Positions 1 through 64,000 of a DNA stretch of 64,000 nt are shown here, one piece after another. The DNA lies in the NCBI RefSeq assembly GCF_000355805.1, contig NZ_CM001837.1, positions 656,409-720,408 of the forward strand, in the 5' to 3' direction. Source of the stretch: Dokdonia sp. PRO95. GTDB taxonomy: Bacteria > Bacteroidota > Bacteroidia > Flavobacteriales > Flavobacteriaceae. Position 1 is the first letter of the stretch. The number at the start of each line of letters is the position of its first letter. The position numbers and the translations under genes were made by a program. The notes under the pieces are model-generated. The model had not been told where the DNA came from, did no database searches, and saw only the letters and a list, made by a program, of their open reading frames with translations.

Positions 1-500
1 GAGAAGGATCTACATTTTTCTTTACGCTAGACTTTGAGATATCAAATGAATCATTAATTGTCGACCCCATAATTATTATAGATGATAAACAACTCAAAAA
101 CAAACGTATCCTTATTGTAGACGATAACCGTATTAATCAAATAGTCACAAAGAAAATATTAGAGAAGCTTGAAGTAACCTGCAGCATTGCAAATAATGGT
201 CAAGAAGCTGTAGAATATGCTAGAGATAACGAGTATGATCTTATCCTTATGGATATCAATATGCCTGTAAAAGATGGATTAGAGGCCACAAAGGAGATTA
301 GACGTTTTAATACTAACATCCCTATAATAGCACTTACTGCGGTAGAGGTTAAAGAAATGCGTTACAAAATTTACAATGCTGGGCTTACAGATATTATCGT
401 AAAACCATATGACATCACTCTTTTTAAGCGTACAATCCTGCGCAATTTGCAGCATTTAAATAGCAGACACTCCACCTCTACAAAACATCTACAGGTCTAA
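1..500 (+). CDS. Hybrid sensor histidine kinase, C-terminal part (partial)
   Basis: The open frame (codons from base 3) enters from the left edge, so the start is missing. The first residues read GSTFFFTLDFEI, the end of a histidine-kinase ATPase domain (G2 box and last strand). A linker and a complete receiver domain follow: the acidic pair in ILIVDDN, the phospho-acceptor Asp in LILMDINMP, the switch Thr in ALTA and the Lys in VKPYD are all present. The protein is therefore a hybrid kinase whose receiver takes phosphate from its own or a partner kinase. The ATG at 249 is internal to the receiver and is not the start. Input domains lie outside the window. The gene converges on the Omp85-like gene with only five bases between stops. 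Confidence 0.85.
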   Translation, partial: EGSTFFFTLDFEISNESLIVDPIIIIDDKQLKNKRILIVDDNRINQIVTKKILEKLEVTCSIANNGQEAVEYARDNEYDLILMDINMPVKDGLEATKEIRRFNTNIPIIALTAVEVKEMRYKIYNAGLTDIIVKPYDITLFKRTILRNLQHLNSRHSTSTKHLQV

Positions 501-505
501 TATTT

Positions 506-1765
506 TTAAAAATACTGCCCTACTCCAAATACCAATCCGCTAGTGGAGTTTGGGGTTATTCCATATCCATAATCTATTCTAAAAGTAGCATTAAAAATCT
601 TTTTGTGAGTAAAACGCAGTCCTAGCCCAGGATACACTCTAAGATTTTGGTCATCTCCAAAATCATCAAAATCTCCACCTGGATTTCTCCAAGATCCAGC
701 ATCTACAAAGGCATTTCCTTGTAATACAAATGATTCTTTATCTAATAGGGTATATCTATATTCAGTATTAAGTACAATTACTCCTGTACCACGGTCTATT
801 GTATTACCTACGCCTCTTATATTTAGATTATTATCAACAGAAAATGGTGCAAATGGCGAGTCTGCATTAGATGCTAGGCCTACTCGTAATCTGTTTGCCC
901 AGTTACCCTTATCCCCTACTCTAGTAAAATATTGAAAGTCATTCCACCATATTGTAAAATCTGGTAATCTGCGATCATTTGCCATCACATGCTGCACATT
1001 AAATGTACTTTTAAAGCCAGATATATACTGGTAGTAATAATCTAGTGCGTTATATTCATAAATACCTTTAAGAAGTACCTTATCTACATTAAACTCCTGA
1101 GGAACCCCTGCAGATGTAGCGCCTGCTAGGTAATCATACTTCTCATTAAATAGATTTACACCTGCCTCTACCCGATGTTTAAAGTTTATGGCATATAATC
1201 CTAATACTTCAAAGGAGGTATTGCTGTACTTATAATCTGCAGTTCCTTCTTCTAGAAAAACTGGCTCCTGCGTGGTTAATCGCTGCGCATTGACCGCAAT
1301 CCCGAACTTATTATTAAATAAAAATGGAGCTCTAAGATTCACTCCATAAGAATTAAAAATATCTCGTTGATAAAATCCTCCGAAGGCTATATTTCTACCT
1401 AAGGTATTGAACTCGTATACACCTATTCTAAAGGCAAATTCATCATCGTTAGTAGTATAGACATTAAGCTGAGGGTTTATTGTTATATTCTCTTCAATAT
1501 AATAGCGAACTTCATAATTATCATAAGAAGGAATCACTTGATAATATGCGTGCCGTACTGCTGGCAATCTTTTGAGTCTAATGATATCTACCTCTAGCAT
1601 TGTAGAATCTAAAGGACTATCTACACGCAAATCACTAATTAACTTGATAAAAGAGGTCTTAAGTTTTTTGTTGCCATGAATGGTAAAATGATCCACAAAG
1701 CCTTCTTGCGCATTACTCATAGAGCAATACAACATAAGTAAAATGTATAACCAAAAGTATTTCAT
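506..1765 (-). CDS. Omp85/BamA-superfamily outer membrane protein, single POTRA (paralogue 1)
   Basis: This 419-residue protein has a signal peptide (residues 1-19, cut near SNA-QE), one POTRA-like domain (about 25-95) and a C-terminal 16-strand-type barrel ending in Phe, the usual outer-membrane insertion signal. The segment NLNIRGVGNTIDRG carries the (V/I/L)RG loop-6 motif of Omp85 barrels. BamA has five POTRAs and TpsB transporters two, so this is a short member. It is adjacent to and co-oriented with a close paralogue (1828-3087), sharing blocks such as GGFYQRD, FVDAGS and NTEYR. The substrate is unknown; export or insertion of an outer-membrane or surface protein or lipid is inference. 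Confidence 0.8.
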   Translation of the reverse strand: MKYFWLYILLMLYCSMSNAQEGFVDHFTIHGNKKLKTSFIKLISDLRVDSPLDSTMLEVDIIRLKRLPAVRHAYYQVIPSYDNYEVRYYIEENITINPQLNVYTTNDDEFAFRIGVYEFNTLGRNIAFGGFYQRDIFNSYGVNLRAPFLFNNKFGIAVNAQRLTTQEPVFLEEGTADYKYSNTSFEVLGLYAINFKHRVEAGVNLFNEKYDYLAGATSAGVPQEFNVDKVLLKGIYEYNALDYYYQYISGFKSTFNVQHVMANDRRLPDFTIWWNDFQYFTRVGDKGNWANRLRVGLASNADSPFAPFSVDNNLNIRGVGNTIDRGTGVIVLNTEYRYTLLDKESFVLQGNAFVDAGSWRNPGGDFDDFGDDQNLRVYPGLGLRFTHKKIFNATFRIDYGYGITPNSTSGLVFGVGQYF

Positions 1766-1827
1766 GTACTGTAGGATTTACTATGCTTTATAATTGGGTT
1801 ATCTCATAATCAACATATTCTCTTACA

Positions 1828-3087
1828 TTAAAAATACTGCCCTATCCCAAATACAAGTCCGCGATTTTGAGTTGCTCCAAGTCCTACTCCATAATCCAAC
1901 CTAATGACAGCGTTGAAGATACGTTTATGTATAAAGCGCACTCCTAAACCAGAGTACAACTCTACATTATTGATACTCGCTAGATCATCAAAACCCTCTC
2001 TAGGACTTCGTATTGACCCAGCATCTACAAAAGCATTTCCTTGAAGTACAAACCAATCCTTTTCTATAAGTGTGTGCCTATATTCTGTATTTACAAAGAC
2101 AAAGGATGTCCCTCTATCAATATCATTACCTGCTCCTCTAAGATTAAACTGATTATCAACCGTAAAAGGAGCAAACTCAGATTCGTTATAAGAAGCATAC
2201 CCTAGCTGTAGTCTACTTGCCCAATTACCCTTTGTGCCTACTTTTTTAAAATACTCTGTTGCATTTTGTGCTACAAGCCCTTCTTCTAAGAGACCATCAC
2301 CGCCTAAAATATAACGCACATCAAGAAGATTGCGCACTCCCTCTACATATTGATACGTGATGTTTAAAAAATTAGTCTCATACTCTCCGCGTAGGGATAC
2401 TTTATTTGCATCAAGTACTGCTGGCAGTACACTTTGCACCTCCGTATCATCGATGTCGTAAGATTCTTTGTATACTCTCACTCCTAACTCTGCCTTGTTG
2501 TGAAAATCTATTTCATACAATCCATAAACCTCTGCACCTACATCATCTTTCTTGTAGTTTATAGGAGTTTCACCTAAGTAAACAGGTTCAAAAGTCACAT
2601 TTTTAATATAGTTGACACCTAAGCCCAATTTGTTAGTAATTAAGAAAGGTGCTTCCCAGTAAGCTCCATAAGAGTCAAAAACATCCCGCTGATAAAAGCC
2701 ACCAAGTATCTGACTTTGACCAAGAAAATTAAATTCGAATGCGCTTACGCGAAAAGCAAAACTACCATCGTTTGCCTCAGAGATGCGCAATCCTGGGATA
2801 ATGGTAAAATTTTCGACAATCTTATAGGTGAGTTTGTACGTGCTGTCTGTAAGTTTAGTTTGAACAACGGTTGCATTTGCAATGGCTGGTAGTCTATTTA
2901 AACGCTCAATATCTGTTGCGACTTTAATAGAGTCATATGCCGTTTGTGATTTTACTTTAATAAGCCTTCTCAATAAAGATTCATCTACACGTTTTAATCC
3001 CTCAAAAGTGATTTCTTCTATAATAGGTTCTTGTGAAAAAAGAAATGAAGTCATTAACAGAGCGCAGACGAGGGAGAAATATTTCAT
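1828..3087 (-). CDS. Omp85/BamA-superfamily outer membrane protein, single POTRA (paralogue 2)
   Basis: This is the upstream member of the tandem pair. The start is placed at the ATG at 3087, which opens a good signal peptide (MKYFSLVCALLMTSFLFSQ); the longer frame to 3147 adds a hydrophilic leader that would spoil export. Next come a POTRA-like domain (EITFEGLKRVDESLLRR onward) and a barrel ending in GQYF. The loop-6 motif is NLRGAGNDIDRG. The gap to the next paralogue is 62 bases, consistent with one transcript. The two proteins align over nearly their whole length, so a gene duplication is clear. Function beyond Omp85-type outer-membrane insertion or translocation is not known. Confidence 0.8.
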   Translation of the reverse strand: MKYFSLVCALLMTSFLFSQEPIIEEITFEGLKRVDESLLRRLIKVKSQTAYDSIKVATDIERLNRLPAIANATVVQTKLTDSTYKLTYKIVENFTIIPGLRISEANDGSFAFRVSAFEFNFLGQSQILGGFYQRDVFDSYGAYWEAPFLITNKLGLGVNYIKNVTFEPVYLGETPINYKKDDVGAEVYGLYEIDFHNKAELGVRVYKESYDIDDTEVQSVLPAVLDANKVSLRGEYETNFLNITYQYVEGVRNLLDVRYILGGDGLLEEGLVAQNATEYFKKVGTKGNWASRLQLGYASYNESEFAPFTVDNQFNLRGAGNDIDRGTSFVFVNTEYRHTLIEKDWFVLQGNAFVDAGSIRSPREGFDDLASINNVELYSGLGVRFIHKRIFNAVIRLDYGVGLGATQNRGLVFGIGQYF

Positions 3088-3183
3088 AAAGGCTATAGCT
3101 ATATTAAAAACGTTGGTCGAAAGTAATGCACAATCATTGCGCAACACGCCATTATTTACTTAATTAAATGATGAGCATCCTAT

Positions 3184-4194
3184 TTAATACTTACCATAAT
3201 GCTGTCTTATTACAGCTTCGGCTGGTTTATTTTGAGGTGTAAACTGGTTGTTTTCTGGACCTCCTACCTCATCATGTTTTATAAACCATTTCCAGATAAA
3301 TCCTCCTGCCATCCACTCTTCATCCCATACTGTATTAAAGAGAGCTTGCGTCGCTTGTGCCTGTCCTTCAAGATTTACGGTGGTCATAGACCTATCTGCC
3401 TTCCAAGGTTCTTTGCCCGTATAATCTACAGAGCGGTAACCAAATTCTGTAAAAATCACTTTGCGGTTTTCCGCTTTCGCGAAAGCGGACATCTCCTCCT
3501 TCCATCGTTGCCATCCAGCTGTAACACACTCCACAGATGGCGTTTGATCATCACAAACAGGAAAATAAGCATCAATCCCTATGTAGTCTAGTTGGCTCCA
3601 GAATGGGGTTTTCTTATACTCATCCCAGTTTGCAGCATACGTAAGTTTACCATTGTACACCTTTCTTATATCAATAATAAGTTGCGCCCAAAAATCTGGT
3701 CTGTTTGTTACAAATTGCTCTAGCTCTGTACCTATACAAAATATAGCTGCTCCTTCCTCTTGCGCCAGTGTGGCATAATCCATTATAAAATCACGATACG
3801 ATTGCTCAAGTGCCAGCCACTCCTCTTCTGTCTCCATCTTGAGGTAACCAGTAAACTCACCACGACGTATCCATATCTGAGGTTTTACCATTACATCAAT
3901 ATTTGCTTTATGAAGTTCTGACACATAATTGCGACCTCCTTCTCTGGTCTCACCATACCACTGCCTATCTGTATTATAAACAATTTGCGGCTTGTCCATT
4001 TGTGGCACAAACCCAAACGGCATTACCGCAGCATAGTTTGCATTTATACGTTGTACAGGGCTTATATGAGTGCTATCTACCGGATTACGATTTGCAACAA
4101 AACTCACCCCGTTGATTTTCTTTTCTTCTGTTTTTTGAGCGGTACATGCTTGTAGACAAATCAATAAAAAGAAACATCCTATAATATTTTTCAT
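3184..4194 (-). CDS. GH113-like TIM-barrel glycoside hydrolase lipoprotein
   Basis: The 336-residue product starts with a lipoprotein signal (ICLQAC, modified Cys at residue 16). The body resembles GTA/GH113-type TIM barrels that attack beta-mannan-like glycans. Two acids fit the usual clan GH-A positions: the acid/base in CIGTELEQ and the nucleophile in VIFTEFGYRS. Other barrel marks are IGIDAYFP and GGFIWKWF. A genome-wide palindrome (3471-3488) lies in the coding sequence and supplies AFAKA in SAFAKAENRK, between the helix and the strand carrying the nucleophile. The substrate cannot be told from sequence. Neighbours give no polysaccharide locus context. Confidence 0.75.
   Translation of the reverse strand: MKNIIGCFFLLICLQACTAQKTEEKKINGVSFVANRNPVDSTHISPVQRINANYAAVMPFGFVPQMDKPQIVYNTDRQWYGETREGGRNYVSELHKANIDVMVKPQIWIRRGEFTGYLKMETEEEWLALEQSYRDFIMDYATLAQEEGAAIFCIGTELEQFVTNRPDFWAQLIIDIRKVYNGKLTYAANWDEYKKTPFWSQLDYIGIDAYFPVCDDQTPSVECVTAGWQRWKEEMSAFAKAENRKVIFTEFGYRSVDYTGKEPWKADRSMTTVNLEGQAQATQALFNTVWDEEWMAGGFIWKWFIKHDEVGGPENNQFTPQNKPAEAVIRQHYGKY
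3471..3488. repeat. Palindromic element copy 1, inside a CDS
   Basis: 18-bp perfect palindrome CCGCTTTCGCGAAAGCGG inside the GH113-like gene; read on the minus strand it encodes AFAKA. Confidence 0.9.
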
Positions 4195-4371
4195 CTACTT
4201 ATTTTTTGACTTAAAGATATATGTTTATGATTAAAATTTGAAAATCATAGTAGCTATAAGAATTTACGTAAAAGCAATAAGACCCTAAGAGCTGGGTAAC
4301 TCTCAAGGTCTATCATAGTGTGCTGTATACTCATTGTAGTTAACGTAAATAAATATACATTGCACTCGTAA

Positions 4372-4402
4372 AGAGCTTAGATTAGGGGAACCTAAGCGCT
4401 CT
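4372..4402 (-). terminator. Possible terminator of the barrel gene
   Basis: On the minus strand AGAGCGCTTAG pairs with CTAAGCTCT around an 11-base loop, followed by a short T run. It lies just after the stop of the gene at 4412-5302. The stem is imperfect and the T tract short. Confidence 0.35.
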
Positions 4403-4411
4403 AGCTATATG

Positions 4412-5302
4412 TTAAAAAACTGCTCTCAACCCTAGGTTAAAAGTCTGCCCTAATCCAGTATCGTTTCCTCTTACAAAGTTTGTATATAACGCTTCAAGAT
4501 TAAGAGCATCTGTAAGTTGATATTTTGCCCCACCGCCTACAGCTGTAAAGTCTTGTGAGAATTCGTTTCCTAGGTCAAGAAGTTGTGAGTGCTGTACAAG
4601 GCCTAATACTGTAAATTTCGAACTTGGGAAATAACTTAAAAACAATCCAGGAGTAAGACGCAAACTATCATTTGCAAAACTATCCTCATCATCTCCAAAG
4701 TTGAGCTCAGAATTCAAATCTGCAAATAGTTGCCAGTCTCCTCCTGCAAAAGTATGATCAAAGAAAAATCTGTTTTGCCATGTAAATCCTTTTTGATCAA
4801 GAAAAACACCTTCTTCTGTCTCATTATCTACTAGAGGAATAAAAAACGAACTCTGGATAGAGAAGTTATTTACTTTACTAAACGGAACAAACTTTACAGA
4901 TGGTGCAATAGAAGTAAGACCACTACGAGCAGTACCTCGCTCACCATCAAATTTAAAAACATCAAAAGCATCACGACCTCCTATAGTGCTGGATCTGGCC
5001 TCTAGAATCAATCCTACGTTTACTCTATTATTATTTGAAACACCAGTGTACACTTCAAGTGTTGAGGTAAAGAAATTATTTCTTGGGATATCACGATCTT
5101 CACCATTTTCGCCAAAGGTATCTTTTGTTTCTGTGTAAAGATTATTAAACCATTTGATATCAAATTGCCCTTTTGAGATAAGTTTAGAAGGTGTGAGTGT
5201 CTGTATTACAGAGCCTCCGTCTTCAAGGTTTTCTGTATCATCTTGTGCAAAAGAAGTTGCTGCAATAAGCATTAAAGCGACTAGTAGGATTGTTTTTTTC
5301 AT
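4412..5302 (-). CDS. Secreted outer-membrane beta-barrel protein, function unknown
   Basis: This 296-residue product has a clear signal peptide (MKKTILLVALMLIAATSFA, then QDD). The rest is rich in alternating hydrophobic and polar strands with Asn/Asp turns and ends in LGLRAVF with a terminal Phe, typical of a small outer-membrane barrel. I see no catalytic motif. The pattern (SIAPSVKFVPFSKVNNFSIQ, LGLVQHSQLL, VGGGAKYQL) resembles MetA-type phenol-degradation or transporter-like barrels in Bacteroidetes, but I cannot name a family. It stands alone between the GH113-like gene and the DUF547 gene, both on the same strand. Confidence 0.6.
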   Translation of the reverse strand: MKKTILLVALMLIAATSFAQDDTENLEDGGSVIQTLTPSKLISKGQFDIKWFNNLYTETKDTFGENGEDRDIPRNNFFTSTLEVYTGVSNNNRVNVGLILEARSSTIGGRDAFDVFKFDGERGTARSGLTSIAPSVKFVPFSKVNNFSIQSSFFIPLVDNETEEGVFLDQKGFTWQNRFFFDHTFAGGDWQLFADLNSELNFGDDEDSFANDSLRLTPGLFLSYFPSSKFTVLGLVQHSQLLDLGNEFSQDFTAVGGGAKYQLTDALNLEALYTNFVRGNDTGLGQTFNLGLRAVF

Positions 5303-5488
5303 TGTAGTTGTTTTTGATTATTTGTTTGTGCGTCATACACCAGACGGCTAGGGTTTAATACTATCTGGTGAGAACGGCTTTTTAAGTCAATAGTTATCTA
5401 CCTCGACAGGTATCGAGTAGTTGTAGTAGGTAAATTTTAAAGGAGTTATAGCAAGTAATCTATACCAGCTCTAATGTACTAGAAATTA

Positions 5489-6211
5489 TTATTTAGTATC
5501 ATTAAGTGTCCAGTCATAAGGGTAGTATGACAGCTTTGCATCACTAGAAATAGCCTCTTTCCGGTATTTATTTAAAAAATCTATCTCTGTACCATTGCGT
5601 ACAAAATCTTCTTTATACCATTCAAATATTTGAGAAATCTGCACCTTATTTCCTTTCACTTTAATGAAGTTAGGATTATTTAAAGCAAGCGTAGTCTGGC
5701 GTTGTAATTGTGATTTTAATTTGGCTGGTGTATATGCCTCATTGATGATAGGAGGACATCCTAGTCCTGCACATACTAGCACAAAGTGAAAACGAGGTTC
5801 ACCTGGAAATTGTGCTCTTAACTTCTTATTTTCTATATCGTTTAAAGTGATATTTGTCCCGCCTAACTTGAAGGTGTTTTTATCAAAGAAACCTTTTATA
5901 GATAGTGGTTGCTTTACCGGATATTTCTCTGTGATTCCTTTTATTACTGCTAGATTGTATGCGTTAATCCAAAACGATTGATACGTTGCCGCATCAGATG
6001 TGCTTACAGATATAGATGCTGCATTTTCTAATAGCTCATCTAGCGCTTGCGGGTTTGCCTTTACAGCGGCATAATTAACTAAACCGTTTTTTACGTTTGC
6101 CTTAAAAAAAGTATCTGCATCAGCAAAAAATGATGCAGTATCTTGAGCTTGGATATGCACACTTGACAAGGTGATTACAAGAAGTAGTGCGAGGTTGGTA
6201 ATTGATTTCAT
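5489..6211 (-). CDS. DUF547 domain protein, exported
   Basis: The 240-residue product carries a signal peptide (MKSITNLALLLVITLSSVHIQA) and then a DUF547 domain covering nearly all the rest. Recognisable blocks are SFWINAYNLAVIKGI, ITLNDIENKKLR, FHFVLVCAGLGCPP and FEWYKEDF. The ATG at 6211 is preferred to the upstream TTG at 6232 because it begins the signal peptide directly. DUF547 proteins are common in Bacteroidetes and marine bacteria. The fold is related to papain-like or transglutaminase-like enzymes, but no reaction is established. Cys in CAGLGCPP is a plausible reactive residue by inference. Confidence 0.75.
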   Translation of the reverse strand: MKSITNLALLLVITLSSVHIQAQDTASFFADADTFFKANVKNGLVNYAAVKANPQALDELLENAASISVSTSDAATYQSFWINAYNLAVIKGITEKYPVKQPLSIKGFFDKNTFKLGGTNITLNDIENKKLRAQFPGEPRFHFVLVCAGLGCPPIINEAYTPAKLKSQLQRQTTLALNNPNFIKVKGNKVQISQIFEWYKEDFVRNGTEIDFLNKYRKEAISSDAKLSYYPYDWTLNDTK

Positions 6212-6461
6212 AAGTAAACTTTTTCTGCACAATCGGTCGAGCTCAAATAAAGAGACTTACAACCAGATCATTAAAAATTTAAAATATGTAGTCTGTAACG
6301 CTCCATAATGAGCATCAAATTTTCCTTACAGCACTTTCTGCATTTAGATAAATTCTAAATAGACAGCATCCCGTTAAGTTTGTTATCTTTAAAACGACCC
6401 AAGGATATGTTATCTCATAGAAACAAGTTTTAATATGCTTGTTTAGACTACTATATATTTT

Positions 6462-6474
6462 GCTTTCGCGAAAG
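6462..6474. repeat. Palindromic element copy 2 (right arm degenerate)
   Basis: GCTTTCGCGAAAG core with the right arm changed to GGG. It lies 106 bases before the oxidoreductase start and is paired with copy 3, 29 bases away. Confidence 0.75.
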
Positions 6475-6490
6475 GGTAACAAAAAGATTT

Positions 6491-6503
6491 TTTCGCGAAA
6501 GCG
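6491..6503. repeat. Palindromic element copy 3 (left arm degenerate)
   Basis: TTTCGCGAAAGCG with the left arm replaced by T residues. It mirrors copy 2: one keeps the left arm, the other the right. Confidence 0.75.
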
Positions 6504-6567
6504 GGACAACAACAACCATACATTTCTTAATTTTTACTTAGGTGAAAATTATATAAAACCAACCTCT

Positions 6568-7908
6568 ATGGAAGAACACATCGTCATTATAGGCAACGGG
6601 ATTTCTGGCGTTACAACCGCCCGTCACATCCGCAAAGCTTCTGACAAAAAGATCACCATCATTTCTGCCGAAACAGATCACTTCTTTTCTCGCACAGCGC
6701 TTATGTACATCTATATGGGACATATGAAATATGAGCACACAAAACCGTATGAAGATTACTTCTGGAAGAAAAACCGTATTGATCTTAAACGCGATTTCGT
6801 AGAGACTGTAGATCATGAAAACAAACAATTACTACTTTCTGGTGGTGAAAAAATGAGTTATGATAAGCTGGTGCTTGCGGTAGGGTCAAAACCTAATAAA
6901 TTTGGCTGGCCAGGGCAAGATCTAGATGGTGTACAAGGGTTGTACTCAAAACAAGATCTAGATATGCTAGAGGCAAATGCTCCAGATAAAGAAACCTGTA
7001 AACGTGCCGTAGTAGTAGGTGGCGGTCTTATAGGTATTGAGATGGTAGAGATGCTGCTCACGCGTGATATACCGGTCACATTTTTAGTAAGAGAAAACAG
7101 TTTCTGGAATGGCGTTTTACCACAAGGAGAAAGCGAGATGATTAACAGACACATTAAATCTCACCACGTAGATTTACGTTTAGGCTTTAATCTAGATAGT
7201 ATTCTAGCAGATGATAATGGTAAAGTGCGCGCTGTTACTATAAAAGAGACAGGAGAAGAAATCGCCTGCAACGTAGTAGGGCTTACCGCTGGTGTGTCTC
7301 CTAATGTGGCTTTCTTAAAAGATAGCGGTATTGAGTTAGGCCGAGGTATTAAGGTAAACCCTATGCTGGAGACTAATATAAAAGATATTTATGCCATAGG
7401 TGATTGTGCAGAGCAACACGAGGGTATAAACGGTCGTAGACCCATTGAGGCTGTCTGGTATACGGGCAGAATGATGGGAGAAGCACTTGCTCAGACATTA
7501 ACTGGAAACCCTACTGCCTATAACCCTGGTCACTGGTTTAACAGTGCAAAATTTATGGATATAGAGTACCAGACGTATGGATGGGTGTTCTCAAAACCTA
7601 AAGAAGGCAATACACACTTTCACTGGATGCATAAGGATGATAACAAGTGTATCACTATAGAGATGCAAGAGGGTACTCGCAAGTTTGTGGGTATAAATAA
7701 CTTTGGTATCAGGCTACGTCACGAGCTATTTGACCGCTGGCTTACTGAGGGACGCACAACAGATTATGTGCTAGAGCATCTTAAAGATGCAAACTTTGAT
7801 CCTGAGTTTTATAGCCATTATGAGAAGGATATTCTAGATGCTTATAATGCTGCATACGAGACATCACTTAGTCCCAAAAAGAAAAGCTGGAAAAGAATTT
7901 TTGCATAA
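6568..7908 (+). CDS. NAD(P)/FAD-dependent oxidoreductase
   Basis: This 446-residue product is a two-dinucleotide-binding flavoprotein. The FAD Rossmann motif is at the N terminus (IVIIGNGISGVTTARHI), the NAD(P) Rossmann motif at about 150 (VVVGGGLIGIEMVEM) and the second FAD contact at YAIGDCAEQ. It resembles nitrite-reductase/ferredoxin-reductase-type Pyr_redox_2 proteins. The ATG at 6568 is chosen because GxGxxG follows directly; the longer frame from 6439 runs through two palindromic elements. The next gene (21 bases away) is a membrane iron-sulfur polyferredoxin, so I infer that the pair passes electrons between a pyridine nucleotide and the membrane. The exact partner is unknown. Confidence 0.82.
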   Translation: MEEHIVIIGNGISGVTTARHIRKASDKKITIISAETDHFFSRTALMYIYMGHMKYEHTKPYEDYFWKKNRIDLKRDFVETVDHENKQLLLSGGEKMSYDKLVLAVGSKPNKFGWPGQDLDGVQGLYSKQDLDMLEANAPDKETCKRAVVVGGGLIGIEMVEMLLTRDIPVTFLVRENSFWNGVLPQGESEMINRHIKSHHVDLRLGFNLDSILADDNGKVRAVTIKETGEEIACNVVGLTAGVSPNVAFLKDSGIELGRGIKVNPMLETNIKDIYAIGDCAEQHEGINGRRPIEAVWYTGRMMGEALAQTLTGNPTAYNPGHWFNSAKFMDIEYQTYGWVFSKPKEGNTHFHWMHKDDNKCITIEMQEGTRKFVGINNFGIRLRHELFDRWLTEGRTTDYVLEHLKDANFDPEFYSHYEKDILDAYNAAYETSLSPKKKSWKRIFA

Positions 7909-7929
7909 CCAACCTAACGACTTATACTT

Positions 7930-9564
7930 ATGAAAATTATTAAAAACCTAGGCTTGGTGATCTTTATTACTGGGCTTGCCATCTGGACAGCTTCCATCTT
8001 TATGGGAGACTTCACCTTACAACAAAAACAACTTGATTCCTTTATTTCTGAAAAAGGAATTAAAAGTGAGCTAGTAGCTCAAAAAATCTCAGATAACGTA
8101 GTGGGTAAAAAACTAGGCACATTTGCTTTTACAGGTGCCGTAAGAGATGCCCTTGCTCAAAACAATGACTACTATGATGAACAAATTGCAAAATATGATG
8201 CGGCAAAGGAGTGGGATAAAAAAGGAGAACAATATCAGTACAGAATAAATGATAAAGACTTTCAAGCCTTTAGCTTCTCACTAGCCAAAAAAGCCGGAAC
8301 AGGATTTATAGTAGAAAACAAAGGGCTTATGTGGTTCTTAACCTTTGGGCTAGGGATACTAGGAGCTCTTATGTTCATTTTTCCTAATCTCGTGTTATTA
8401 GGCAAACCAGGTATCAAAAATGACCACGTATATCACGAGGCAGCAACCAATAGAGGATGGATTGCCTGGCTGGTACTTGTGTACCTCGTGCTATTTTATC
8501 TCGTGCTTTATTTTAATGCAGACTATGTGGTAAACTGGACATTCATACTCGACCCCATAAGTAATGCGCTTAATGGTGGAGATGCGAGCCAGTGGTTTGT
8601 ATATGGCTTTTTATACTGTGTGATTATGGTAACGATGGCGGTGCGTATGTATATAAAATACCGTCACAATAAATACCAGATTGTACGTACTACCTCTGTA
8701 CTATTCTTTCAGATTGTATTTGCCTTTCTTATCCCTGAGATTATGGCAAGTTTAGGAAAGCCTGGTTATGATTTTAAAAACGCATTCCCACTAGATTATG
8801 ATTTCTTCTTTGAGTGGAATCTCGACACACTTACTCAGAGTGGTGGTTTAGGTATATTCATCCTCGTATGGGGTATTGTGCTTACACTAGTGATTGTACC
8901 GGTAATGGTTTACTTCTTTGGAAAAAGATGGTACTGTAGCTGGGTTTGTGGTTGTGGAGGCCTTGCCGAAACTCTTGGTGATCCCTACCGCCAGCATTCT
9001 AATAAATCTATGAAAGCCTGGAAGCTTGAGCGCTGGCTCATACACTCGGTTCTCGTGTTTTCACTAGTGATGACACTCGTCACATTATACTGTTATTTTA
9101 CGGGTGCAGAAGCTTTTTTAGGAATCAACTCGCAGTGGATAAAGGACACGTACAGCTTCCTGATAGGAGCTTGGTTTGCAGGAGTAATCGGGACTGGTTT
9201 CTATCCTATTTTTGGTAACCGAGTATGGTGTCGTTTTGGATGCCCACTAGCAGCTTACTTGGGGTTTGTACAACGTTTTAAATCTCGTTTTAGAATTACT
9301 ACAAACGGAGGACAATGTATCTCTTGTGGTAACTGTTCTACCTACTGTGAGCAAGGAATTGATGTACGTGCATATGCTCAGAAAGGAGAAAACATCGTAC
9401 GTTCTAGTTGTGTAGGTTGTGGTGTATGTAGCGCTGTATGTCCTCGTGGCGTACTTAAGTTAGAAAACGGACCAGAAGCAGGTCGTATCAACCCTACCCA
9501 AGTACTACTAGGTAATGATGTAGACCTTATGGATTATGTGAATAATGATCAAAATGTAGCGTAA
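7930..9564 (+). CDS. Membrane-bound 4Fe-4S polyferredoxin, NosR/NapH/CcoG-like
   Basis: The 544-residue protein has an N-terminal membrane anchor (about 8-26), a periplasmic-type segment, and further membrane helices at about 135-155, 175-195, 225-240, 250-270, 310-330, 375-395 and 410-430. Between them sit two Cys clusters typical of NosR/NapH/CcoG proteins: WYCSWVCGCGG and VWCRFGCPL (CxxxCP). The C terminus holds two ferredoxin-type clusters, CISCGNCSTYC and CVGCGVCSAVCP. The family relays electrons from quinol or flavin to periplasmic or cofactor-maturation targets. No nos, nap or cco genes are nearby; the only partner visible is the upstream FAD oxidoreductase. A strong terminator follows. 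Confidence 0.8.
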   Translation: MKIIKNLGLVIFITGLAIWTASIFMGDFTLQQKQLDSFISEKGIKSELVAQKISDNVVGKKLGTFAFTGAVRDALAQNNDYYDEQIAKYDAAKEWDKKGEQYQYRINDKDFQAFSFSLAKKAGTGFIVENKGLMWFLTFGLGILGALMFIFPNLVLLGKPGIKNDHVYHEAATNRGWIAWLVLVYLVLFYLVLYFNADYVVNWTFILDPISNALNGGDASQWFVYGFLYCVIMVTMAVRMYIKYRHNKYQIVRTTSVLFFQIVFAFLIPEIMASLGKPGYDFKNAFPLDYDFFFEWNLDTLTQSGGLGIFILVWGIVLTLVIVPVMVYFFGKRWYCSWVCGCGGLAETLGDPYRQHSNKSMKAWKLERWLIHSVLVFSLVMTLVTLYCYFTGAEAFLGINSQWIKDTYSFLIGAWFAGVIGTGFYPIFGNRVWCRFGCPLAAYLGFVQRFKSRFRITTNGGQCISCGNCSTYCEQGIDVRAYAQKGENIVRSSCVGCGVCSAVCPRGVLKLENGPEAGRINPTQVLLGNDVDLMDYVNNDQNVA

Positions 9565-9573
9565 CTATTTTAT

Positions 9574-9594
9574 TACGCTTTCGCGAAAATGTGA
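9574..9594. repeat. Palindromic element copy 4 (ATGTGA variant)
   Basis: TACGCTTTCGCGAAAATGTGA-type copy just after the polyferredoxin stop. Nineteen bases from CGCTTT to TGTGA are identical to copy 21, after asnS. Confidence 0.8.
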
Positions 9595-9605
9595 TATTTC
9601 AAAAG

Positions 9606-9637
9606 ACCACCTCAGGAAACTGTGGTGGTTTTTTTTG
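9606..9637 (+). terminator. Rho-independent terminator
   Basis: ACCACC-T-CAG pairs with CTG-T-GGTGGT around a GAAA loop, followed by eight T. It ends the oxidoreductase-polyferredoxin transcript. Confidence 0.9.
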
Positions 9638-9832
9638 GTTTCTAGCAAAGCTAAACGAACATGAACAGTAGACGTAGTTCCTAAAATCAAACCTAATTCT
9701 CATTCAAGGTAAAGCTTGATATGTTATCTTTAAAAGATATAAAATCTTTGAAAATCGTTTTATTTTCAGCTGTAACCATCTATCAAAATCACTATTGATC
9801 AATAATAAAATAATATAGTCTCATTTAAAATA

Positions 9833-10519
9833 ATGACAACCCTACCTCAGCAACTAGAAAATCCTGTCTGGTATTCTTTATGTGAAACACATAAAAAGTT
9901 TGCAGTTACTTTTGATGGTGTTCTGTTTTATAATCCTACGGTATGTACGTTTGGGGCTTTCTTTGATGAGCCGAAGACTGCAAGCGCTTCTAGGGAATAT
10001 ATAAAGACCAGAAAAGATTTCTTCTTTGTTTCAGAAAACCAAACGCCCCAAATAGATGACACAAAGATTGTTCTAAATAGAAAAATTGATGGTTGCCAGA
10101 TGGTCTTGAAAGAGTTAAGTGGCGTTGCAATCACAGAAGAGATTATCTTATTGGATGAGTCTTATATTGATGAGGTTTATGAGCTCATATGGTTAGTAAT
10201 GCCTGGCTTCTATCAAAAACGAAGCTTTGAAATGGGCAATTTCTATGGAATTATTAAAAACGATAAACTAGTTGCCATCGCTGGACAACGCATGCAAACC
10301 AATCTGTTTGTAGAAATAAGCTCAGTAGTTACCCATCCAGATTACACCAAGCAAAAACTAGCTAGTCAGCTCATTGCTTACAACGCTCAAGAGATTTTAA
10401 AAGAAAACAAAACAGCCATTTTACATACCAATAAAGGAAACCTTGCAATCCCATTATATAAAAGATTAGGATTTGAGGTCACTAGGGATATGAATTGGTG
10501 GTTATATTGTAGAAAATAG
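9833..10519 (+). CDS. GNAT-family (FR47-like) N-acetyltransferase
   Basis: A 228-residue cytosolic protein. The C-terminal half is a GNAT fold: FYGIIKNDKLVAIAGQRM (strands 2-4), VEISSVVTHPDYTKQKLASQLI (acetyl-CoA loop region, with the usual Q/RxxGxG/A reduced to KQKLAS) and YKRLGFEVTRDM (strand 7). The N-terminal half is a second, more diverged domain as in FR47-like members. The acyl acceptor is unknown. The stop is eight bases before the ATG of a DinB-family gene, so the two are probably co-transcribed. A promoter is not obvious in the 268-base gap upstream. Confidence 0.75.
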   Translation: MTTLPQQLENPVWYSLCETHKKFAVTFDGVLFYNPTVCTFGAFFDEPKTASASREYIKTRKDFFFVSENQTPQIDDTKIVLNRKIDGCQMVLKELSGVAITEEIILLDESYIDEVYELIWLVMPGFYQKRSFEMGNFYGIIKNDKLVAIAGQRMQTNLFVEISSVVTHPDYTKQKLASQLIAYNAQEILKENKTAILHTNKGNLAIPLYKRLGFEVTRDMNWWLYCRK

Positions 10520-10527
10520 TGAATACT

Positions 10528-11070
10528 ATGAGACAACTTTTTATCTTATCAATCATTTTATGTTTTAGTGCCAGCGACACCTTGTTATATGCTCAAGAAA
10601 CTAATTTCATAAATGACTATATACAGCGTTTAGAAAAATCCCAAAAATATCTCAATCTCGTTGCAGAAGTAATGCCTAGTAAGAACTACGACTACAGAGT
10701 GACGCCTGAATCTAGCAGTTTTGAAGAAAACTTAATGCACATTGCATGGGCAATGGATTGGCATAGCGAATCACTTTTAAATGGTCGTCCAGCAAGAAAT
10801 TGGGAGACAGACAACGAACTTAAAGTTGCTTCCAAAACTAAGGAGGAAATGATCGCTGCTGTAAACAAGACTTTTGAACACACCGTCAAATTAATCCAAG
10901 AGCTTGATACAACCCAATTAAATGACACAGTAGCCTACGGCAATCTGCAACGCACAAAGCGCCAAGTGTTACTTATCCTCACAGATCACATAACCCATCA
11001 CAGGGCACAAATGCTAGTTGCATTAAGACTTAATGGCTTAGTACCGCCACGGTATATGTTGTATCAGTAA
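10528..11070 (+). CDS. DinB-family protein with signal peptide
   Basis: A 180-residue product. After an N-terminal export signal (MRQLFILSIILCFSASDTLLYA) comes a DinB four-helix bundle. The usual three metal-ligand His are suggested by NLMHIAWAMDWHSE and LTDHITHHRAQM. DinB-like proteins include bacillithiol S-transferases and related thiol transferases, normally cytosolic, so an exported one is noteworthy. An alternative GTG at 10519 overlaps the previous stop by one base. I prefer the ATG at 10528 because it opens the hydrophobic signal. The substrate is unknown. Confidence 0.75.
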   Translation: MRQLFILSIILCFSASDTLLYAQETNFINDYIQRLEKSQKYLNLVAEVMPSKNYDYRVTPESSSFEENLMHIAWAMDWHSESLLNGRPARNWETDNELKVASKTKEEMIAAVNKTFEHTVKLIQELDTTQLNDTVAYGNLQRTKRQVLLILTDHITHHRAQMLVALRLNGLVPPRYMLYQ

Positions 11071-11120
11071 TGTAAATTTTCAAATCTGTTTTAATATTTT
11101 TTTCAAATCTCCGGCAAATT

Positions 11121-11486
11121 ATGAAAACTACACCTGCACATAATAACCGTATAGCAATCATGACGTTTTCATCTGTGTATCCTCACTATGTTGCTAAAGT
11201 GGAGAAAAAAGGTAGGACTAAAGAAGAGTTGCATAAGGTAATTATGTGGTTAACGGGATATAGCAAATCTGAGCTTGACGAGCATATAAACACAAAAACA
11301 ACGTTTACTACATTTTTTAAAAATGCATCACTTCATCCTAATGCTCAGCTTATCAAAGGAGTTATTTGCGGTTATCGTATTGAAGAAATAGAGAACGATC
11401 TTACTCGACAAGTTAGATACCTTGACAAACTAGTTGATGAACTAGCCAGAGGTCGTTCTATGGAAAAAATCTTACGCACACTATAA
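11121..11486 (+). CDS. DUF2200 family protein
   Basis: A 121-residue cytosolic protein that matches DUF2200 along its length: AIMTFSSVYPHYVAKVEKKGRTKEEL, VIMWLTGYS, FFKNASLHPNAQLIKGVICGYRIEEIEN and VRYLDKLVDELARGRSMEKIL. The family is widespread in bacteria and of unknown biochemical function. The gene stands 50 bases after the DinB gene on the same strand and may belong to the same transcript. A second ATG lies at 11160 (MTFSS), but the upstream start keeps the conserved N terminus. Confidence 0.8.
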   Translation: MKTTPAHNNRIAIMTFSSVYPHYVAKVEKKGRTKEELHKVIMWLTGYSKSELDEHINTKTTFTTFFKNASLHPNAQLIKGVICGYRIEEIENDLTRQVRYLDKLVDELARGRSMEKILRTL

Positions 11487-11739
11487 CATTTTCGCTTTAA
11501 GCTTGTGACAAAATAATTCATGAGGGAATATTTTTTGATCACCGCCTACTCTTAATAGTGGCGGGCAATTTTGTAACGCAAATTCCTGATGCCGTCAACT
11601 TCATATTCTAGAGGTTAATTATCACCTTCCCTCCACAATTCTGGACTCAAATCATTGCAAATAAACTTTTATAACTACTCGATAAAGCATCGATTACAAA
11701 TCGACGCTAAAAATACTATTTAGAATTATTATAAATAAT
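11487..11739. other. Gene-free AT-rich spacer
   Basis: I find no credible open frame and no strong hairpin here. The promoter of the downstream TonB receptor begins at its right end. Confidence 0.5.
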
Positions 11740-11770
11740 TTGGTAATTTAAAAAGACATGAATATGTTTG
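11740..11770 (+). promoter_or_regulatory. Bacteroidetes-type promoter of the TonB receptor gene
   Basis: TTG at 11740 (as TTTG at 11739) and TATGTTTG at 11763 are 20 bases apart and match the TTG / TAnnTTTG consensus. A start of transcription a few bases after 11770 would give a leader of about 35 nt. Confidence 0.65.
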
Positions 11771-11809
11771 CATCAAATTTACTATTTATATTAAGTCTAA
11801 ATAAAAACA

Positions 11810-14233
11810 ATGAAACAATTTTTACCAATCTTAAGCCTCATATTGCTTACAAATATGGCTATTGCTCAACAAGGCTCAATCACCGCCACTGTTGTAGATG
11901 CAAATCAATCTCATCTATACGGTGTTAATGCTACCCTCAACACATCAAAACAAGGGGCACAAACAGGAAATGATGGAACATTTATTATTAAAAATGTGAG
12001 TGATGGAACTCATGTTCTTACAATCTCATATCTAGGTTTTAAAACAAAAGAATTTACAGTAACAGTAGCAAATAATCTACGTACTACCTTGGACACAATC
12101 ACGGTGTATGAAGGAAACGAAATCCTTTCTGAAGTGATTTTAGAAGGAGAACGACGCAATAAATTTTCAAGAAAGAAAACTGCTTACGTTTCCAAACTAC
12201 CTCTAAAGGACATTGAAAACACGCAAGTCTATAGTACTATCACAAATGAATTATTAAAATCTCAAGTAATCACAAACTTTGACGATGCCCTTAAAAATGC
12301 TACAGGTGTCGAACAGTTATGGACTTCTACAGGACGTGGTGGTGATGGTGCAGGGTATTTTTCCTTACGAGGTTTTTCTGTGCAACCACAGTTAGTTAAT
12401 GGATTACCGGGTCTTACAAATGGAACTATAAACCCTGCAAACATAGAGCGCATAGAAGTCTTAAAAGGTCCCTCTGCTACACTTTTTGGCAATGCAGTAA
12501 GTTCCTATGGAGGCCTTATAAATGTAGTTACTAAAAAACCATACGCAGGGACTGGTGGAGAATTATCTTTTACTTCTGGAAGCTACGGACTCAATCAGAT
12601 CGTAGGTGATTTTAATACTCCTCTAAGTAAGGATGACAATCTATACTTTAGACTAAATACAGCATATACTACTGAACAAAGCTTTCAAGATGCAGGTTTT
12701 AGAAAATCATTTTTTGTTGCCCCTTCTCTATCATATAAAGTAAATAATAAACTGTCGTTTTCTTTTTATGGAGAAATTACTCAAGCAGAACAAACAAACC
12801 CAACATTTCTATTCTTAAATAGAAGCGCCCCTACCCAAGCATCTAATCTTGATGAATTAGAATACAATAACAAATTATCATTTACAAGTAACGAGCTTAC
12901 TCTAGAAAACCCTACACAAAATTATAGGGTTGAGATGGACTATAAGTTATCTGAATCATGGCAATCACAAACCTTGTTATCTAGAAGCGCTACATCTACA
13001 AAGGGATATTACTCGTACTTATTTGACTTTGGCATTCTTGGTAATGATACATTCTCTCGATTTATCAATAAACAAAATGCTAACACCCAGACTACAGATA
13101 TACAACAGAATTTTGTAGGTGATTTTAAAGTAGCATCTCTTAGAAACAGAGTGGTAATAGGTATTGATTACTTCAATGCAACAGAAACTAACAATAGCTC
13201 AGGTTATGCTTTTTATGGTAATGTAACTCCAGATGGCGGAATTAATAATGACAATCCATTTACGGCAGATGTTGAAGACACACCGTTTCCGTTATCAACA
13301 TCTGCAGTAGATGCGGCAATTGCAACTCAAGGTGTAAGTAACATCAAATCAAAATACCACATCTACAGTCTATACGCATCTGATGTACTCAACCTAACGG
13401 AATCGCTATCTGCGATGGTGGGATTACGATTAGACCATTTTGATAATGAAGGTGATCTAGCAAATGCAGATGATGATTATAACCAAACTACACTCTCGCC
13501 TAAGTTCGGCCTATTATATCAACCTATAAAAGATGTTCTTTCCGTATTTGGGAACTACCAGAATGGTTTTACAAACGTAGCTCCACAACTCGTAGGAAAT
13601 CCAGAAGATGGACCGCAAACTCTACAAACTTTTGATCCAGAACAAGCTAATCAAGTCGAGTTTGGTTTAAAAACAAACCTTTTTAATAATAAGCTTAACG
13701 CTACCCTAAGCTACTATGATATTACGGTAAAAGACCGCGTGATTACTGATCCGTCCTCGCCATTCAATAAAATTCAAGGCGGAGAAGTTACAAGTAGTGG
13801 TTTTGAAATTGAAATAAATGCAAATCCGCTAAAAGGATTAAATATAAGAGCCGGGTACAGTAATAATGATAGTGAAACCACAGCCTCTGATAACGCCGAA
13901 ATTCTCAACCGTAGACCACTAGAAGCTGGACCCGAAACACTTTATAACTTCTGGACAAATTATGAATTTCATGAAGGAAGTTTTGATGGCTTTGGTATAG
14001 GCCTAGGATTTAATGGAGCTAGTGAGCGACTTGCAATAAACTATGCATCAACGGGAACGTTTACACTTCCAAGTTATATCATTGCAAATGCCTCAATTTT
14101 CTACCAAGCAGATAAATATAGGATAGGTCTAAAGGTTAATAATGCTTTTAATAAAGAATATTATAAAGGCTGGACAACCATCAACCCACAAACGCCAAGA
14201 GCAGTAATGGCAAACATTTCATATAATTTTTAA
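11810..14233 (+). CDS. TonB-dependent siderophore receptor
   Basis: The 807-residue protein has a signal peptide (1-19), a CarboxypepD_reg-like beta-sandwich (about 22-105; GTHVLTISYLGFKTKEF), a plug (about 130-245) and a 22-strand-type barrel ending in ISYNF. Plug landmarks are FSLRGFSVQPQLVNGLPG and IERIEVLKGPSATLFGNA. The barrel shows the FDPEQANQVEFGLKTNLF block of FhuA/FecA-like ferric-siderophore receptors. The next gene encodes a PepSY membrane protein of the type that reduces or releases siderophore iron, which supports iron uptake. I see no clear Fur-like palindrome in the leader by eye. Confidence 0.88.
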   Translation: MKQFLPILSLILLTNMAIAQQGSITATVVDANQSHLYGVNATLNTSKQGAQTGNDGTFIIKNVSDGTHVLTISYLGFKTKEFTVTVANNLRTTLDTITVYEGNEILSEVILEGERRNKFSRKKTAYVSKLPLKDIENTQVYSTITNELLKSQVITNFDDALKNATGVEQLWTSTGRGGDGAGYFSLRGFSVQPQLVNGLPGLTNGTINPANIERIEVLKGPSATLFGNAVSSYGGLINVVTKKPYAGTGGELSFTSGSYGLNQIVGDFNTPLSKDDNLYFRLNTAYTTEQSFQDAGFRKSFFVAPSLSYKVNNKLSFSFYGEITQAEQTNPTFLFLNRSAPTQASNLDELEYNNKLSFTSNELTLENPTQNYRVEMDYKLSESWQSQTLLSRSATSTKGYYSYLFDFGILGNDTFSRFINKQNANTQTTDIQQNFVGDFKVASLRNRVVIGIDYFNATETNNSSGYAFYGNVTPDGGINNDNPFTADVEDTPFPLSTSAVDAAIATQGVSNIKSKYHIYSLYASDVLNLTESLSAMVGLRLDHFDNEGDLANADDDYNQTTLSPKFGLLYQPIKDVLSVFGNYQNGFTNVAPQLVGNPEDGPQTLQTFDPEQANQVEFGLKTNLFNNKLNATLSYYDITVKDRVITDPSSPFNKIQGGEVTSSGFEIEINANPLKGLNIRAGYSNNDSETTASDNAEILNRRPLEAGPETLYNFWTNYEFHEGSFDGFGIGLGFNGASERLAINYASTGTFTLPSYIIANASIFYQADKYRIGLKVNNAFNKEYYKGWTTINPQTPRAVMANISYNF

Positions 14234-14245
14234 TTAGCCCACTAA

Positions 14246-14280
14246 AGAGGATATGACCACCTGGTCATGTCCTCTTTTTT
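14246..14280 (+). terminator. Strong intrinsic terminator inside the iron-uptake operon
   Basis: AGAGGA-T-ATGACCA pairs with TGGTCAT-G-TCCTCT, followed by six T. It lies 12 bases before the ATG of the PepSY gene, so it may set the ratio of receptor to PepSY mRNA. Confidence 0.88.
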
Positions 14281-14292
14281 AAATTTCTGATA

Positions 14293-15417
14293 ATGACTAA
14301 CAAAAAAATCATATTTCAAATTCATAAAATACTTGGTCTAGCTACAGGTATAGTTGTTTTTATAGTTGCTATTACAGGGTGCTGCTGGGCTTTTAGAGAG
14401 GAGATTGAGCAGCTTTATGATGATTATAAAACGGTCACACCCCAAGATACTCCTATTATTACTCCTACCGAGGCAAAGACGCTTGCACAAGAAGTATTTC
14501 CAGAAAACACAGTGCACGGAACCGTATTTAAAAAAGCTGGTAACGCTGTAGAAGTAATATTTTATGATGCCGAACCAGAATTCTATCAAAGCGTCTTTCT
14601 CAACCCTTATTCTGGTGAGGTTATTCAAGTAGACAATCACCTTACAGGTTTCTTTGCTTTTATACTCAAAGGACATATGCGCCTATGGTTACCTAAAGAT
14701 ATAGGAGAGCAAGTGGTTGGGGCATCCATACTACTATTTATTGCCATAATTATTTCGGGATTTATCTTATGGCTTCCTAAAAAGCGTAAAAATATTAAAC
14801 AACGCATACGGTTTGACTGGAAAAAAACAACGAGGTGGAAGCGCAAAAACTTTGATTTGCACACAGTCGTAGGTTTTTACATTTGCTCCTTAGCATTAAT
14901 TATAGCTTTTACAGGATCTATGATGTCGTACAATTGGCTCAAATATGTAGTGTATAAATCGACGGGTGGTGATAAGGAGGTTCAGTTTATTATTCCAGAA
15001 AACATAAGTAGTGGCCAACACACTAAAGGACCCTTACCTATAGACTACCTCATAGTCAAATTACTTAAGGAAAATCCCGAAGCAGAAGCCTTTGAGCTCC
15101 ACTACCCTCAATCTTCAGATGAAAGTATATATGTGGAAGTATCCAACAGTAAGGGGCTCTATTATGATGCAGATTTTAGATTTTTTGATCAACATACTCT
15201 AGAAGAGTTAACTACTCCAAGTATTTATGGAACGTATAAAAATGCTAGTGTTGCAGATAAAATTCAGAGAATGAATTATGACATACATATAGGAGCCATA
15301 GGCGGTATCGCAGGTAAAATAATAGCATTTTTAATAAGTTTACTTACAGCCACTTTACCTATAACTGGAATATTACTATGGTATGGAAGAACATACAAAA
15401 AGAAGGGTAGCGTATAG
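14293..15417 (+). CDS. PepSY-associated membrane protein, putative ferric-siderophore reductase
   Basis: The 374-residue protein has four membrane helices (about 14-34, 138-163, 190-212 and 340-365) with two large periplasmic regions, the standard layout of PepSY_TM (PiuB-like) proteins. His residues at helix ends (IHKILG, LKGHMRLW, FDLHTVVGFY, YDIHIGAIGG) are candidate haem or metal ligands. Such proteins accompany siderophore receptors and are proposed to reduce ferric iron in the periplasm. The position 60 bases downstream of the receptor, after a strong terminator, fits that job. Reductase activity is inference from context. Confidence 0.8.
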   Translation: MTNKKIIFQIHKILGLATGIVVFIVAITGCCWAFREEIEQLYDDYKTVTPQDTPIITPTEAKTLAQEVFPENTVHGTVFKKAGNAVEVIFYDAEPEFYQSVFLNPYSGEVIQVDNHLTGFFAFILKGHMRLWLPKDIGEQVVGASILLFIAIIISGFILWLPKKRKNIKQRIRFDWKKTTRWKRKNFDLHTVVGFYICSLALIIAFTGSMMSYNWLKYVVYKSTGGDKEVQFIIPENISSGQHTKGPLPIDYLIVKLLKENPEAEAFELHYPQSSDESIYVEVSNSKGLYYDADFRFFDQHTLEELTTPSIYGTYKNASVADKIQRMNYDIHIGAIGGIAGKIIAFLISLLTATLPITGILLWYGRTYKKKGSV

Positions 15418-15508
15418 TTTTTCACAAAGCACTCTTTAAAAAAATGTTCAAGCTTTTAGACTAACACACTTAATATTGTGGGGATTAATAAAGTCTTCTT
15501 CTGGTAGG

Positions 15509-15528
15509 TACGCTTTCGCGAAAGCGTA
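15509..15528. repeat. Palindromic element copy 5 (full 20 bp)
   Basis: Perfect TACGCTTTCGCGAAAGCGTA in the gap between the PepSY and DinB-like genes. Confidence 0.95.
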
Positions 15529-15559
15529 ATAAACAATATCTTGTCAGAAAGCTACACAG

Positions 15560-16033
15560 ATGACTACTTCACATTTACTAAGCAAACACTTACAGCAGTT
15601 CATTGCGGGGCCTAATCTGACCGGATCTCACCTGTCACAACACTTGGATGATGTTTCCATCAAAGAGGCAAACATAAGCCTCTATGGGGTCAATAGCATA
15701 GCACAACTAGTATTTCATATAAACTATTATATAAGTGCAGTAGGAGACGTGCTAGAGGGCAAACCACTTCTTGCTAAGGATTCTTTAAGTTTTGATGCTC
15801 CCATAATCACTACTGAAGCAGCCTGGCAGCCACAAAAAGAAAAGCTTTATACGGCAATACATCGCTGTGCTCAACTAGTAAAAAGTTTTCCTCAAGAAAA
15901 ATTAAAGGAAGAATTTGTATTAAAAAAATATGGGAGCTATGAGCATAATCTGCTAGGTTTACTAGAACACTCACATTACCATTTTGGGCAGATAGTAATT
16001 ATAAAGAAAATGTTGCGTGCTGGATTAAGGTGA
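15560..16033 (+). CDS. DinB/DUF1572-like protein
   Basis: A 157-residue cytosolic protein with the four-helix pattern of the DinB superfamily. Candidate metal-binding His residues are in VFHINYYIS and EHSHYHFGQIV, at the expected helix 2 and helix 4 positions. Members bind a divalent metal and several transfer thiols, but this one cannot be assigned a substrate. It is the third gene from the PepSY end of the plus-strand block and faces accC, with a shared bidirectional terminator between the two. Confidence 0.7.
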   Translation: MTTSHLLSKHLQQFIAGPNLTGSHLSQHLDDVSIKEANISLYGVNSIAQLVFHINYYISAVGDVLEGKPLLAKDSLSFDAPIITTEAAWQPQKEKLYTAIHRCAQLVKSFPQEKLKEEFVLKKYGSYEHNLLGLLEHSHYHFGQIVIIKKMLRAGLR

Positions 16034-16056
16034 TCAAAGGCTACACTTTAAATCAA

Positions 16057-16088
16057 AAAAAATCTCGATAATACTATCGAGATTTTTT
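16057..16088. terminator. Bidirectional terminator
   Basis: AAATCTCGATA pairs with TATCGAGATTT around a short loop, with A-rich and T-rich flanks. It serves both the DinB-like gene and accC, which converge here. Confidence 0.85.
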
Positions 16089-16095
16089 TAAAAAA

Positions 16096-17448
16096 CTATT
16101 CTTGTTCTGCTGGCTTCATTACAAAGTCTTCCATAAACTTCGTGGTATAATTACCTTCTATATAATCTGGGTGATCCATTAATTGCCTGTGGAAAGGTAT
16201 TGTAGTTTTAATTCCTTCTATCACAAACTCATCAAGAGCACGTTTCATTTTATTAATTGCCTCTTCTCTTGTTTGCGCAGTAGTAATCAACTTTGCAATC
16301 ATTGAGTCATAATTAGGAGGAATCATATAACCACTATAAACGTGCGTATCTATACGAACTCCATGACCGCCTGGTGCATGTAAGTTTGTAATACGTCCAG
16401 GTGACGGTCTAAAGTCATTATATGGATCTTCTGCGTTAATACGACATTCTATTGAGTGCAGTTGTGGGTAGTAATTCTTACCAGAAACTGGTACACCTGC
16501 AGCAACAAGTATTTGCTCACGGATCAAATCGTAATCTACCACTTGCTCTGTAATAGGGTGCTCTACTTGGATACGAGTATTCATCTCCATAAAGTAGAAG
16601 TTACGATGCTTATCTACTAGAAACTCTACCGTACCTGCTCCTTCATACTTAATAAATTCGGCAGCTTTTACAGCAGCATCTCCCATACGCTCACGCAGAT
16701 CGTCAGTCATAAATGGTGACGGCGTTTCCTCTGTAAGTTTTTGGTGACGTCTTTGTACAGAACAATCTCTTTCAGATAGGTGGCATGCTTTACCATTACT
16801 ATCTCCTACAATCTGGATCTCGATATGGCGTGGCTCTTCAATAAGCTTTTCCATATACATCCCGTCATTTCCAAATGCAGCAGCACTTTCTTGACGAGCT
16901 CCTTCCCAAGCTTTAAGAAGGTCTTCTTCTTTCCACACGGCACGCATACCTTTACCACCACCACCGGCAGTAGCTTTAAGCATTACTGGGTAACCAGTCT
17001 CAATAGCTAGTTTCTTACACTCTTCAAAATCTGCAATAATCCCGTCAGATCCAGGTACACAAGGTACACCTGCGGCTTTCATTGTTTCTTTTGCTGTAGC
17101 TTTGTCTCCCATTTTAGAAATCATCTCTGCAGATGCTCCTATAAATTTGATATCATGCTCCTCACATATTTTTGAAAACTTAGCATTTTCAGATAAGAAA
17201 CCATATCCTGGGTGAATTGCATCTGCATTTGTAATCTCAGCAGCAGCAATTACGTTAGACATTTTAAGGTATGACTCATTACTAGGTGCTGGGCCTATAC
17301 AAACGGCTTCATCTGCAAATTTTACGTGTAAACTCTCACGATCTGCAGTAGAGTAAACAGCAACAGTTTTGATGCCCATCTCCTTACATGTGCGTATTAC
17401 ACGAAGTGCAATCTCACCACGATTTGCTATAAGTATCTTTTTAAACAT
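16096..17448 (-). CDS. accC: Acetyl-CoA carboxylase, biotin carboxylase subunit
   Basis: This 450-residue ATP-grasp enzyme carboxylates the biotin on AccB with ATP and bicarbonate, the first half of malonyl-CoA synthesis. Seen in order: the N-terminal [28 protein letters not shown], the Gly-rich ATP loop [14 protein letters not shown], and the catalytic [14 protein letters not shown] block. The C-terminal domain is complete and the length is typical. It is the last gene of the fabH-accB-accC group, 106 bases after accB, with a full palindromic element in that gap. Confidence 0.96.
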
Positions 17449-17492
17449 AGTGTTTATTTTTTATTGTGGTACGTACTGTTGAGTGGTAAAAT

Positions 17493-17512
17493 TACGCTTT
17501 CGCGAAAGCGTA
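17493..17512. repeat. Palindromic element copy 6 (full 20 bp)
   Basis: Perfect 20-bp copy between accB and accC, so within a likely operon. Confidence 0.95.
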
Positions 17513-17554
17513 CTACCCCAATACCTCCTCAATGATTAAAATACCCGCAAGGGA

Positions 17555-18043
17555 TTATGATGGATCTACCAAGAATAATGGTTGATCAAACTCTACAGGA
17601 GAAGAATCGTCTACAAGAATCTTTACGATTGTTCCAGATACTTCACTTTCGATCTCGTTAAAAAGCTTCATCGCTTCAATAACACAAAGAACATCTCCTT
17701 CTGAGATTTGTTTTCCTACCTCAACAAACATAGGCTTGTCTGGTGCAGGCTTTCTATAGAAAGTTCCAATTATAGGAGACTTTATAGTGATATATTTTGA
17801 GTTTTCGTCTTCAGCTGGAGCTGCTGGTGCAACTGGTGCTGCGGCAGCAGGAGCAGGTGCTGCAGGAGCTGGCGCCTGTGGTGCCATCTGCATTGCAGGC
17901 ATTTGCTGTACAAAAGTAGTAGGTGCCTTATCATCTTCGCCAGTCTTGATAGTGATTTTTACGTCATCCATCTCAAGTTTTACTTCGCTCGCGCCAGACT
18001 TTGCAACAAATCTGATCAGGTTTTGAATTTCTTTTAAATCCAT
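17555..18043 (-). CDS. accB: Biotin carboxyl carrier protein of acetyl-CoA carboxylase
   Basis: A 162-residue product. The N-terminal part (MDLKEIQNLIRFVAKSGASEV) is the AccB assembly region. An Ala/Pro-rich flexible linker follows (about 48-78), then the biotinyl domain with EAMKLFNEIES, where Lys about 126 receives biotin. The protein carries carboxybiotin between AccC and the carboxyltransferase. It lies 27 bases after fabH and upstream of accC, matching the common Bacteroidetes order. Confidence 0.96.
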   Translation of the reverse strand: MDLKEIQNLIRFVAKSGASEVKLEMDDVKITIKTGEDDKAPTTFVQQMPAMQMAPQAPAPAAPAPAAAAPVAPAAPAEDENSKYITIKSPIIGTFYRKPAPDKPMFVEVGKQISEGDVLCVIEAMKLFNEIESEVSGTIVKILVDDSSPVEFDQPLFLVDPS

Positions 18044-18070
18044 AAGTGTTTGAATTTAGCTTGTTTAGTT

Positions 18071-19069
18071 TTAGTTGGAGTCATATGCCCACTTGAAGTA
18101 AATAGAACCCCAAGTGAATCCGCCGCCAAAGGCAGCAAATACAATATTATCTCCTTTTTTTAGTTGGTTTTCGTAATCACTCATCAGCAAAGGTAAGGTA
18201 GCTGATGTGGTATTTCCATACCTATGTATGTTTATAAGTACTTTGTCATCATCAAGACCCATTCGCCTTGAGGTAGCGTCTATGATACGCTTATTTGCTT
18301 GATGCGCGATAAGATAATCTACGTCATCTCCAGTAAGGTTATTACGTTTCATTATTTTATCACTTACATCTGCCATATTAGACACTGCAAATTTAAAAAC
18401 AGTCTTTCCATCTTGAAAAACTGTGTGTTGCTTATTATCGACCGTTTCTTGTGAGGTAGGTAGTATACTTCCTCCAGCCTCAATCTTTAAGAACTCTCTA
18501 CCTATTCCATCAGATCGCAATAACTCATCTTGTAATCCTAACCCTTCTTCATTGGGCTCAAACAAGACAGCCCCAGCACCATCACCAAAGATGATACAGG
18601 TAGTTCTATCTGTATAGTCTATAATAGAGGACATTTTATCTGCCCCGATAAGAAGTACTTTTTTGTAACGACCAGACTCAATATAACTCGCTGCTGTAGA
18701 CATCCCATAAAGGAAACTAGAGCAAGCCGCCGAAAGGTCAAATGCAAAGGCATTTACGGCTCCTATTTGAGTTGCAGTATACACTGCTGTGGATGCAACA
18801 GGCATATCTGGTGTTGCAGTAGCAACTATGACCATATCAATTTCTGAAGGATCAAGTTGTCTTTTTGCAAGAAGATCTTGGGCTGCCTTCACGGCTAGAA
18901 ACGATGTTCCCTTTCCCTTTTCCTTGAGGATTCTACGTTCTTTAATACCAGTGCGAGAGGTGATCCACTCATCATTAGTGTCTACCATACCTGCCAGTAT
19001 TTCATTGGTCAAGACATAGTCTGGAACGTAAGCGCCTACAGCTGTAATTGCCGCTGAGATTTTACTCAT
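18071..19069 (-). CDS. fabH: 3-oxoacyl-ACP synthase III
   Basis: This 332-residue condensing enzyme starts fatty-acid synthesis by joining acetyl-CoA (or a branched acyl-CoA) to malonyl-ACP. The Cys-His-Asn triad is visible: Cys in DLSAACSSFLYG, His in LIAHQANKRI and Asn in HRYGNTTSA. The N terminus (ITAVGAYVPDYVLTNE) and the NDEWITSRTGI block are standard. It heads the fabH-accB-accC group; upstream is the rpmF terminator and a 12-bp inverted repeat that could be an operator. Branched primer use, common in flavobacteria, cannot be read from sequence. Confidence 0.96.
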   Translation of the reverse strand: MSKISAAITAVGAYVPDYVLTNEILAGMVDTNDEWITSRTGIKERRILKEKGKGTSFLAVKAAQDLLAKRQLDPSEIDMVIVATATPDMPVASTAVYTATQIGAVNAFAFDLSAACSSFLYGMSTAASYIESGRYKKVLLIGADKMSSIIDYTDRTTCIIFGDGAGAVLFEPNEEGLGLQDELLRSDGIGREFLKIEAGGSILPTSQETVDNKQHTVFQDGKTVFKFAVSNMADVSDKIMKRNNLTGDDVDYLIAHQANKRIIDATSRRMGLDDDKVLINIHRYGNTTSATLPLLMSDYENQLKKGDNIVFAAFGGGFTWGSIYFKWAYDSN

Positions 19070-19135
19070 TTGTTTCAGTTAGATTTTTTTCGAATATTGA
19101 CGATTATAGTCAAAAACGAGGGGAAAAATACTAAA

Positions 19136-19178
19136 AATTGATCAAAACCAGCCTTTAATTAACTTTTTTTGATCAATT
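19136..19178 (-). promoter_or_regulatory. Candidate operator: 12-bp inverted repeat upstream of fabH
   Basis: AATTGATCAAAA at 19136 is repeated in perfect inverted form (TTTTGATCAATT) at 19167, with TTGATCAA cores 31 bases apart, about three helical turns. It sits between the rpmF terminator and the fabH start. Regulator identity is unknown. Confidence 0.45.
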
Positions 19179-19185
19179 GTGAGCA

Positions 19186-19212
19186 TAAAAAAAACTCTCA
19201 CGTTGTGAGAGT
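19186..19212 (-). terminator. Intrinsic terminator of the DUF177-rpmF transcript
   Basis: ACTCTCAC pairs with GTGAGAGT around a three-base loop, followed on the minus strand by eight T. Confidence 0.88.
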
Positions 19213-19233
19213 TCTATTTTATAAAAGCAAAGC

Positions 19234-19431
19234 TTACGCTTCTACTTCTTCCGTCTTATCAATAACTACTTGACCTCTATAGTACAACTTCCCTTCAAAC
19301 CAGTGTGCTCTATGGTAAAGGTGTGCTTCTCCAGTTGTTGGATCTACAGCTATTTGTGGTATAGCAGCTTTGTAATGCGTTCTTCTTTTATCTCTTCTTG
19401 TTTTGGAGATTTTTCTCTTAGGATGTGCCAT
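19234..19431 (-). CDS. rpmF: 50S ribosomal protein L32
   Basis: A 65-residue protein starting [19 protein letters not shown], the invariant L32 N terminus. It has no Cys at all, so it is the zinc-independent (C-minus) form; the region around HLYHRAHW replaces the usual CxxC knuckle. It follows the DUF177 gene by nine bases, the widely conserved yceD-rpmF arrangement next to fatty-acid genes. Its own terminator follows. Confidence 0.96.
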
Positions 19432-19440
19432 TACGTACTC

Positions 19441-19980
19441 TTATTTATCTGTTAATAGTTTTTTTAAAGAATCCCATCTAGGATCTGTATCTTCTTTTTC
19501 TTCTTTTACTTTTTGATCTGGAATACTTAATTCTTCCAACTTATCTAATATATCTGACTGTAATGTTCCGTCTGCAATACCAGGGTGAACCCTTTTATTA
19601 GGTAAGGCAAGAATGATGAGCTCATAAATATATTGAGCCACATTTACCTCATATTCACCGTAAGGCAAGATTAAAATATCCTCAATATCATCATTAAACT
19701 CATGACCAAACTTTACTACGAGCGTATAATCATCTTCTACATGCTCATCATAAGGCTCATTTGTAACATCACAATTTACATTGATAGTTCCTGATATCTT
19801 AAAATCAAACTCCATTAAGGTAGTCTTCTTTGTTAAGAGAAGAGTAGCCTCAATGTTTGCATCATTAAAGTCATCATATTCAAAAAGATCAAAGAACGAT
19901 TTTGTAATCGTGTAATCAAATGTATGCTCTCCCTCTTTTAAACCTACGTATTGTATGGTGTATGGTTTCAATCCTTTCAT
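19441..19980 (-). CDS. DUF177/YceD family protein (rpmF partner)
   Basis: The ATG at 19980 gives a 179-residue protein beginning MKGLKPYTIQYVGLKEGEHTFDY, the usual flavobacterial form. DUF177 landmarks are INVNCDVTNEPYDE and the acidic, hydrophobic strand region YGEYEVNVAQYIYELIILALP. The frame extends to an ATG at 20013, but that codon lies inside the promoter -7 box (TATCTTTG); another ATG at 19992 would sit about five bases after the likely transcription start. The family (YceD) is linked to 23S rRNA and ribosome assembly in other bacteria. It is co-transcribed with rpmF. Confidence 0.85.
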   Translation of the reverse strand: MKGLKPYTIQYVGLKEGEHTFDYTITKSFFDLFEYDDFNDANIEATLLLTKKTTLMEFDFKISGTINVNCDVTNEPYDEHVEDDYTLVVKFGHEFNDDIEDILILPYGEYEVNVAQYIYELIILALPNKRVHPGIADGTLQSDILDKLEELSIPDQKVKEEKEDTDPRWDSLKKLLTDK

Positions 19981-20002
19981 CACATCAGCCATTTGGAGCG
20001 TG

Positions 20003-20031
20003 CAAAGATACATAATTTTTTATATCACAAA
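20003..20031 (-). promoter_or_regulatory. Bacteroidetes-type promoter of DUF177-rpmF
   Basis: On the minus strand TTTG (20031-20028) is 17 bases before TATCTTTG (20010-20003). This position decides against the longest possible start of the DUF177 gene. Confidence 0.7.
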
Positions 20032-20091
20032 GCACAAGCTCAATTTTATTTTAATTCTATACAAATACCCCAAAAAAAATCTTTCAGCACT

Positions 20092-21174
20092 TTACCTCTT
20101 TGCAGGCGGCCTACCTGACCGCTCTCTACCAGGACGTCTAGGAGACACTCTAAGAACATCCTTTGTAATCTCTTTATATTCCTTCCTTTTATTAAAAATT
20201 TTTACCGCCGAAAAAACAGCTTCTCTAAAAGAACCTTCATCTGCCGTAGATTTTCCAGCAATCTCGTAAGCAGTTCCATGATCTGGAGAAGTACGAATTT
20301 TATCTAACCCCGCAGTATAATTTACCCCTTTACCAAAAGACAAGGTCTTAAACGGGATTAATCCCTGATCGTGATAAGCAGCAAGAATAGCATCAAAATT
20401 TTTATAGTTACCTGACCCAAAGAAACTATCTGCTGCATACGGCCCATAGACTAACTGACCACTTGCTCGCATTTTTTCAAGTGTAGGTATCAACACTTTA
20501 TCATCATCATCCCCTATCACTCCATTATCACCCACATGAGGATTAATACCTAGCAGTGCAATTTTAGGCCTATCTACTCCAAAATCCTGCTTTAAAGCAC
20601 TATATAATGTATTTACTTTCTTTACAATCACCTCTGGCGTGATCTCACTAGCAACATCTTTTACAGCTACATGATCAGTAAGTAAGCCTACCTTGAGCGT
20701 ATCTGTAATCATAAGCATCATTGCATCTCCCTCTAACTCTTGAGCTAGATAATCTGTGTGACCTGGGAATGCAAAATCTTCTTTCTGAATATTAGCTTTA
20801 TTAATAGGAGCAGTAACAAGCACGTCTATATCTCCGTTTTTAAGTGCCTTAGTAGCTTCCATAAAAGATTTCAAAGCATAATCGCCTGCTGTATCGGTCG
20901 CCTCGCCCCACTTAATCTCTACAGGCTCCTTCCATAAATGAAAGACATTTATTTTATTATCTAACGCTTTCGCGAAAGCGTCTATTCCATGAAACTCCCC
21001 CTGCAACTTCAAAGACTTCTTGATATAAGAAAGCGTCTTTGCCGAAGCAAAAATGATAGGAGTACAAAAATCAAACATCATCACCTCTGAAAATGTCTTT
21101 ATCACAACCTCTGCCCCTATTCCATTTAAATCTCCAATAGAAATCCCTACACGTACTTTTTGATCTTTATTCAT
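20092..21174 (-). CDS. pdxA: 4-hydroxythreonine-4-phosphate dehydrogenase
   Basis: This 360-residue enzyme oxidises 4-phosphohydroxy-threonine with NAD in vitamin B6 synthesis. Metal-binding His are visible in FPGHTDYLA, LLTDHVAVKD and AAYHDQGLIPFK; the N terminus VGISIGDLNGIG and LLGINPHVGDNG are family marks. A palindromic element copy (20964-20981) lies in frame and supplies AFAKA in GIDAFAKALDNK, in a variable surface region. The C terminus has a basic Pro/Arg/Gly-rich tail (SPRRPGRERSGRPPAKR) beyond the normal fold. The gene diverges from ribE. Confidence 0.95.
   Translation of the reverse strand: MNKDQKVRVGISIGDLNGIGAEVVIKTFSEVMMFDFCTPIIFASAKTLSYIKKSLKLQGEFHGIDAFAKALDNKINVFHLWKEPVEIKWGEATDTAGDYALKSFMEATKALKNGDIDVLVTAPINKANIQKEDFAFPGHTDYLAQELEGDAMMLMITDTLKVGLLTDHVAVKDVASEITPEVIVKKVNTLYSALKQDFGVDRPKIALLGINPHVGDNGVIGDDDDKVLIPTLEKMRASGQLVYGPYAADSFFGSGNYKNFDAILAAYHDQGLIPFKTLSFGKGVNYTAGLDKIRTSPDHGTAYEIAGKSTADEGSFREAVFSAVKIFNKRKEYKEITKDVLRVSPRRPGRERSGRPPAKR
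20964..20981. repeat. Palindromic element copy 7, inside pdxA
   Basis: 18-bp perfect palindrome ACGCTTTCGCGAAAGCGT; on the minus strand it encodes AFAKA in PdxA. Confidence 0.95.
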
Positions 21175-21207
21175 GTGATGCCTCTAGCGTTTTGTATTTT
21201 TACAACA

Positions 21208-21215
21208 CAAAAGTA
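21208..21215 (-). promoter_or_regulatory. -7 element of the pdxA promoter
   Basis: TACTTTTG on the minus strand, about 35 bases before the pdxA ATG. No convincing TTG is seen at the expected distance. Confidence 0.45.
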
Positions 21216-21233
21216 ACCAAATAAAATCCATTC

Positions 21234-21821
21234 ATGTTCACAGGTATTATCGAAGATCTTGCTACCATAGTTTCTATTGAAAAAGACCAAGAAAATATAC
21301 ACTACACTGTAAAAAGCGCCATCACTAGCCAACTTAAAATTGACCAAAGTGTAGCCCACAACGGTGTTTGCCTCACGGTAGTTGACATAAAGGATGACAC
21401 CTACAAAGTTACCGCCATACAAGAAACACTTGACAAAACTAATCTTAACAGCCTCACTACTAACGACACTGTTAATCTAGAGCGAGCTATGCAACTAGGC
21501 GCACGTCTTGACGGTCATATTGTACAGGGCCATGTAGACCAAGTGGGAACATGTACTAACATTGAAGAAGAAGATGGAAGCTGGAGGTTTACGTTTAAAT
21601 ATGACACCTCTCTTGGAAATGTCACTATAGAAAAGGGATCTATTACTGTAAACGGAACAAGCTTAACGGTGGTAGACTCTACAGAAGGAGGTTTTAGCGT
21701 AGCGATTATTCCATACACATACGAAAACACTGTCTTCAAGCACTTTATCGTAGGCTCGGAGGTAAACTTAGAATTTGATGTGATAGGAAAATACGTAAAA
21801 CGACTTACGCAGGGCTATTAG
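21234..21821 (+). CDS. ribE: Riboflavin synthase, alpha subunit
   Basis: A 195-residue protein with two lumazine-binding barrels, the normal layout. The first opens with MFTGIIEDLATIVSI and contains NGVCLTVVDI; the second opens with ARLDGHIVQGHVDQVG and contains NGTSLTVVDS. It dismutates two 6,7-dimethyl-8-ribityllumazine molecules to riboflavin. The gene diverges from pdxA across a 59-base gap, so two cofactor pathways share one promoter region. Its 3' end overlaps the convergent PID-CTERM gene by 17 bases. Confidence 0.95.
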   Translation: MFTGIIEDLATIVSIEKDQENIHYTVKSAITSQLKIDQSVAHNGVCLTVVDIKDDTYKVTAIQETLDKTNLNSLTTNDTVNLERAMQLGARLDGHIVQGHVDQVGTCTNIEEEDGSWRFTFKYDTSLGNVTIEKGSITVNGTSLTVVDSTEGGFSVAIIPYTYENTVFKHFIVGSEVNLEFDVIGKYVKRLTQGY

Positions 21822-22032
21822 ATCTCACCCTATTAATCTTGTAAGCATAAAAAGCACCTGCAAGAACACCTAAAATTACTAACACTATAATATGATCATC
21901 TATAGGCGCAACAAGACCTGGCAATGATGAAGTCCTTGTACTTGGAGGCGGAGGTCCATCTTGCGCATAGCTAGCCACCCCTACAAATAAGAGAAGCATA
22001 GTTAACATGAAAGTTCTGAGATTGGGGCTCAT
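21805..22032 (-). CDS. Small PID-CTERM-like exported membrane protein
   Basis: A 75-residue protein with an N-terminal signal (LTMLLLFVGVASYA, then QDGPPPP), a short Pro/Ser/Thr-rich segment and a C-terminal block PIDDHIIVLVILGVLAGAFYAYK followed by basic residues. This is the layout of the PID-CTERM sorting-like tail of Bacteroidetes: PID, a membrane helix with spaced Gly, then Lys/Arg. Start choice is uncertain: the ATG at 22032 lies only eight bases from the -7 box, and ATGs at 22008 and 21999 also open the signal. Function is unknown. Confidence 0.7.
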   Translation of the reverse strand: MSPNLRTFMLTMLLLFVGVASYAQDGPPPPSTRTSSLPGLVAPIDDHIIVLVILGVLAGAFYAYKINRVRSNSPA

Positions 22033-22039
22033 AATAATT

Positions 22040-22069
22040 CAAAAGTAATACTCTTTGGCTGTAAAGCAA
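22040..22069 (-). promoter_or_regulatory. Bacteroidetes-type promoter of the PID-CTERM gene
   Basis: TTG (22069-22067) is 19 bases before TACTTTTG (22047-22040) on the minus strand, a full consensus match. Confidence 0.7.
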
Positions 22070-22271
22070 CTTTATCAGCCACAAAAGTTTAGGTTGGGTA
22101 TATTTGTGTATTTCGACACCAATAATACGCATTTTAACGGAATAACAAACAAATTACTTGTTATTTTAATTTAAAGTTAGAACACAATAAAATATCAACT
22201 CAGACAGATTATCTAGTTGATATTTTACTAAAACGATAAAGTTTATGGATATTGTATTCTTAACAAAAAAG

Positions 22272-22345
22272 TGGTCCCACTTGGGCTCGAACCAAGGACC
22301 CTCTGATTATGAGTCAGATGCTCTAACCAACTGAGCTATGGGACC
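22272..22345 (-). tRNA. tRNA with CAU anticodon (elongator Met, or Ile2)
   Basis: A 74-nt cloverleaf read on the minus strand: acceptor GGTCCCA/TGGGACC, D arm AGCTCAGTTGGTTAGAGC, anticodon arm TCTGA-CTCATAA-TCAGA with anticodon CAT, and T arm with GGTTCGAGCC. CCA is not encoded. The loop does not match initiator tRNA in its anticodon-stem G-C pairs, so it is elongator Met or the lysidine-type Ile2; I cannot separate the two without comparing identity elements. Confidence 0.93.
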
Positions 22346-22421
22346 GTTGTTTTCTATGTTTCTCAGATGAGGTTGAAAACGGCTGCAAATTTAAAACAAA
22401 TCTTAACCTAACCAAAGGTTT

Positions 22422-22832
22422 TTATTGCAAATTATCTATTTCTTGACATAATTCTATCAAAACACCTCCTGCAGTCTTAGGATGCACAAAGGCAACCAGC
22501 TTATTATCAGCTCCTTTCTTAGGTTTTTCATTTAATAAAATAAAGCCTTCTTTTTTTAGTCGCTCCATTTCTTCTACGATATTATCCACTGCAAAAGCTA
22601 TGTGATGTATACCCTCCCCTTTCTTTTCTAAAAATTTAGCAATAGGTCCATCTTCTGTGGTTGCCTCTAATAATTCTATTTTATTAGGCCCAGATTGAAA
22701 GAAAGAAGTACGCACTCCTTCTGAGGCTACTTCTTCTATTTTATAATGAGCTACACCAAGCAACTTTTCGTATAAATCATTTCCCGCCTCGAGATCCTTA
22801 ACCGCAATCCCTATATGCTCTATTTTTTTCAT
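22422..22832 (-). CDS. mce: Methylmalonyl-CoA epimerase
   Basis: The ATG at 22832 gives 136 residues starting MKKIEHIGIAVKDLEAGN, the standard beginning; an upstream GTG (22853) would add seven residues. It is a VOC-fold metal enzyme with two beta-alpha-beta3 repeats. Metal ligands are His in IEHIGIAV, His in GIHHIAFAV and Glu in GVLIELCQE. The enzyme inverts (R/S)-methylmalonyl-CoA in the propionyl-CoA to succinyl-CoA route. No mutase genes are adjacent here. Confidence 0.93.
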   Translation of the reverse strand: MKKIEHIGIAVKDLEAGNDLYEKLLGVAHYKIEEVASEGVRTSFFQSGPNKIELLEATTEDGPIAKFLEKKGEGIHHIAFAVDNIVEEMERLKKEGFILLNEKPKKGADNKLVAFVHPKTAGGVLIELCQEIDNLQ

Positions 22833-22890
22833 AGCTTCTTCAATTTGTAACACACAACTATGTTGTTATAATAATGTGTTGCCCAGTTTA

Positions 22891-22907
22891 GCTTTCGCGA
22901 AAGCGTA
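22891..22907. repeat. Palindromic element copy 8
   Basis: GCTTTCGCGAAAGC core with the right arm GTA kept, between mce and rbfA. Confidence 0.88.
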
Positions 22908-22978
22908 ATTACTACATTTATTATTGGTAAAGTTCGATGATAACTTGTTTACACAAAAGTAATACAATTCAAAAAACG

Positions 22979-22986
22979 TATTTTTG
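22979..22986 (+). promoter_or_regulatory. -7 element of the rbfA promoter
   Basis: TATTTTTG ends seven bases before the rbfA ATG, so the transcript would have a very short leader. No clear TTG is present at 17-23 bases upstream. Confidence 0.4.
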
Positions 22987-22992
22987 CAGTCT

Positions 22993-23385
22993 ATGGAATC
23001 AAACAGACAGAAAAAAGTAGCAGGAGTTCTTCAGAAGGATCTTGCAGAAGTTCTTCAGAACGCACTACGTGACAGTGGTAAGGGAGGCATCATTGTGTCC
23101 GTTACTAAAGTAAAAGTTCCTACAGATCTTTCTATTGCCAAAGTATATCTAAGCGTTTTCCCTAACGACAAAGCAGCCGATATACTTAAAGAGGTAAATC
23201 AAGTAAAACCTATTATAAGACACAATATCTCTCAACGCACACGCCACCAACTACGTCGCATGCCTGAGTTACAATTTTATATAGATGATACGCTAGAGTA
23301 TCTGGACGGTATCGAACGATCTCTTAAGCGCGAGGAAAACCCACTAGAAGACCGTAGCCTACTAGCCCGACGTAAAAAGATATAA
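22993..23385 (+). CDS. rbfA: 30S ribosome-binding factor A
   Basis: A 130-residue KH-like protein that binds the 30S subunit late in 16S rRNA maturation. MESNRQKKVAGVLQKDLAEVL, ITVTKVKV-type strand (IIVSVTKVKVPTDLSIAKVYLSVFP) and LRRMPELQFYIDDTLEY are family marks. The ATG at 22993 is used; the TTG three codons upstream is part of the -7 box. Its stop directly abuts the ATG of the next gene, a LolC/E-type permease, so the two are one transcript. Confidence 0.94.
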   Translation: MESNRQKKVAGVLQKDLAEVLQNALRDSGKGGIIVSVTKVKVPTDLSIAKVYLSVFPNDKAADILKEVNQVKPIIRHNISQRTRHQLRRMPELQFYIDDTLEYLDGIERSLKREENPLEDRSLLARRKKI

Positions 23386-24591
23386 ATGCAATTTCCCTAT
23401 TATATTGCAAAAAGATATCTCATTTCAAAAAGCGGCACCAATGCCGTAAATATCATCACATTAGTATCTGTAGTAAGCATTATACTGGGAACGCTTGTGT
23501 TGTTTATCGTACTATCTGCGTTTTCTGGACTTAAGGAGTTTAATTTATCTATAACTTCTATTATAGATCCAGATTTAAAAATTGCTCCAGCTTCAGGAAA
23601 GACCATCACCCTATCTCCAGATCAAGAACGGCAACTAAACTCCTTAAAAGGCGTAGCTTCTTATTCTAAAATTATTGAAGAACGTGCATATCTAGAATAT
23701 GATGGAAGGACTTCACTAGCTTTCTTAAAAGGGGTAGATGAGCGCTACCTAGATGTCACTCAAATGGACAGCACCATTTTTGTAGGCTACTGGCCTAGTC
23801 CAGGAGAACCTGAAGTTTCTATGGGACTTCTCGTGCGCAAGCGATTATCAATAAATGTAGGCGATTATGGGAGTCTTGTAACTATCATGACTCCAAAACC
23901 AGGCACAGGGCAAATTTCAGACCCAACGCAGGCCTTTAATTCTTCTAAAGCGATGGTGAGCGGTGTCTTTCAAGCAGGAGATGCGCTTGACAACGATCAC
24001 GTTTTTGGTAATATTGATTTTGTAGGCTCTCTTCTTAATTATCCAGTAAATCAAATAAGCACCATCGAGTTTAAACTAGATCCAAATGCAGATGAAGATA
24101 ATCTGCGAGATGAGTTAAGTGCTATTTTTAATGATAATATCATTATTAAGAATAGAATAGAGCTTAACGATGCTCTTTATAAAATGCTTAATACAGAGAA
24201 TCTGGCTTTATACTTTATATGTACGCTCGTACTTATTATCGCTCTATTTAGCTTCGTAGGAAGTCTAATTATGATTATTGTAGATAAACGTAAGCACATC
24301 AAGACACTCAGTGACTTAGGAGCGACATTACCCACTATTAGAAAGATAATATTTACTCAAGGAGCACTTATGATTGTGATAGGAGGCGCTATTGGTATTT
24401 TACTAGGTGCAATCCTTATAGTCCTGCAGCAACAATTTGGCTTTATACCTATCACTGCAGAGCTTCCTTATCCTGTAAAATTTGAGGTAGTTAATATTGT
24501 ACTTGTATACGCCACAATATTAGTACTAGGTTTTCTAGCAGCAAGACTTGCCGCTACTAGAATAAATAGAAAACTTATAGAGGATTCTTAA
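23386..24591 (+). CDS. ABC transporter permease, LolC/LolE (FtsX) type
   Basis: A 401-residue inner-membrane protein with the MacB/FtsX plan: a first helix (about 20-45; NIITLVSVVSIILGTLVLFIVLSAFSGL), a large periplasmic domain (about 50-270), then three helices (about 272-300, 322-350, 365-390). The N terminus YYIAKRYLISK is typical of the lipoprotein-releasing permeases. It would work with a LolD-type ATPase not in this window to extract lipoproteins for the outer membrane. The gene starts at the base after the rbfA stop. Its stop codon overlaps the convergent dus stop by two bases. Confidence 0.85.
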   Translation: MQFPYYIAKRYLISKSGTNAVNIITLVSVVSIILGTLVLFIVLSAFSGLKEFNLSITSIIDPDLKIAPASGKTITLSPDQERQLNSLKGVASYSKIIEERAYLEYDGRTSLAFLKGVDERYLDVTQMDSTIFVGYWPSPGEPEVSMGLLVRKRLSINVGDYGSLVTIMTPKPGTGQISDPTQAFNSSKAMVSGVFQAGDALDNDHVFGNIDFVGSLLNYPVNQISTIEFKLDPNADEDNLRDELSAIFNDNIIIKNRIELNDALYKMLNTENLALYFICTLVLIIALFSFVGSLIMIIVDKRKHIKTLSDLGATLPTIRKIIFTQGALMIVIGGAIGILLGAILIVLQQQFGFIPITAELPYPVKFEVVNIVLVYATILVLGFLAARLAATRINRKLIEDS

Positions 24592-25580
24592 ACGAATTGG
24601 TAATCACCAAATTCTTTTTCTATAAGATCAAGTGCTGCAAAAACATCTTCGCTTTGATCTGATGTCACAAGCTTCATACGATATTCCTTAAAGTGAGGAA
24701 TCCCTCTAAAGTAATTTGTATAGTGTCTTCGGGTTTCAAAAACACCAAGTACTTCACCTTTCCAATCTATGGACATTTGCAAGTGACGCCTAGCAGCTTC
24801 TATACGTTCTTTCATAGTAGGAGGCGCCTTGTGCGTTCCCGTCTCCATAAAATGCTTTACTTCATTAAAAAACCAAGGATACCCTATACTTGCACGACCT
24901 ATCATAGCACCATCCAGTCCATATTTATCACGCATCTCAACAGCGCGTTCTGGCGTATTTACATCACCATTACCAAACACTGGAATATGCATACGAGGAT
25001 TATTCTTCACCTCTGCAATAGGAACCCAGTCTGCATCACCTTTATACATTTGAGCCCTTGTACGCCCGTGAATAGATATGGCAGCACAACCTACATCCTG
25101 TAATCTCTCTGCAACCTCCACTATTTTTATACTATCATGATCCCACCCTAGACGAGTTTTTACCGTTACTGGCAGTTTGGTATGATTTACCATCGCCTTG
25201 GTCAAACTCACCATTAAATCAATATCCTTTAAAATTCCCGCTCCTGCTCCTTTTGAAACCACCTTTTTTACGGGACACCCAAAGTTGATATCTATAATAT
25301 CTGGGCCACTCGCCTCTACAATCTCTATACTGCGCAACATAGACTCTTCGACAGCACCAAATATTTGAATCCCGACAGGGCGTTCTTTTTCATAAATATC
25401 AAGCTTCATGACACTCTTTGCAGCATCTCTTATCAAGCCCTCACTAGAGATAAACTCCGTATACACCACATCTGCTCCCTGCTCTTTACATAACGCTCTG
25501 AAAGGGGGATCACTCACATCTTCCATAGGTGCAAGTAAAAGCGGAAAATCCCCTACATCTATATCTCCTATTTTTGCCAT
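24588..25580 (-). CDS. dusB: tRNA-dihydrouridine synthase (DusB type)
   Basis: A 330-residue FMN TIM-barrel enzyme that reduces uridine in the tRNA D-loop with NADPH. Seen: LLLAPMEDVSDPPFRALC near the N terminus, VYTEFISSEGL, the catalytic Cys in DINFGCPVKKVVSKGAG, the phosphate site HGRTRAQMYKGDADW and NGDVNTPE. Motif layout is closest to DusB. The length is typical. It converges on the permease gene. Confidence 0.92.
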   Translation of the reverse strand: MAKIGDIDVGDFPLLLAPMEDVSDPPFRALCKEQGADVVYTEFISSEGLIRDAAKSVMKLDIYEKERPVGIQIFGAVEESMLRSIEIVEASGPDIIDINFGCPVKKVVSKGAGAGILKDIDLMVSLTKAMVNHTKLPVTVKTRLGWDHDSIKIVEVAERLQDVGCAAISIHGRTRAQMYKGDADWVPIAEVKNNPRMHIPVFGNGDVNTPERAVEMRDKYGLDGAMIGRASIGYPWFFNEVKHFMETGTHKAPPTMKERIEAARRHLQMSIDWKGEVLGVFETRRHYTNYFRGIPHFKEYRMKLVTSDQSEDVFAALDLIEKEFGDYQFV

Positions 25581-25648
25581 TATTCGGTATTAAAAAGCGC
25601 GGTAATAAATCTCACCACTATATTATTATAAAGGTCTATGTTTTAAAT

Positions 25649-25668
25649 ACGCTTTCGCAAAAGCGTAA
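25649..25668. repeat. Palindromic element copy 9 (one mismatch)
   Basis: TACGCTTTCGCAAAAGCGTA, a 20-bp copy with one G-to-A change in the centre, upstream of dusB. Confidence 0.88.
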
Positions 25669-25753
25669 CAACCGCAAAGGTACTTTCTTTTTCTAAGCGA
25701 ATAAAATGAAGAACTCAAGAAGCACTGGAAAACCGGATTTAATACCAAATAAT

Positions 25754-25778
25754 AAAACCACTTCGCTGAAGTGGTTTT
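25754..25778. terminator. Intrinsic terminator
   Basis: AAAACCACTTC pairs perfectly with GAAGTGGTTTT around a GCT loop. It ends the minus-strand barrel gene at 25807-28218; the symmetric A/T flanks could allow use in both directions. Confidence 0.85.
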
Positions 25779-25806
25779 GTTATAATATATGCGATGGATA
25801 CTTATC

Positions 25807-28218
25807 TTAATTATTGATTCTATCTCGCTCTGCCTTATCTAAATCACGATTATTATCTTTCAATTTGTAGTTTCCAAAATTATATTTGAATCCAACTCTA
25901 AGAAACTGAGTCTCCAATTCAGGAAAATATTGATTATCGAGCCCTTCATATTTCGCTGACACTACTGCATTTGCTTGATTGAGAATATCACCCACCGTTA
26001 AGCTCAAAGAAGCCCTCTTATTCCATAGCGATTTACGAAGACCTAAATCTAATTGAATAGTTTCATCTTGCGTATACGAGCCTACAATAAAGCTAGACAA
26101 ATACTCAAAAGTCACAAAACCCGTTAAGGTTTCTGCTTTATCTAATGTAAGATAGTTTCCTATGTAAGCATAAAATCCGTTTACATCGTTTTTAAAGCTA
26201 GTGTTTGTAGATCTGTTTATCAAGAATGAATCCTCTTCATGAAAAGCACTCAGATATACACTAGTATAAAGCCAGCTACTTATAGAGCGCCCATGGTTAA
26301 AGTCTAGTCCCCATGACTTACTACCTAATGCATTCTGGCTGTCTGACCTCAGCACTTGATTCTCGTTGTCTTGCGTAGCTACCGTTACGATGTTCTCTCC
26401 ATTATCTCTATAATAAACATCAAAAAAGTATTCATCTTTTAATGAATAATTCACATTGAATTGATGGCTAAAGGATGGTTGAAGCCCAGAATTTCCTATT
26501 ATAAAGTTATTCTCATTTATGAAATATGCAAAAGGATTAAGGTCTTGGTAACGTGGCCTTTCCAACCTGCGAGAATAATCTATTGCAAAGCTGTGATTTT
26601 CAAAAGGGCTATATTGCACATAAGCACTAGGAAATAGTTCTAAGTAATCTAGCTCAGTCTTTGTGTTTAAAACAATTGAGTTACCTACGCTATTTGTTTG
26701 CTCAGCTCTTAAACCGCCTTTAATAGACCACTTTTCCCAATCTCTATTAAACGAAATGTATGCAGCGTATACATTTTCATCATACAAGAAGTTATCATTT
26801 TGAGCCTGCTCAAGTCCGGTATTTTCTACATTGTTTAGATCAAAAAAATCAATTTTAGATTGAGAGTCTATAATAGCCACTTTGGCTCCTGACTCAAAAA
26901 GGACCTTGCCAAAACTCGTATTATAATCTACTTGCCCTGTAAAAATTTCAATATCCTGAGTGGCATCAGTTGCAAATCTTACGTTACTGAGCACATCATT
27001 ACTTTGATCTGTATAAGTAGACCCCAGTCGCTGTAGTTTACTGCGATTAAAACTAGTAAAATGCGCACTAGTACTGAGCTCCCCTTTCTCTAAAGCATAG
27101 GTATGTTTTAAATCAAAAGCAATATTATTACGATCGCTATCTATAGAACTCTGTGTTCTTATAAAAAATGGATCTTGTGATGTAGATAACACATCTGTAG
27201 TAGCTCTTGTAAATTCAAAAACATCTGGAGAGAATAAACCTATTACAGACAAGCTTAGCTGTGATTTTTTATTCACCTCATAATCGACTACAAGATTTGC
27301 ATTGTGTGCCTTAGACCATGTCTTGCGCTCAAAATCTTGATCCCATATCGTACTAACTCCTTGATTTAAATAATTAATTGAGTTATCACTCTGCTTTGTA
27401 GCTTTAAGAGGGTTGTAACTGTAATTAAAAAACAGACTCACTTTGTCATTTTTAAAAAAATGGCTGGTACCAAAAGTATGCTTAGGGTAAATTGCATACG
27501 TACCTGTAGCACTTACATTTCCTTTATAACCCGCAGCAACAGCCTTAGATGTATTAATATTTAAAATAGCTCCTCCTTCTGCATCATATTTGGCTGGAGG
27601 ATTTGTAATTACCTCTACAGACTTAATATTATTTCCATCTAGACTCTCTAGCAAACTTCGTATCTCTTCAACACTAAGTTGTACTTTTCTATCATTGAGA
27701 TATACAGCCACTGGCTGATTTCTAACATTTATCCCTCCTTGAGTGATCACCACAGCTGGAGTACGTCTTAAGATATCTAATGTACTTCCTGTAGAGAGAA
27801 TACTATTTTCCACATTAAAAACAAGTCTATCTGCTTTACGAGAAACAGTGGGTGTCTTGGCCGTAATGGTAATTTCATCAAGGCTTTCTTGGCTAGCTTG
27901 TAAAACAACTGGAGGAATCGTTTTATTTGCCGAAAGGGAAAACACCTCAGTTGTAGCATCTTCATACCCTACAAAACTTACTTTAATATAATACTGCTCA
28001 GATGCTTTGATAGAAGAAATCACAAAAGACCCATTGTCTTCTGTAATAGTACCTTGTATAATCTTCTTTTCGGCGTCAAGCAAAACCACGTTTGCAAATG
28101 GAATAGGTTGTGCATTAACATCTTGCACTTCACCATTAATGTTAAAGTCTTGAGAATAAGCGGAAAACGCCGTTAACACAATGATTATTAGAATGAGGGA
28201 ATTCTTAATTTCTGTCAT
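25807..28218 (-). CDS. TonB-dependent receptor-like outer membrane protein
   Basis: An 803-residue protein with a signal peptide (about 1-22), a CarboxypepD_reg domain (about 25-110; INGEVQDVNAQPIPFANVVLLD, ISFVGYED-like IKVSFVGYEDATTEV), a plug (about 125-230; LRRTPAVVITQGGINVRNQPVAVYLNDRKV, GGAILNINT) and an OMP_b-brl_3-type barrel. Strands end near FLRVGFKYNFG, and a short charged tail (KLKDNNRDLDKAERDRINN) follows. This differs from siderophore receptors; such proteins often have unknown cargo. No SusD partner is adjacent. Transcription is monocistronic, with a terminator just downstream. Confidence 0.82.
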   Translation of the reverse strand: MTEIKNSLILIIIVLTAFSAYSQDFNINGEVQDVNAQPIPFANVVLLDAEKKIIQGTITEDNGSFVISSIKASEQYYIKVSFVGYEDATTEVFSLSANKTIPPVVLQASQESLDEITITAKTPTVSRKADRLVFNVENSILSTGSTLDILRRTPAVVITQGGINVRNQPVAVYLNDRKVQLSVEEIRSLLESLDGNNIKSVEVITNPPAKYDAEGGAILNINTSKAVAAGYKGNVSATGTYAIYPKHTFGTSHFFKNDKVSLFFNYSYNPLKATKQSDNSINYLNQGVSTIWDQDFERKTWSKAHNANLVVDYEVNKKSQLSLSVIGLFSPDVFEFTRATTDVLSTSQDPFFIRTQSSIDSDRNNIAFDLKHTYALEKGELSTSAHFTSFNRSKLQRLGSTYTDQSNDVLSNVRFATDATQDIEIFTGQVDYNTSFGKVLFESGAKVAIIDSQSKIDFFDLNNVENTGLEQAQNDNFLYDENVYAAYISFNRDWEKWSIKGGLRAEQTNSVGNSIVLNTKTELDYLELFPSAYVQYSPFENHSFAIDYSRRLERPRYQDLNPFAYFINENNFIIGNSGLQPSFSHQFNVNYSLKDEYFFDVYYRDNGENIVTVATQDNENQVLRSDSQNALGSKSWGLDFNHGRSISSWLYTSVYLSAFHEEDSFLINRSTNTSFKNDVNGFYAYIGNYLTLDKAETLTGFVTFEYLSSFIVGSYTQDETIQLDLGLRKSLWNKRASLSLTVGDILNQANAVVSAKYEGLDNQYFPELETQFLRVGFKYNFGNYKLKDNNRDLDKAERDRINN

Positions 28219-28327
28219 AAGTTGTTAAAAATAGGTACAAACCTAATAATGAGCACAATGTATTTAACATTTTTTTATAATAATTATTCTAATCTGCAAT
28301 ACGGTTACAATATGACCTCATATCTCG

Positions 28328-28335
28328 TATATTTG
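28328..28335 (+). promoter_or_regulatory. -7 element of the lepA promoter
   Basis: TATATTTG, 18 bases before the lepA ATG. A TTG at 17-23 bases upstream is not evident. Confidence 0.45.
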
Positions 28336-28353
28336 CAGTCTATTTGAGAGACT

Positions 28354-30150
28354 ATGAAGAACATTAGAAATTTTTGCATAATTGCCCATATTGACCACGG
28401 TAAAAGTACACTTGCAGATCGTCTACTAGATGAGACTGCTACGGTTACAAAGCGTGAGTCTCAAGCACAGCTGCTAGACAGTATGGACTTAGAGCGTGAG
28501 CGTGGTATTACAATAAAATCTCATGCTATACAGATGGAGTATGTGCATGAAGGAGAGCATTATGTTCTTAATCTCATAGACACTCCTGGCCACGTAGACT
28601 TTTCATATGAAGTTTCTAGAAGTATCGCAGCTTGTGAAGGAGCATTACTAGTAGTAGATGCTGCTCAAAGTATACAAGCACAAACTATCTCAAATCTTTA
28701 CCTAGCATTAGAAAATGATCTCGAGATTATACCAGTTCTTAATAAAATAGATCTTCCTAGTGCAAATCCAGAAGAAGTAACAGATGATATTGTAGACCTT
28801 TTAGGTTGTGAACCAGAAGATATCATACCTGCATCTGCAAAAACTGGAATTGGAATTAAAGAAATACTAGCTGCGGTAATCGATCGCATTCCTGCACCAA
28901 AAGGAAATCCAGATGAGCCACTCCAAGCTTTGATATTTGATAGTGTTTACAATCCTTTCCGTGGTGTGGAGACCTACTTTCGTGTAATTAACGGAAGTAT
29001 AAAAAAGAACCAACAAATTAAATTTGTTGCCACAGGAAATACATATGGTGCAGATGAGGTGGGAACTTTAAAACTAACTCAAGCTCCAAAACAAGAAATT
29101 AAAGCAGGAGATGTAGGGTATTTAATTACAGGTATTAAAGATGCCCGCGAAGTAAAAGTAGGTGATACTATTACAGATGCAAAAAACCCTACCCAAAACG
29201 CTATTGCAGGTTTTGAAGATGTAAAACCAATGGTATTTGCAGGTATCTACCCAGTAGACACAGAGGACTACGAAGAGCTTCGTAACTCTATGGAAAAACT
29301 ACAACTTAATGATGCTTCTCTAGTTTTTGAACCAGAAAGTTCGGCTGCACTAGGTTTTGGTTTCCGTTGTGGATTCCTTGGAATGCTTCACCTAGAGATC
29401 ATACAAGAACGTCTTGAGCGTGAGTTTGACATGACGGTTATCACGACAGTACCTAACGTGTCTTACCATGCCTTTACTCATAAAAACCCTGAGGAGATTA
29501 TTTTAGTAAACAATCCTTCAGATCTTCCTGAGCCTTCTTCATTAAACCGTGTAGAAGAACCATTTATTAAGGCAACAATCATTACAAAATCTGATTTTGT
29601 AGGACCTGTCATGTCTTTATGTATAGAAAAAAGAGGTCAGATTGTAAGCCAGACATATCTTACTACAGAAAGAGTAGAGCTTAATTTTGACATGCCACTT
29701 GCAGAGATTGTTTTTGACTTCTATGATCGTCTTAAAACAGTATCAAAAGGATATGCTTCTTTTGATTATTCTCCTATAGGTCTACGCGCATCAAAACTTG
29801 TAAAAGTTGACGTGCTTCTTAACGGGCAAGCGGTAGATGCTCTGTCTGCATTATTACACCAAGACAATGCTTACGATATAGGTAAGCGTATGTGTGAAAA
29901 ACTAAGAGAGTTAATACCACGCCAGCAGTTTGATATTCCAATACAAGCAGCTATTGGAGCTAAAATCATCTCTCGTGAGACGGTTAAAGCTCTTCGTAAG
30001 GATGTAACTGCTAAATGTTATGGTGGAGATATCTCTCGTAAGCGTAAGCTACTAGAAAAACAAAAGAAAGGTAAGAAGCGTATGCGCGCCGTGGGTAATG
30101 TAGAGATCCCACAAGAAGCCTTTATGGCGGTTCTTAAGTTGAATGACTAA
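28354..30150 (+). CDS. lepA: Elongation factor 4 (back-translocating GTPase)
   Basis: A 598-residue translational GTPase of standard length. The G motifs are [15 protein letters not shown] (G1), RGITIKSH (G2), DTPGHVDF (G3) and NKIDLPSA (G4). The C-terminal LepA-specific domain ends with [33 protein letters not shown]. It acts on stalled or pre-translocation ribosomes and in initiation-complex or 30S assembly. A terminator follows and cutC converges. Confidence 0.97.
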
Positions 30151-30170
30151 TCATCAACAGCAATAATAAC

Positions 30171-30204
30171 AAAGGGTGCAGTTTACAAACTGCACCCTTT
30201 TTTT
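30171..30204. terminator. Intrinsic terminator between lepA and cutC
   Basis: AAAGGGTGCAGTTT pairs with AACTGCACCCTTT around a short loop, with a T run to 30204. The last bases overlap the cutC stop, so it could also shape the end of cutC mRNA. Confidence 0.88.
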
Positions 30205-30919
30205 ATAGCCTACTTAAAAGTGCTTTTATTTTGGAAACATTAGAGGTTTGAAGTAAGTTATTTTCATGACCTGCTAGCGAGTGCATTTTTATAACATGAT
30301 TATACCCAAGCGTGCTACTACTTAAACTACCATGCACTTCGCTAAAACCTTCCTTCTTAAATTTCATAACATTATCAATAGAGATTCCTCCGCCAGGTAA
30401 AATAACTATACGATTTCTAGCCGCAGCTTGTAATTCCAACAAGGTTTTATAACCTCCATTCACATTAGCATTCCTTCCAGCGGTTAGCACCCTAGTAGCA
30501 CCTATATTTATGAGTAGCTCTAATGCTTCAAAAACATCGGGCGTCCAATCAAAAGCTCGATGAAAGGTGAAAGGTAGTTCGCCACATTCAGCTATAAGTT
30601 GTTTAGTCCTCTCCGCGTCTATTGTAAAGTCTCTATTTAATATCCCAGAAACTATTCCTTGAGCACCTTGCGCTTTCGCGAAAGCGATATCTCGCGACAT
30701 CACATCAAATTCGGCTTCCGAGTACATAAAATCTCCAGATCTTGGTCTTATAAGCACAAACACAGGAATCTCAAGTTCTTGCAGTACCTTCTCTATCAAA
30801 CCATGACTAGGAGTAATCCCTCCAAGCGAGAGCTCTTGACATAACTCAATACGGTGCGCACCTGCATCTTGAGCAGCCAGCGCACTCTCAAAGGAATTTG
30901 CACAGATTTCTAATTTCAT
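30203..30919 (-). CDS. cutC: CutC family protein
   Basis: A 238-residue TIM-barrel protein with CutC marks: MKLEICANSFESALAAQDAGAHRIELC, GGITPSHGLIE, VFVLIRPRSGDFMYSE, FHRAFD and LPGGGIS. The family was named for copper homeostasis, but a direct copper role is disputed. In Bacteroidetes it is often found beside glycan genes, as here beside GH92 and glycosylasparaginase, so a sugar-related role is possible (inference). A palindromic element copy (30671-30686) is in frame and gives AFAKA in RDIAFAKAQGAQG, replacing a variable helix end. Confidence 0.9.
   Translation of the reverse strand: MKLEICANSFESALAAQDAGAHRIELCQELSLGGITPSHGLIEKVLQELEIPVFVLIRPRSGDFMYSEAEFDVMSRDIAFAKAQGAQGIVSGILNRDFTIDAERTKQLIAECGELPFTFHRAFDWTPDVFEALELLINIGATRVLTAGRNANVNGGYKTLLELQAAARNRIVILPGGGISIDNVMKFKKEGFSEVHGSLSSSTLGYNHVIKMHSLAGHENNLLQTSNVSKIKALLSRL
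30671..30686. repeat. Palindromic element copy 10, inside cutC
   Basis: 16-bp palindrome CGCTTTCGCGAAAGCG; on the minus strand it encodes AFAKA. Confidence 0.93.
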
Positions 30920-31021
30920 ACCTTAAAGGTACTAAACCATTTTAAGCACCAAGTTTTAAAACTAAAGTCGGCATCAAGAATTATGGGTTTTCTGTATCTT
31001 AGACACAAACCCACCAAATCA

Positions 31022-33964
31022 ATGCGCTACCTTATCTCATTTTTTCTGCTCCTTTTTTTAATTTGTAGTTGCGAGCATATTACAGAGGTTACTCCCGCTC
31101 AAAAAGATCAAGACCTCATAAGCTATGTGAATCCATTTATTGGCACCGGTGGTCACGGTCATACCTACCCTGGGGCGACTATGCCTTTTGGCATGATGCA
31201 ACTTAGCCCAGACACACGATTAGATGGTTGGGACGGCTGTTCTGGGTATCACTATGATGATGAGTTTATCTACGGCTTTAGCCATACACACTTAAGCGGA
31301 ACGGGAGTTTCTGACTATGGAGATATTTTGCTCATGCCTTCTACTTCCATAATGTTTAATAATGGTGCAGATGGAAAACCTGGTTATCGAGATCATTTTA
31401 CGCATGACACTGAAGTAGCACAACCAGGATATTACAGCGTACATCTAGACAACTCAAATATAGACGTAGCGCTTACTGTAGCTGCTCGTAGCGGTGTGCA
31501 TAAGTACGCTTTCGCGAAAGCGGACTCTTTAAAAAACTTTGTGATTTTAGATCTTGAGCACCGTGATGAAGTACTGAGCACTAAAATAGACACACTTTCT
31601 AGCACAGAACTCTCGGGACACAGACATTCCAAAGCTTGGGCTAGCAACCAAAAGCTGTTTTATTACATCAAAACATCACACAGTTTCAAATATCTAAAAC
31701 AACCTGAAGGGACGAAGAACGGCGCTACATCACACAAAGCTGCATTGCAGTTTGACAATCCCAAGAATGAAGAAATAATTATAAAAATAGGAATATCTGC
31801 CGTAGATGAAGCTGGGGCGAGAAAAAACCTAGAAACCGAAATAGGAAACAAAACCTTTGACCAAGTAAAGCAAGATGCACAAAGCACTTGGGAAAGTCAG
31901 CTAGAAAAAATTGTTGTAGAAAGTGAAAACTCAGATTACAAAACTAATTTTTACACTTCGCTATACCACACCATGCTCGCGCCTAATCTTTATCAAGATG
32001 TAGATGGCCGCTACCGAGGGATGGATCTAGAAATTCACAAAACAGACGCTTTTGATTACTATACAGTTTTCTCATTGTGGGATACGTATCGCGCAGCGCA
32101 TCCCTTATATACCATCATAGAAGAAGAACGTACTAACGACTTTATAAACACCTTTCTTGCTAAATATGAGGAAGGCGGCATTATGCCTATTTGGGATCTA
32201 GCTGGCAACTATACTGGCTGTATGATAGGCTACCATGCAGTGCCCGTAATCGCAGATGCCTACCTAAAAGGAATACGTGATTACGATACAGATAAAGCTT
32301 TTGAAGCGATGCTTCATAGTGGCTCGCAAGACAAACTTGGCCTTGCTTCTTACAAGAAGTACGGTTTTATACCCGCAAATGACGAAGCAGAGTCTGTGTC
32401 AAAGACACTAGAATATGCTTATGATGACTGGACCATCGCTCAAATGGCTCAAGAGATGGGTAATGAAGAGATCTATCAAGAATTTACAAAGCGCGCACAG
32501 TCTTATAAAAATGTATATGATCCTTCGTCTGGTTTTATGAGAGGTCGCATGCGCAACACATGGTTCTCCCCTTTTGATCCGTTTGAAGTAAATTTTAATT
32601 ATACAGAAGCAAATGCCTGGCAATATAGTCTCTATGCACCTCAAGACATAAGTGGTCTTATTCACTTGTCTGGAGGAAACAAGGCTTTTGAAAGAAAACT
32701 AGACACACTATTTACAGCAGAGACTACAACTTCTGGTCGTCACCAGCAAGATATCACAGGATTGATAGGTCAATATGCACATGGCAATGAACCTAGTCAT
32801 CACATGGCATATTTATACAACTACATCCAAAAGCCTTGGAAAACTCAAAAGCGTGTACACGAGATCCTTACTACATTATACACCAATTCTCCAGATGGAA
32901 TTTCTGGTAACGAAGATTGTGGTCAAATGAGCGCGTGGTACGTTCTAAGCTCTTTAGGCTTTTATCCTGTAACCCCAGGAAGTAATGAATATGTTATTGG
33001 TACTCCTTTATTTGATAAGGCAACTATACGTTTAGAAAATGGCAATAGTTTTACCATTGTTGCAGAAAACCTCTCTGAAGAAAATATACATATAGAAAGT
33101 GCCTTTATGGATGATAAGGCTTACCCATACTCGTACTTGAAGCATAAAGATATTATGGATGGCGGCGAACTCATTTTTAATATGGCGGCCTCTCATTCCC
33201 GATGGGCTAAACACCCTGCTCACAGTCCCAAAACGAGTATTATAGACAATAAATTTACTGCAGCACCCTTCATAGCAAAAGGAGAAGCCAACTTTAAAAA
33301 AGCGACCGAAATCACACTCGCTACCACAGATAAAAATGCGGATATTTTTTACGCATTAGAAGAAGATGGCAACAATTTTAAAAAGTATAGAAAACCTTTT
33401 AAAGTCAAAAATCATAATACGTTGCGCACCTACGCAAAGGGTCGTCATGGACAAAGTGCTACCATTGAGTCACCATTGTTTAAAATAAATGAGAACTATA
33501 GCCTCACACTAGACGCTACCTACGCAAATGCTTATAACGCTGGCGGAAATAATGCATTGATAGATGGTGTGAGGGGAGTAAAAGAATTCCGTTCAGGCAC
33601 ATGGCAGGGTTATAATGCTCAAGATGTAGTAGCTACGCTAGACTTAGGTAAAGCACAAAGCATAAGCAGTATTGAAACTGCATTTTTACAAGATCAACGC
33701 AGCTGGATTTTCTATCCTACAGAAGTAACATTACTTACATCTCTGGACGGCGAAAATTTTGAAGTCTATCACCAAGAGCAGATTGATGCTGCTGCTCCCG
33801 ATGAGAATATTGCAATTAAAAATATAACTGGTGAAAAGCAAGCTACACAAGGGCGCTTTATAAAACTTATTGCAAAGACCTTAGGAGATCTTCCAGAGTG
33901 GCATTTAGGCTTCCCACATAGAGGAAAGAGCTGGGTATTTATAGACGAGATTGTAGTGCAGTAA
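31022..33964 (+). CDS. GH92 alpha-mannosidase lipoprotein with a C-terminal F5/8-type (CBM32-like) domain
   Basis: The ATG at 31022 opens a lipoprotein signal (MRYLISFFLLLFLICSC, modified Cys at 17), giving 980 residues; the longer frame from 30983 adds 13 hydrophilic residues. The GH92 body starts at DLISYVNPFIGTGGHGHTYPGATMPFGMMQLSPD. Other GH92 blocks are SLWDTYRAAHPLYTI and GISGNEDCGQMSAWYVLSSLGFYPVTPG, which contains catalytic-region acids. GH92 enzymes are calcium-dependent exo-alpha-mannosidases acting on N-glycan mannose. The C-terminal part (about 830-980) has a discoidin-like sugar-binding fold. An in-frame palindromic element gives KYAFAKADSL. It is ten bases upstream of a sulfurtransferase gene. 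Confidence 0.92.
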   Translation: MRYLISFFLLLFLICSCEHITEVTPAQKDQDLISYVNPFIGTGGHGHTYPGATMPFGMMQLSPDTRLDGWDGCSGYHYDDEFIYGFSHTHLSGTGVSDYGDILLMPSTSIMFNNGADGKPGYRDHFTHDTEVAQPGYYSVHLDNSNIDVALTVAARSGVHKYAFAKADSLKNFVILDLEHRDEVLSTKIDTLSSTELSGHRHSKAWASNQKLFYYIKTSHSFKYLKQPEGTKNGATSHKAALQFDNPKNEEIIIKIGISAVDEAGARKNLETEIGNKTFDQVKQDAQSTWESQLEKIVVESENSDYKTNFYTSLYHTMLAPNLYQDVDGRYRGMDLEIHKTDAFDYYTVFSLWDTYRAAHPLYTIIEEERTNDFINTFLAKYEEGGIMPIWDLAGNYTGCMIGYHAVPVIADAYLKGIRDYDTDKAFEAMLHSGSQDKLGLASYKKYGFIPANDEAESVSKTLEYAYDDWTIAQMAQEMGNEEIYQEFTKRAQSYKNVYDPSSGFMRGRMRNTWFSPFDPFEVNFNYTEANAWQYSLYAPQDISGLIHLSGGNKAFERKLDTLFTAETTTSGRHQQDITGLIGQYAHGNEPSHHMAYLYNYIQKPWKTQKRVHEILTTLYTNSPDGISGNEDCGQMSAWYVLSSLGFYPVTPGSNEYVIGTPLFDKATIRLENGNSFTIVAENLSEENIHIESAFMDDKAYPYSYLKHKDIMDGGELIFNMAASHSRWAKHPAHSPKTSIIDNKFTAAPFIAKGEANFKKATEITLATTDKNADIFYALEEDGNNFKKYRKPFKVKNHNTLRTYAKGRHGQSATIESPLFKINENYSLTLDATYANAYNAGGNNALIDGVRGVKEFRSGTWQGYNAQDVVATLDLGKAQSISSIETAFLQDQRSWIFYPTEVTLLTSLDGENFEVYHQEQIDAAAPDENIAIKNITGEKQATQGRFIKLIAKTLGDLPEWHLGFPHRGKSWVFIDEIVVQ
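31505..31522. repeat. Palindromic element copy 11, inside the GH92 gene
   Basis: TACGCTTTCGCGAAAGCG in frame, encoding YAFAKA at about residue 162. Confidence 0.95.
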
Positions 33965-33974
33965 CAGAATAATT

Positions 33975-34775
33975 ATGGTAGATCAATTAGTTTCAGTACA
34001 GTGGCTTAGGCAACATTTTAGTGGTGATAATATCGTATTACTAGATGCAAGCGCTCATTTTAATACTATCGCAAACATACAAGGCGCGCAACATTTTGAT
34101 ATTAAAAACACTTTTAGCGATACAAAAAGTGCTTTTCCTAACACATTTCCTCAGCCTGCACAGTGTGAAAAAGAATGCCAAGCCCTCGGCATAAATACCG
34201 ATAGCCATATTATCGTATATGATGACAAAGGGATTTTTACCAGTCCGCGCGTGTGGTGGATGTTCAAAACAATGGGGCATCACAATGTATCTGTTTTAGA
34301 CGGTGGCCTTCCAGAATGGATAGCAAATAATTTTCCGGTTACAACAATTGTTAAAGTAAAAAGATCTCCAGGCAATTTTAAGGCTCATCTTGATGAGTCT
34401 GCCATTAAGAGCTACGCTCAAATAGTTGAAAATATCAACACCTCAAACTGCCAACTCATTGATGCCAGATCTAGCGGTAGGTTTAATGGAACTGATCCAG
34501 AGCCGAGAACTCATATACAAAGCGGCCACATTAAAAATTCACTTAATCTTCCCTACACCATGGTTTTAGATAATGGGAAGTTTAAATCTAAGAAAGAATT
34601 AAAACTCACTTTCGACAATCTTAATCTTGCAGACACGCCTATTATTTTTAGCTGTGGTTCTGGAATTACCGCCTGTATTATTTTATTTGCTTTCGCTTTA
34701 ATTTCAGATAAAGAGCGTAGTGTTTATGACGGCTCATGGACAGAATGGGCAGAAAAGCAAGAACTATTTGTTTAA
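33975..34775 (+). CDS. Rhodanese-type sulfurtransferase (3-mercaptopyruvate sulfurtransferase-like)
   Basis: A 266-residue protein with two rhodanese domains: an inactive N-terminal one (SVQWLRQHFSGDNIVLLDA) and a catalytic C-terminal one. The active-site loop is CGSGITA, the form typical of mercaptopyruvate sulfurtransferase (CG[S/T]GVTA). Inter-domain marks are DDKGIFTSPRVWWMFKTMGH and LDGGLPEW. It transfers sulfur to thiols or cyanide in the cytosol. It lies between the GH92 and glycosylasparaginase genes with gaps of 10 and 24 bases, so co-transcription is likely though the functional link is not obvious. Confidence 0.88.
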   Translation: MVDQLVSVQWLRQHFSGDNIVLLDASAHFNTIANIQGAQHFDIKNTFSDTKSAFPNTFPQPAQCEKECQALGINTDSHIIVYDDKGIFTSPRVWWMFKTMGHHNVSVLDGGLPEWIANNFPVTTIVKVKRSPGNFKAHLDESAIKSYAQIVENINTSNCQLIDARSSGRFNGTDPEPRTHIQSGHIKNSLNLPYTMVLDNGKFKSKKELKLTFDNLNLADTPIIFSCGSGITACIILFAFALISDKERSVYDGSWTEWAEKQELFV

Positions 34776-34799
34776 TATCAATCCAGTAAATATCGCATC

Positions 34800-35828
34800 A
34801 TGAACAGAAGAAAATTCATAAATAAGTCCGTAGTTGCGGGAGCTGGTATTGCTACAGGAGCAAGCTTGATGGCATGCAATGACCTCAGCACAGAAAATAG
34901 GAAGAAAGATGATAACGCTTTCGCGAAAGCGAAAAATGAAAACATTATAAAACCATCTCCCATTGCCATTTGCACCTGGGGCTTTTCTGGAGCAACAGCA
35001 AAAGCTGGCGAACTCTTACACAATGGTGTTTCAGCACTCGATGCAATTATAGCAGGCGTTGCTGTGGAAGAAGAAAATATTAAAAATACAACTGTAGGTA
35101 TAGGAGCCACACCAGACAGAGATGGTAATGTAACGCTAGATGCCTGCGTAATGAATTCTGATGGAGACTGTGGAGCTGTGCTTGCAGTTGAAAATATTGT
35201 CAATGTCGCTGCCTTAGCCCGCAAAGTTATGGAAGAAACGCCGCACGTAATATTAGCAGGAAAAGGCGCCGAAGAATTTGCTTATGAGCAGGGGTTCACG
35301 AAACAAAAACTACTCACCGAAGAACGCAAAGAAGCTTGGAAAGAATGGCTAAAAACTAGTAATTACAAACCTGAAATTAACATAGAGAATCACGACACCA
35401 TAGGGATGCTAGCAATAGATAGCAATGGAGATATTGCAGGTGCATGTACTACATCTGGATTAGGTTATAAAATGAAAGGGCGCGTAGGAGATTCTCCAAT
35501 TATAGGTTCTGGTCTTTTTATAGACAATGAAGTGGGCGGTGCCGTAGCGACAGGAATGGGAGAAGAAGTACTCAAGACAGTTGGGAGTTTTTTAATTGTA
35601 GAGTTAATGCGTTCCGGGATGTCACCACAGGCTGCCTGCGAGGAAGCAATCCATAGAATCACAAAGAAAGGTCCTCGTTATAAAGATTTTCAAATTGCAT
35701 ATATCGCTATGAATAAATCTGGCGAAACTGGCAGTCATTGTATTCACGAAGGATTTACCATGATGAAATATCAAAATAAAAAAAATGAAAATATTTTATC
35801 TTCATTTTACGACACAAAAAATAGTTAG
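34800..35828 (+). CDS. N4-(beta-N-acetylglucosaminyl)-L-asparaginase (glycosylasparaginase)
   Basis: A 342-residue Ntn-hydrolase. The N terminus has a Tat-like, lipoprotein-type signal (MNRRKFINKS, then LMAC), suggesting export of the folded proenzyme and lipid anchoring. The autocleavage site is NHDTIGM: the bond before Thr is cut and Thr becomes the nucleophile. Other marks are DACVMNSDGDCGAV and ATGMGEEVLK. It hydrolyses the GlcNAc-Asn bond left after protein and glycan removal, matching the neighbouring GH92 mannosidase. An in-frame palindromic element lies just after the signal and gives NAFAKAKNEN, in a linker. Confidence 0.9.
   Translation: MNRRKFINKSVVAGAGIATGASLMACNDLSTENRKKDDNAFAKAKNENIIKPSPIAICTWGFSGATAKAGELLHNGVSALDAIIAGVAVEEENIKNTTVGIGATPDRDGNVTLDACVMNSDGDCGAVLAVENIVNVAALARKVMEETPHVILAGKGAEEFAYEQGFTKQKLLTEERKEAWKEWLKTSNYKPEINIENHDTIGMLAIDSNGDIAGACTTSGLGYKMKGRVGDSPIIGSGLFIDNEVGGAVATGMGEEVLKTVGSFLIVELMRSGMSPQAACEEAIHRITKKGPRYKDFQIAYIAMNKSGETGSHCIHEGFTMMKYQNKKNENILSSFYDTKNS
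34916..34931. repeat. Palindromic element copy 12, inside the glycosylasparaginase gene
   Basis: CGCTTTCGCGAAAGCG in frame, encoding AFAKA in the linker after the signal. Confidence 0.95.
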
Positions 35829-36028
35829 GTCATCACGCACATTTGCCACACAAAATAGACACGATGCCTATTTACATCGCCAAAATACACAAAAGACACT
35901 ATTTTACTAAGGTTAAGTTAATTGCAAAAACTAAAAAACGTTTTTTTAAGGACTGAATTTCAATCAATTAAACACCAAGATCATCGCAGAATTCAATATT
36001 ACACAATATTCTATTTAAAGATTTGTTA

Positions 36029-36036
36029 TATATTTG
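36029..36036 (+). promoter_or_regulatory. -7 element at the head of the repeat locus
   Basis: TATATTTG lies directly upstream of the structured repeat locus and over 700 bases from polA. It suggests a separate short transcript; no clear TTG is seen upstream. Confidence 0.45.
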
Positions 36037-36391
36037 CGCAAGCCGTTATGGCAAAAAACATTTAAGACTGTTGTAATTGACTTTAAATAATCAATTATGA
36101 TTTGGGGTGAAAGCCAAGCATTCTTGCTTGGCTTTCTTTATGCCCTTAAGTCAAGGATTGGCTTTCACAACAAATCATAACGGGGTCGCGAGTAGACAAG
36201 CTTTAATGCTAGCACTATTTTAAAACGAGCGGTTTTATGTATTTTTCATTCTTGCTTGGCTTTCTTTATGCCCTTAAGTCAAGGGGTGGCTTTCACAACA
36301 AATCATAACGGGGTCGCGAGTAGACAAGCTCTAATGCTAGCACTATTTTAAAACGAGCGGTTTTATGTATTTTTCATGCTTGCTTGGCTTT
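36037..36391 (+). ncRNA. Candidate structured non-coding RNA with competing hairpins
   Basis: No open frame is credible. CCGTTATG (36043) can pair with CATAACGG (36176). ATGATTTG plus TGAAAGCCAA (36097-36117) can pair with TTGGCTTTCA plus CAAATCAT (36158-36178). The same GAAAGCCAAGC (36109) can instead pair perfectly with GCTTGGCTTTC (36126) in a local hairpin with a six-base loop. The right arms recur 128 bases downstream because of a tandem duplication. No known RNA family is recognised. Transcription is inferred only from the -7 box. Confidence 0.4.
36119..36391 (+). repeat. Tandem 128-bp direct repeat, about 2.1 copies
   Basis: Unit 1 is 36119-36246, unit 2 is 36247-36374, and a partial third covers 36375-36391. 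The two full units differ at only three positions that I can see (AGGATTGG/AGGGGTGG and AGCTTTAA/AGCTCTAA). Each includes a small hairpin TAAAAC-GAGCG-GTTTTA. Confidence 0.93.
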
Positions 36392-36725
36392 TACTGTGAT
36401 TGAGGTTAAGTTCTAATACCCGATATGTTCATTTTTTTCATTGACAAAAAAACGAACCAAAAAAGTCTAGACTTAACCGAACTTTGCTAAAAATTTCCCT
36501 CGCTACGGCACAAACTAAAAGTCATCGCTGATTATGTCTTTCTAAGCTTATTTTGAAATACGTCTATTATATAGTATTGAATAGGCTGTAGCTAGTTTGC
36601 TTAACCCTCCACTCATTTCATTTTTTACGCAAAATTCGCTTAGGTCATTAAGTTTGGGCATTACTATTTATCAACACTGCTGCTATATCTAAGTACATCT
36701 TCTTACATTTGAGTTTTAGCCGTAA
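36392..36725. other. Gene-free spacer before polA
   Basis: About 330 bases with no plausible gene. It contains A-rich stretches and a block (36465-36530) of moderate GC content without clear structure. The polA promoter is probably at the right end but no consensus box stands out. Confidence 0.45.
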
Positions 36726-36745
36726 TACGCTTTCGCGAAAGCGTA
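36726..36745. repeat. Palindromic element copy 13 (full 20 bp)
   Basis: Perfect 20-bp copy 17 bases before the preferred polA start. If translation began at the upstream TTG (36709) it would be read as LSRKR, a different phase from the five genuine in-gene copies. Confidence 0.95.
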
Positions 36746-36762
36746 ATTCAAAACACCTTCAC

Positions 36763-39612
36763 GTGACCAATACCACCGAGAATACCCAGAAGAGATTATT
36801 TTTACTAGATGCATATGCGCTCATTTTTAGGGGGTATTATGCACTCATAAAAAACCCACGTATCACAAGCACCGGCATGGATGTGAGTGCAATTATGGGC
36901 TTTACTAATAGTCTTTTTGATGTTATAAAAAGAGAACGTCCAGACCATCTTGCTGTGGCTTTTGACAAAGGTGGAAGCTCTGCACGTGTAGAAGCTTATG
37001 AAGATTACAAAGCAAACCGCGATGAAACTCCAGAGGCAATACGCATCGCGATTCCTCATATCCAAGAGATTCTTAAGGCTATGCACATCCCCATTATAGA
37101 GCGCCAAGGTGTAGAAGCAGATGACCTCATAGGAACCCTATCTAAGCAAGCCGAAAAGGAAGGTTTTAAGGTTTATATGGTCACACCAGATAAAGACTAT
37201 GCACAGCTAGTATCTGAAAATATCTTTATGTACAAGCCTGCCAGAATGGGTAACGGTATAGAAATATGGGGTATTCCAGAAGTCCAAAAACGCTTTGAAG
37301 TAGAACGCCCAGAACAGGTTATTGATTACCTAGGAATGATGGGTGATGCCTCAGATAACATACCTGGACTTCCAGGTGTGGGCGATAAAACGGCAAAAAA
37401 ATTTATTGCTGCATATGGATCTATGGAGGGCTTACTTGAAAATACAGATAAGCTCAAAGGTAAAATGAAGGAGAAAGTAATTGCAAATGCAGAGCTAGGC
37501 CTACTTTCAAAAAAGCTAGCCACTATAATGCTAGACTGTGATGTAACTTTTGATGCAAAAGATTACGAACTTTCTGAGCCAGATGCTGAGGCTGTGGGTA
37601 AGAAGTTTGAAGAACTTGAGTTCCGCCGAATGAAGGATCAGTTTATCAAAATATTTTCTGGAGAAGCAGATCAAGGAACGCAAGTTTCTTCTACACCTTC
37701 GGCAAAGAAAGCAGCTGCTCCTAGTGCTGGAGCTGGTCAGTTTTCATTATTTGGTGGTGATAGCGGGGCGACTGCAGCCGCAGTTTCTGATGCGTCAACA
37801 CGAAAGACTATAAAAGACACGCAACATTTTTATCAAAAAGTTGATAGTCCGCTTGCGCGAAAATTATTCATACAAAACCTGAACAATCAGTCTTCTGTTT
37901 GTTTTGACACAGAAACTACAGGTCTCGATCCGCTCGTTGCAGAACTAGTAGGGATTGCTTTTTCATGGGAAGCAGGAAAAGGTTACTACATACCCTTTCC
38001 AGAAAGCAAGGAAGAAGCTCAGGCACTTATAGAAGAGTTGAGACCTTTCTTTGAAAATACCGAAATTGAAAAGATAGGACAGAATTTAAAATACGATATT
38101 AAGGTTCTTGCTAAGTATCATGTAAAGGTAAAAGGCAAACTCTTTGATACCATGCTAGCGCATTATCTCATCAACCCAGACATGCGTCACAATATGGACG
38201 TACTCGCAGAAACCTACCTTAACTACACACCCGTTTCTATTACAGAACTTATAGGGAAGAAAGGAAAGAACCAGAAATCAATGCGCGATGTTTCTGTAGA
38301 CGATCAAACAGAATATGCGGTAGAGGATGCAGATATTACTTTACAACTTAAACATCATTTTGAAAAAGAGCTAGACGAGGCTGGTACTCGCAAGCTATTT
38401 GATGACATAGAAATTCCGTTATTACGTGTGCTAGCGGCTATGGAGGTAGAAGGAATCAATCTTGATGTCTCTTTCTTACAAAGTCTGTCTGGTGACCTCA
38501 ATGCAGATATAGAGCGTCTTACATCAGAAATTTTCGCGGAAGCGGGAGAAGAATTTAATATAGGATCTCCTAAGCAGTTGGGTGAGATTTTATTTGACAA
38601 AATGAAACTTGTCGATAAACCTAAAAAGACAAAAACGGGTCAATACTCTACTGCCGAAGATGTACTCTCGTATCTTGCAAAAGATCACGACATCATCCAG
38701 AAAGTACTAGACTACAGAGGCTTATCAAAATTAAAATCTACCTATGTAGACGCACTACCAGAGCAAGTAGCTCAAGATGGACGCGTGCATACAGATTACA
38801 TGCAAACGGTTGCAGCTACGGGACGTTTGAGCTCAAACAATCCTAACTTACAGAATATTCCAATTCGTACAGAGCGCGGTCGTCAAGTGCGTAAGGCTTT
38901 TGTGCCAAGAGATGAAAATCACACACTACTCGCTGCCGATTATTCTCAAATAGAACTGCGCATTATTGCAGCTTTAAGTGAGGAGGAGAACATGATCCAA
39001 GCCTTTACAGATGGAGAAGACATTCACGCTAGTACAGCTGCCAAAGTTTTTAATGTGCCACTAGAAGAAGTTACTCGCGAGCAACGTAGTAATGCTAAGA
39101 CAGTAAACTTTGGAATTATTTACGGGGTTTCTGCCTTTGGACTTTCTAACCAGACCGATTTATCTCGTGGTGAGGCAAAAGAACTTATAGACAATTATTA
39201 CAAATCATACCCAAAACTACGCAACTACATGAGCGAGCTTGTTGAGTTTGCAAGAGAAAATGGTTATGTAAAAACAGTGTTAGATAGACGTCGCTACCTT
39301 AATGGTATTAACTCTAGCAACGGAGTTGTGCGAGGCGCAGCCGAGCGAAATGCGGTGAATGCTCCTATACAAGGAAGCGCAGCAGATATTATTAAAATCG
39401 CGATGATTAATATTTTTGAAAAGCTAGAAAACAGCCACTACAAAACAAAGATGCTGCTTCAAGTACATGATGAACTTGTTTTTGATGTTCCTAATGACGA
39501 GCTAGACGCCATTAAAGAGCTCATCAAGACAGAAATGGAAAGTGCTTTTAAGATGGCCGTGCCGCTTGATGTTGAGGTTGGACTAGGTCAGAATTGGCTT
39601 GAGGCGCATTAA
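36763..39612 (+). CDS. polA: DNA polymerase I
   Basis: A 949-residue three-domain enzyme for repair and Okazaki-fragment processing. The 5' nuclease domain begins KRLFLLDAYALIFRGYYAL; the 3'-5' exonuclease has an intact DTETTGLDP; polymerase motifs A (DYSQIELRIIA), B (RSNAKTVNFGIIYG) and C (QVHDELVFD) are intact. The GTG at 36763 is preferred: it sits just before the conserved start, while the longer frame to a TTG at 36709 passes through a palindromic element. A possible decayed element (TTTCGCGGAAGCG at 38532) encodes FAEA near residue 592. Gaps on both sides suggest it is transcribed alone. Confidence 0.95.
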   Translation: MTNTTENTQKRLFLLDAYALIFRGYYALIKNPRITSTGMDVSAIMGFTNSLFDVIKRERPDHLAVAFDKGGSSARVEAYEDYKANRDETPEAIRIAIPHIQEILKAMHIPIIERQGVEADDLIGTLSKQAEKEGFKVYMVTPDKDYAQLVSENIFMYKPARMGNGIEIWGIPEVQKRFEVERPEQVIDYLGMMGDASDNIPGLPGVGDKTAKKFIAAYGSMEGLLENTDKLKGKMKEKVIANAELGLLSKKLATIMLDCDVTFDAKDYELSEPDAEAVGKKFEELEFRRMKDQFIKIFSGEADQGTQVSSTPSAKKAAAPSAGAGQFSLFGGDSGATAAAVSDASTRKTIKDTQHFYQKVDSPLARKLFIQNLNNQSSVCFDTETTGLDPLVAELVGIAFSWEAGKGYYIPFPESKEEAQALIEELRPFFENTEIEKIGQNLKYDIKVLAKYHVKVKGKLFDTMLAHYLINPDMRHNMDVLAETYLNYTPVSITELIGKKGKNQKSMRDVSVDDQTEYAVEDADITLQLKHHFEKELDEAGTRKLFDDIEIPLLRVLAAMEVEGINLDVSFLQSLSGDLNADIERLTSEIFAEAGEEFNIGSPKQLGEILFDKMKLVDKPKKTKTGQYSTAEDVLSYLAKDHDIIQKVLDYRGLSKLKSTYVDALPEQVAQDGRVHTDYMQTVAATGRLSSNNPNLQNIPIRTERGRQVRKAFVPRDENHTLLAADYSQIELRIIAALSEEENMIQAFTDGEDIHASTAAKVFNVPLEEVTREQRSNAKTVNFGIIYGVSAFGLSNQTDLSRGEAKELIDNYYKSYPKLRNYMSELVEFARENGYVKTVLDRRRYLNGINSSNGVVRGAAERNAVNAPIQGSAADIIKIAMINIFEKLENSHYKTKMLLQVHDELVFDVPNDELDAIKELIKTEMESAFKMAVPLDVEVGLGQNWLEAH

Positions 39613-39698
39613 AAATAGCTTAGATAAATTAACATCTGAAAATTAGTAATTAAACATTTATTAACAATAATATACAAGTAAATTATTGAGTTAAAGTA

Positions 39699-39706
39699 TA
39701 GATTTG
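39699..39706 (+). promoter_or_regulatory. -7 element of the LipL32-family gene
   Basis: TAGATTTG, 32 bases before the ATG. The nearest TTG (39686) is too close to be a normal -33 box. Confidence 0.4.
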
Positions 39707-39737
39707 GCGCTTATTAAAATCTAACACATCAATACCA

Positions 39738-40424
39738 ATGAAAACACTCAAAAACATCAGTTTATTAGCCCTCTTTTTATTTGCTGTAGGAGCAAGTAAC
39801 ATGAATGCTCAGAAGCTAAAAGCCTTCGGAAGTTCTATTGAAAAGAAAATAGGACCCGTAACAAAAAGAGTTCCTTACTTAGACGTAGTAAGCTATTTAG
39901 GTCATGCTGCTCCTGGTACAGAAAATGAAATCAAAGATGGAAAGAAATTTTACTACATCTACTTATGGGTTCCTGCTGTAGCACCAGAATTAGGATTAAG
40001 AATGATGTCTCCTGCTGGAAAAGTAAAAACCAAAAACCCAATTGTAGGTGCAGGTTATGAAGAAAACAAAGACTCAAAAGATTATTTTGACACTTACATC
40101 ACTTTAGAGAGATCAAGCGTTTTTACAAAAGATGGAATTGCAGGTTCTGCAAACGCAACTTGGACTACTCTTGAGAGAAACGATGATAGTGGAGAAATGC
40201 CAAAGCAACCAAGCGGAAGCAGCTACAACTCTCTTTTACGTTACGAAAGCCAAGCAAGCAACCCTTTAAAAGCATTAACTAAAGGACTATACAGAATAGG
40301 ATTTACTACTTACAAAACAGGTGAGGTAAATGGAACATTCTTAGCTCAAGTAGGTTCTCCAGTAAAATTACCTGGAGTTGTGATGTCTAACACACTAGAA
40401 GGACTTCTAGAGCAAATGGACTAA
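39738..40424 (+). CDS. LipL32-family exported protein
   Basis: A 228-residue protein with a signal peptide (about 1-25, ending NMNAQ) and no lipobox Cys, so it is probably secreted or periplasmic rather than lipid-anchored. Three blocks match LipL32, the major surface lipoprotein of pathogenic Leptospira, as I recall that sequence: YYIYLWVPAVAPELGLRMMSP, YFDTYITLERSSVF and GLYRIGFTTYKTGEVNGTF, in the same order and spacing. The LipL32 fold is a jelly roll reported to bind calcium and matrix proteins. Known relatives occur in marine Pseudoalteromonas. The role here is unknown. It stands alone between polA and a convergent lipoprotein gene, with a strong terminator after it. Confidence 0.82.
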   Translation: MKTLKNISLLALFLFAVGASNMNAQKLKAFGSSIEKKIGPVTKRVPYLDVVSYLGHAAPGTENEIKDGKKFYYIYLWVPAVAPELGLRMMSPAGKVKTKNPIVGAGYEENKDSKDYFDTYITLERSSVFTKDGIAGSANATWTTLERNDDSGEMPKQPSGSSYNSLLRYESQASNPLKALTKGLYRIGFTTYKTGEVNGTFLAQVGSPVKLPGVVMSNTLEGLLEQMD

Positions 40425-40480
40425 TTAGTATTCATTACTAAACTATCTTCAACTACGCTTTATAAAAGCAGTTAAAAATA

Positions 40481-40513
40481 AAAGCCCAAATATCTTGCGA
40501 TATTTGGGCTTTC
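40481..40513. terminator. Bidirectional intrinsic terminator
   Basis: AAAGCCCAAATATC pairs perfectly with GATATTTGGGCTTT around a TTGC loop, serving the LipL32-family gene and the convergent lipoprotein gene. Confidence 0.92.
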
Positions 40514-40540
40514 TTATTTGTACTATTTTATATTTTCTAG

Positions 40541-41044
40541 TTACTCTCTCACGTAAGTAGATATTGCCATTGTATCGTCAAAACCTCCCATAGGTGCATT
40601 ATTTAATAAGTCTCTAGTAAGTGTTTCTTCAAATCTCAATGTATCCCTATCTTCAGAGAGCAACCCTACAATACTATTATCAATAGTTACTGTTCTCTCG
40701 GTCTGCACATATGACGGAGGATTTACATAGTTGATTACTACTAGGCATATAAATTCGTTTAAATGACCATTCCCATCATCATCTACACATGTAGTAATAG
40801 GATAAGGCGGTATCACCGTGTTATCCGATCCAAAAGTAATCTGCTGCGGACTCAGAACTGCTCCGTTTTCCTCCAATAAGTTAGTTGAAAGAATACCATC
40901 ATTATTTAAATCTAATGGCACGGTAATCTCGTAAGATATTTGTTTGTATACACCTCCCTTGACGCTGTCTTTCTTACTAACATCGTCATCACCGCAGCTA
41001 AAAAAGCTAAGAGCTACAAGAGAAAAAATATTAATCCGTTTCAT
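40541..41044 (-). CDS. Small lipoprotein, paralogue of the next gene
   Basis: The ATG at 41044 starts a lipoprotein signal (MKRINIFSLVALSFFSC), giving 167 residues; the longer frame to 41170 has no signal at its start. The mature part contains DLNNDGILS, an EF-hand-like or dockerin-like Asp/Asn loop, and shares the plan of the neighbour at 41217-41711: G-(V/E)-Y-x-x-(I/V)-SY, DxNxDGI, PP(Y/N)P, CVD-DG, P-(S/T)-YVQ/TQ. No family is recognised. It is downstream of its paralogue, with 172 bases between. Confidence 0.7.
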   Translation of the reverse strand: MKRINIFSLVALSFFSCGDDDVSKKDSVKGGVYKQISYEITVPLDLNNDGILSTNLLEENGAVLSPQQITFGSDNTVIPPYPITTCVDDDGNGHLNEFICLVVINYVNPPSYVQTERTVTIDNSIVGLLSEDRDTLRFEETLTRDLLNNAPMGGFDDTMAISTYVRE

Positions 41045-41216
41045 AATTAAATTTACTATTTCAAATATAGAGCGTTCTTGCATTAGATTATTAAGTAAGT
41101 GTAACAATTTTAACATTTTACTTAAATCTATGGGGATCACATATTTCGATTGCATAAAAAAGCCAGACATTCATTAATTGAATATCTAGCTTTGAGTTAT
41201 TAATAGTAGCTTACTA

Positions 41217-41711
41217 CTATTGTTTTTGATAGGTTACTGTTACCACCTCTTGTTCTGAAGTGGTCGTTCCATCATTGTTATTTCTTTTTTTATAAAAAAT
41301 TTCTTTAAATACGATAGTTTCAAAATCTGCAGAAACCTCACCTTCCATATTATTTTCGATAATAACAGCATTTTTATTCTGGGTGTAAGTAGGAAGAGGA
41401 TCGTAATCTGCGATTACCCCGCAGTAATTTAATACGTCACCATCTTCAGTTGCATCAACACATACTCTTAATGGATTAGGTGGATATACTTTGTTATCCT
41501 CTCTAAAAGACACGCCTTGCGCTAAAATGCTACGATCTAACTCATCAAATAATTCAATGGAAGCAATTCCATCACCATTAATATCTATAGCGTTTTCAAC
41601 TTTATAGGATACCGCGAGATACGTTTCTCCCTTTACAGATAACTCATTTTGGTTGTCGTCACTAGAACAACTCAAAGTCAGAATAAATAACACTAATGCT
41701 ATATACTTCAT
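41217..41711 (-). CDS. Small lipoprotein with an EF-hand-like loop
   Basis: A 164-residue product with a lipoprotein signal (MKYIALVLFILTLSC) and SSDDNQN linker. DINGDGIAS is an EF-hand-like calcium-loop candidate in the same place as in the downstream paralogue. It ends with strands rich in Val/Thr (EQEVVTVTYQKQ). Overall identity with the paralogue is modest but the order of motifs is the same, so this is an old tandem duplication. Function unknown; surface or periplasmic placement follows from the lipobox. Confidence 0.7.
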   Translation of the reverse strand: MKYIALVLFILTLSCSSDDNQNELSVKGETYLAVSYKVENAIDINGDGIASIELFDELDRSILAQGVSFREDNKVYPPNPLRVCVDATEDGDVLNYCGVIADYDPLPTYTQNKNAVIIENNMEGEVSADFETIVFKEIFYKKRNNNDGTTTSEQEVVTVTYQKQ

Positions 41712-41750
41712 TTATAAGTGTTTTGATGTGACCAAAGTAATAATTATTAA

Positions 41751-41764
41751 GCTTTCGCGAAAGC
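41751..41764. repeat. Palindromic element copy 14
   Basis: GCTTTCGCGAAAGC 14-bp core, between a lipoprotein gene start and the terminator of the gene upstream. Confidence 0.88.
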
Positions 41765-41773
41765 ATAACTAGA

Positions 41774-41815
41774 AAAAACCCCAAATTCTTATCACTAAGA
41801 ATTTGGGGTTTTTGT
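41774..41815 (-). terminator. Intrinsic terminator
   Basis: AAAACCCCAAATTCTT pairs with AAGAATTTGGGGTTTT around an ATCACT loop. It ends the gene at 41843-42664. Confidence 0.9.
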
Positions 41816-41842
41816 TTTAAAATAAATATTTAAATGTCCAAC

Positions 41843-42664
41843 TTATCGATACGCTTTATAGACCACTACTATCTGATTAGTTCTATCACCAGTTGCTGCA
41901 CTAATAAAACGATCTACATTAAGTGTAAATCCATCAGTATCAAAACTATCTAAAGATGCTCTAATAAAACCTCCTTGAGTCGTTCCGCTTGATCCACCAC
42001 TTGTGCCGTCATCAGAAAGTGGCGATCCATTATTATTTATAAAATAAGCTGCTACACAATAATCTTCTGAAGCGTATGTCCCTATATTATTAATACTTGA
42101 ACCACTAAAGGCATTTGAAATCACTTGTTGATCTATCGCACCAGAACCACCATTTATAGCATAACCCGTAGTCATTCCGCCAGCCATTCTAATATCGTTT
42201 GAATTATTTGCACCAGATCTAGCTGTACCTTCATCAAAACCTTGCACTCTATTTATTGCTGTAAACTCAACAGAGCTAGGCTCAAAACCTACTCCTGTAA
42301 CATTAATTACTCCAGAGCCATCTATGAGAATCTTACCAAAACGTACCGTACTTTGGTTTGCTCGTGCTACTTGATTCCACTGACTATCTTGCCAAAAATA
42401 AAATCCTTTTGAAGTTAAAGCACCATCACCTGTATTGTATACCATAGTACCTTCTATGAGATTAGGTCCATTAGGGTTTACTACAGTAGTAACATCGGAT
42501 ATGGAATTTAAATCTACACGTGGGATTAGAAGACCACTATCACTACTTGTTATATCAAGAGCTGCATAAGGTGATACTGTCCCTACGCCTACTTGACTAT
42601 AGCTAACTGTTTTAAATAAAACGAATACTAGTACTAAAATTAGTCCTTGCCTCACTCCTATCAT
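41843..42664 (-). CDS. Exported GVGT/LDI-type Bacteroidetes structural protein
   Basis: A 273-residue protein with a signal peptide (about 1-23) followed by VGVGTVSPYAALDITSSDSGLLIPRV, a mature N terminus shared by many secreted flavobacterial proteins whose fold resembles phage tail-fibre or collar repeats. Next comes EGTMVYNTGDG, then KGFYFWQDSQWNQV, a short block typical of the same group. The C-terminal half is Gly/Ser/Asn-rich with no known domain. It lacks a visible type IX sorting tail. Probably extracellular or surface-linked; function unknown. Confidence 0.65.
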   Translation of the reverse strand: MIGVRQGLILVLVFVLFKTVSYSQVGVGTVSPYAALDITSSDSGLLIPRVDLNSISDVTTVVNPNGPNLIEGTMVYNTGDGALTSKGFYFWQDSQWNQVARANQSTVRFGKILIDGSGVINVTGVGFEPSSVEFTAINRVQGFDEGTARSGANNSNDIRMAGGMTTGYAINGGSGAIDQQVISNAFSGSSINNIGTYASEDYCVAAYFINNNGSPLSDDGTSGGSSGTTQGGFIRASLDSFDTDGFTLNVDRFISAATGDRTNQIVVVYKAYR

Positions 42665-42773
42665 TTATCAAAAATTTTAAATGTTAATCGTATAGTTTCT
42701 ACATAATTACAAATTACTAAAGTGATAGCAATAGAAAAAACACACACTTTACAAATTTTTGAGAAATACGCAT

Positions 42774-45467
42774 TTACAACACAAATCTATAGGTCCACTT
42801 TACTAAAAACGTATTTCTAATTTGCTGTCCTAGCACCTGACTATCAAAAGCTTCGGTAAGATTTTCTCCAGAAGACGCTCCTCCTTCTATTCCCTGTGAC
42901 CATACCAAAAACACTTCTGACCCCGGAATATATTCCCACCTTGCCACAAGATTAGAACGAAACTGCACAAAATTAAAATCTGGATTACCAAAACTATAAT
43001 CTGTCACACCATCCATATCTTCATCTACGGCATAGCCGCCATCTATCTCACTTATTTGGTTCTGATTAAATAAAGTAACTCGCTCATTGAGATTTTCATT
43101 CTCACTATCTGCCACAAAATTAAAATTAGAATAACTTCCCTTCGCTATAAATGGCTGTGCATAATATTGTATCGTAAAATTAGGATTGATATTGTAATTA
43201 ACACGCAACGTTGCACTCAGCGTTTCTTGCTCAATCTCCCCAGTTATATATCTCGTCCCGAAGGTCGCAGGCGCATACGACTGCTGTGATACGTATTGCG
43301 TTTTATTAGGGTTCATATCATATTGCGTAGAGAGTGATAAACTCAATGCGTCTAGAGGCTGATAGTTGAGACGTAGCTCATACCTATTTAAGGAAAAGTT
43401 ATCTTGTTTTGCTTGAGAATTTACATATATCGCGATTGCACTTAATTTCTTACGTTGATCTGTACCTACAGCAGCAAAATAAAAATTCTCTTCATTAAAT
43501 CTCCAGCGTGGCCCACCACGTAAGAAGGAGTTTATAAATATGCGAGGTTTATGTGCTCCTCCTACTTCTGTAAACCAATTGTTCTTCCAATTAATTTCTG
43601 CTCTACCTTCATACTGAATACGGTTGAAGTTTCCATCAAAATCATATTGCGTGGTTTGCTCTACCCCTACATTTGCTTGTCTATACCAAGAAGTTGAGTT
43701 ATTCCAAAAGCGCCTCACACTTGCAAATTGCACAATACGATCTGCGCGACGTAAGAAGCCTATGTCATTAAGTTCTAATCCAGGAGATCTCCAGTTTCCT
43801 CCTAGTTCGTATCTCCACTTACCGCTCCCTCTACCTACAGCTAGATTACCACCAGTTCCAGAGAGACTTGTCGCATCTGGGTCTACTTCTAGATGATTTG
43901 CATCTACTCGCTGGTATAAATGTGTAAGTGACGTCTGCGTATTTAAAATAGCTTGAGGGTCTCCATTTACACGACTTATAATACCACGACCTTCTACATA
44001 ATACTTGCGATCTTTCCAGTTATGTCTAAAATCAATTCCTCCAGTATAAGCTTGGGTATGGAGAAAATCTAGACTACGCTCCATATCTCTGTGAGTTGTG
44101 GTAAATATCCCGCCTACAAAAGAGTTACGGTCATTAAAGTCTTTCTGTATACGACCTACAAAATAATTAGTAAGTGGCTCGACTAGCTCTTTACGCTTTT
44201 TTCCTAAAAGTCCATCTAACTCTAGAGGGTCTGTAATCTCTTCTCGATTGTCTATTTCAATCTCGGCAAATTCTTTTCCTGTCACACTTTCTAGCACACC
44301 TATTGTCCAGCCATCTTTTGTTTTACCACTAAACTTTGCCGCTCCTAATATGGTAGTGTTGGTAGGAAAATCTTCATACTCTCCTTTTGAGGCATCAAAA
44401 GTGGTCCCTCCCTGCGGAGTGCGCCCTATACGTCTCGGGAAAAACACATTATCTGCACCACCACCTACTCTAAAATCAAAGACACTCTTATTTTCTACAA
44501 AGAAAGGACGCCGCTCTTCAAAAAATATTTCAAATCCATCTAATGCAATAGCGCCAGGATCTGCATCTACTTGTCCAAAATCTGGATTTACAGTAAGATC
44601 AAGTGTCAAATCATTAGTAATTCCAATTTTTGCATCGAGACCTACATTCCCTCCAAAATCATCTCCATCTCTAAAAGGGTTTCCTGCTTCTTCCTCAAAA
44701 GTGTCATACTGACCCAATACAAAAGGTTGAATCTCTAATTGTTTCTGTGGTTTGATTCCTTTAATTCCACGTAGCTCTCCAAATTCGCTCACCCATCCTG
44801 GAGGATTTGCTGGTAAGGGTTGCCATGTAGAACGCTCTTCATTTGCAAAGTAGCGTCTTGTAGACTGTATGCCCCAGGTCTGAACATCTTCTGCACTAAA
44901 ACGTAGCTGACTCAAAGGTATACGCATTTCTGCCGTCCAGCCCTGTTCATCTTCTCCCGTGGCTAGATACCAGATAGGATTCCAGCTACTATCAAAGTTT
45001 CCGTTATTTGACACAAACTCATCGCCTTTTACTCCAGAAGCAGAGGCAGTAAAAGAAAAAGCCGTACGATCGTCATTATAACTATCTATATTGATCTCTA
45101 CCCAATCACCAGGAAAATCATCTCGACGCCCTAGCCTTCTCTCTATTTTAGACTTATCACTTTCAAGACAATGAAAAGCCACATAAAGATTTTTATCGTC
45201 GTAAGTAATTTTCATTTTAGTCTGCTTAGTGGGTGGTGCACCCACATCTGGCTCAAATTGCAAGTAATCTGTAGACCACTCCACATTTTTCCATGCTGTA
45301 TCAGAGAGGTCTCCATCTATATCTGGAGCCTCTCCATTAACAGCAATTGTGTTGTAGACTTTCTTGGGGAGGTTAGACTCAGTAGCTTCTGTTTGTGCTA
45401 CTAAGCTCAGGGAACTTAGAAAAAAGAGTACGATTACTACTCGGATTTGATTGATAGTAAGTAACAT
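42774..45467 (-). CDS. CBM9-like and DUF5916 outer membrane protein
   Basis: The ATG at 45467 opens a signal peptide (LLTINQIRVVIVLFFLSSLSLVAQ) and gives 897 residues. The N-terminal domain (about 40-230) is a family-9 carbohydrate-binding-like fold: PDIDGDLSDTAWKNV, ITYDDKNLYVAFHCLES, DDFPGDWVEINIDSYND and WTAEMRIPLSQLRF. The rest is a DUF5916 barrel (GLDAKIGITNDLTLDLTVNPDFGQVDADP, FFEERRPFFVENKSVFDF) ending in WTYRFVL. The pairing is common in Bacteroidetes and is suspected of sugar or peptide handling at the outer membrane. No SusCD genes are adjacent. Confidence 0.85.
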   Translation of the reverse strand: MLLTINQIRVVIVLFFLSSLSLVAQTEATESNLPKKVYNTIAVNGEAPDIDGDLSDTAWKNVEWSTDYLQFEPDVGAPPTKQTKMKITYDDKNLYVAFHCLESDKSKIERRLGRRDDFPGDWVEINIDSYNDDRTAFSFTASASGVKGDEFVSNNGNFDSSWNPIWYLATGEDEQGWTAEMRIPLSQLRFSAEDVQTWGIQSTRRYFANEERSTWQPLPANPPGWVSEFGELRGIKGIKPQKQLEIQPFVLGQYDTFEEEAGNPFRDGDDFGGNVGLDAKIGITNDLTLDLTVNPDFGQVDADPGAIALDGFEIFFEERRPFFVENKSVFDFRVGGGADNVFFPRRIGRTPQGGTTFDASKGEYEDFPTNTTILGAAKFSGKTKDGWTIGVLESVTGKEFAEIEIDNREEITDPLELDGLLGKKRKELVEPLTNYFVGRIQKDFNDRNSFVGGIFTTTHRDMERSLDFLHTQAYTGGIDFRHNWKDRKYYVEGRGIISRVNGDPQAILNTQTSLTHLYQRVDANHLEVDPDATSLSGTGGNLAVGRGSGKWRYELGGNWRSPGLELNDIGFLRRADRIVQFASVRRFWNNSTSWYRQANVGVEQTTQYDFDGNFNRIQYEGRAEINWKNNWFTEVGGAHKPRIFINSFLRGGPRWRFNEENFYFAAVGTDQRKKLSAIAIYVNSQAKQDNFSLNRYELRLNYQPLDALSLSLSTQYDMNPNKTQYVSQQSYAPATFGTRYITGEIEQETLSATLRVNYNINPNFTIQYYAQPFIAKGSYSNFNFVADSENENLNERVTLFNQNQISEIDGGYAVDEDMDGVTDYSFGNPDFNFVQFRSNLVARWEYIPGSEVFLVWSQGIEGGASSGENLTEAFDSQVLGQQIRNTFLVKWTYRFVL

Positions 45468-45569
45468 TGGTTTGGTTTTGATTGATGTTACTTGAAAGAC
45501 TCTACAGCTCTGTAAATGTGACAGCAACAAACACGCTTTATGATTATCTTAACATTTTAAGTGGAGAAG

Positions 45570-45588
45570 TACGCTTTCGCGAAAGCGT
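45570..45588. repeat. Palindromic element copy 15
   Basis: TACGCTTTCGCGAAAGCGT followed by G, so 19 of 20 bases, in the gap upstream of rplM. Confidence 0.93.
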
Positions 45589-45680
45589 GAAAAATCAAGT
45601 ATTAAGAGCATTTTTAGAACTACTTTGTAATACTTATTTGACAAAGAAAAAGAACAATATAAAATATAGTCAGACAGACG

Positions 45681-45711
45681 TTTGTGTGATAAATAAATTT
45701 ATGTACTTTTG
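45681..45711 (+). promoter_or_regulatory. Bacteroidetes-type promoter of rplM-rpsI
   Basis: TTTG (45681-45684) is 19 bases before TACTTTTG (45704-45711), a full consensus. The leader then carries a small CCCG/CGGG hairpin (45717-45731), possibly a control site for these ribosomal genes. Confidence 0.75.
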
Positions 45712-45761
45712 CAAACCCGTTTTTAGGCGGGAAATGGAATGTTTAATTAAAATTAATTAGT

Positions 45762-46217
45762 GTGGACGCATTAAGTTACAAAACAGTATCTGCAAACAAA
45801 GCTACCGTAAACAAGGAGTGGGTTTTGATAGATGCAGACGGACAAACGCTAGGTCGTATGTCTTCTATCGTAGCTAAGTTTTTACGCGGTAAGTACAAGC
45901 CAAGCTTTACACCTCACGTAGATTGTGGAGATAACGTTGTTATCATAAACGCTGCAAAGGTGCAATTATCAGGAAACAAGTGGACGGAAAAATCATATAT
46001 CCGTCACACAGGTTACCCAGGTGGGCAACGTAGTCTTACAGCAAGAGAGCTTTACGAGAAAGATCCTACACGTGTAGTAGAAGCTGCCGTGAAAGGGATG
46101 TTACCAAAAAACAAATTGGGGAGTGCTATCTTCCGTAACCTTAAAGTGTATGCAGGAGCAGAGCACGATCAGGAAGCGCAGAAGCCTCGTGCCATTAACC
46201 TAAACGAAATTAAGTAA
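45762..46217 (+). CDS. rplM: 50S ribosomal protein L13
   Basis: A 151-residue protein starting at a GTG (MDALSYKTVSANKATVNKEWVLIDADGQTLGRMSS). Blocks LRGKYKPSFTPHVDCGDNVVIINA and RHTGYPGGQRS, LPKNKLG are diagnostic. The GTG matches the flavobacterial L13 start. The rpsI ATG follows the stop directly, the universal rplM-rpsI pair. Confidence 0.97.
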   Translation: MDALSYKTVSANKATVNKEWVLIDADGQTLGRMSSIVAKFLRGKYKPSFTPHVDCGDNVVIINAAKVQLSGNKWTEKSYIRHTGYPGGQRSLTARELYEKDPTRVVEAAVKGMLPKNKLGSAIFRNLKVYAGAEHDQEAQKPRAINLNEIK

Positions 46218-46604
46218 ATGGAGACTTTACACAAAATCGGTCGTCGTAAGACCGCAGTAGCTCGTGTTTACCTTTCTGAAGGAAAAGGAAACATCACTAT
46301 TAACAAAAAAGAACTGAACAACTACTTCCCTACAGGAACACTTCAGTACAAAGTAAACCAACCACTTGTTATGACTAACAATGAAGGTAACTTTGATATT
46401 AAAGTAAACGTTTATGGTGGTGGTATTACTGGTCAAGCTGAGGCTATCAGGCTTGCTCTTTCTAGAGCAATGTGTGAGCTAGACGAAGAAAATCGTCTTA
46501 TCCTTAAGCCAGAAGGACTTCTTACTCGTGACCCAAGAATGGTGGAACGTAAGAAATTTGGTCAGAAGAAAGCACGTAAGAAATTCCAATTCTCTAAGCG
46601 TTAA
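46218..46604 (+). CDS. rpsI: 30S ribosomal protein S9
   Basis: A 128-residue protein. HKIGRRKTAVARVYLSEGKGNITIN at the N terminus, the GGGITGQAEAIRLALSRA block and the basic tail VERKKFGQKKARKKFQFSKR, which reaches the P site, are all standard. The start codon directly follows the rplM stop, so the two are translationally linked. Confidence 0.97.
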   Translation: METLHKIGRRKTAVARVYLSEGKGNITINKKELNNYFPTGTLQYKVNQPLVMTNNEGNFDIKVNVYGGGITGQAEAIRLALSRAMCELDEENRLILKPEGLLTRDPRMVERKKFGQKKARKKFQFSKR

Positions 46605-46708
46605 TATATCGCTTTGCTCTCAAGTGGTTTTATCATTACAGAGAGACTATTGGAAACTGATTACTATCAAAATTTAAAATTAATTGAAATGTTGTCGTTG
46701 CTTATTAT

Positions 46709-46722
46709 GCTTTCGCGAAAGC
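46709..46722. repeat. Palindromic element copy 16
   Basis: GCTTTCGCGAAAGC core in the rpsI-rpsB gap. Confidence 0.9.
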
Positions 46723-46811
46723 GGAGTCTAATAAGGTTAGTTTAGCATCTAAACTTCGTGAACTCGGAGTTGCTAATTTTAATGTCCAACGGAACGTAAA
46801 CTATTACAAAA

Positions 46812-47612
46812 ATGGCAAACAACATCGAAATAAAAGAATTGCTTGATGCAGGTGTACACTTTGGACACCTCACAAGAAGATGGGATCCAAACATGGCACC
46901 GTATATCTATATGGAGCGCAATGGGATACACATCATCAATCTTTACAAAACTGCAGCAAAGATAGAAGAGACTTGCGAGGCTCTTCAAAAAATTGCTGCT
47001 TCAGGTAGAAAAATACTCTTTGTAGCTACCAAAAAACAAGCTAAAGATATCGTAGCTGAAAAAGCACGTAACGCAAACATGCCTTACATCACAGAAAGAT
47101 GGCCTGGTGGAATGCTTACTAACTTTGTTACAATACGTAAGGCTGTTAAGAAAATGCAGACAATCGACCAGATGAAAAAAGACGGTCGTTTTGATACACT
47201 TTCTAAGAAAGAAAAACTACAGATGAACCGTCTTCGTGAGAAGCTTGACAAAAACCTTGGTTCTATTTCAGATATGACTCGTCTTCCAGGCGCTCTATTT
47301 GTAGTAGATATCAAGAGAGAGCACATCGCGATTAAAGAAGCTCAAAAATTAAACATTCCAATTTTTGCAATGGTAGATACTAACTCTGATCCAAGAGAAG
47401 TAGATTATCTTATCCCTGCAAATGATGATGCTTCTAAATCTATAGACAAAATCGTAGGTTTCGTTTCTGAAGCTGTTAGCGCTGGTCTTGCAGATCGTAA
47501 AGCTGGAAAAGATGCTCAAAAAGAAGGTGCAGATGCCCCTAAAAAAGAAGCAAAAGCTCCTAAAGCTCAGCCTGCAAAAGCACCTGTAGCTGCTAGCGAA
47601 GAAGAAGAATAA
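46812..47612 (+). CDS. rpsB: 30S ribosomal protein S2
   Basis: A 266-residue protein beginning MANNIEIKELLDAGVHFGHLTRRWDPNM. ITERWPGGMLTNF and the DTNSDPREVDYLIPANDDA block are invariant S2 features. The C terminus has an Ala/Lys/Glu-rich extension (about 230-266) seen in Bacteroidetes. A 207-base gap separates it from rpsI, with a palindromic element; a terminator-like hairpin separates it from tsf, so tsf expression may be attenuated. Confidence 0.97.
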   Translation: MANNIEIKELLDAGVHFGHLTRRWDPNMAPYIYMERNGIHIINLYKTAAKIEETCEALQKIAASGRKILFVATKKQAKDIVAEKARNANMPYITERWPGGMLTNFVTIRKAVKKMQTIDQMKKDGRFDTLSKKEKLQMNRLREKLDKNLGSISDMTRLPGALFVVDIKREHIAIKEAQKLNIPIFAMVDTNSDPREVDYLIPANDDASKSIDKIVGFVSEAVSAGLADRKAGKDAQKEGADAPKKEAKAPKAQPAKAPVAASEEEE

Positions 47613-47634
47613 TAACTATTTGATAATACTTAAG

Positions 47635-47681
47635 AGTCGTCTACTTCTTTTCTTTGTTGAAAACGAATAGACGACTTTTTT
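47635..47681 (+). terminator. Terminator-like hairpin between rpsB and tsf
   Basis: AGTCGTCTA pairs with TAGACGACT around a 24-base loop, followed by six T. The long loop makes it weaker than the other terminators here; partial read-through into tsf is likely. Confidence 0.65.
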
Positions 47682-47703
47682 CAATTTTAAAACCTTATAT
47701 ATC

Positions 47704-48669
47704 ATGGCAAACATTACCGCCGCAGACGTAAAGAAATTAAGAGAAGCTACTGGAGCTGGAATGATGGACTGTAAAAAAGCCCTAGTTGAAGCAGATGGTA
47801 ACTTTGATGAGGCAATCACTGTACTACGCAAAAAAGGACAGAAAGTTGCTGAAAAGAGAGCAGATAGAGATTCTTCTGAAGGTGTAGTTATTGCAAAAAT
47901 CAATGCAGATAACACACGCGGAGTTGTTGTATCACTTAACTGTGAGACTGACTTTGTAACAAAGAACGATTCTTTTATCGAGCTAGCTACAAAAATGGGA
48001 GAAATCGCATTAAGCGTAAACTCTAAAGAAGAAATGCTTGCTGCAGATTTTGACGGAATGACTGTTACAGAAAAGCTTATCGAGCAAACTGGTGTAATAG
48101 GTGAGAAAATCGAAATAGGAGGTTATGAGACATTAGAAGCTCCTTTTGTAGGTTCTTATGTACACGGTAACAAAATAGGTGCCCTAGTAGGTCTTAGCGC
48201 TGCTACTGATAACGCTGCAGAAGTTGCAAAGAGCGTTTCTATGCAAGTAGCATCTATGGGAGCAAACACGCTTTCTTACAAAGATTTTGACCCTGCATTT
48301 GTAGCATCAGAAACTGAGGCACGTATTGCTGCTATCGAAAAAGATAATATTGAATTAGGTCGTCTTGGGAAGACTCTTAAGAATGTACCACAATATATCT
48401 CTATGTCACAACTTACTGAAGAAGTAATGGCACAGGCAGAGGCAGATATTAAAGAACAATTAAAAGCAGAAGGTAAGCCAGAGAAAATCTGGGATAACAT
48501 TGTACCTGGTAAAGTAGCTCGTTTTGTTGCAGACAACACGACTCTTGATCACGAGCAAGCGTTACTTGACCAACGTTTTATTATGGATGAAAGCCAGAAC
48601 GTAGCAGAATTTGTTGCTTCAAAAGGTGATGCATCTGTAGTAGCTTTTAAAAGAGTTTCTCTAGCATAA
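47704..48669 (+). CDS. tsf: Elongation factor Ts
   Basis: A 321-residue nucleotide-exchange factor for EF-Tu. The N-terminal UBA-like domain ITAADVKKLREATGAGMMDCKKALVEADG and the VSLNCETDFVTKN core are diagnostic; a second copy of the core fold follows, as in the long EF-Ts form. The last codons and the terminator are repeated 2.9 kb downstream (51554-51627), next to an islet of lipoprotein genes. The normal neighbour pyrH is displaced by that islet. Confidence 0.97.
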   Translation: MANITAADVKKLREATGAGMMDCKKALVEADGNFDEAITVLRKKGQKVAEKRADRDSSEGVVIAKINADNTRGVVVSLNCETDFVTKNDSFIELATKMGEIALSVNSKEEMLAADFDGMTVTEKLIEQTGVIGEKIEIGGYETLEAPFVGSYVHGNKIGALVGLSAATDNAAEVAKSVSMQVASMGANTLSYKDFDPAFVASETEARIAAIEKDNIELGRLGKTLKNVPQYISMSQLTEEVMAQAEADIKEQLKAEGKPEKIWDNIVPGKVARFVADNTTLDHEQALLDQRFIMDESQNVAEFVASKGDASVVAFKRVSLA

Positions 48670-48724
48670 TCGCTTTACAAACTTTATTGATATTAAAAAC
48701 GCCTCCAGATGGAGGCGTTTCTTT
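48651..48724 (+). repeat. Direct repeat, left copy: tsf 3' end and terminator
   Basis: This is the original: the final tsf codons, stop, and 50 bases including the terminator. About 74 bases match 51554-51627 with a small number of differences. It bounds the lipoprotein islet on the left. Confidence 0.88.
48697..48722 (+). terminator. Intrinsic terminator of tsf
   Basis: AAACGCCTCCA pairs perfectly with TGGAGGCGTTT, then a T-rich tail. Confidence 0.9.
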
Positions 48725-48901
48725 TACAAAACTTTATTGTCCTGCAATACCCTATAAAACCTTCCTTATAGCAACTAGAAGATCTTACTATCTAACATAG
48801 TCAAATCTATTTTTTTTGATTAAATTACATAATCTATTAAACCAATAAAATAACGTTATTTCAAAAAAACATACAACAAATTATGTTAGGAAATTTATTA
48901 A

Positions 48902-49450
48902 TTAACTTACAGAGTATGGCATTGCTCCAACTTGCATCCATATACCATCTATTTTTTTAAATAGATATATCACAATCGAACTATCCAATCTACCTTTTAT
49001 TGATGATACAATAAGCATAGCTTTTTTAGCCGTAATATCATAAAATGGATACCCTATTTTAAAATCATAAGAATTGTTCGAACTATCACCTTTAGTATTA
49101 ATTACTATTGTAGAGTGTTTTAAATACTTTTTATCCCAAACAAGTCTATTCCAATTTTGGTACCTCTTCTTCATATAATCAATTTCTTCATCATCAAAAA
49201 TCCATTTTTGATTCTTTCCGAAAAACATTTTCTCAAAATTTTCGTTGATAATTGAGTTTTTCCATTTTAAATAGTTTCCAAAAAAAATTTTTGGAGTAGC
49301 ACTAAAATAAGCTTCGCTTGCAAGCTTGGGATGCTCAAATTTATTCAAATAAGAATTTATGATTAGATAATCATCTTGACTAGTAGGTTTAGGCAAGCCA
49401 TCGCAACTATTATAAAAAAATATCGATAAGATTAAAACTATGTACTTCAT
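48902..49450 (-). CDS. Hypothetical lipoprotein (islet gene 3)
   Basis: A 182-residue product with a lipoprotein signal (MKYIVLILSIFFYNSC). The mature part is rich in Lys, Tyr, Asn and aromatic residues and reads as a soluble mixed fold (KYLKHSTIVINTKGDSSNNSYDFKIGYPFYDITAKKAMLIVSS, FKKIDGIWMQVGAMPYS). The last part is strand-rich, reminiscent of SnoaL-like or lipocalin-type sheets, but no family is assigned. Codon use is more AT-rich than the ribosomal genes around it. It lies in the islet between tsf and pyrH. Confidence 0.65.
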   Translation of the reverse strand: MKYIVLILSIFFYNSCDGLPKPTSQDDYLIINSYLNKFEHPKLASEAYFSATPKIFFGNYLKWKNSIINENFEKMFFGKNQKWIFDDEEIDYMKKRYQNWNRLVWDKKYLKHSTIVINTKGDSSNNSYDFKIGYPFYDITAKKAMLIVSSIKGRLDSSIVIYLFKKIDGIWMQVGAMPYSVS

Positions 49451-49512
49451 TTAATTAAAATTGATTTTTACGTTAAACAAATAGCATTAATTATGAATAC
49501 TAAATCGAATGC

Positions 49513-50091
49513 CTACTGTTTGAGAAGTGTCATTTTTTCCATAGGAAATAACTGGACAGGAGGATTGTTAGAGCTTTCACAGAGTTGATTAAAAGAGTCT
49601 AATCCAGGATAAAGAAATAATGTCATTTGATTGTTATTGAGTCCTAGACTATTAATAAATATGTTACCATCTTGGAAGCAATAAGTATCGCTACCATAAT
49701 AATTTAGTATATAGGTAGTCCCATACTGATTTAAATAATCGCCTCTTATAAGAGAATAAGAGTCATTAGACAATCCAGTAGTGTCTTCTATCACCTCACC
49801 TGACAATGTAGTAATCCTAAATCTCATTAAAAGTCTGTCTTTCTGGATATTTAAAAATGAAACCGTTTCTTGGGTTATAATAATTTCGTAACTTAAATTA
49901 TTATACTCACCTATCCAAGTACCTTCAAATTTATTAAGTAAATTATTTATATCTTTTATATATGTACCTTCAGGTATTTCAGTTTCATTAGTTCTATAAT
50001 TGATATATTCCTCAAGAGGTACTATCTGAGATTTGCAAGAAATACCAACAAATAATAGAATAGCTAATAGATAATTTGTCTTTTCTTTCAT
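49513..50091 (-). CDS. DUF6705-like lipoprotein (islet gene 2)
   Basis: A 192-residue product with a lipoprotein signal (YLLAILLFVGISC, modified Cys at 19). The mature start SQIVPLEEYINYRTNETEIPEGTYIKDINNLLNKFEGTWIGEY resembles DUF6705 proteins of flavobacteria, with a lipocalin-like strand pattern after it. The function of this group is unknown; copies are often clustered with each other. It sits between islet gene 3 and the decayed lipoprotein gene, 62 and 12 bases away. Assignment rests on recall of the N-terminal pattern. Confidence 0.6.
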   Translation of the reverse strand: MKEKTNYLLAILLFVGISCKSQIVPLEEYINYRTNETEIPEGTYIKDINNLLNKFEGTWIGEYNNLSYEIIITQETVSFLNIQKDRLLMRFRITTLSGEVIEDTTGLSNDSYSLIRGDYLNQYGTTYILNYYGSDTYCFQDGNIFINSLGLNNNQMTLFLYPGLDSFNQLCESSNNPPVQLFPMEKMTLLKQ

Positions 50092-50103
50092 AATGATTTT
50101 TGC

Positions 50104-51417
50104 TTAACATTTTTCACTAAGAACTCTACCGTTCTCTTTTAAAGATTTTTTCTTAATAACTCCGTCATTTCTTATTTTAAATAATGAAACCCCTTCTAGT
50201 CCAACAGCATTTTCAATAAAATGAAGCATTGCTCTTTCTTTATTCGAATATTTTTCGAAATATTGGTTATACTCGATTTCTAGAAGATATGAATTATAAC
50301 TAGATAAAGGCGGTACAATGTTCCCTTGAAAGCGAAGTGTAAAATTTCCAGAACTTGAATACATACTACCGAAGACCTCGTCTAGGGGTAAATTATTATT
50401 TTGAGCGTTATCCAGGAGTTGTAAAAATTTAAAAAAATCTTTTAAAGAGAACATTCGTCGCGGCTGTATTATCTCTGGATTTCCATTTTCATCAAATAGA
50501 CCAGACTCGAAATCATTTAAGTGACAATGCACATAACCTTGGGTTGTATCTGTAATTTCAATATTTACTTGATGCCCAGTACTTCCTGATGGTAATGGAA
50601 TTAAACTTCCATCTATATTTTGAGAAAAACCTATTTCTTGTTGGCTACCGAAGTTACTAATTAATAACCATAGTCGTTGTCACACAATCCAAAGCAGGAG
50701 GCGTTCCACCGCCTGAACCGCCTGGCCCTCCCCCATTACTATCACCTGTACCACTATCTCCATCTCCATCTATAGGATCGCCATGGTCGTTTGGTATATT
50801 ACCGTCACCCGTACCCGAGTTAGAACTGTCATCACCTGCTCCTACCGTCTGATAAGGACAGAGTTGATCTTCTCCAGCCCCTCGTGCAGTACGTGAACTA
50901 TTTAATCCTAATCGTCTCATAGTTCCCTCAAATTGAGACAGACTCAATTGTCCACTACTATATCCAGCAAAAAAAACATCACTCATTTTGTATTCAAGTA
51001 TATAAGAACTAGAGACTGTCCCATCACCATTCTCTTTTAAAATAAAACTATAAAGAACACCATCCTCTTTCTCAAAAGAGTGCAAAGGAAAAGAATAAGT
51101 AACTTTACCAGCTTCTTCATTCATAATACTTAATCCACTCTATAGGTTTACCGTCCCAAGTGGCAATGTAAAGATTGTCTCGCTCTGCGCAGCTCCTGTA
51201 TAGACCATTCCTTTACTCTTAAAATAGTTCTCTAGCGACTTAGCTTTAGATAATTGATAAGTAATGGTTGGTATAGATTGCTCGTCACTGGATAACACAA
51301 ATACATTCTCTAATGACTCCACAGACTCTATATCATCCCGCTCACACGTTATAAAAAAACATCATAACACAGCTAATAGCTAGCAGTTTAAATAAACTTT
51401 TAATACTTCTACTCATT
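50104..51417 (-). pseudogene. Decayed large lipoprotein gene, four or more frameshifts
   Basis: Five consecutive reading-frame pieces join into one lipoprotein of about 430 residues. It starts at the ATG at 51417 (MSRSIKSLFKLLAISC); a 7-base A run on the plus strand (51353-51359) shifts the frame, after which FITCERDDIESVESLENVF follows in frame. Further shifts lie near 51170-51190 (leading to DNLYIATWDGKPIEWIKYYE), near 51124-51130 (to EEAGKVTYSFPLHSF) and near 50660 (to SNFGSQQEIGFSQNIDG). A Gly/Asp/Ser-rich linker (about 50690-50860) separates the N- and C-terminal parts. The pieces from 50532, 51124 and 51322 are not separate genes. Function unknown. Confidence 0.75.
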
Positions 51418-51516
51418 TTATATTTTGATTGATTATCTGCCAAACTTATGACAATTTTACAGTTTTAAAAAAAGGAAATCCGTAAAATGAGCATATTTTC
51501 CTTAGAAAAAAAAGTC

Positions 51517-51532
51517 CGCTTTCGCGAAAGCG
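51517..51532. repeat. Palindromic element copy 17
   Basis: CGCTTTCGCGAAAGCG next to the right boundary of the islet, 22 bases before the duplicated tsf end. Confidence 0.92.
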
Positions 51533-51553
51533 CAAACATAAAACACCAACCTA

Positions 51554-51627
51554 AAGCGTTTGTCTAGCTTAATCGCTTTACAAACTTTATTGATATTAAA
51601 AACGCCTCCATCTGGAGGCGTTTTTTT
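51554..51627 (+). repeat. Direct repeat, right copy: remnant of tsf 3' end and terminator
   Basis: The copy keeps the tsf frame: GTT TGT CTA GCT TAA against GTT TCT CTA GCA TAA, so it encodes VCLA-stop where tsf has VSLA-stop. It then has the same 28-base spacer and terminator. It is not attached to a longer tsf fragment. Confidence 0.88.
51597..51627. terminator. Duplicated terminator
   Basis: AAAACGCCTCCA pairs with TGGAGGCGTTTT and a seven-T tail. It now serves mainly the minus-strand gene ending at 51644. Confidence 0.85.
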
Positions 51628-51643
51628 AGGTCTTTAAAGAAGA

Positions 51644-52156
51644 CTACGAATTGTACTGATCCATTATCGATACAGACACCTCTTTACTTCTACTTATGGC
51701 AATGCCATTAAGTTCATTAGTGAGTACAAACATTGCTTTGAGTTCAAGAGCATAACCATCTTTTTCATCTCGCAATGCCTCAATAACCTTATTGCTTACA
51801 AGAAAATTTCCTGGTCTAACGGAGCTCGGGTCTTTTTGTAATTGGAATTTAAAACGGGCGGTAGCATTACCATTGCTTGCCTTATAACTCTTGCCAAGCT
51901 TGTTGTAAATCATATCGTCCTCGTTAGAATAAGAGTCTTTTACTTGCTCAACGTCTAGTTGACAATGCAACTCATTAATGAGCGGCATCATAATATCTTC
52001 CTCTCCATCTACGTCGTAAACAAATCCTTGTATGTAATAGATAACATCCAGTTGCTTATCGAGCTTACTAAAGACAATATCTGTTTTAATTTCTATATCA
52101 ATACCGCTTGATGCGTTACCAATAACCTTTAATGATGTAGCTTGTAGTTTTGCCAT
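51644..52156 (-). CDS. Hypothetical cytosolic protein
   Basis: A 170-residue protein with no signal peptide or membrane helix. It reads as a mixed alpha/beta or all-beta domain (ASSGIDIEIKTDIVFSKLDKQLDVIYYIQGFVYDVDGEEDI, RFKFQLQKDPSS, GYALELKAMFVLTNE). I do not recognise a family. It lies between the islet's right repeat and pyrH, on the opposite strand from pyrH, and may belong to the accessory block. A terminator is 17 bases past its stop. Confidence 0.6.
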   Translation of the reverse strand: MAKLQATSLKVIGNASSGIDIEIKTDIVFSKLDKQLDVIYYIQGFVYDVDGEEDIMMPLINELHCQLDVEQVKDSYSNEDDMIYNKLGKSYKASNGNATARFKFQLQKDPSSVRPGNFLVSNKVIEALRDEKDGYALELKAMFVLTNELNGIAISRSKEVSVSIMDQYNS

Positions 52157-52353
52157 TGTATGTTGTTTTTGTGATTACTACCCCAAAATTATAATGAGTA
52201 TGACACAAACCAATATCACTTCACCCTTAAAACAAAGCATCAAAACACTTTAAATCAACAGATTAAAACCCTACAACAGCTTCCTAAACAAAACGAATTT
52301 TCAATCACAATCAAGTTAATTGAACTTGAGAAGATATCTGTTTTACAAAAGCC

Positions 52354-52369
52354 CGCTTTCGCGAAAGCG
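52354..52369. repeat. Palindromic element copy 18
   Basis: CGCTTTCGCGAAAGCG upstream of the pyrH -7 box. Confidence 0.92.
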
Positions 52370-52414
52370 TAAAAAACCATTGCCACACATTTTTAAATCA
52401 TTCTGTTTAAATAG

Positions 52415-52422
52415 TATATTTG
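52415..52422 (+). promoter_or_regulatory. -7 element of the pyrH promoter
   Basis: TATATTTG, 16 bases before the pyrH ATG. No good TTG at the standard distance. Confidence 0.45.
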
Positions 52423-52438
52423 CATAACTACACAGACT

Positions 52439-53143
52439 ATGAAATATAAAAGAATATTACTTAAACTTTCTGGTGAGGCCTTAATGGGAGATCGCCAGTA
52501 CGGAATAGATCCAAACCGTCTTGCCGAATATGCAGAAGACATTAAAGCAGTAACAGAAAAGGGTGTTGAAGTTGCTATTGTTATAGGTGGCGGAAATATC
52601 TTTAGAGGTGTAGCGGGAGCTAGCAAAGGAATGGATCGCGTACAAAGTGATCACATGGGAATGCTTGCCACTGTAATAAATGGCCTAGCTCTACAAGACG
52701 CGCTAGAACAAGCAGACGTAAAAACAAGACTACAAACAGCGGTGAAGATTAATGAAGTAGCCGAGCCTTTTATACGCCGTAAAGCGATGGCTCACCTTAA
52801 AAAGGGACGTGTTGTCATTTTTGGGGCAGGTACAGGTAATCCATACTTTACTACAGACTCTGCCGCAGTACTAAGAGCGATCGAAGTAGAAGCAGATGTA
52901 ATTTTAAAGGGAACGAGAGTAGATGGTATTTATAACTCAGATCCTGAGAAAAATACAGATGCTATTAAGTATGATCATATCTCTTTTGACGATGTGTTAC
53001 GTAAAGGCTTAAAAGTGATGGACACTACGGCGTTTACACTAAGTCAAGAAAATGAGTTACCTATTATTGTTTTTGATATGAATACTCGTGGCAACTTGAT
53101 GAAAGTGGTCTCTGGTGATGCGATAGGTACTACCGTAAACTAA
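52439..53143 (+). CDS. pyrH: Uridylate kinase
   Basis: A 234-residue amino-acid-kinase-fold enzyme that makes UDP from [17 protein letters not shown] (phosphate loop), [23 protein letters not shown] and [11 protein letters not shown] are diagnostic. It is followed 53 bases later by frr, the common pyrH-frr order; tsf, its usual upstream partner, is 3.8 kb away because of the islet. Confidence 0.97.
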
Positions 53144-53196
53144 CGTCAAGAGAATTGGCTCAATTTTTGTAAACTTGCTATCATAATTATATTACC

Positions 53197-53754
53197 ATGA
53201 ACGAAGATTTAAAATTTATAGTAGATACTGCCAAAGAAGCAATGGATGATGCCATTGTACACTTAGCAAAACGATTACTTACCATACGTGCAGGAAAAGC
53301 AAGCCCAGCAATGCTACAAGGTTTAATGGTAAACTATTACGGGAGCCCTACGCCTTTGAGCCAAGTGGCAAATGTAAACACTCCAGATGGTCGCACAATA
53401 ACTGTACAGCCGTGGGAGAAAAGCTTAATGCAAGAGATTGAAAAAGCTATTATAAATGCAAACTTAGGTTTTAACCCTATGAATAATGGGGAAAACATTA
53501 TCATTAACGTTCCGCCACTTACAGAGGAAAGACGTAAAGATCTTGTAAAACAAGCTCGCTCAGAAGCAGAAGACTCAAAGGTAGGTGTGCGTAATGACCG
53601 TAAAAATGCCAATAACGATATCAAAAAAGTAGATGACGCCTCTGAAGATGAAAAGGCAAATGCAGAAGTAGATATCCAGAAGCTTACAGATATTCATATC
53701 AAGAAGATAGAAGAAGTCTTAAGTAAGAAAGAAGAAGAGATTATGACTGTATAA
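53197..53754 (+). CDS. frr: Ribosome recycling factor
   Basis: A 185-residue L-shaped protein that splits post-termination ribosomes with EF-G. RAGKASPAMLQGLMVNYYGSPTPLSQVANV, LTEERRKDLVKQ and VRNDRKNANNDIKK are family marks. Length is normal. A perfect terminator follows, closing pyrH-frr. Confidence 0.97.
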   Translation: MNEDLKFIVDTAKEAMDDAIVHLAKRLLTIRAGKASPAMLQGLMVNYYGSPTPLSQVANVNTPDGRTITVQPWEKSLMQEIEKAIINANLGFNPMNNGENIIINVPPLTEERRKDLVKQARSEAEDSKVGVRNDRKNANNDIKKVDDASEDEKANAEVDIQKLTDIHIKKIEEVLSKKEEEIMTV

Positions 53755-53777
53755 TACTACAGACGTTAAACAATTAT

Positions 53778-53806
53778 AAAAAAGCGACCATGTGGTCGCT
53801 TTTTTA
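53778..53806 (+). terminator. Intrinsic terminator of frr
   Basis: AAAAAAGCGACCA pairs with TGGTCGCTTTTTT around a two-base turn. Confidence 0.92.
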
Positions 53807-53831
53807 ATACATTTACCTTTCAACCTACCCT

Positions 53832-55952
53832 ATGCGTCCGTTTATAATTGCCTTACTCTTATGCTTAAGTTTTAATGCGGTAGCTCAAAATGAGCCTGAT
53901 GAACTGGACATTATTACGCAAGCAATAGAAAATAAATCTAAGAACGACCCACGAGAGATACTCGCTTCTTACACGTATGACGTTTATGAGAAAACGGTTA
54001 TTACCGATAGTCTCAATGGAAGCACACACAACTTCTTTTCTGAGAAAGTAAGCCAACTACAATTTACAGAGGATCACCAGTTTTCGGAGAATATTATTGG
54101 ATATCAGCTTGCTGGTTTTAAGAATCCGCGATATGAGGTTTTTGCTGTAAATGTGCAATCACGGTCATTTTATGATGATGATTTTGTGATTTTTAATAAT
54201 CGCTATGCGGGAATTCTCTCAAAAAGAGGAATGCGCAATTATAATTACAGTATTACTTCTGGCGATGTAAATGGAGACTACCAAGTAAGTTTTAGCCCTA
54301 AAAAACCTAAGAAAATCCCTGGGCTTACTGGGACAATGACCTTAGATAAAAACTCACTCGCTATAAAAGGCGTGCAAGTGCGTATTACAGATAAGCTTAA
54401 CATTATTCTCAATCAAGAGTACACCTACATAGAAGACGCAAACATTTATTTACCACAGCAGCGAGAGTTATTTCTAGATAAAGGAAGTGAAGATCGCAAG
54501 CTGTCTTTCTTTAAAGGGCGTATCTCCATAGGCACTATAGAAAACGAAGTGCTAGAAGATATGGTCACTCGTAAGTTTCTTGTAGCTACTACTAGAATGA
54601 GCAACCATAATGTAAACGGCGATGTTGCCATTCCAGATTCTAAGTATGCTATTACTTTTAAGGAAGGAGCAAGCGAGCAAGCAGAATCGTTCTGGCAAAA
54701 CTATCGTACAACCCCGCTATCTAGCAAAGATGAACGCAGTTTCTCAGAACTAGAACGCATTGTAAATGCCGAAAACATAGAACGTAGATTAGGGACTACT
54801 AATAATTTTAGTATTGGTTATTTTAGTTTTGACGCCTTCGATTTTGACCTTACTTATCCTGTAAAATTCAATAATTATGAGGGTTTGAGACTTGGCCTTG
54901 GTGGAGTGACTAATGAGTCTTTCTCTAAGCGTTTCCGTATAGAGGGCTATGGTGCATATGGATTTAAGGATCAAGATGTCAAGTATGGTATAGGAGCTGG
55001 CTATCTCCTAGATCCAGACAAGGGAGCATGGATTTCTGGAACGTACAACAGTGATCTTGAAGAAGTAGGTAATTATGCATATTTAACAGATCGCCGTGTG
55101 TATTCACTCTTTGAGCCACGCCTTGTAAACATCACACAGTTTTACAAACACCGTACTACCCGTTTAAATCTTGAATACAGATTAACACCACAATTACTTT
55201 CTGAGCTACAGATTGCTCATAGAAGACTAGATCAGACAACACCATATCGATACAACAATAACGGAAACATCATACGCAATTATGATATTTCTGAAGTCAC
55301 TGCCTCTTTCCGCTGGAGTCCGTCTAATAAATACTTAAAAACAGATAATGATATTGTTCCTGTTTACGAGGGGTATCCTATAATCTCTGGCCAAGTATCT
55401 CAGGCTATTGATGGTCTAGGAGGTGATCTCGAATTTACAAAACTTGCCGCCAAAGTATTTTACAGAGTAGATAGACTCAACAAATCTGCTACGGAGTTTC
55501 TTGTAGAAGGGAACGTTGGTTTTGGAGATTTACCTATTACACACTTGTTTCACGCTTTTCCTAATGCGCCTACTAAGGAAACGATACTTCAGCGTTTTTC
55601 GGTGGCTGGGGTTAATAGTTTTGAGACTATGTTTTTTGGAGAATTCTTTTCAGACAAATTGCTTACTGCTCAGGTAAAACATAGACTGGCGCCATTTAAT
55701 ATCTCTAAGAGCTTTAAACCAGAATTGGTTTTTATAAGCCGTTTTGCTATAGGAGATATAAGTAACCCAGAAGATCACCTCGATATCGGGGAGTTTGGCT
55801 CGCTTAGTAAAGGATATACAGAAACTGGTTTTGAACTCAACAAGCTGCTCTTTGGTTTTGGAACGAGTCTCACCTACCGTTATGGCGCATATCACTTACC
55901 TAACTGGGGAGATAACATTGCGTTTAAGTTTACCTTTAATCTCAAACTGTAG
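53832..55952 (+). CDS. DUF5686 outer membrane barrel protein
   Basis: A 706-residue protein with a signal peptide (MRPFIIALLLCLSFNAVA). The conserved DUF5686 part begins IITQAIENKSKNDPREILASYTYDVYEK and continues with FSEKVSQLQF, YAGILSKRGMRNYNYSI and LPQQRELFLDKG. The C-terminal half is a barrel ending in FKFTFNLKL. Relatives usually carry an N-terminal CarboxypepD_reg domain that is missing here. The function is unknown; proximity to frr and an MMPL transporter is not informative. It is probably transcribed from a promoter close after the frr terminator. Confidence 0.8.
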   Translation: MRPFIIALLLCLSFNAVAQNEPDELDIITQAIENKSKNDPREILASYTYDVYEKTVITDSLNGSTHNFFSEKVSQLQFTEDHQFSENIIGYQLAGFKNPRYEVFAVNVQSRSFYDDDFVIFNNRYAGILSKRGMRNYNYSITSGDVNGDYQVSFSPKKPKKIPGLTGTMTLDKNSLAIKGVQVRITDKLNIILNQEYTYIEDANIYLPQQRELFLDKGSEDRKLSFFKGRISIGTIENEVLEDMVTRKFLVATTRMSNHNVNGDVAIPDSKYAITFKEGASEQAESFWQNYRTTPLSSKDERSFSELERIVNAENIERRLGTTNNFSIGYFSFDAFDFDLTYPVKFNNYEGLRLGLGGVTNESFSKRFRIEGYGAYGFKDQDVKYGIGAGYLLDPDKGAWISGTYNSDLEEVGNYAYLTDRRVYSLFEPRLVNITQFYKHRTTRLNLEYRLTPQLLSELQIAHRRLDQTTPYRYNNNGNIIRNYDISEVTASFRWSPSNKYLKTDNDIVPVYEGYPIISGQVSQAIDGLGGDLEFTKLAAKVFYRVDRLNKSATEFLVEGNVGFGDLPITHLFHAFPNAPTKETILQRFSVAGVNSFETMFFGEFFSDKLLTAQVKHRLAPFNISKSFKPELVFISRFAIGDISNPEDHLDIGEFGSLSKGYTETGFELNKLLFGFGTSLTYRYGAYHLPNWGDNIAFKFTFNLKL

Positions 55953-56000
55953 TAAACTTATCGTAATCTCATTCAATTTACTGAACCTAGGTTAATTTTT

Positions 56001-56020
56001 TACGCTTTCGCGAAAGCGTA
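56001..56020. repeat. Palindromic element copy 19 (full 20 bp)
   Basis: Perfect 20-bp copy between the DUF5686 and MMPL genes. Confidence 0.95.
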
Positions 56021-56076
56021 ACCCCTACCACCTACAAGCCTTTGTCAATTTACCCGCATATCTGCATCCAAAAGAA

Positions 56077-56084
56077 TATCTTTG
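56077..56084 (+). promoter_or_regulatory. -7 element of the MMPL transporter gene
   Basis: TATCTTTG, 18 bases before the ATG. No TTG at the standard distance. Confidence 0.4.
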
Positions 56085-56102
56085 CGGTGCTAAAACAAGT
56101 CA

Positions 56103-58511
56103 ATGGCAAAATTTCTGAGTAAAGGTTTTTGGGAGTCTGTAGCGAGTTTAATACTACGCAATCGTCCTTTGATTCTCATTCTTATTGTGGGTTTCACCAT
56201 TTTCTTAGGTTTCCAATGGCGCAATATGCGCTTTACCTATACAGAGGCAAACTTACTTCCTGACGACCATGAAGTAAATCTAGAATACCAGAATTTTAAA
56301 GATAAGTTTGGTGAGGAGGGGAACCTCATTGTGTTAGGAATACAAGACGAACGTCTTTTTACTCCTGAGGTACTTACCGCTTGGAATGACTTATCTACCA
56401 AGATTGCAAAGGCAGATGCTGTTGCATTATCCCTTTCTCTTAAAGATCTCAAGATATTAGACAAACAAGAAAATCCGCAGCGATTTGATCTTGTTCCCTT
56501 CATGACAGATAGCACGCTCACTGCCGAAAGTGCTGCTAGTTATAGAAAATTACTCTTTGACGATTTACCATTTTATGAAAATCTGATTTACAATAAAGAG
56601 ACAGGTACCGTACGCTCTGCGGTATACCTTAAGAAAGATTTAATCAACACTCCTGCGCGTTTAGATTTTGTAGTAAATGATCTTATGCCAGCGATCGCGA
56701 CTTTTGAAAAAGATTACGACATCGATGTGCGCACCAGTGGGATGCCATACATACGAACGCTCAATGCTCAAAATATTATTGATGAGATAGGCATTTTTGT
56801 AGGTGCAGCATTACTAGTTACTTCTTTTATATTTTTCTTTTTCTTTAGATCATACAGAGCCACCTTTATCTCCATGATTACGGTAATCATAGGTGTGATG
56901 TGGGCTTTTGGGTTCTTAGGATTACTTGGGTATGAGATTACAGTACTTACAGCTATTATCCCACCGCTTATTATTGTGATTGGGATTCCTAACTGTATTT
57001 TCTTAATTAATAAGTACCAGCAAGAGTATAAAAATCACGGTAACCAAGTAAAAGCATTACAGCGTGTTATTACCAAAGTAGGTAATGCAACCTTAATGAC
57101 TAACATTACGACAGCTTCTGGATTTGCTACGTTTATTCTTACTGAGAGTTCGCTGCTAAGCGAGTTCGGTGTGGTTGCAAGTATCAATATCATTGCTATA
57201 TTTTTACTTAGCTTACTTATCATTCCTATCATTTACAGTTACATGTCGCCTCCTAAGGAGAAGCACCTTAAACACCTAGGTAAAACTTGGATAGAAGGGT
57301 TTGTAAACTGGATGGAGCGCATGGTACGCACTAGACGCACTGCAATTTATGCCTCTAGTGTATTATTACTTGCTTTGAGTATTATAGGTATTTATCAAAT
57401 ACGCATATCTGGTTCGCTCATAGAAGACATGCCTAAAAAAGCCGACTTCTATAAAGACATAAAGTTTTTTGAGGAAGAATTTGATGGGATTATGCCATTA
57501 GAAATTCTAATTGACACTAAGAAAAAACAAGGAGTCATGAAGCTTGCCACCCTTAAACGCATGGAAGAGCTAAGCGCTACCATAGAGGAGCAACCAGAAC
57601 TCTCTGCACCTATATCTATAGTAAATCTTGTAAAGTATGCAAAGCAAGCCTACTTTAATGGAAATCCTAAATACTACCAACTTCCTACCAGCAACGAGCG
57701 CAATTTTATACTGCCGTATGCAAAGAGTTTTGATAATGATGAGAACCTCATGGGAGCCTACGTAGATAGTACGGGTCAATATGCCAGAATCACCACTTTC
57801 ATGAAAGATGTAGGTACTGACAAGATGGAACGTGCTGAAGAAAATATTCAATTAAAAATAGACAAACTCTTCCCTGAAGAACGCTATGAGGTTACCATGA
57901 CAGGTACTGCACTCGTTTTTCAAAAAGGAACAGATTACCTCGTAATGAACCTTGTGATAAGTCTATCACTTGCCATCTTACTTATCGCGCTATTCATGGC
58001 GTGGATGTTCAAGTCGCTACGTATGATTATAGTGTCTCTCATCCCTAATTTATTACCACTACTAGTTACGGCGGGTATGATGGGCTTTATAGGCATCCCT
58101 ATCAAGCCATCTACAATACTTGTTTTTAGTATTGCCTTTGGGATCTCTGTAGATGACACAATTCACTTTCTTGCCAAATACCGTCAGGAGCTAAAAGCTA
58201 ATAAATGGAAGATCAAAAAATCTGTTTACGGTTCGCTACGTGAGACAGGTGTAAGCATGTTTTACACCTCAATTGTATTATTCTTTGGCTTCTCTGTGTT
58301 CATGATTAGTAGCTTTGGAGGAACTGTAGCACTAGGTGGTCTTGTAAGCGCAACACTTCTCTTTGCAATGCTAGCAAACCTTTTACTATTACCATCACTG
58401 TTGTTATCTCTAGAAAAAGAGATTGCAAATAAAGACACCTTTAAAGAACCTGCACTACAAATTGTGGAACGTGAGGGTGATGAAGAAACTGCTGATAAAG
58501 AGCTTGAGTAA
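56103..58511 (+). CDS. MMPL/RND-family inner membrane transporter
   Basis: An 802-residue protein with the duplicated RND plan: helix 1 (about 20-38), a periplasmic domain (about 40-220), helices 2-6 (about 225-380), helix 7 (about 410-430), a second periplasmic domain, and helices 8-12 (about 620-775). The central helix of the second half carries FSIAFGISVDDTIHFLAKYRQE, with Asp residues expected to carry protons, and the first half carries PPLIIVIGIPNCIFLINKYQQE in the same position, where the Asp pair is replaced by Asn and Cys. The family exports lipids, hopanoids or other hydrophobic molecules. The cargo here is unknown. Confidence 0.87.
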   Translation: MAKFLSKGFWESVASLILRNRPLILILIVGFTIFLGFQWRNMRFTYTEANLLPDDHEVNLEYQNFKDKFGEEGNLIVLGIQDERLFTPEVLTAWNDLSTKIAKADAVALSLSLKDLKILDKQENPQRFDLVPFMTDSTLTAESAASYRKLLFDDLPFYENLIYNKETGTVRSAVYLKKDLINTPARLDFVVNDLMPAIATFEKDYDIDVRTSGMPYIRTLNAQNIIDEIGIFVGAALLVTSFIFFFFFRSYRATFISMITVIIGVMWAFGFLGLLGYEITVLTAIIPPLIIVIGIPNCIFLINKYQQEYKNHGNQVKALQRVITKVGNATLMTNITTASGFATFILTESSLLSEFGVVASINIIAIFLLSLLIIPIIYSYMSPPKEKHLKHLGKTWIEGFVNWMERMVRTRRTAIYASSVLLLALSIIGIYQIRISGSLIEDMPKKADFYKDIKFFEEEFDGIMPLEILIDTKKKQGVMKLATLKRMEELSATIEEQPELSAPISIVNLVKYAKQAYFNGNPKYYQLPTSNERNFILPYAKSFDNDENLMGAYVDSTGQYARITTFMKDVGTDKMERAEENIQLKIDKLFPEERYEVTMTGTALVFQKGTDYLVMNLVISLSLAILLIALFMAWMFKSLRMIIVSLIPNLLPLLVTAGMMGFIGIPIKPSTILVFSIAFGISVDDTIHFLAKYRQELKANKWKIKKSVYGSLRETGVSMFYTSIVLFFGFSVFMISSFGGTVALGGLVSATLLFAMLANLLLLPSLLLSLEKEIANKDTFKEPALQIVEREGDEETADKELE

Positions 58512-58546
58512 CTAGGCATTCCCTTTGTATCTTTATACAAAAAGGC

Positions 58547-59092
58547 ATGACAGATCAGTATTTTAAAAAAGCACAAGACGAGTTACAACTTGGCGTCAAC
58601 AAAAAGGGACACCCGTTTAGGTACACCACTATGGGAACGGTAGATGCTTCTGGAGTTCCTGCACTAAGAACTGTTGTACTAAGACAGGTTACAGACGATT
58701 TTAAACTGAGAATTTATACTGACAGTAGATCCAATAAAATTGCTCAGTTACTCCAAAATGATGTTACTAGCTTGCTCTTTTACCATCCTAAAAAATTGCT
58801 GCAGATTAAAATTACAGGAAACGCTTCCATCATTACAGACCCCGTAGAGCTGCAACGCTATTACAGCGGCGTGCAGCCCTCATCAAAAAAAGATTACACT
58901 ACCACTGATGCTCCTGGATCAGAGATTTCAAACCCAGATGTGGTAGACTACCTTGAGAACACGCATTATTTTACTATTATTGAGATTGCACCTACACATT
59001 TAGAGTTTCTTCAGCTTAAGAGACCTAACCACATTAGAGCGAGTTTTAGACTTGAAGATGGAACATGGAACGGGCAGTTCTTAAACCCTTAA
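58547..59092 (+). CDS. Pyridoxamine 5'-phosphate oxidase-like flavoprotein
   Basis: A 181-residue split-barrel FMN-binding protein. Marks are PFRYTTMGTVDASGVPALRTVVLRQV, IYTDSRSNKIAQLLQN, LLFYHPKKLLQIKITG and a C-terminal AS FRLEDGTWNGQFLNP-type end where true PdxH has the substrate-binding RxxRF. It is shorter than PdxH (about 215 residues) and closer to the Alr4036-type FMN-binding group. It may act on pyridoxamine phosphate or another reductant; I do not assign pdxH. The start is 36 bases after the transporter stop. Confidence 0.8.
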   Translation: MTDQYFKKAQDELQLGVNKKGHPFRYTTMGTVDASGVPALRTVVLRQVTDDFKLRIYTDSRSNKIAQLLQNDVTSLLFYHPKKLLQIKITGNASIITDPVELQRYYSGVQPSSKKDYTTTDAPGSEISNPDVVDYLENTHYFTIIEIAPTHLEFLQLKRPNHIRASFRLEDGTWNGQFLNP

Positions 59093-59095
59093 GGG

Positions 59096-59115
59096 TACGC
59101 TTTCGCGAAAGCGTA
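59096..59115. repeat. Palindromic element copy 20 (full 20 bp)
   Basis: Perfect 20-bp copy beginning four bases after the stop of the flavoprotein gene. Confidence 0.95.
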
Positions 59116-59226
59116 AAAACCTTTTTTACACCTCAACTTGAGCACTGCTGCAAATCTCAATAAAGAGTAATGCGCCTTAGCGTATATTTCAGTCTATTTA
59201 CCCCTTACCCTACCACAAAAATCTTT

Positions 59227-59234
59227 TATATTTG
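59227..59234 (+). promoter_or_regulatory. -7 element of the asnS promoter
   Basis: TATATTTG, 35 bases before the asnS ATG. The expected TTG is not clear. Confidence 0.45.
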
Positions 59235-59269
59235 CCCTCTATCTAGAGAATTCATTTAAATAAGATACA

Positions 59270-60712
59270 ATGACACATACGCCTATTATAGCGCTACTCG
59301 AAAGTGACAAAATTCATCAAGAATTTACGGTAAAAGGATGGGTAAGATCCTTCCGCGGAAACCAGTTTATCGCACTTAATGATGGTTCTACTATTAATAA
59401 CCTTCAGTGTGTAGTCGATTTTGAAAATACAGACGAAGCACTTTTAAAGCGTATCACAACAGGTGCTGCCGTTGCCATAAAAGGAACCTTAGAAGAAAGT
59501 CAAGGTAGTGGGCAACGCATAGAAATAAAAGTAAAAGATATCCAGATTGAGGGCGATGCAGATCCTCAAGAATTAAAAAATACGATACTCTCTCCTAAGC
59601 GTCACACACTAGAAAAATTACGTGAGCAGGCACACTTAAGAGTTCGCACCAACACCTTTGGCGCTGTAATGCGTTTACGCTCAAAGTTATCGTTTGCCAT
59701 ACATGAGTATTTTAATAAAAACGGCTACTTCCATGCACATACGCCTATCATTACTGGTAGTGATGCAGAGGGAGCTGGTGAGATGTTTCGCGTAAGCGCG
59801 CTTGACCCAGAAAATCCGCCGCGCACAGAAGATGGAAAGATTGATTACAGCAAGGACTTTTTTGGCAAAGAGACTAACCTTACGGTTTCTGGACAGCTAG
59901 AAGGAGAGACGTATGCATTAGGACTTGGGAAGATTTACACCTTTGGACCTACCTTTAGAGCAGAAAATAGTAACACTTCTCGTCACCTTGCAGAATTCTG
60001 GATGGTAGAACCAGAGATGGCTTTTTGTGATCTAGATGGAAACATGGATCTTGCCGAAGATTTTATCAAGTACGTAATTAACTACGCACTAGAAAACTGT
60101 CAAGATGATCTTGAATTTCTAGAAAACAGATTAATTCAAGAAGATAAAAGCAAGCCACAAGCAGATCGTGCGCCTATGGCACTACGCGAGAAGCTGAGCT
60201 TTATAGTAGACAACAACTTCAAGCGTGTAAGCTATACGGAGGCAATTGACATCTTACGTAATAGTAAGCCTAATAAGAAGAAAAAGTTCAAATACCCTAT
60301 TAATGAATGGGGAGCAGATTTACAGTCTGAGCATGAGCGTTACCTTGTAGAAAAGCACTTTAACTGCCCAGTAATCTTATTTGATTACCCAGCAAACATC
60401 AAGGCATTTTATATGCGTCTTAACGAAGATGGTAAGACCGTACGCGCGATGGATGTACTTTTCCCTGGAATAGGTGAGATGGTAGGAGGATCACAGCGTG
60501 AGGAGCGTCTAGATGTTCTTAAGGAGAAAATGGCTGCACTTGATATTTCTGAGGAGGAGCTTTCTTGGTACCTAGATACTCGCAAGTTTGGAACATGTAC
60601 ACATAGTGGTTTTGGTCTTGGTTTTGAGCGCCTTGTGCTATTTGTAACGGGAATGACAAACATACGTGACGTAATACCTTACCCACGTTTCCCTGGTCAC
60701 GCAGAGTTTTAG
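59270..60712 (+). CDS. asnS: Asparaginyl-tRNA synthetase
   Basis: A 480-residue class IIb synthetase of typical length. An OB-fold anticodon domain (about 15-110; VKGWVRSFRGNQFIALNDGST) precedes the catalytic core: motif 1 region HTPIITGSDAEGAGEMFRV, motif 2 FRAENSNTSRHLAEFWMVEPE, motif 3 GFGLGFERLVLFVTGMTNIRDVIPYPR. Charging of Asn directly is thus encoded. A palindromic element variant and a terminator follow. Confidence 0.97.
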   Translation: MTHTPIIALLESDKIHQEFTVKGWVRSFRGNQFIALNDGSTINNLQCVVDFENTDEALLKRITTGAAVAIKGTLEESQGSGQRIEIKVKDIQIEGDADPQELKNTILSPKRHTLEKLREQAHLRVRTNTFGAVMRLRSKLSFAIHEYFNKNGYFHAHTPIITGSDAEGAGEMFRVSALDPENPPRTEDGKIDYSKDFFGKETNLTVSGQLEGETYALGLGKIYTFGPTFRAENSNTSRHLAEFWMVEPEMAFCDLDGNMDLAEDFIKYVINYALENCQDDLEFLENRLIQEDKSKPQADRAPMALREKLSFIVDNNFKRVSYTEAIDILRNSKPNKKKKFKYPINEWGADLQSEHERYLVEKHFNCPVILFDYPANIKAFYMRLNEDGKTVRAMDVLFPGIGEMVGGSQREERLDVLKEKMAALDISEEELSWYLDTRKFGTCTHSGFGLGFERLVLFVTGMTNIRDVIPYPRFPGHAEF

Positions 60713-60726
60713 AAAATACTTTCTTT

Positions 60727-60745
60727 CGCTTTCGCGAAAATGTGA
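60727..60745. repeat. Palindromic element copy 21 (ATGTGA variant)
   Basis: CGCTTTCGCGAAAATGTGA, identical for 19 bases to copy 4 after the polyferredoxin gene; both lie just after a stop codon. Confidence 0.85.
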
Positions 60746-60761
60746 ATATATCAACTATTAT

Positions 60762-60796
60762 AAATCCAATGTACTTAGGTATGTTGGATTTTTTTT
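60762..60796 (+). terminator. Intrinsic terminator of asnS
   Basis: AAATCCAA pairs with TTGGATTT around a 14-base loop, then a T run. Confidence 0.75.
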
Positions 60797-60806
60797 GTGG
60801 GAATTG

Positions 60807-61815
60807 GATGCTTACTCTTGCCTGCTTACTCGGATGTGCTTACTCCTGTGGAACATCCTCCCTAGCTTTAGATTTCAAACAGGGCTGTGCTTACTCTTGC
60901 CTGCTTACTCGGATGTACTTACTCTTGTGGAACATCCTCCCTAGCCCTCCTTCGAAGGAGGGGACTGGAATACAGCATCAATTTGTGCTTTTGTCATCTC
61001 GACGTTAGGAGAGATTTCAGAAACAAGCTTAGAAACTGATTGTTCATACTCAGGTGTGCTTACTCAGGTGCGCTCACTGTTATGTGATTTCTCCACAGGG
61101 TCGAAATGACGAGGGTTTCGATTTCAAGTTCAGTTTCAGTTTTGACTTTTCTTGCTTGAGTGTGCTTACTCGTGTGAAACATCCTCCCTAGCCCTCCTTC
61201 GAAGGAGGGGACTAGAATACAGCATCAGTTTGAGCTTTTGTCATCTCGACGTTAGGAGAGATCTCATTATCTAGCTTTGGGAAGTTGCTATGTTGGGGTT
61301 CTTACTCTTGCGTGTTTACTCGTATGTGATTTCTCCACAAGGTCGAAATGACGATAATTTCAAGTTCAGTTTCGACTTTTCTTGCTTGAGTGTGCTTACT
61401 CGTGTGAAACATCCTCCCTAGCCCTCCTTCGAAGAAGGGGACTTGAATTGGATTTCAGATTCAATTTCGGCTCCTGTCATCTCGACGTTGGGAGAAATCT
61501 CAGAAACAAGCTTAGAAACTGATTGTTCATACTCGAACCTGCTTACTCATATGTGATTTCTCCACAAGGTCGAAATGACGAGGGTTTCGATTTCAAGTTC
61601 AAATTCAGGTTCAACTTTTCTTGCTTACTCTTGTGGAACATCCTCCCTAGCCCTCCTTCTAAGGAGGGGACTTGAATGAAATTCTCATTTAAACCTGCTT
61701 ACTATTATGTGATTTCTCCACAAGGTCGAAATGACGATAATTTAAAATTCAGTTTCAACTTTTCTCACTTGAACCTGCATACTCATATGTGATTTCTCAG
61801 TGGATTGAAATGAGG
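60807..61815. repeat. Complex non-coding repeat array with inverted B/C pairs and a Ser/Pro-like GC palindrome
   Basis: Three kinds of unit alternate with a period near 230 bases. Block A (CATCCTCCCTAGC, usually with the palindrome CCCTCCTTCGAAGGAGGG) starts at 60854, 60933, 61180, 61410 and 61639. Block B (GTCATCTCGACGTTAGGAGA) starts at 60993, 61240 and 61476. Block C (TGATTTCTCCACAAGGTCGA and onward) starts at 61083, 61325, 61552, 61708 and 61788. B is nearly the reverse complement of C, so each B-C pair can form a long stem. The nonamer TGCTTACTC recurs throughout. There is no credible protein. Confidence 0.88.
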
Positions 61816-62091
61816 GCAGTTTGTTTAAAATCATCTTCATATATTTGATATTGTATCAATTACATTTATGCGTTGTAGTTTGCAGTAATGAAGTTATCAC
61901 GGCAAGTGATGATTCTTTATGGCTGTCTCATTTTCAAAATGACTCAATAATCATGACCTGAACGAACTATGCTCATTCCCTATAAAGGGACATTTACCCC
62001 TACCTCATGAGTAGTATGCATAGTATACTTGTATTTCCCTAGCTTGGTTAACGTTTTATTTTCATTAATACTAACCAAAATTCTAATACAC
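61816..62091. other. Gene-free spacer
   Basis: Between the repeat array and the next lipoprotein gene I see no gene, strong hairpin or consensus promoter. Confidence 0.45.
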
Positions 62092-62751
62092 ATGAAAACA
62101 TGTAAATTTCTAACCTTCCTTTTATTGGGCGGATTCATAATGCTAAGCTGCGGCGGTGAAACCAAGGGTACGCCTCACACAGATGACCACGATGAAGAAC
62201 CTCTGGCTGTACCTAGCACCATAATTTCATTGCAAGAAGCAGAAGATATGTACCACAGGTTTGGGAACCAAAGAGTACCACTTATAGAAAAATCAGTAAA
62301 CATCGATAAAGAAGGTGACTCTATTAAGCCGGAAGATGATCGTTATATACAAGCAACTCGCTCATTATCTATGGAGTACAAAGACCTTAAGGCATACCTA
62401 GCTTTTATTGAGGAACAAGCAAAACTGGCAAATGATACTAAAATCTCAGGCTTACGTATTTATTTTTCTCAGTATAAGAAAGGTAAAAATGATGGCAGGG
62501 CGACCGTTTTTTTAAACCCTATAATGGAGGCAGGACAAAAAGGAGACATTAGAGATGATGTAGCTTTTGCAATAAAAACAGACGGTAATAAAAGTACAGC
62601 TGTACCTGTAGGGAAGCTTATTAAGATTCCATCTGAAAAATCTAATAGAGCAGACTTAACAATGCCCATACAGAATGGCGTACAGAGTTTAGCGGGGAAT
62701 AGTTTGCCTTGGAATCCACCACCAAAAAATGATCCAGATGATTTTCAATAA
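62092..62751 (+). CDS. Hypothetical lipoprotein
   Basis: The ATG at 62092 opens a lipoprotein signal (MKTCKFLTFLLLGGFIMLSC), giving 219 residues; the longer frame to 62029 adds a leader without purpose. A His/Asp/Glu-rich stretch (TPHTDDHDEEP) follows the anchor and could bind metal. The domain has IISLQEAEDMYHRFGNQRVPLIEKS, MEYKDLKAYLAFIEEQAK and ISGLRIYFSQYKKG; the last block recalls a flavobacterial group of unknown function. The Pro-rich end (NPPPKNDPDDFQ) is disordered. It is 16 bases upstream of the membrane protein gene, so the pair is probably an operon. Confidence 0.7.
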   Translation: MKTCKFLTFLLLGGFIMLSCGGETKGTPHTDDHDEEPLAVPSTIISLQEAEDMYHRFGNQRVPLIEKSVNIDKEGDSIKPEDDRYIQATRSLSMEYKDLKAYLAFIEEQAKLANDTKISGLRIYFSQYKKGKNDGRATVFLNPIMEAGQKGDIRDDVAFAIKTDGNKSTAVPVGKLIKIPSEKSNRADLTMPIQNGVQSLAGNSLPWNPPPKNDPDDFQ

Positions 62752-62767
62752 AACTAAGCCGTTTTAA

Positions 62768-63415
62768 ATGTATGAAGAATTCAAAATTGCAGTAATAACA
62801 TCTGAATATATAGCAGCAATATTTGCGGCTATATATTTCTATAAGTATCGGAATTCAAAACTCAAATTGCTACTAATTATAATGTGGTACATACCTATTA
62901 ATGAGGTATTAGGTCAGTACTTATTTGCAAGAACTGAAACTGGATACCTACTTTACAATTTGTATCGCATCATAGTACCTGCAAGTTTTGTATATCTGAT
63001 TGGCACACAAATTTCAGATTCATTGAGAAAGAAAATTGTATTTGCACTTTCTGCTTTTTGTTTTCTCACTTTTTTGATAAGTATCTATTTTTCAAACCCA
63101 CTTAAACAATTCTCGAGAACTACTTTCACCATTTTTACAAGTGCTGTGTTAATTTCATTATTAATCTATTTCATAGAGTTATTAAATTCTGACAAAGTAT
63201 TAAATATGAGTAAAAATTTATTTCTATGGATTGCTCTCGGTTTTCTAATATTTTTTATTTCATTCCCTGTAATCTTACTCGCAAGAGAGTTTGTAAGTGA
63301 CGGAGATAAAATACATAGATCGTTAAATTATATTCAATTTACAGTGTCCATTTTATCATACCTCACTATTGCCTTTGGCTTCTATTATGGAAATAAGATA
63401 GAAATGGACAAGTAA
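62768..63415 (+). CDS. Small multi-pass membrane protein (paralogue 1)
   Basis: A 215-residue protein with about seven membrane helices (near 7-25, 33-50, 63-80, 88-106, 117-134, 147-170 and 185-207). A conserved-looking WYIPINEVLGQYLF between helices 2 and 3 and LYNLYRIIVP after it recur in the next gene. Charged ends are few. It follows a lipoprotein gene closely and precedes a paralogue, suggesting duplication. No family is recognised; a 7TM sensor input domain without its kinase is one possibility. Confidence 0.7.
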   Translation: MYEEFKIAVITSEYIAAIFAAIYFYKYRNSKLKLLLIIMWYIPINEVLGQYLFARTETGYLLYNLYRIIVPASFVYLIGTQISDSLRKKIVFALSAFCFLTFLISIYFSNPLKQFSRTTFTIFTSAVLISLLIYFIELLNSDKVLNMSKNLFLWIALGFLIFFISFPVILLAREFVSDGDKIHRSLNYIQFTVSILSYLTIAFGFYYGNKIEMDK

Positions 63416-63451
63416 AACAGTCTTACTTAAAAACAACACACTGTACACCCT

Positions 63452-64000
63452 GTGGACTACCTAATATACATAGTGCTATTATTTGAGTTTGCTGCCGCAA
63501 TCTCTGCAACTGTATATTATAAAAAGTACAAGTCAACCCCATTAAAATGGATGCTACCGCTGTTATGGTATATCGCCATTAATGAGTTTGCTTGTCACAT
63601 ACTACTAGCACCCTATAGGTTTGAGATACTTTATAATTTTTACGAGGTTATCGTTTGTTTAGGCTTATTAATAATCACAAGATTGCATTTATCACATCAT
63701 ATACGCATCGCTATAGCAAATGTATTAATTGTAATAAGCGCTATCGCATTTACTATTACTGCGATTACTCAAGACCCTTTTAATGAATGGCCTGTATACT
63801 CATTTACGTTATCTACCATATTAATCATTATAGCACTCACGCTATACCTAATAGAGCAACTAAGAAGTAATAAAATTGGAGCATATAGCAGAGATATCTT
63901 TTTGTGGGTGAGTATTGGTTTTTTGATATTCCACATTTCATATCCCGTTATAATGTTTTCGAGATACTTTCTTGTTACGGATAGTGTTTTTCTATATGAG
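63452..64000 (+). CDS. Small multi-pass membrane protein (paralogue 2, runs off the window)
   Basis: The frame from a GTG at 63452 is open to the window edge (183 codons). It aligns with the upstream paralogue: FEFAAAISATVYYKKYKSTP against SEYIAAIFAAIYFYKYRNSK, LLWYIAINEFACHILLAPYRFEILYNFYEVIV against IMWYIPINEVLGQYLF, and IFLWVSIGFLIFHISYPVIMFSR against LFLWIALGFLIFFISFPVILLAR. The start lacks an ATG in frame; the upstream in-frame stop at 63428 leaves only the GTG as a good choice. The C terminus is missing. Confidence 0.75.
   Translation, partial: MDYLIYIVLLFEFAAAISATVYYKKYKSTPLKWMLPLLWYIAINEFACHILLAPYRFEILYNFYEVIVCLGLLIITRLHLSHHIRIAIANVLIVISAIAFTITAITQDPFNEWPVYSFTLSTILIIIALTLYLIEQLRSNKIGAYSRDIFLWVSIGFLIFHISYPVIMFSRYFLVTDSVFLYE

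Follow-up and report, generated by a model that had tools for sequence, protein, structure and literature searches.

An abundant, evenly spaced and position-conserved palindrome in Dokdonia as a putative binding site of a dimeric protein

The genome of Dokdonia sp. PRO95 carries about 800 near-identical, evenly spaced and position-conserved copies of a palindrome, which point to an undescribed chromosome-wide recognition signal. The palindrome is most likely a binding site of a putative sequence-specific dimeric protein. With a probability of roughly 0.37, we favor a double-stranded DNA recognition site, recurring about every 3 kb, through which such a protein would serve chromosome organization; this role is nearly tied with DNA-uptake tagging, the close second. 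The first-pass annotation knew of no published name for the element, and likewise we found no name or description in the open-access literature, among the matches listed.

The window, that is, the whole 64-kb stretch analyzed, contains 16 exact matches to the 14-mer GCTTTCGCGAAAGC, or 18 if one mismatch is allowed, compared to a mean of 0.01 matches (at most one mismatch) in 100 dinucleotide shuffles. Across the 3.305-Mb genome, GCTTTCGCGAAAGC occurs 794 times, far above the 0.0077 expected under a first-order Markov model, while the reversed control sequence does not occur at all. The element or a close variant is present at all 21 places listed in the first-pass annotation: 16 are exact 14-mers, two carry one mismatch (6462 and 25651), and three, centered at 6491, 9579 and 60730, keep the 10-bp center TTTCGCGAAA with only one canonical arm. 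Exactly five are full 20-mers, as had been claimed (15509, 17493, 36726, 56001 and 59096). Copies had also been placed on either strand, a distinction that is void because the palindrome is perfect, and no strand is given below. Conservation refers to the 10-bp center, checked in up to six relatives, with the alignable ones counted.

3472..3487, 16-bp copy (CGC-core-GCG) in a GH113-like ORF, read AFAKA; center in G004, G006, G001 and G007, lost in G017
6461..6476, copy with a single altered arm, lying within the leader or an N-terminal extension of the ORF for a pyridine nucleotide-disulphide oxidoreductase; kept in both alignable relatives (G004, G006)
6488..6503, asymmetric copy with one canonical arm, 27 bp from the neighboring copy; kept in G004 and G006
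9576..9591, asymmetric copy 11 bp beyond the stop codon of a gene for a 4Fe-4S protein; kept in G004 and G006
15509..15528, full 20-mer flanked by two co-directional ORFs; alignable in 0/6 relatives
17493..17512, full 20-mer separating ORFs 16096-17448 (biotin carboxylase) and 17555-18043; kept in 5/5 alignable relatives
20965..20980, copy in a pdxA-like ORF, read AFAKA; kept in 4/5 alignable relatives
22891..22906, copy between divergent ORFs; kept in 5/5 alignable relatives
25650..25665, decayed copy with center TTTCGCAAAA; intact center at the same place in G004 and G006
30671..30686, copy in a cutC-like ORF, read AFAKA; kept in 2/5 alignable relatives, with ungapped alternatives in G016, G008 and G001
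31507..31522, copy in a GH92 ORF, read AFAKA; kept in 3/3 alignable relatives, at flank identity down to 0.69
34916..34931, copy in an asparaginase-2-like ORF, read AFAKA; kept in 3/3 alignable relatives
36726..36745, full 20-mer located at the start of polA or immediately ahead of it; kept in 6/6 relatives, lost in G014
41751..41764, copy of the 14-bp core flanked by co-directional ORFs; kept in the sole alignable relative, G006
45572..45587, copy upstream of a DUF5916 gene; kept in 4/4 alignable relatives
46709..46724, copy upstream of rpsB; kept in 5/6 relatives, also lost in G003 (stretch inserted there)
51517..51532, copy flanked by co-directional ORFs, fitting a loose terminator pattern (- strand); kept in the sole alignable relative, G004
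52354..52369, copy flanked by divergent ORFs, fitting a loose terminator pattern (- strand); kept in 2/2 alignable relatives
56001..56020, full 20-mer past a DUF5686 gene and ahead of an MMPL gene; kept in 4/4 alignable relatives
59096..59115, full 20-mer 3 bp past the stop of a pyridoxamine-oxidase-like gene; kept in 3/3 alignable relatives
60727..60742, asymmetric copy beyond the stop codon of a gene for a class II tRNA synthetase, fitting a loose terminator pattern (- strand); kept in 3/3 alignable relatives

In total, the center was present in the relative in 63 of 69 alignable comparisons. In Nonlabens, a homologue of the 4Fe-4S protein gene (site 9576..9591) likewise has a copy just past its stop, and the gap matching that of site 17493..17512 also holds one. 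An 864-kb sample contained 206 exact 14-mers versus 22 one-mismatch forms, and 403 of the 416 CGCTTTCGC/GCGAAAGCG words sat at a palindrome. To our knowledge, few bacterial words of 14-20 bp reach hundreds of copies while decaying so little. Where flank identity was below 0.8, the exact 14-mer was kept in 324 of 455 pair comparisons (about 4 expected), compared to 21 of 753 for control 14-mers 60 bp away. Copies have largely stayed in place across the genus while the surrounding DNA changed. Altogether, copy number, the scarcity of one-mismatch forms, orthologous conservation and even spacing strongly support the earlier suggestion that the palindrome is a selected signal.

The same data bear on a palindrome spread by copying, of the REP type or otherwise mobile, which had been among the options first proposed. 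High copy number and intergenic bias would fit, and REP elements are likewise repeated palindromes often found past stop codons. However, the Dokdonia copies are conserved at orthologous positions over the genus, many lie in ORFs, and 124 of 152 differing orthologous copies changed without a gap. A mobile element was rejected because the copies are orthologous, and we regard spread by copying as extremely improbable.

Spacing is even. Over 220 neighbor pairs in the 864-kb sample the mean distance is 2,987 bp, matching the "about every 3 kb" first reported. Copies repel each other: 22 of the 220 distances are below 1 kb compared to 56.9 under the null, 7 are below 500 bp (null 23.8), the coefficient of variation is 0.60 rather than 0.895, and the probability of meeting the next copy grows with distance from the last. 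Density around the chromosome is roughly level (53, 72, 57 and 59 per quarter in 40 sampled stretches), with no clear origin or terminus bias in these stretches, given that the positions of origin and terminus are not certain. An 18-nt palindrome of Caldithrix abyssi is also uniformly spread, conserved and rare between divergent genes, but it differs in sequence and, according to the part of the source available, has 38 exact copies, is essentially intergenic and has a strand-specific center (PMC5317091).

Copies were said to lie mainly between genes. This is true per kb, at 1.3-2.0 in intergenic versus 0.15 in coding DNA (an approximately tenfold preference), but less so by count, since up to 113 of 260 copies in the 864-kb sample fall inside ORFs called by a simple ORF caller. 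The latter is an upper figure because four of the nine window copies called coding (6464, 6491, 36731 and 45575) may actually be intergenic, as they fall in a short ORF or in N-terminal extensions. Copies inside genes occur in all three frames. Many others lie 4-15 bp past stop codons, and convergent gaps are the gap type most often occupied (0.40 copies per gap). Such placement would suit an RNA element, that is, a 3'-end hairpin, terminator or mRNA stabilizer; the 16-mer is able to form a 6-pair stem, and of the seven copies in 44001-62000, three fit a loose terminator pattern, on one strand. Against this stand the copies inside ORFs and the absence of covariation at arm and flank positions, where arm mismatches are not compensated, so that a folded hairpin is unlikely. 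Moreover, the downstream flank is on average not T-rich but A- and C-rich, and the flank skew is symmetric even in genes transcribed one way. The RNA reading is disfavored for lack of covariation, and we consider it very unlikely.

The 14-bp palindrome is perfect at 206 of 261 copies. At least one canonical GC arm is found at every one of the 261 and only one at 55, where the other arm tends to ATGTGA. The flanks of 20-25 bp show a symmetric skew, G/T on the left and A/C on the right, identical on both sides irrespective of gene direction. This symmetry, together with the absence of arm covariation, is compatible with binding by a dimeric protein, as judged from sequence. We hypothesize that one intracellular protein binds the palindrome, each half-site being read by one subunit, that the skewed flanks would belong to a larger complex, and that the protein might anchor at the evenly spaced sites and in this way fold, domain or mark resident DNA. 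The parS/Noc, MatP matS and SlmA sites are dyad-symmetric, read by dimers and spread over the chromosome. The Dokdonia element shares their dyad symmetry and chromosome-wide spread, dimer reading being putative here, but it has about ten times more copies than any known to us, and no quarter of the chromosome is depleted. We know of no chromosome-organizing protein with near 1,000 exact 16-bp sites; if the organizing role is true, no denser set of specific anchors would be known to us. Counting against it, ParB/Noc, the sole anchor family tested, has no extra copy: each of the 13 palindrome-rich genomes has one ParB_N match (1-3 in 19 other genomes), and a Noc-like ParB paralogue was rejected as the reader for want of a second copy. 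Related genera also do without the palindrome, as no copy was found at the polA loci of Leeuwenhoekiella and Aquimarina, and genome G161, which shares an identical polA with L. polynyae, has only 9 copies in all. Finally, even spacing, intergenic preference and temperate-phage carriage are equally typical of uptake sequences.

A DNA uptake sequence, like the Haemophilus USS and Neisseria DUS, would be a tag of self-DNA preferred in natural transformation, which biased uptake and recombination (molecular drive) cause to accumulate and persist. These share with the palindrome hundreds of near-perfect copies, even spacing, an intergenic bias with coding copies tolerated, and a weaker flank consensus; the part of PMC1939737 available describes such features and credits the even spacing to Karlin et al. 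The outer arms form genus dialects, TTACGC in Dokdonia and TTCCGC-like in Nonlabens, and dialects exist for DUS (PMC3630211, from the part available). Temperate phage HP1 has 17 USS cores in 32 kb, and phage-like contigs here carry the palindrome. Riemerella columbina, treated as a member of the Flavobacteriaceae, is competent, with a preference for its own DNA (PMC7965970). ComEC was present in 24 of 24 genomes tested and is therefore uninformative. In contrast to the longer Dokdonia palindrome, USS and DUS are non-palindromic, as far as the available part of PMC1939737 states. The type IV pilus/T2SS ATPase (PF00437 over cut-off) was found in 4 of 13 palindrome-rich genomes (not in the other 9) versus 6 of 25 palindrome-poor ones, and not in this Dokdonia genome; it does not track the palindrome and was rejected as a partner. 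No report of natural transformation in Dokdonia was found in the open-access literature, and one-mismatch forms are rarer than drive alone would lead one to expect. Uptake tagging is only slightly less likely than chromosome organization; if true, the uptake tag would have palindromic form, and most of its hosts would lack a recognizable pilus ATPase.

We also considered an iterated palindrome maintained via an orphan DNA methyltransferase. The cyanobacterial HIP1, GCGATCGC, is likewise a perfect, CpG-rich palindrome of high genome-wide frequency and unsettled function, according to the part of PMC4390886 available, and some lost Dokdonia copies show C-to-T type changes, e.g. GCTTTTGTAAAAGC in G014. 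However, HIP1 is 8 bp long compared to 16-22 bp here with few one-mismatch forms. The Dokdonia palindrome is, for its part, evenly spaced. A C5 methylase (PF00145) is absent from 7 of the 13 palindrome-rich genomes and was rejected as the partner because it is not common to all carriers, which leaves no general C5 methylase link. The methylation option of the first-pass annotation is thereby weakened for C5 methylases only, and maintenance of this kind seems unlikely.

All 18 Dokdonia-genus genomes searched carry the palindrome, at 369-905 copies each, and among 397 genomes of the family comparable richness is confined to Nonlabens and one further genus. Its presence in some related genera and absence from others provide a natural experiment, and the palindrome is a ready-made probe for finding its reader protein. 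Between genera, three matches were obtained for Nonlabens (1.05 expected; fraction 0.088) and two for genome G207 (0.50 expected; fraction 0.079), which are only suggestive of deep orthology. The strongest individual example is a TPP enzyme in which G207 and this Dokdonia genome both have AFAKA at the same codon. In 16 selected phage-like contigs, copies occur at about half the host density, and 6 of the 16 have an integrase. The similar Nonlabens phages P12024S/L, two phages of one host, have no copy, and their annotations include recombination genes and methyltransferases of their own. This distribution and the even genome-wide spread would suit a Chi-like mark, read by recombination or degradation machinery that spares or repairs resident DNA. 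Known Chi sites, however, are short (5-8 nt), lack symmetry and are recognized in single-stranded form, and the phage absence comes from a very small sample; a Chi-like mark appears improbable. Returning to a dimeric reader, we tentatively propose that Dokdonia, Nonlabens and a Leeuwenhoekiella relative may share a chromosome-wide mark of self-DNA, made of 400-900 even, position-conserved perfect palindromes, that resident phages would adopt and lytic phages would not, and whose outer arms may have diverged into genus dialects together with the reader.

Named plasmids and phages gave only high-E, chance-like matches to a 30-base consensus. Small copy clusters found in other genera were rejected as the source of the element and are attributed to horizontal transfer, as ten stretches from seven such genomes proved to be related islands by BLAST. 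One annotated island of this kind carries copper/heavy-metal resistance genes.

The first-pass annotation had taken the abundance of the palindrome as the mark of a selected signal, and genome-wide counts bear this out. Its 14-mer core occurs 16 times exactly in the window, and 18 times with at most one mismatch, against 0.01 in shuffles; the host genome, a single contig of 3,305,093 bases in which the window spans 656409–720408, holds 794 copies, compared with a first-order Markov expectation of 0.0077 and none for a reversed control. In an 864 kb sample, made up of the window and 40 other stretches of the same genome, we counted 261 copies of TTTCGCGAAA, 206 of the 14-mer, 156 of the 16-mer and 51 of the full 20-mer. 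Exact 14-mers far outnumbered those with one mismatch (206 vs 22). The consensus, TTACGCTTTCGCGAAAGCGTAA, is symmetric; its flanks are weaker, the left one being poor in C and the right one in G for about 20 bp. All 261 sites carry at least one canonical GC arm; in 55 there is a single one, and the opposite arm tends to ATGTGA. The outer arms vary with genus: Dokdonia has ACGC, Nonlabens usually has CCGC or TCGC, and the arms are weaker in G207, a further palindrome-rich genome. Arm letters did not covary, which counts against selection for a folded hairpin, and pairing outside the arms was if anything slightly under the shuffled level.

Pairwise comparison of 18 Dokdonia polA regions showed the exact 14-mer kept in 446 of 598 comparisons. 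Where flank identity was below 0.8, it was kept in 324 of 455 (about 4 expected), compared with 21 of 753 for control words 60 bp off, figures that overstate certainty since the pairs are non-independent kin and the palindrome itself may anchor the local alignment. The differing comparisons (n = 152) were ungapped in 124 cases and still kept the centre in 20, with substitutions such as GTTTTCGCGCAAGC in place of GCTTTCGCGAAAGC. Comparing each window site with six relatives gave 126 cells. Of these, 69 were alignable and 57 were left out as unalignable or beyond the fetched stretches; the centre was seen in the relative in 63 of the 69, including two cells where the window's own copy (25653) is the decayed one. 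The centre was present in 12 of 13 cells for the relative G001, at flank identities of 0.53–0.88, and in 4 of 7 for G017, the most distant relative. Two Dokdonia genomes, G003 and G009, have stretches inserted within a palindrome site; upstream of the rpsB orthologue of G003 (L139), an insertion of ~24 bases splits the palindrome. A copy lost from Dokdonia G014 (L140), orthologous to window site 36731, reads GCTTTTGTAAAAGC, with C-to-T type substitutions in both arms, as if by CpG decay; CTTTTGCAAAAG, with five copies, ranks second in frequency among the 12-bp palindromes of the 864 kb sample.

The sites had been described as lying mainly between genes. This holds per kb (1.3–2.0 sites intergenic vs 0.15 coding), but 113 of 260 sites fall within the ORFs of a simple caller, which cover 89% of the 864 kb sample. 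Because this caller picks the longest ORF, some "coding" sites are really leaders; the window has nine such sites, of which four are doubtful. All frames are used, read as AFAKA (61), LSRK (33) and FRES (19). Sites avoid one another well beyond a gene-architecture null: 22 of 220 neighbours lie within 1 kb, against 56.9 under the null, and the variance of counts per 20 kb is 2.85 vs 5.66, a value equally low in 0.4% of 2,000 simulations. Raw counts of such neighbours were similar in Nonlabens (1/39), and 3/25 in the small G207 sample. Across 40 sampled stretches, density showed no clear variation round the chromosome.

All 18 Dokdonia genomes searched carry 369–905 copies. A scan of 397 genomes of the family found six rich ones (G000, the host, with G003, G027, G258, G410 and G207; 408–857 copies), 74 with 1–19 copies and 317 with zero. 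The host was the sole rich genome when CGCTTTCGCGAAA was searched in a phylum-wide draw of 395. Among 80 named polA loci, the centre was absent from 76 and present in one Dokdonia locus (4 copies), two Nonlabens loci (6 and 5) and a fourth (1). G207 groups with Leeuwenhoekiella on the polA tree, where the carrier distribution needs three changes, at least two of them forced; in polA, G258 is identical to Nonlabens xylanidelens and the same-genus genome G010 to a Dokdonia sp. In seven family genomes (L122–L131), related islands bring copies to genera otherwise poor in them; one annotated island holds copper/heavy-metal resistance genes (a CusA-like pump, a multicopper oxidase and metal P-type ATPases). 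A palindrome pair 933 bp apart is common to five genomes (G118, G095, G104, G231 and G177).

Four candidate proteins were compared with this distribution, and none explains it. One ParB, with no paralogue, was present in each of 13 carriers. Of 13 carriers, 6 had a C5 methylase, as did 6 of 11 palindrome-poor genomes; for a pilus ATPase the figures were 4 of 13 and 6 of 25. ComEC was present in all 24 genomes tested.

A scan of viral contigs gave many matches that, among those listed, are single copies and probably chance. We picked 16 records, some overlapping or related, that had more than one copy, extended arms or a base composition like that of flavobacteria. These carry 1–8 copies each and 59 in 398.8 kb altogether; at one per 6.8 kb, the copies are about half as dense as in Dokdonia (one centre per 3.3 kb) or Nonlabens (one per 4.1 kb). 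All three stretches scanned contain phage structural genes, and 6 of 16 records an integrase. In three phage-like records, G415, G418 and G426, a copy lies ~55 bp from the integrase match and might mark an attachment site. The Nonlabens phages P12024S and P12024L have zero copies in 35.7 kb each, a length that at Nonlabens density should hold about nine; their gene order is closely alike, so the pair counts almost as one. No integrase is annotated in either, on which ground we take them to be lytic, their records giving no lifestyle. A separate group of viral contigs, unrelated to these (L170, L184, L189 and L237), share the context GAAGAAACTAGCTTTCGCGAAAGCAACAC round a single copy, with near forms in L158 and L230, apparently a conserved site of that viral group's own.

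Altogether, the palindrome is well supported as a selected, non-mobile recognition site acting at the DNA level. For comparison, the temperate phage HP1 carries 17 cores of the Haemophilus uptake sequence (USS) in 32 kb. Symmetry, the two-sided flank and the lack of a pilus ATPase in most carriers (9/13) favour a putative intracellular dimer as reader, whose sites would serve chromosome organisation; to this role we give a tentative probability of about 0.37. A role in DNA uptake, which even spacing, outer-arm dialects and carriage by phages would fit equally well, is only slightly less probable. No published account of the palindrome was found among the open-access titles listed.

The window also holds two copies of a different 16-bp perfect palindrome, CCTCCTTCGAAGGAGG, at 60946–60961 and 61193–61208, 247 bp apart; over the full 864 kb, a word related to it, CCTCTTCGAAGAGG, was counted four times.
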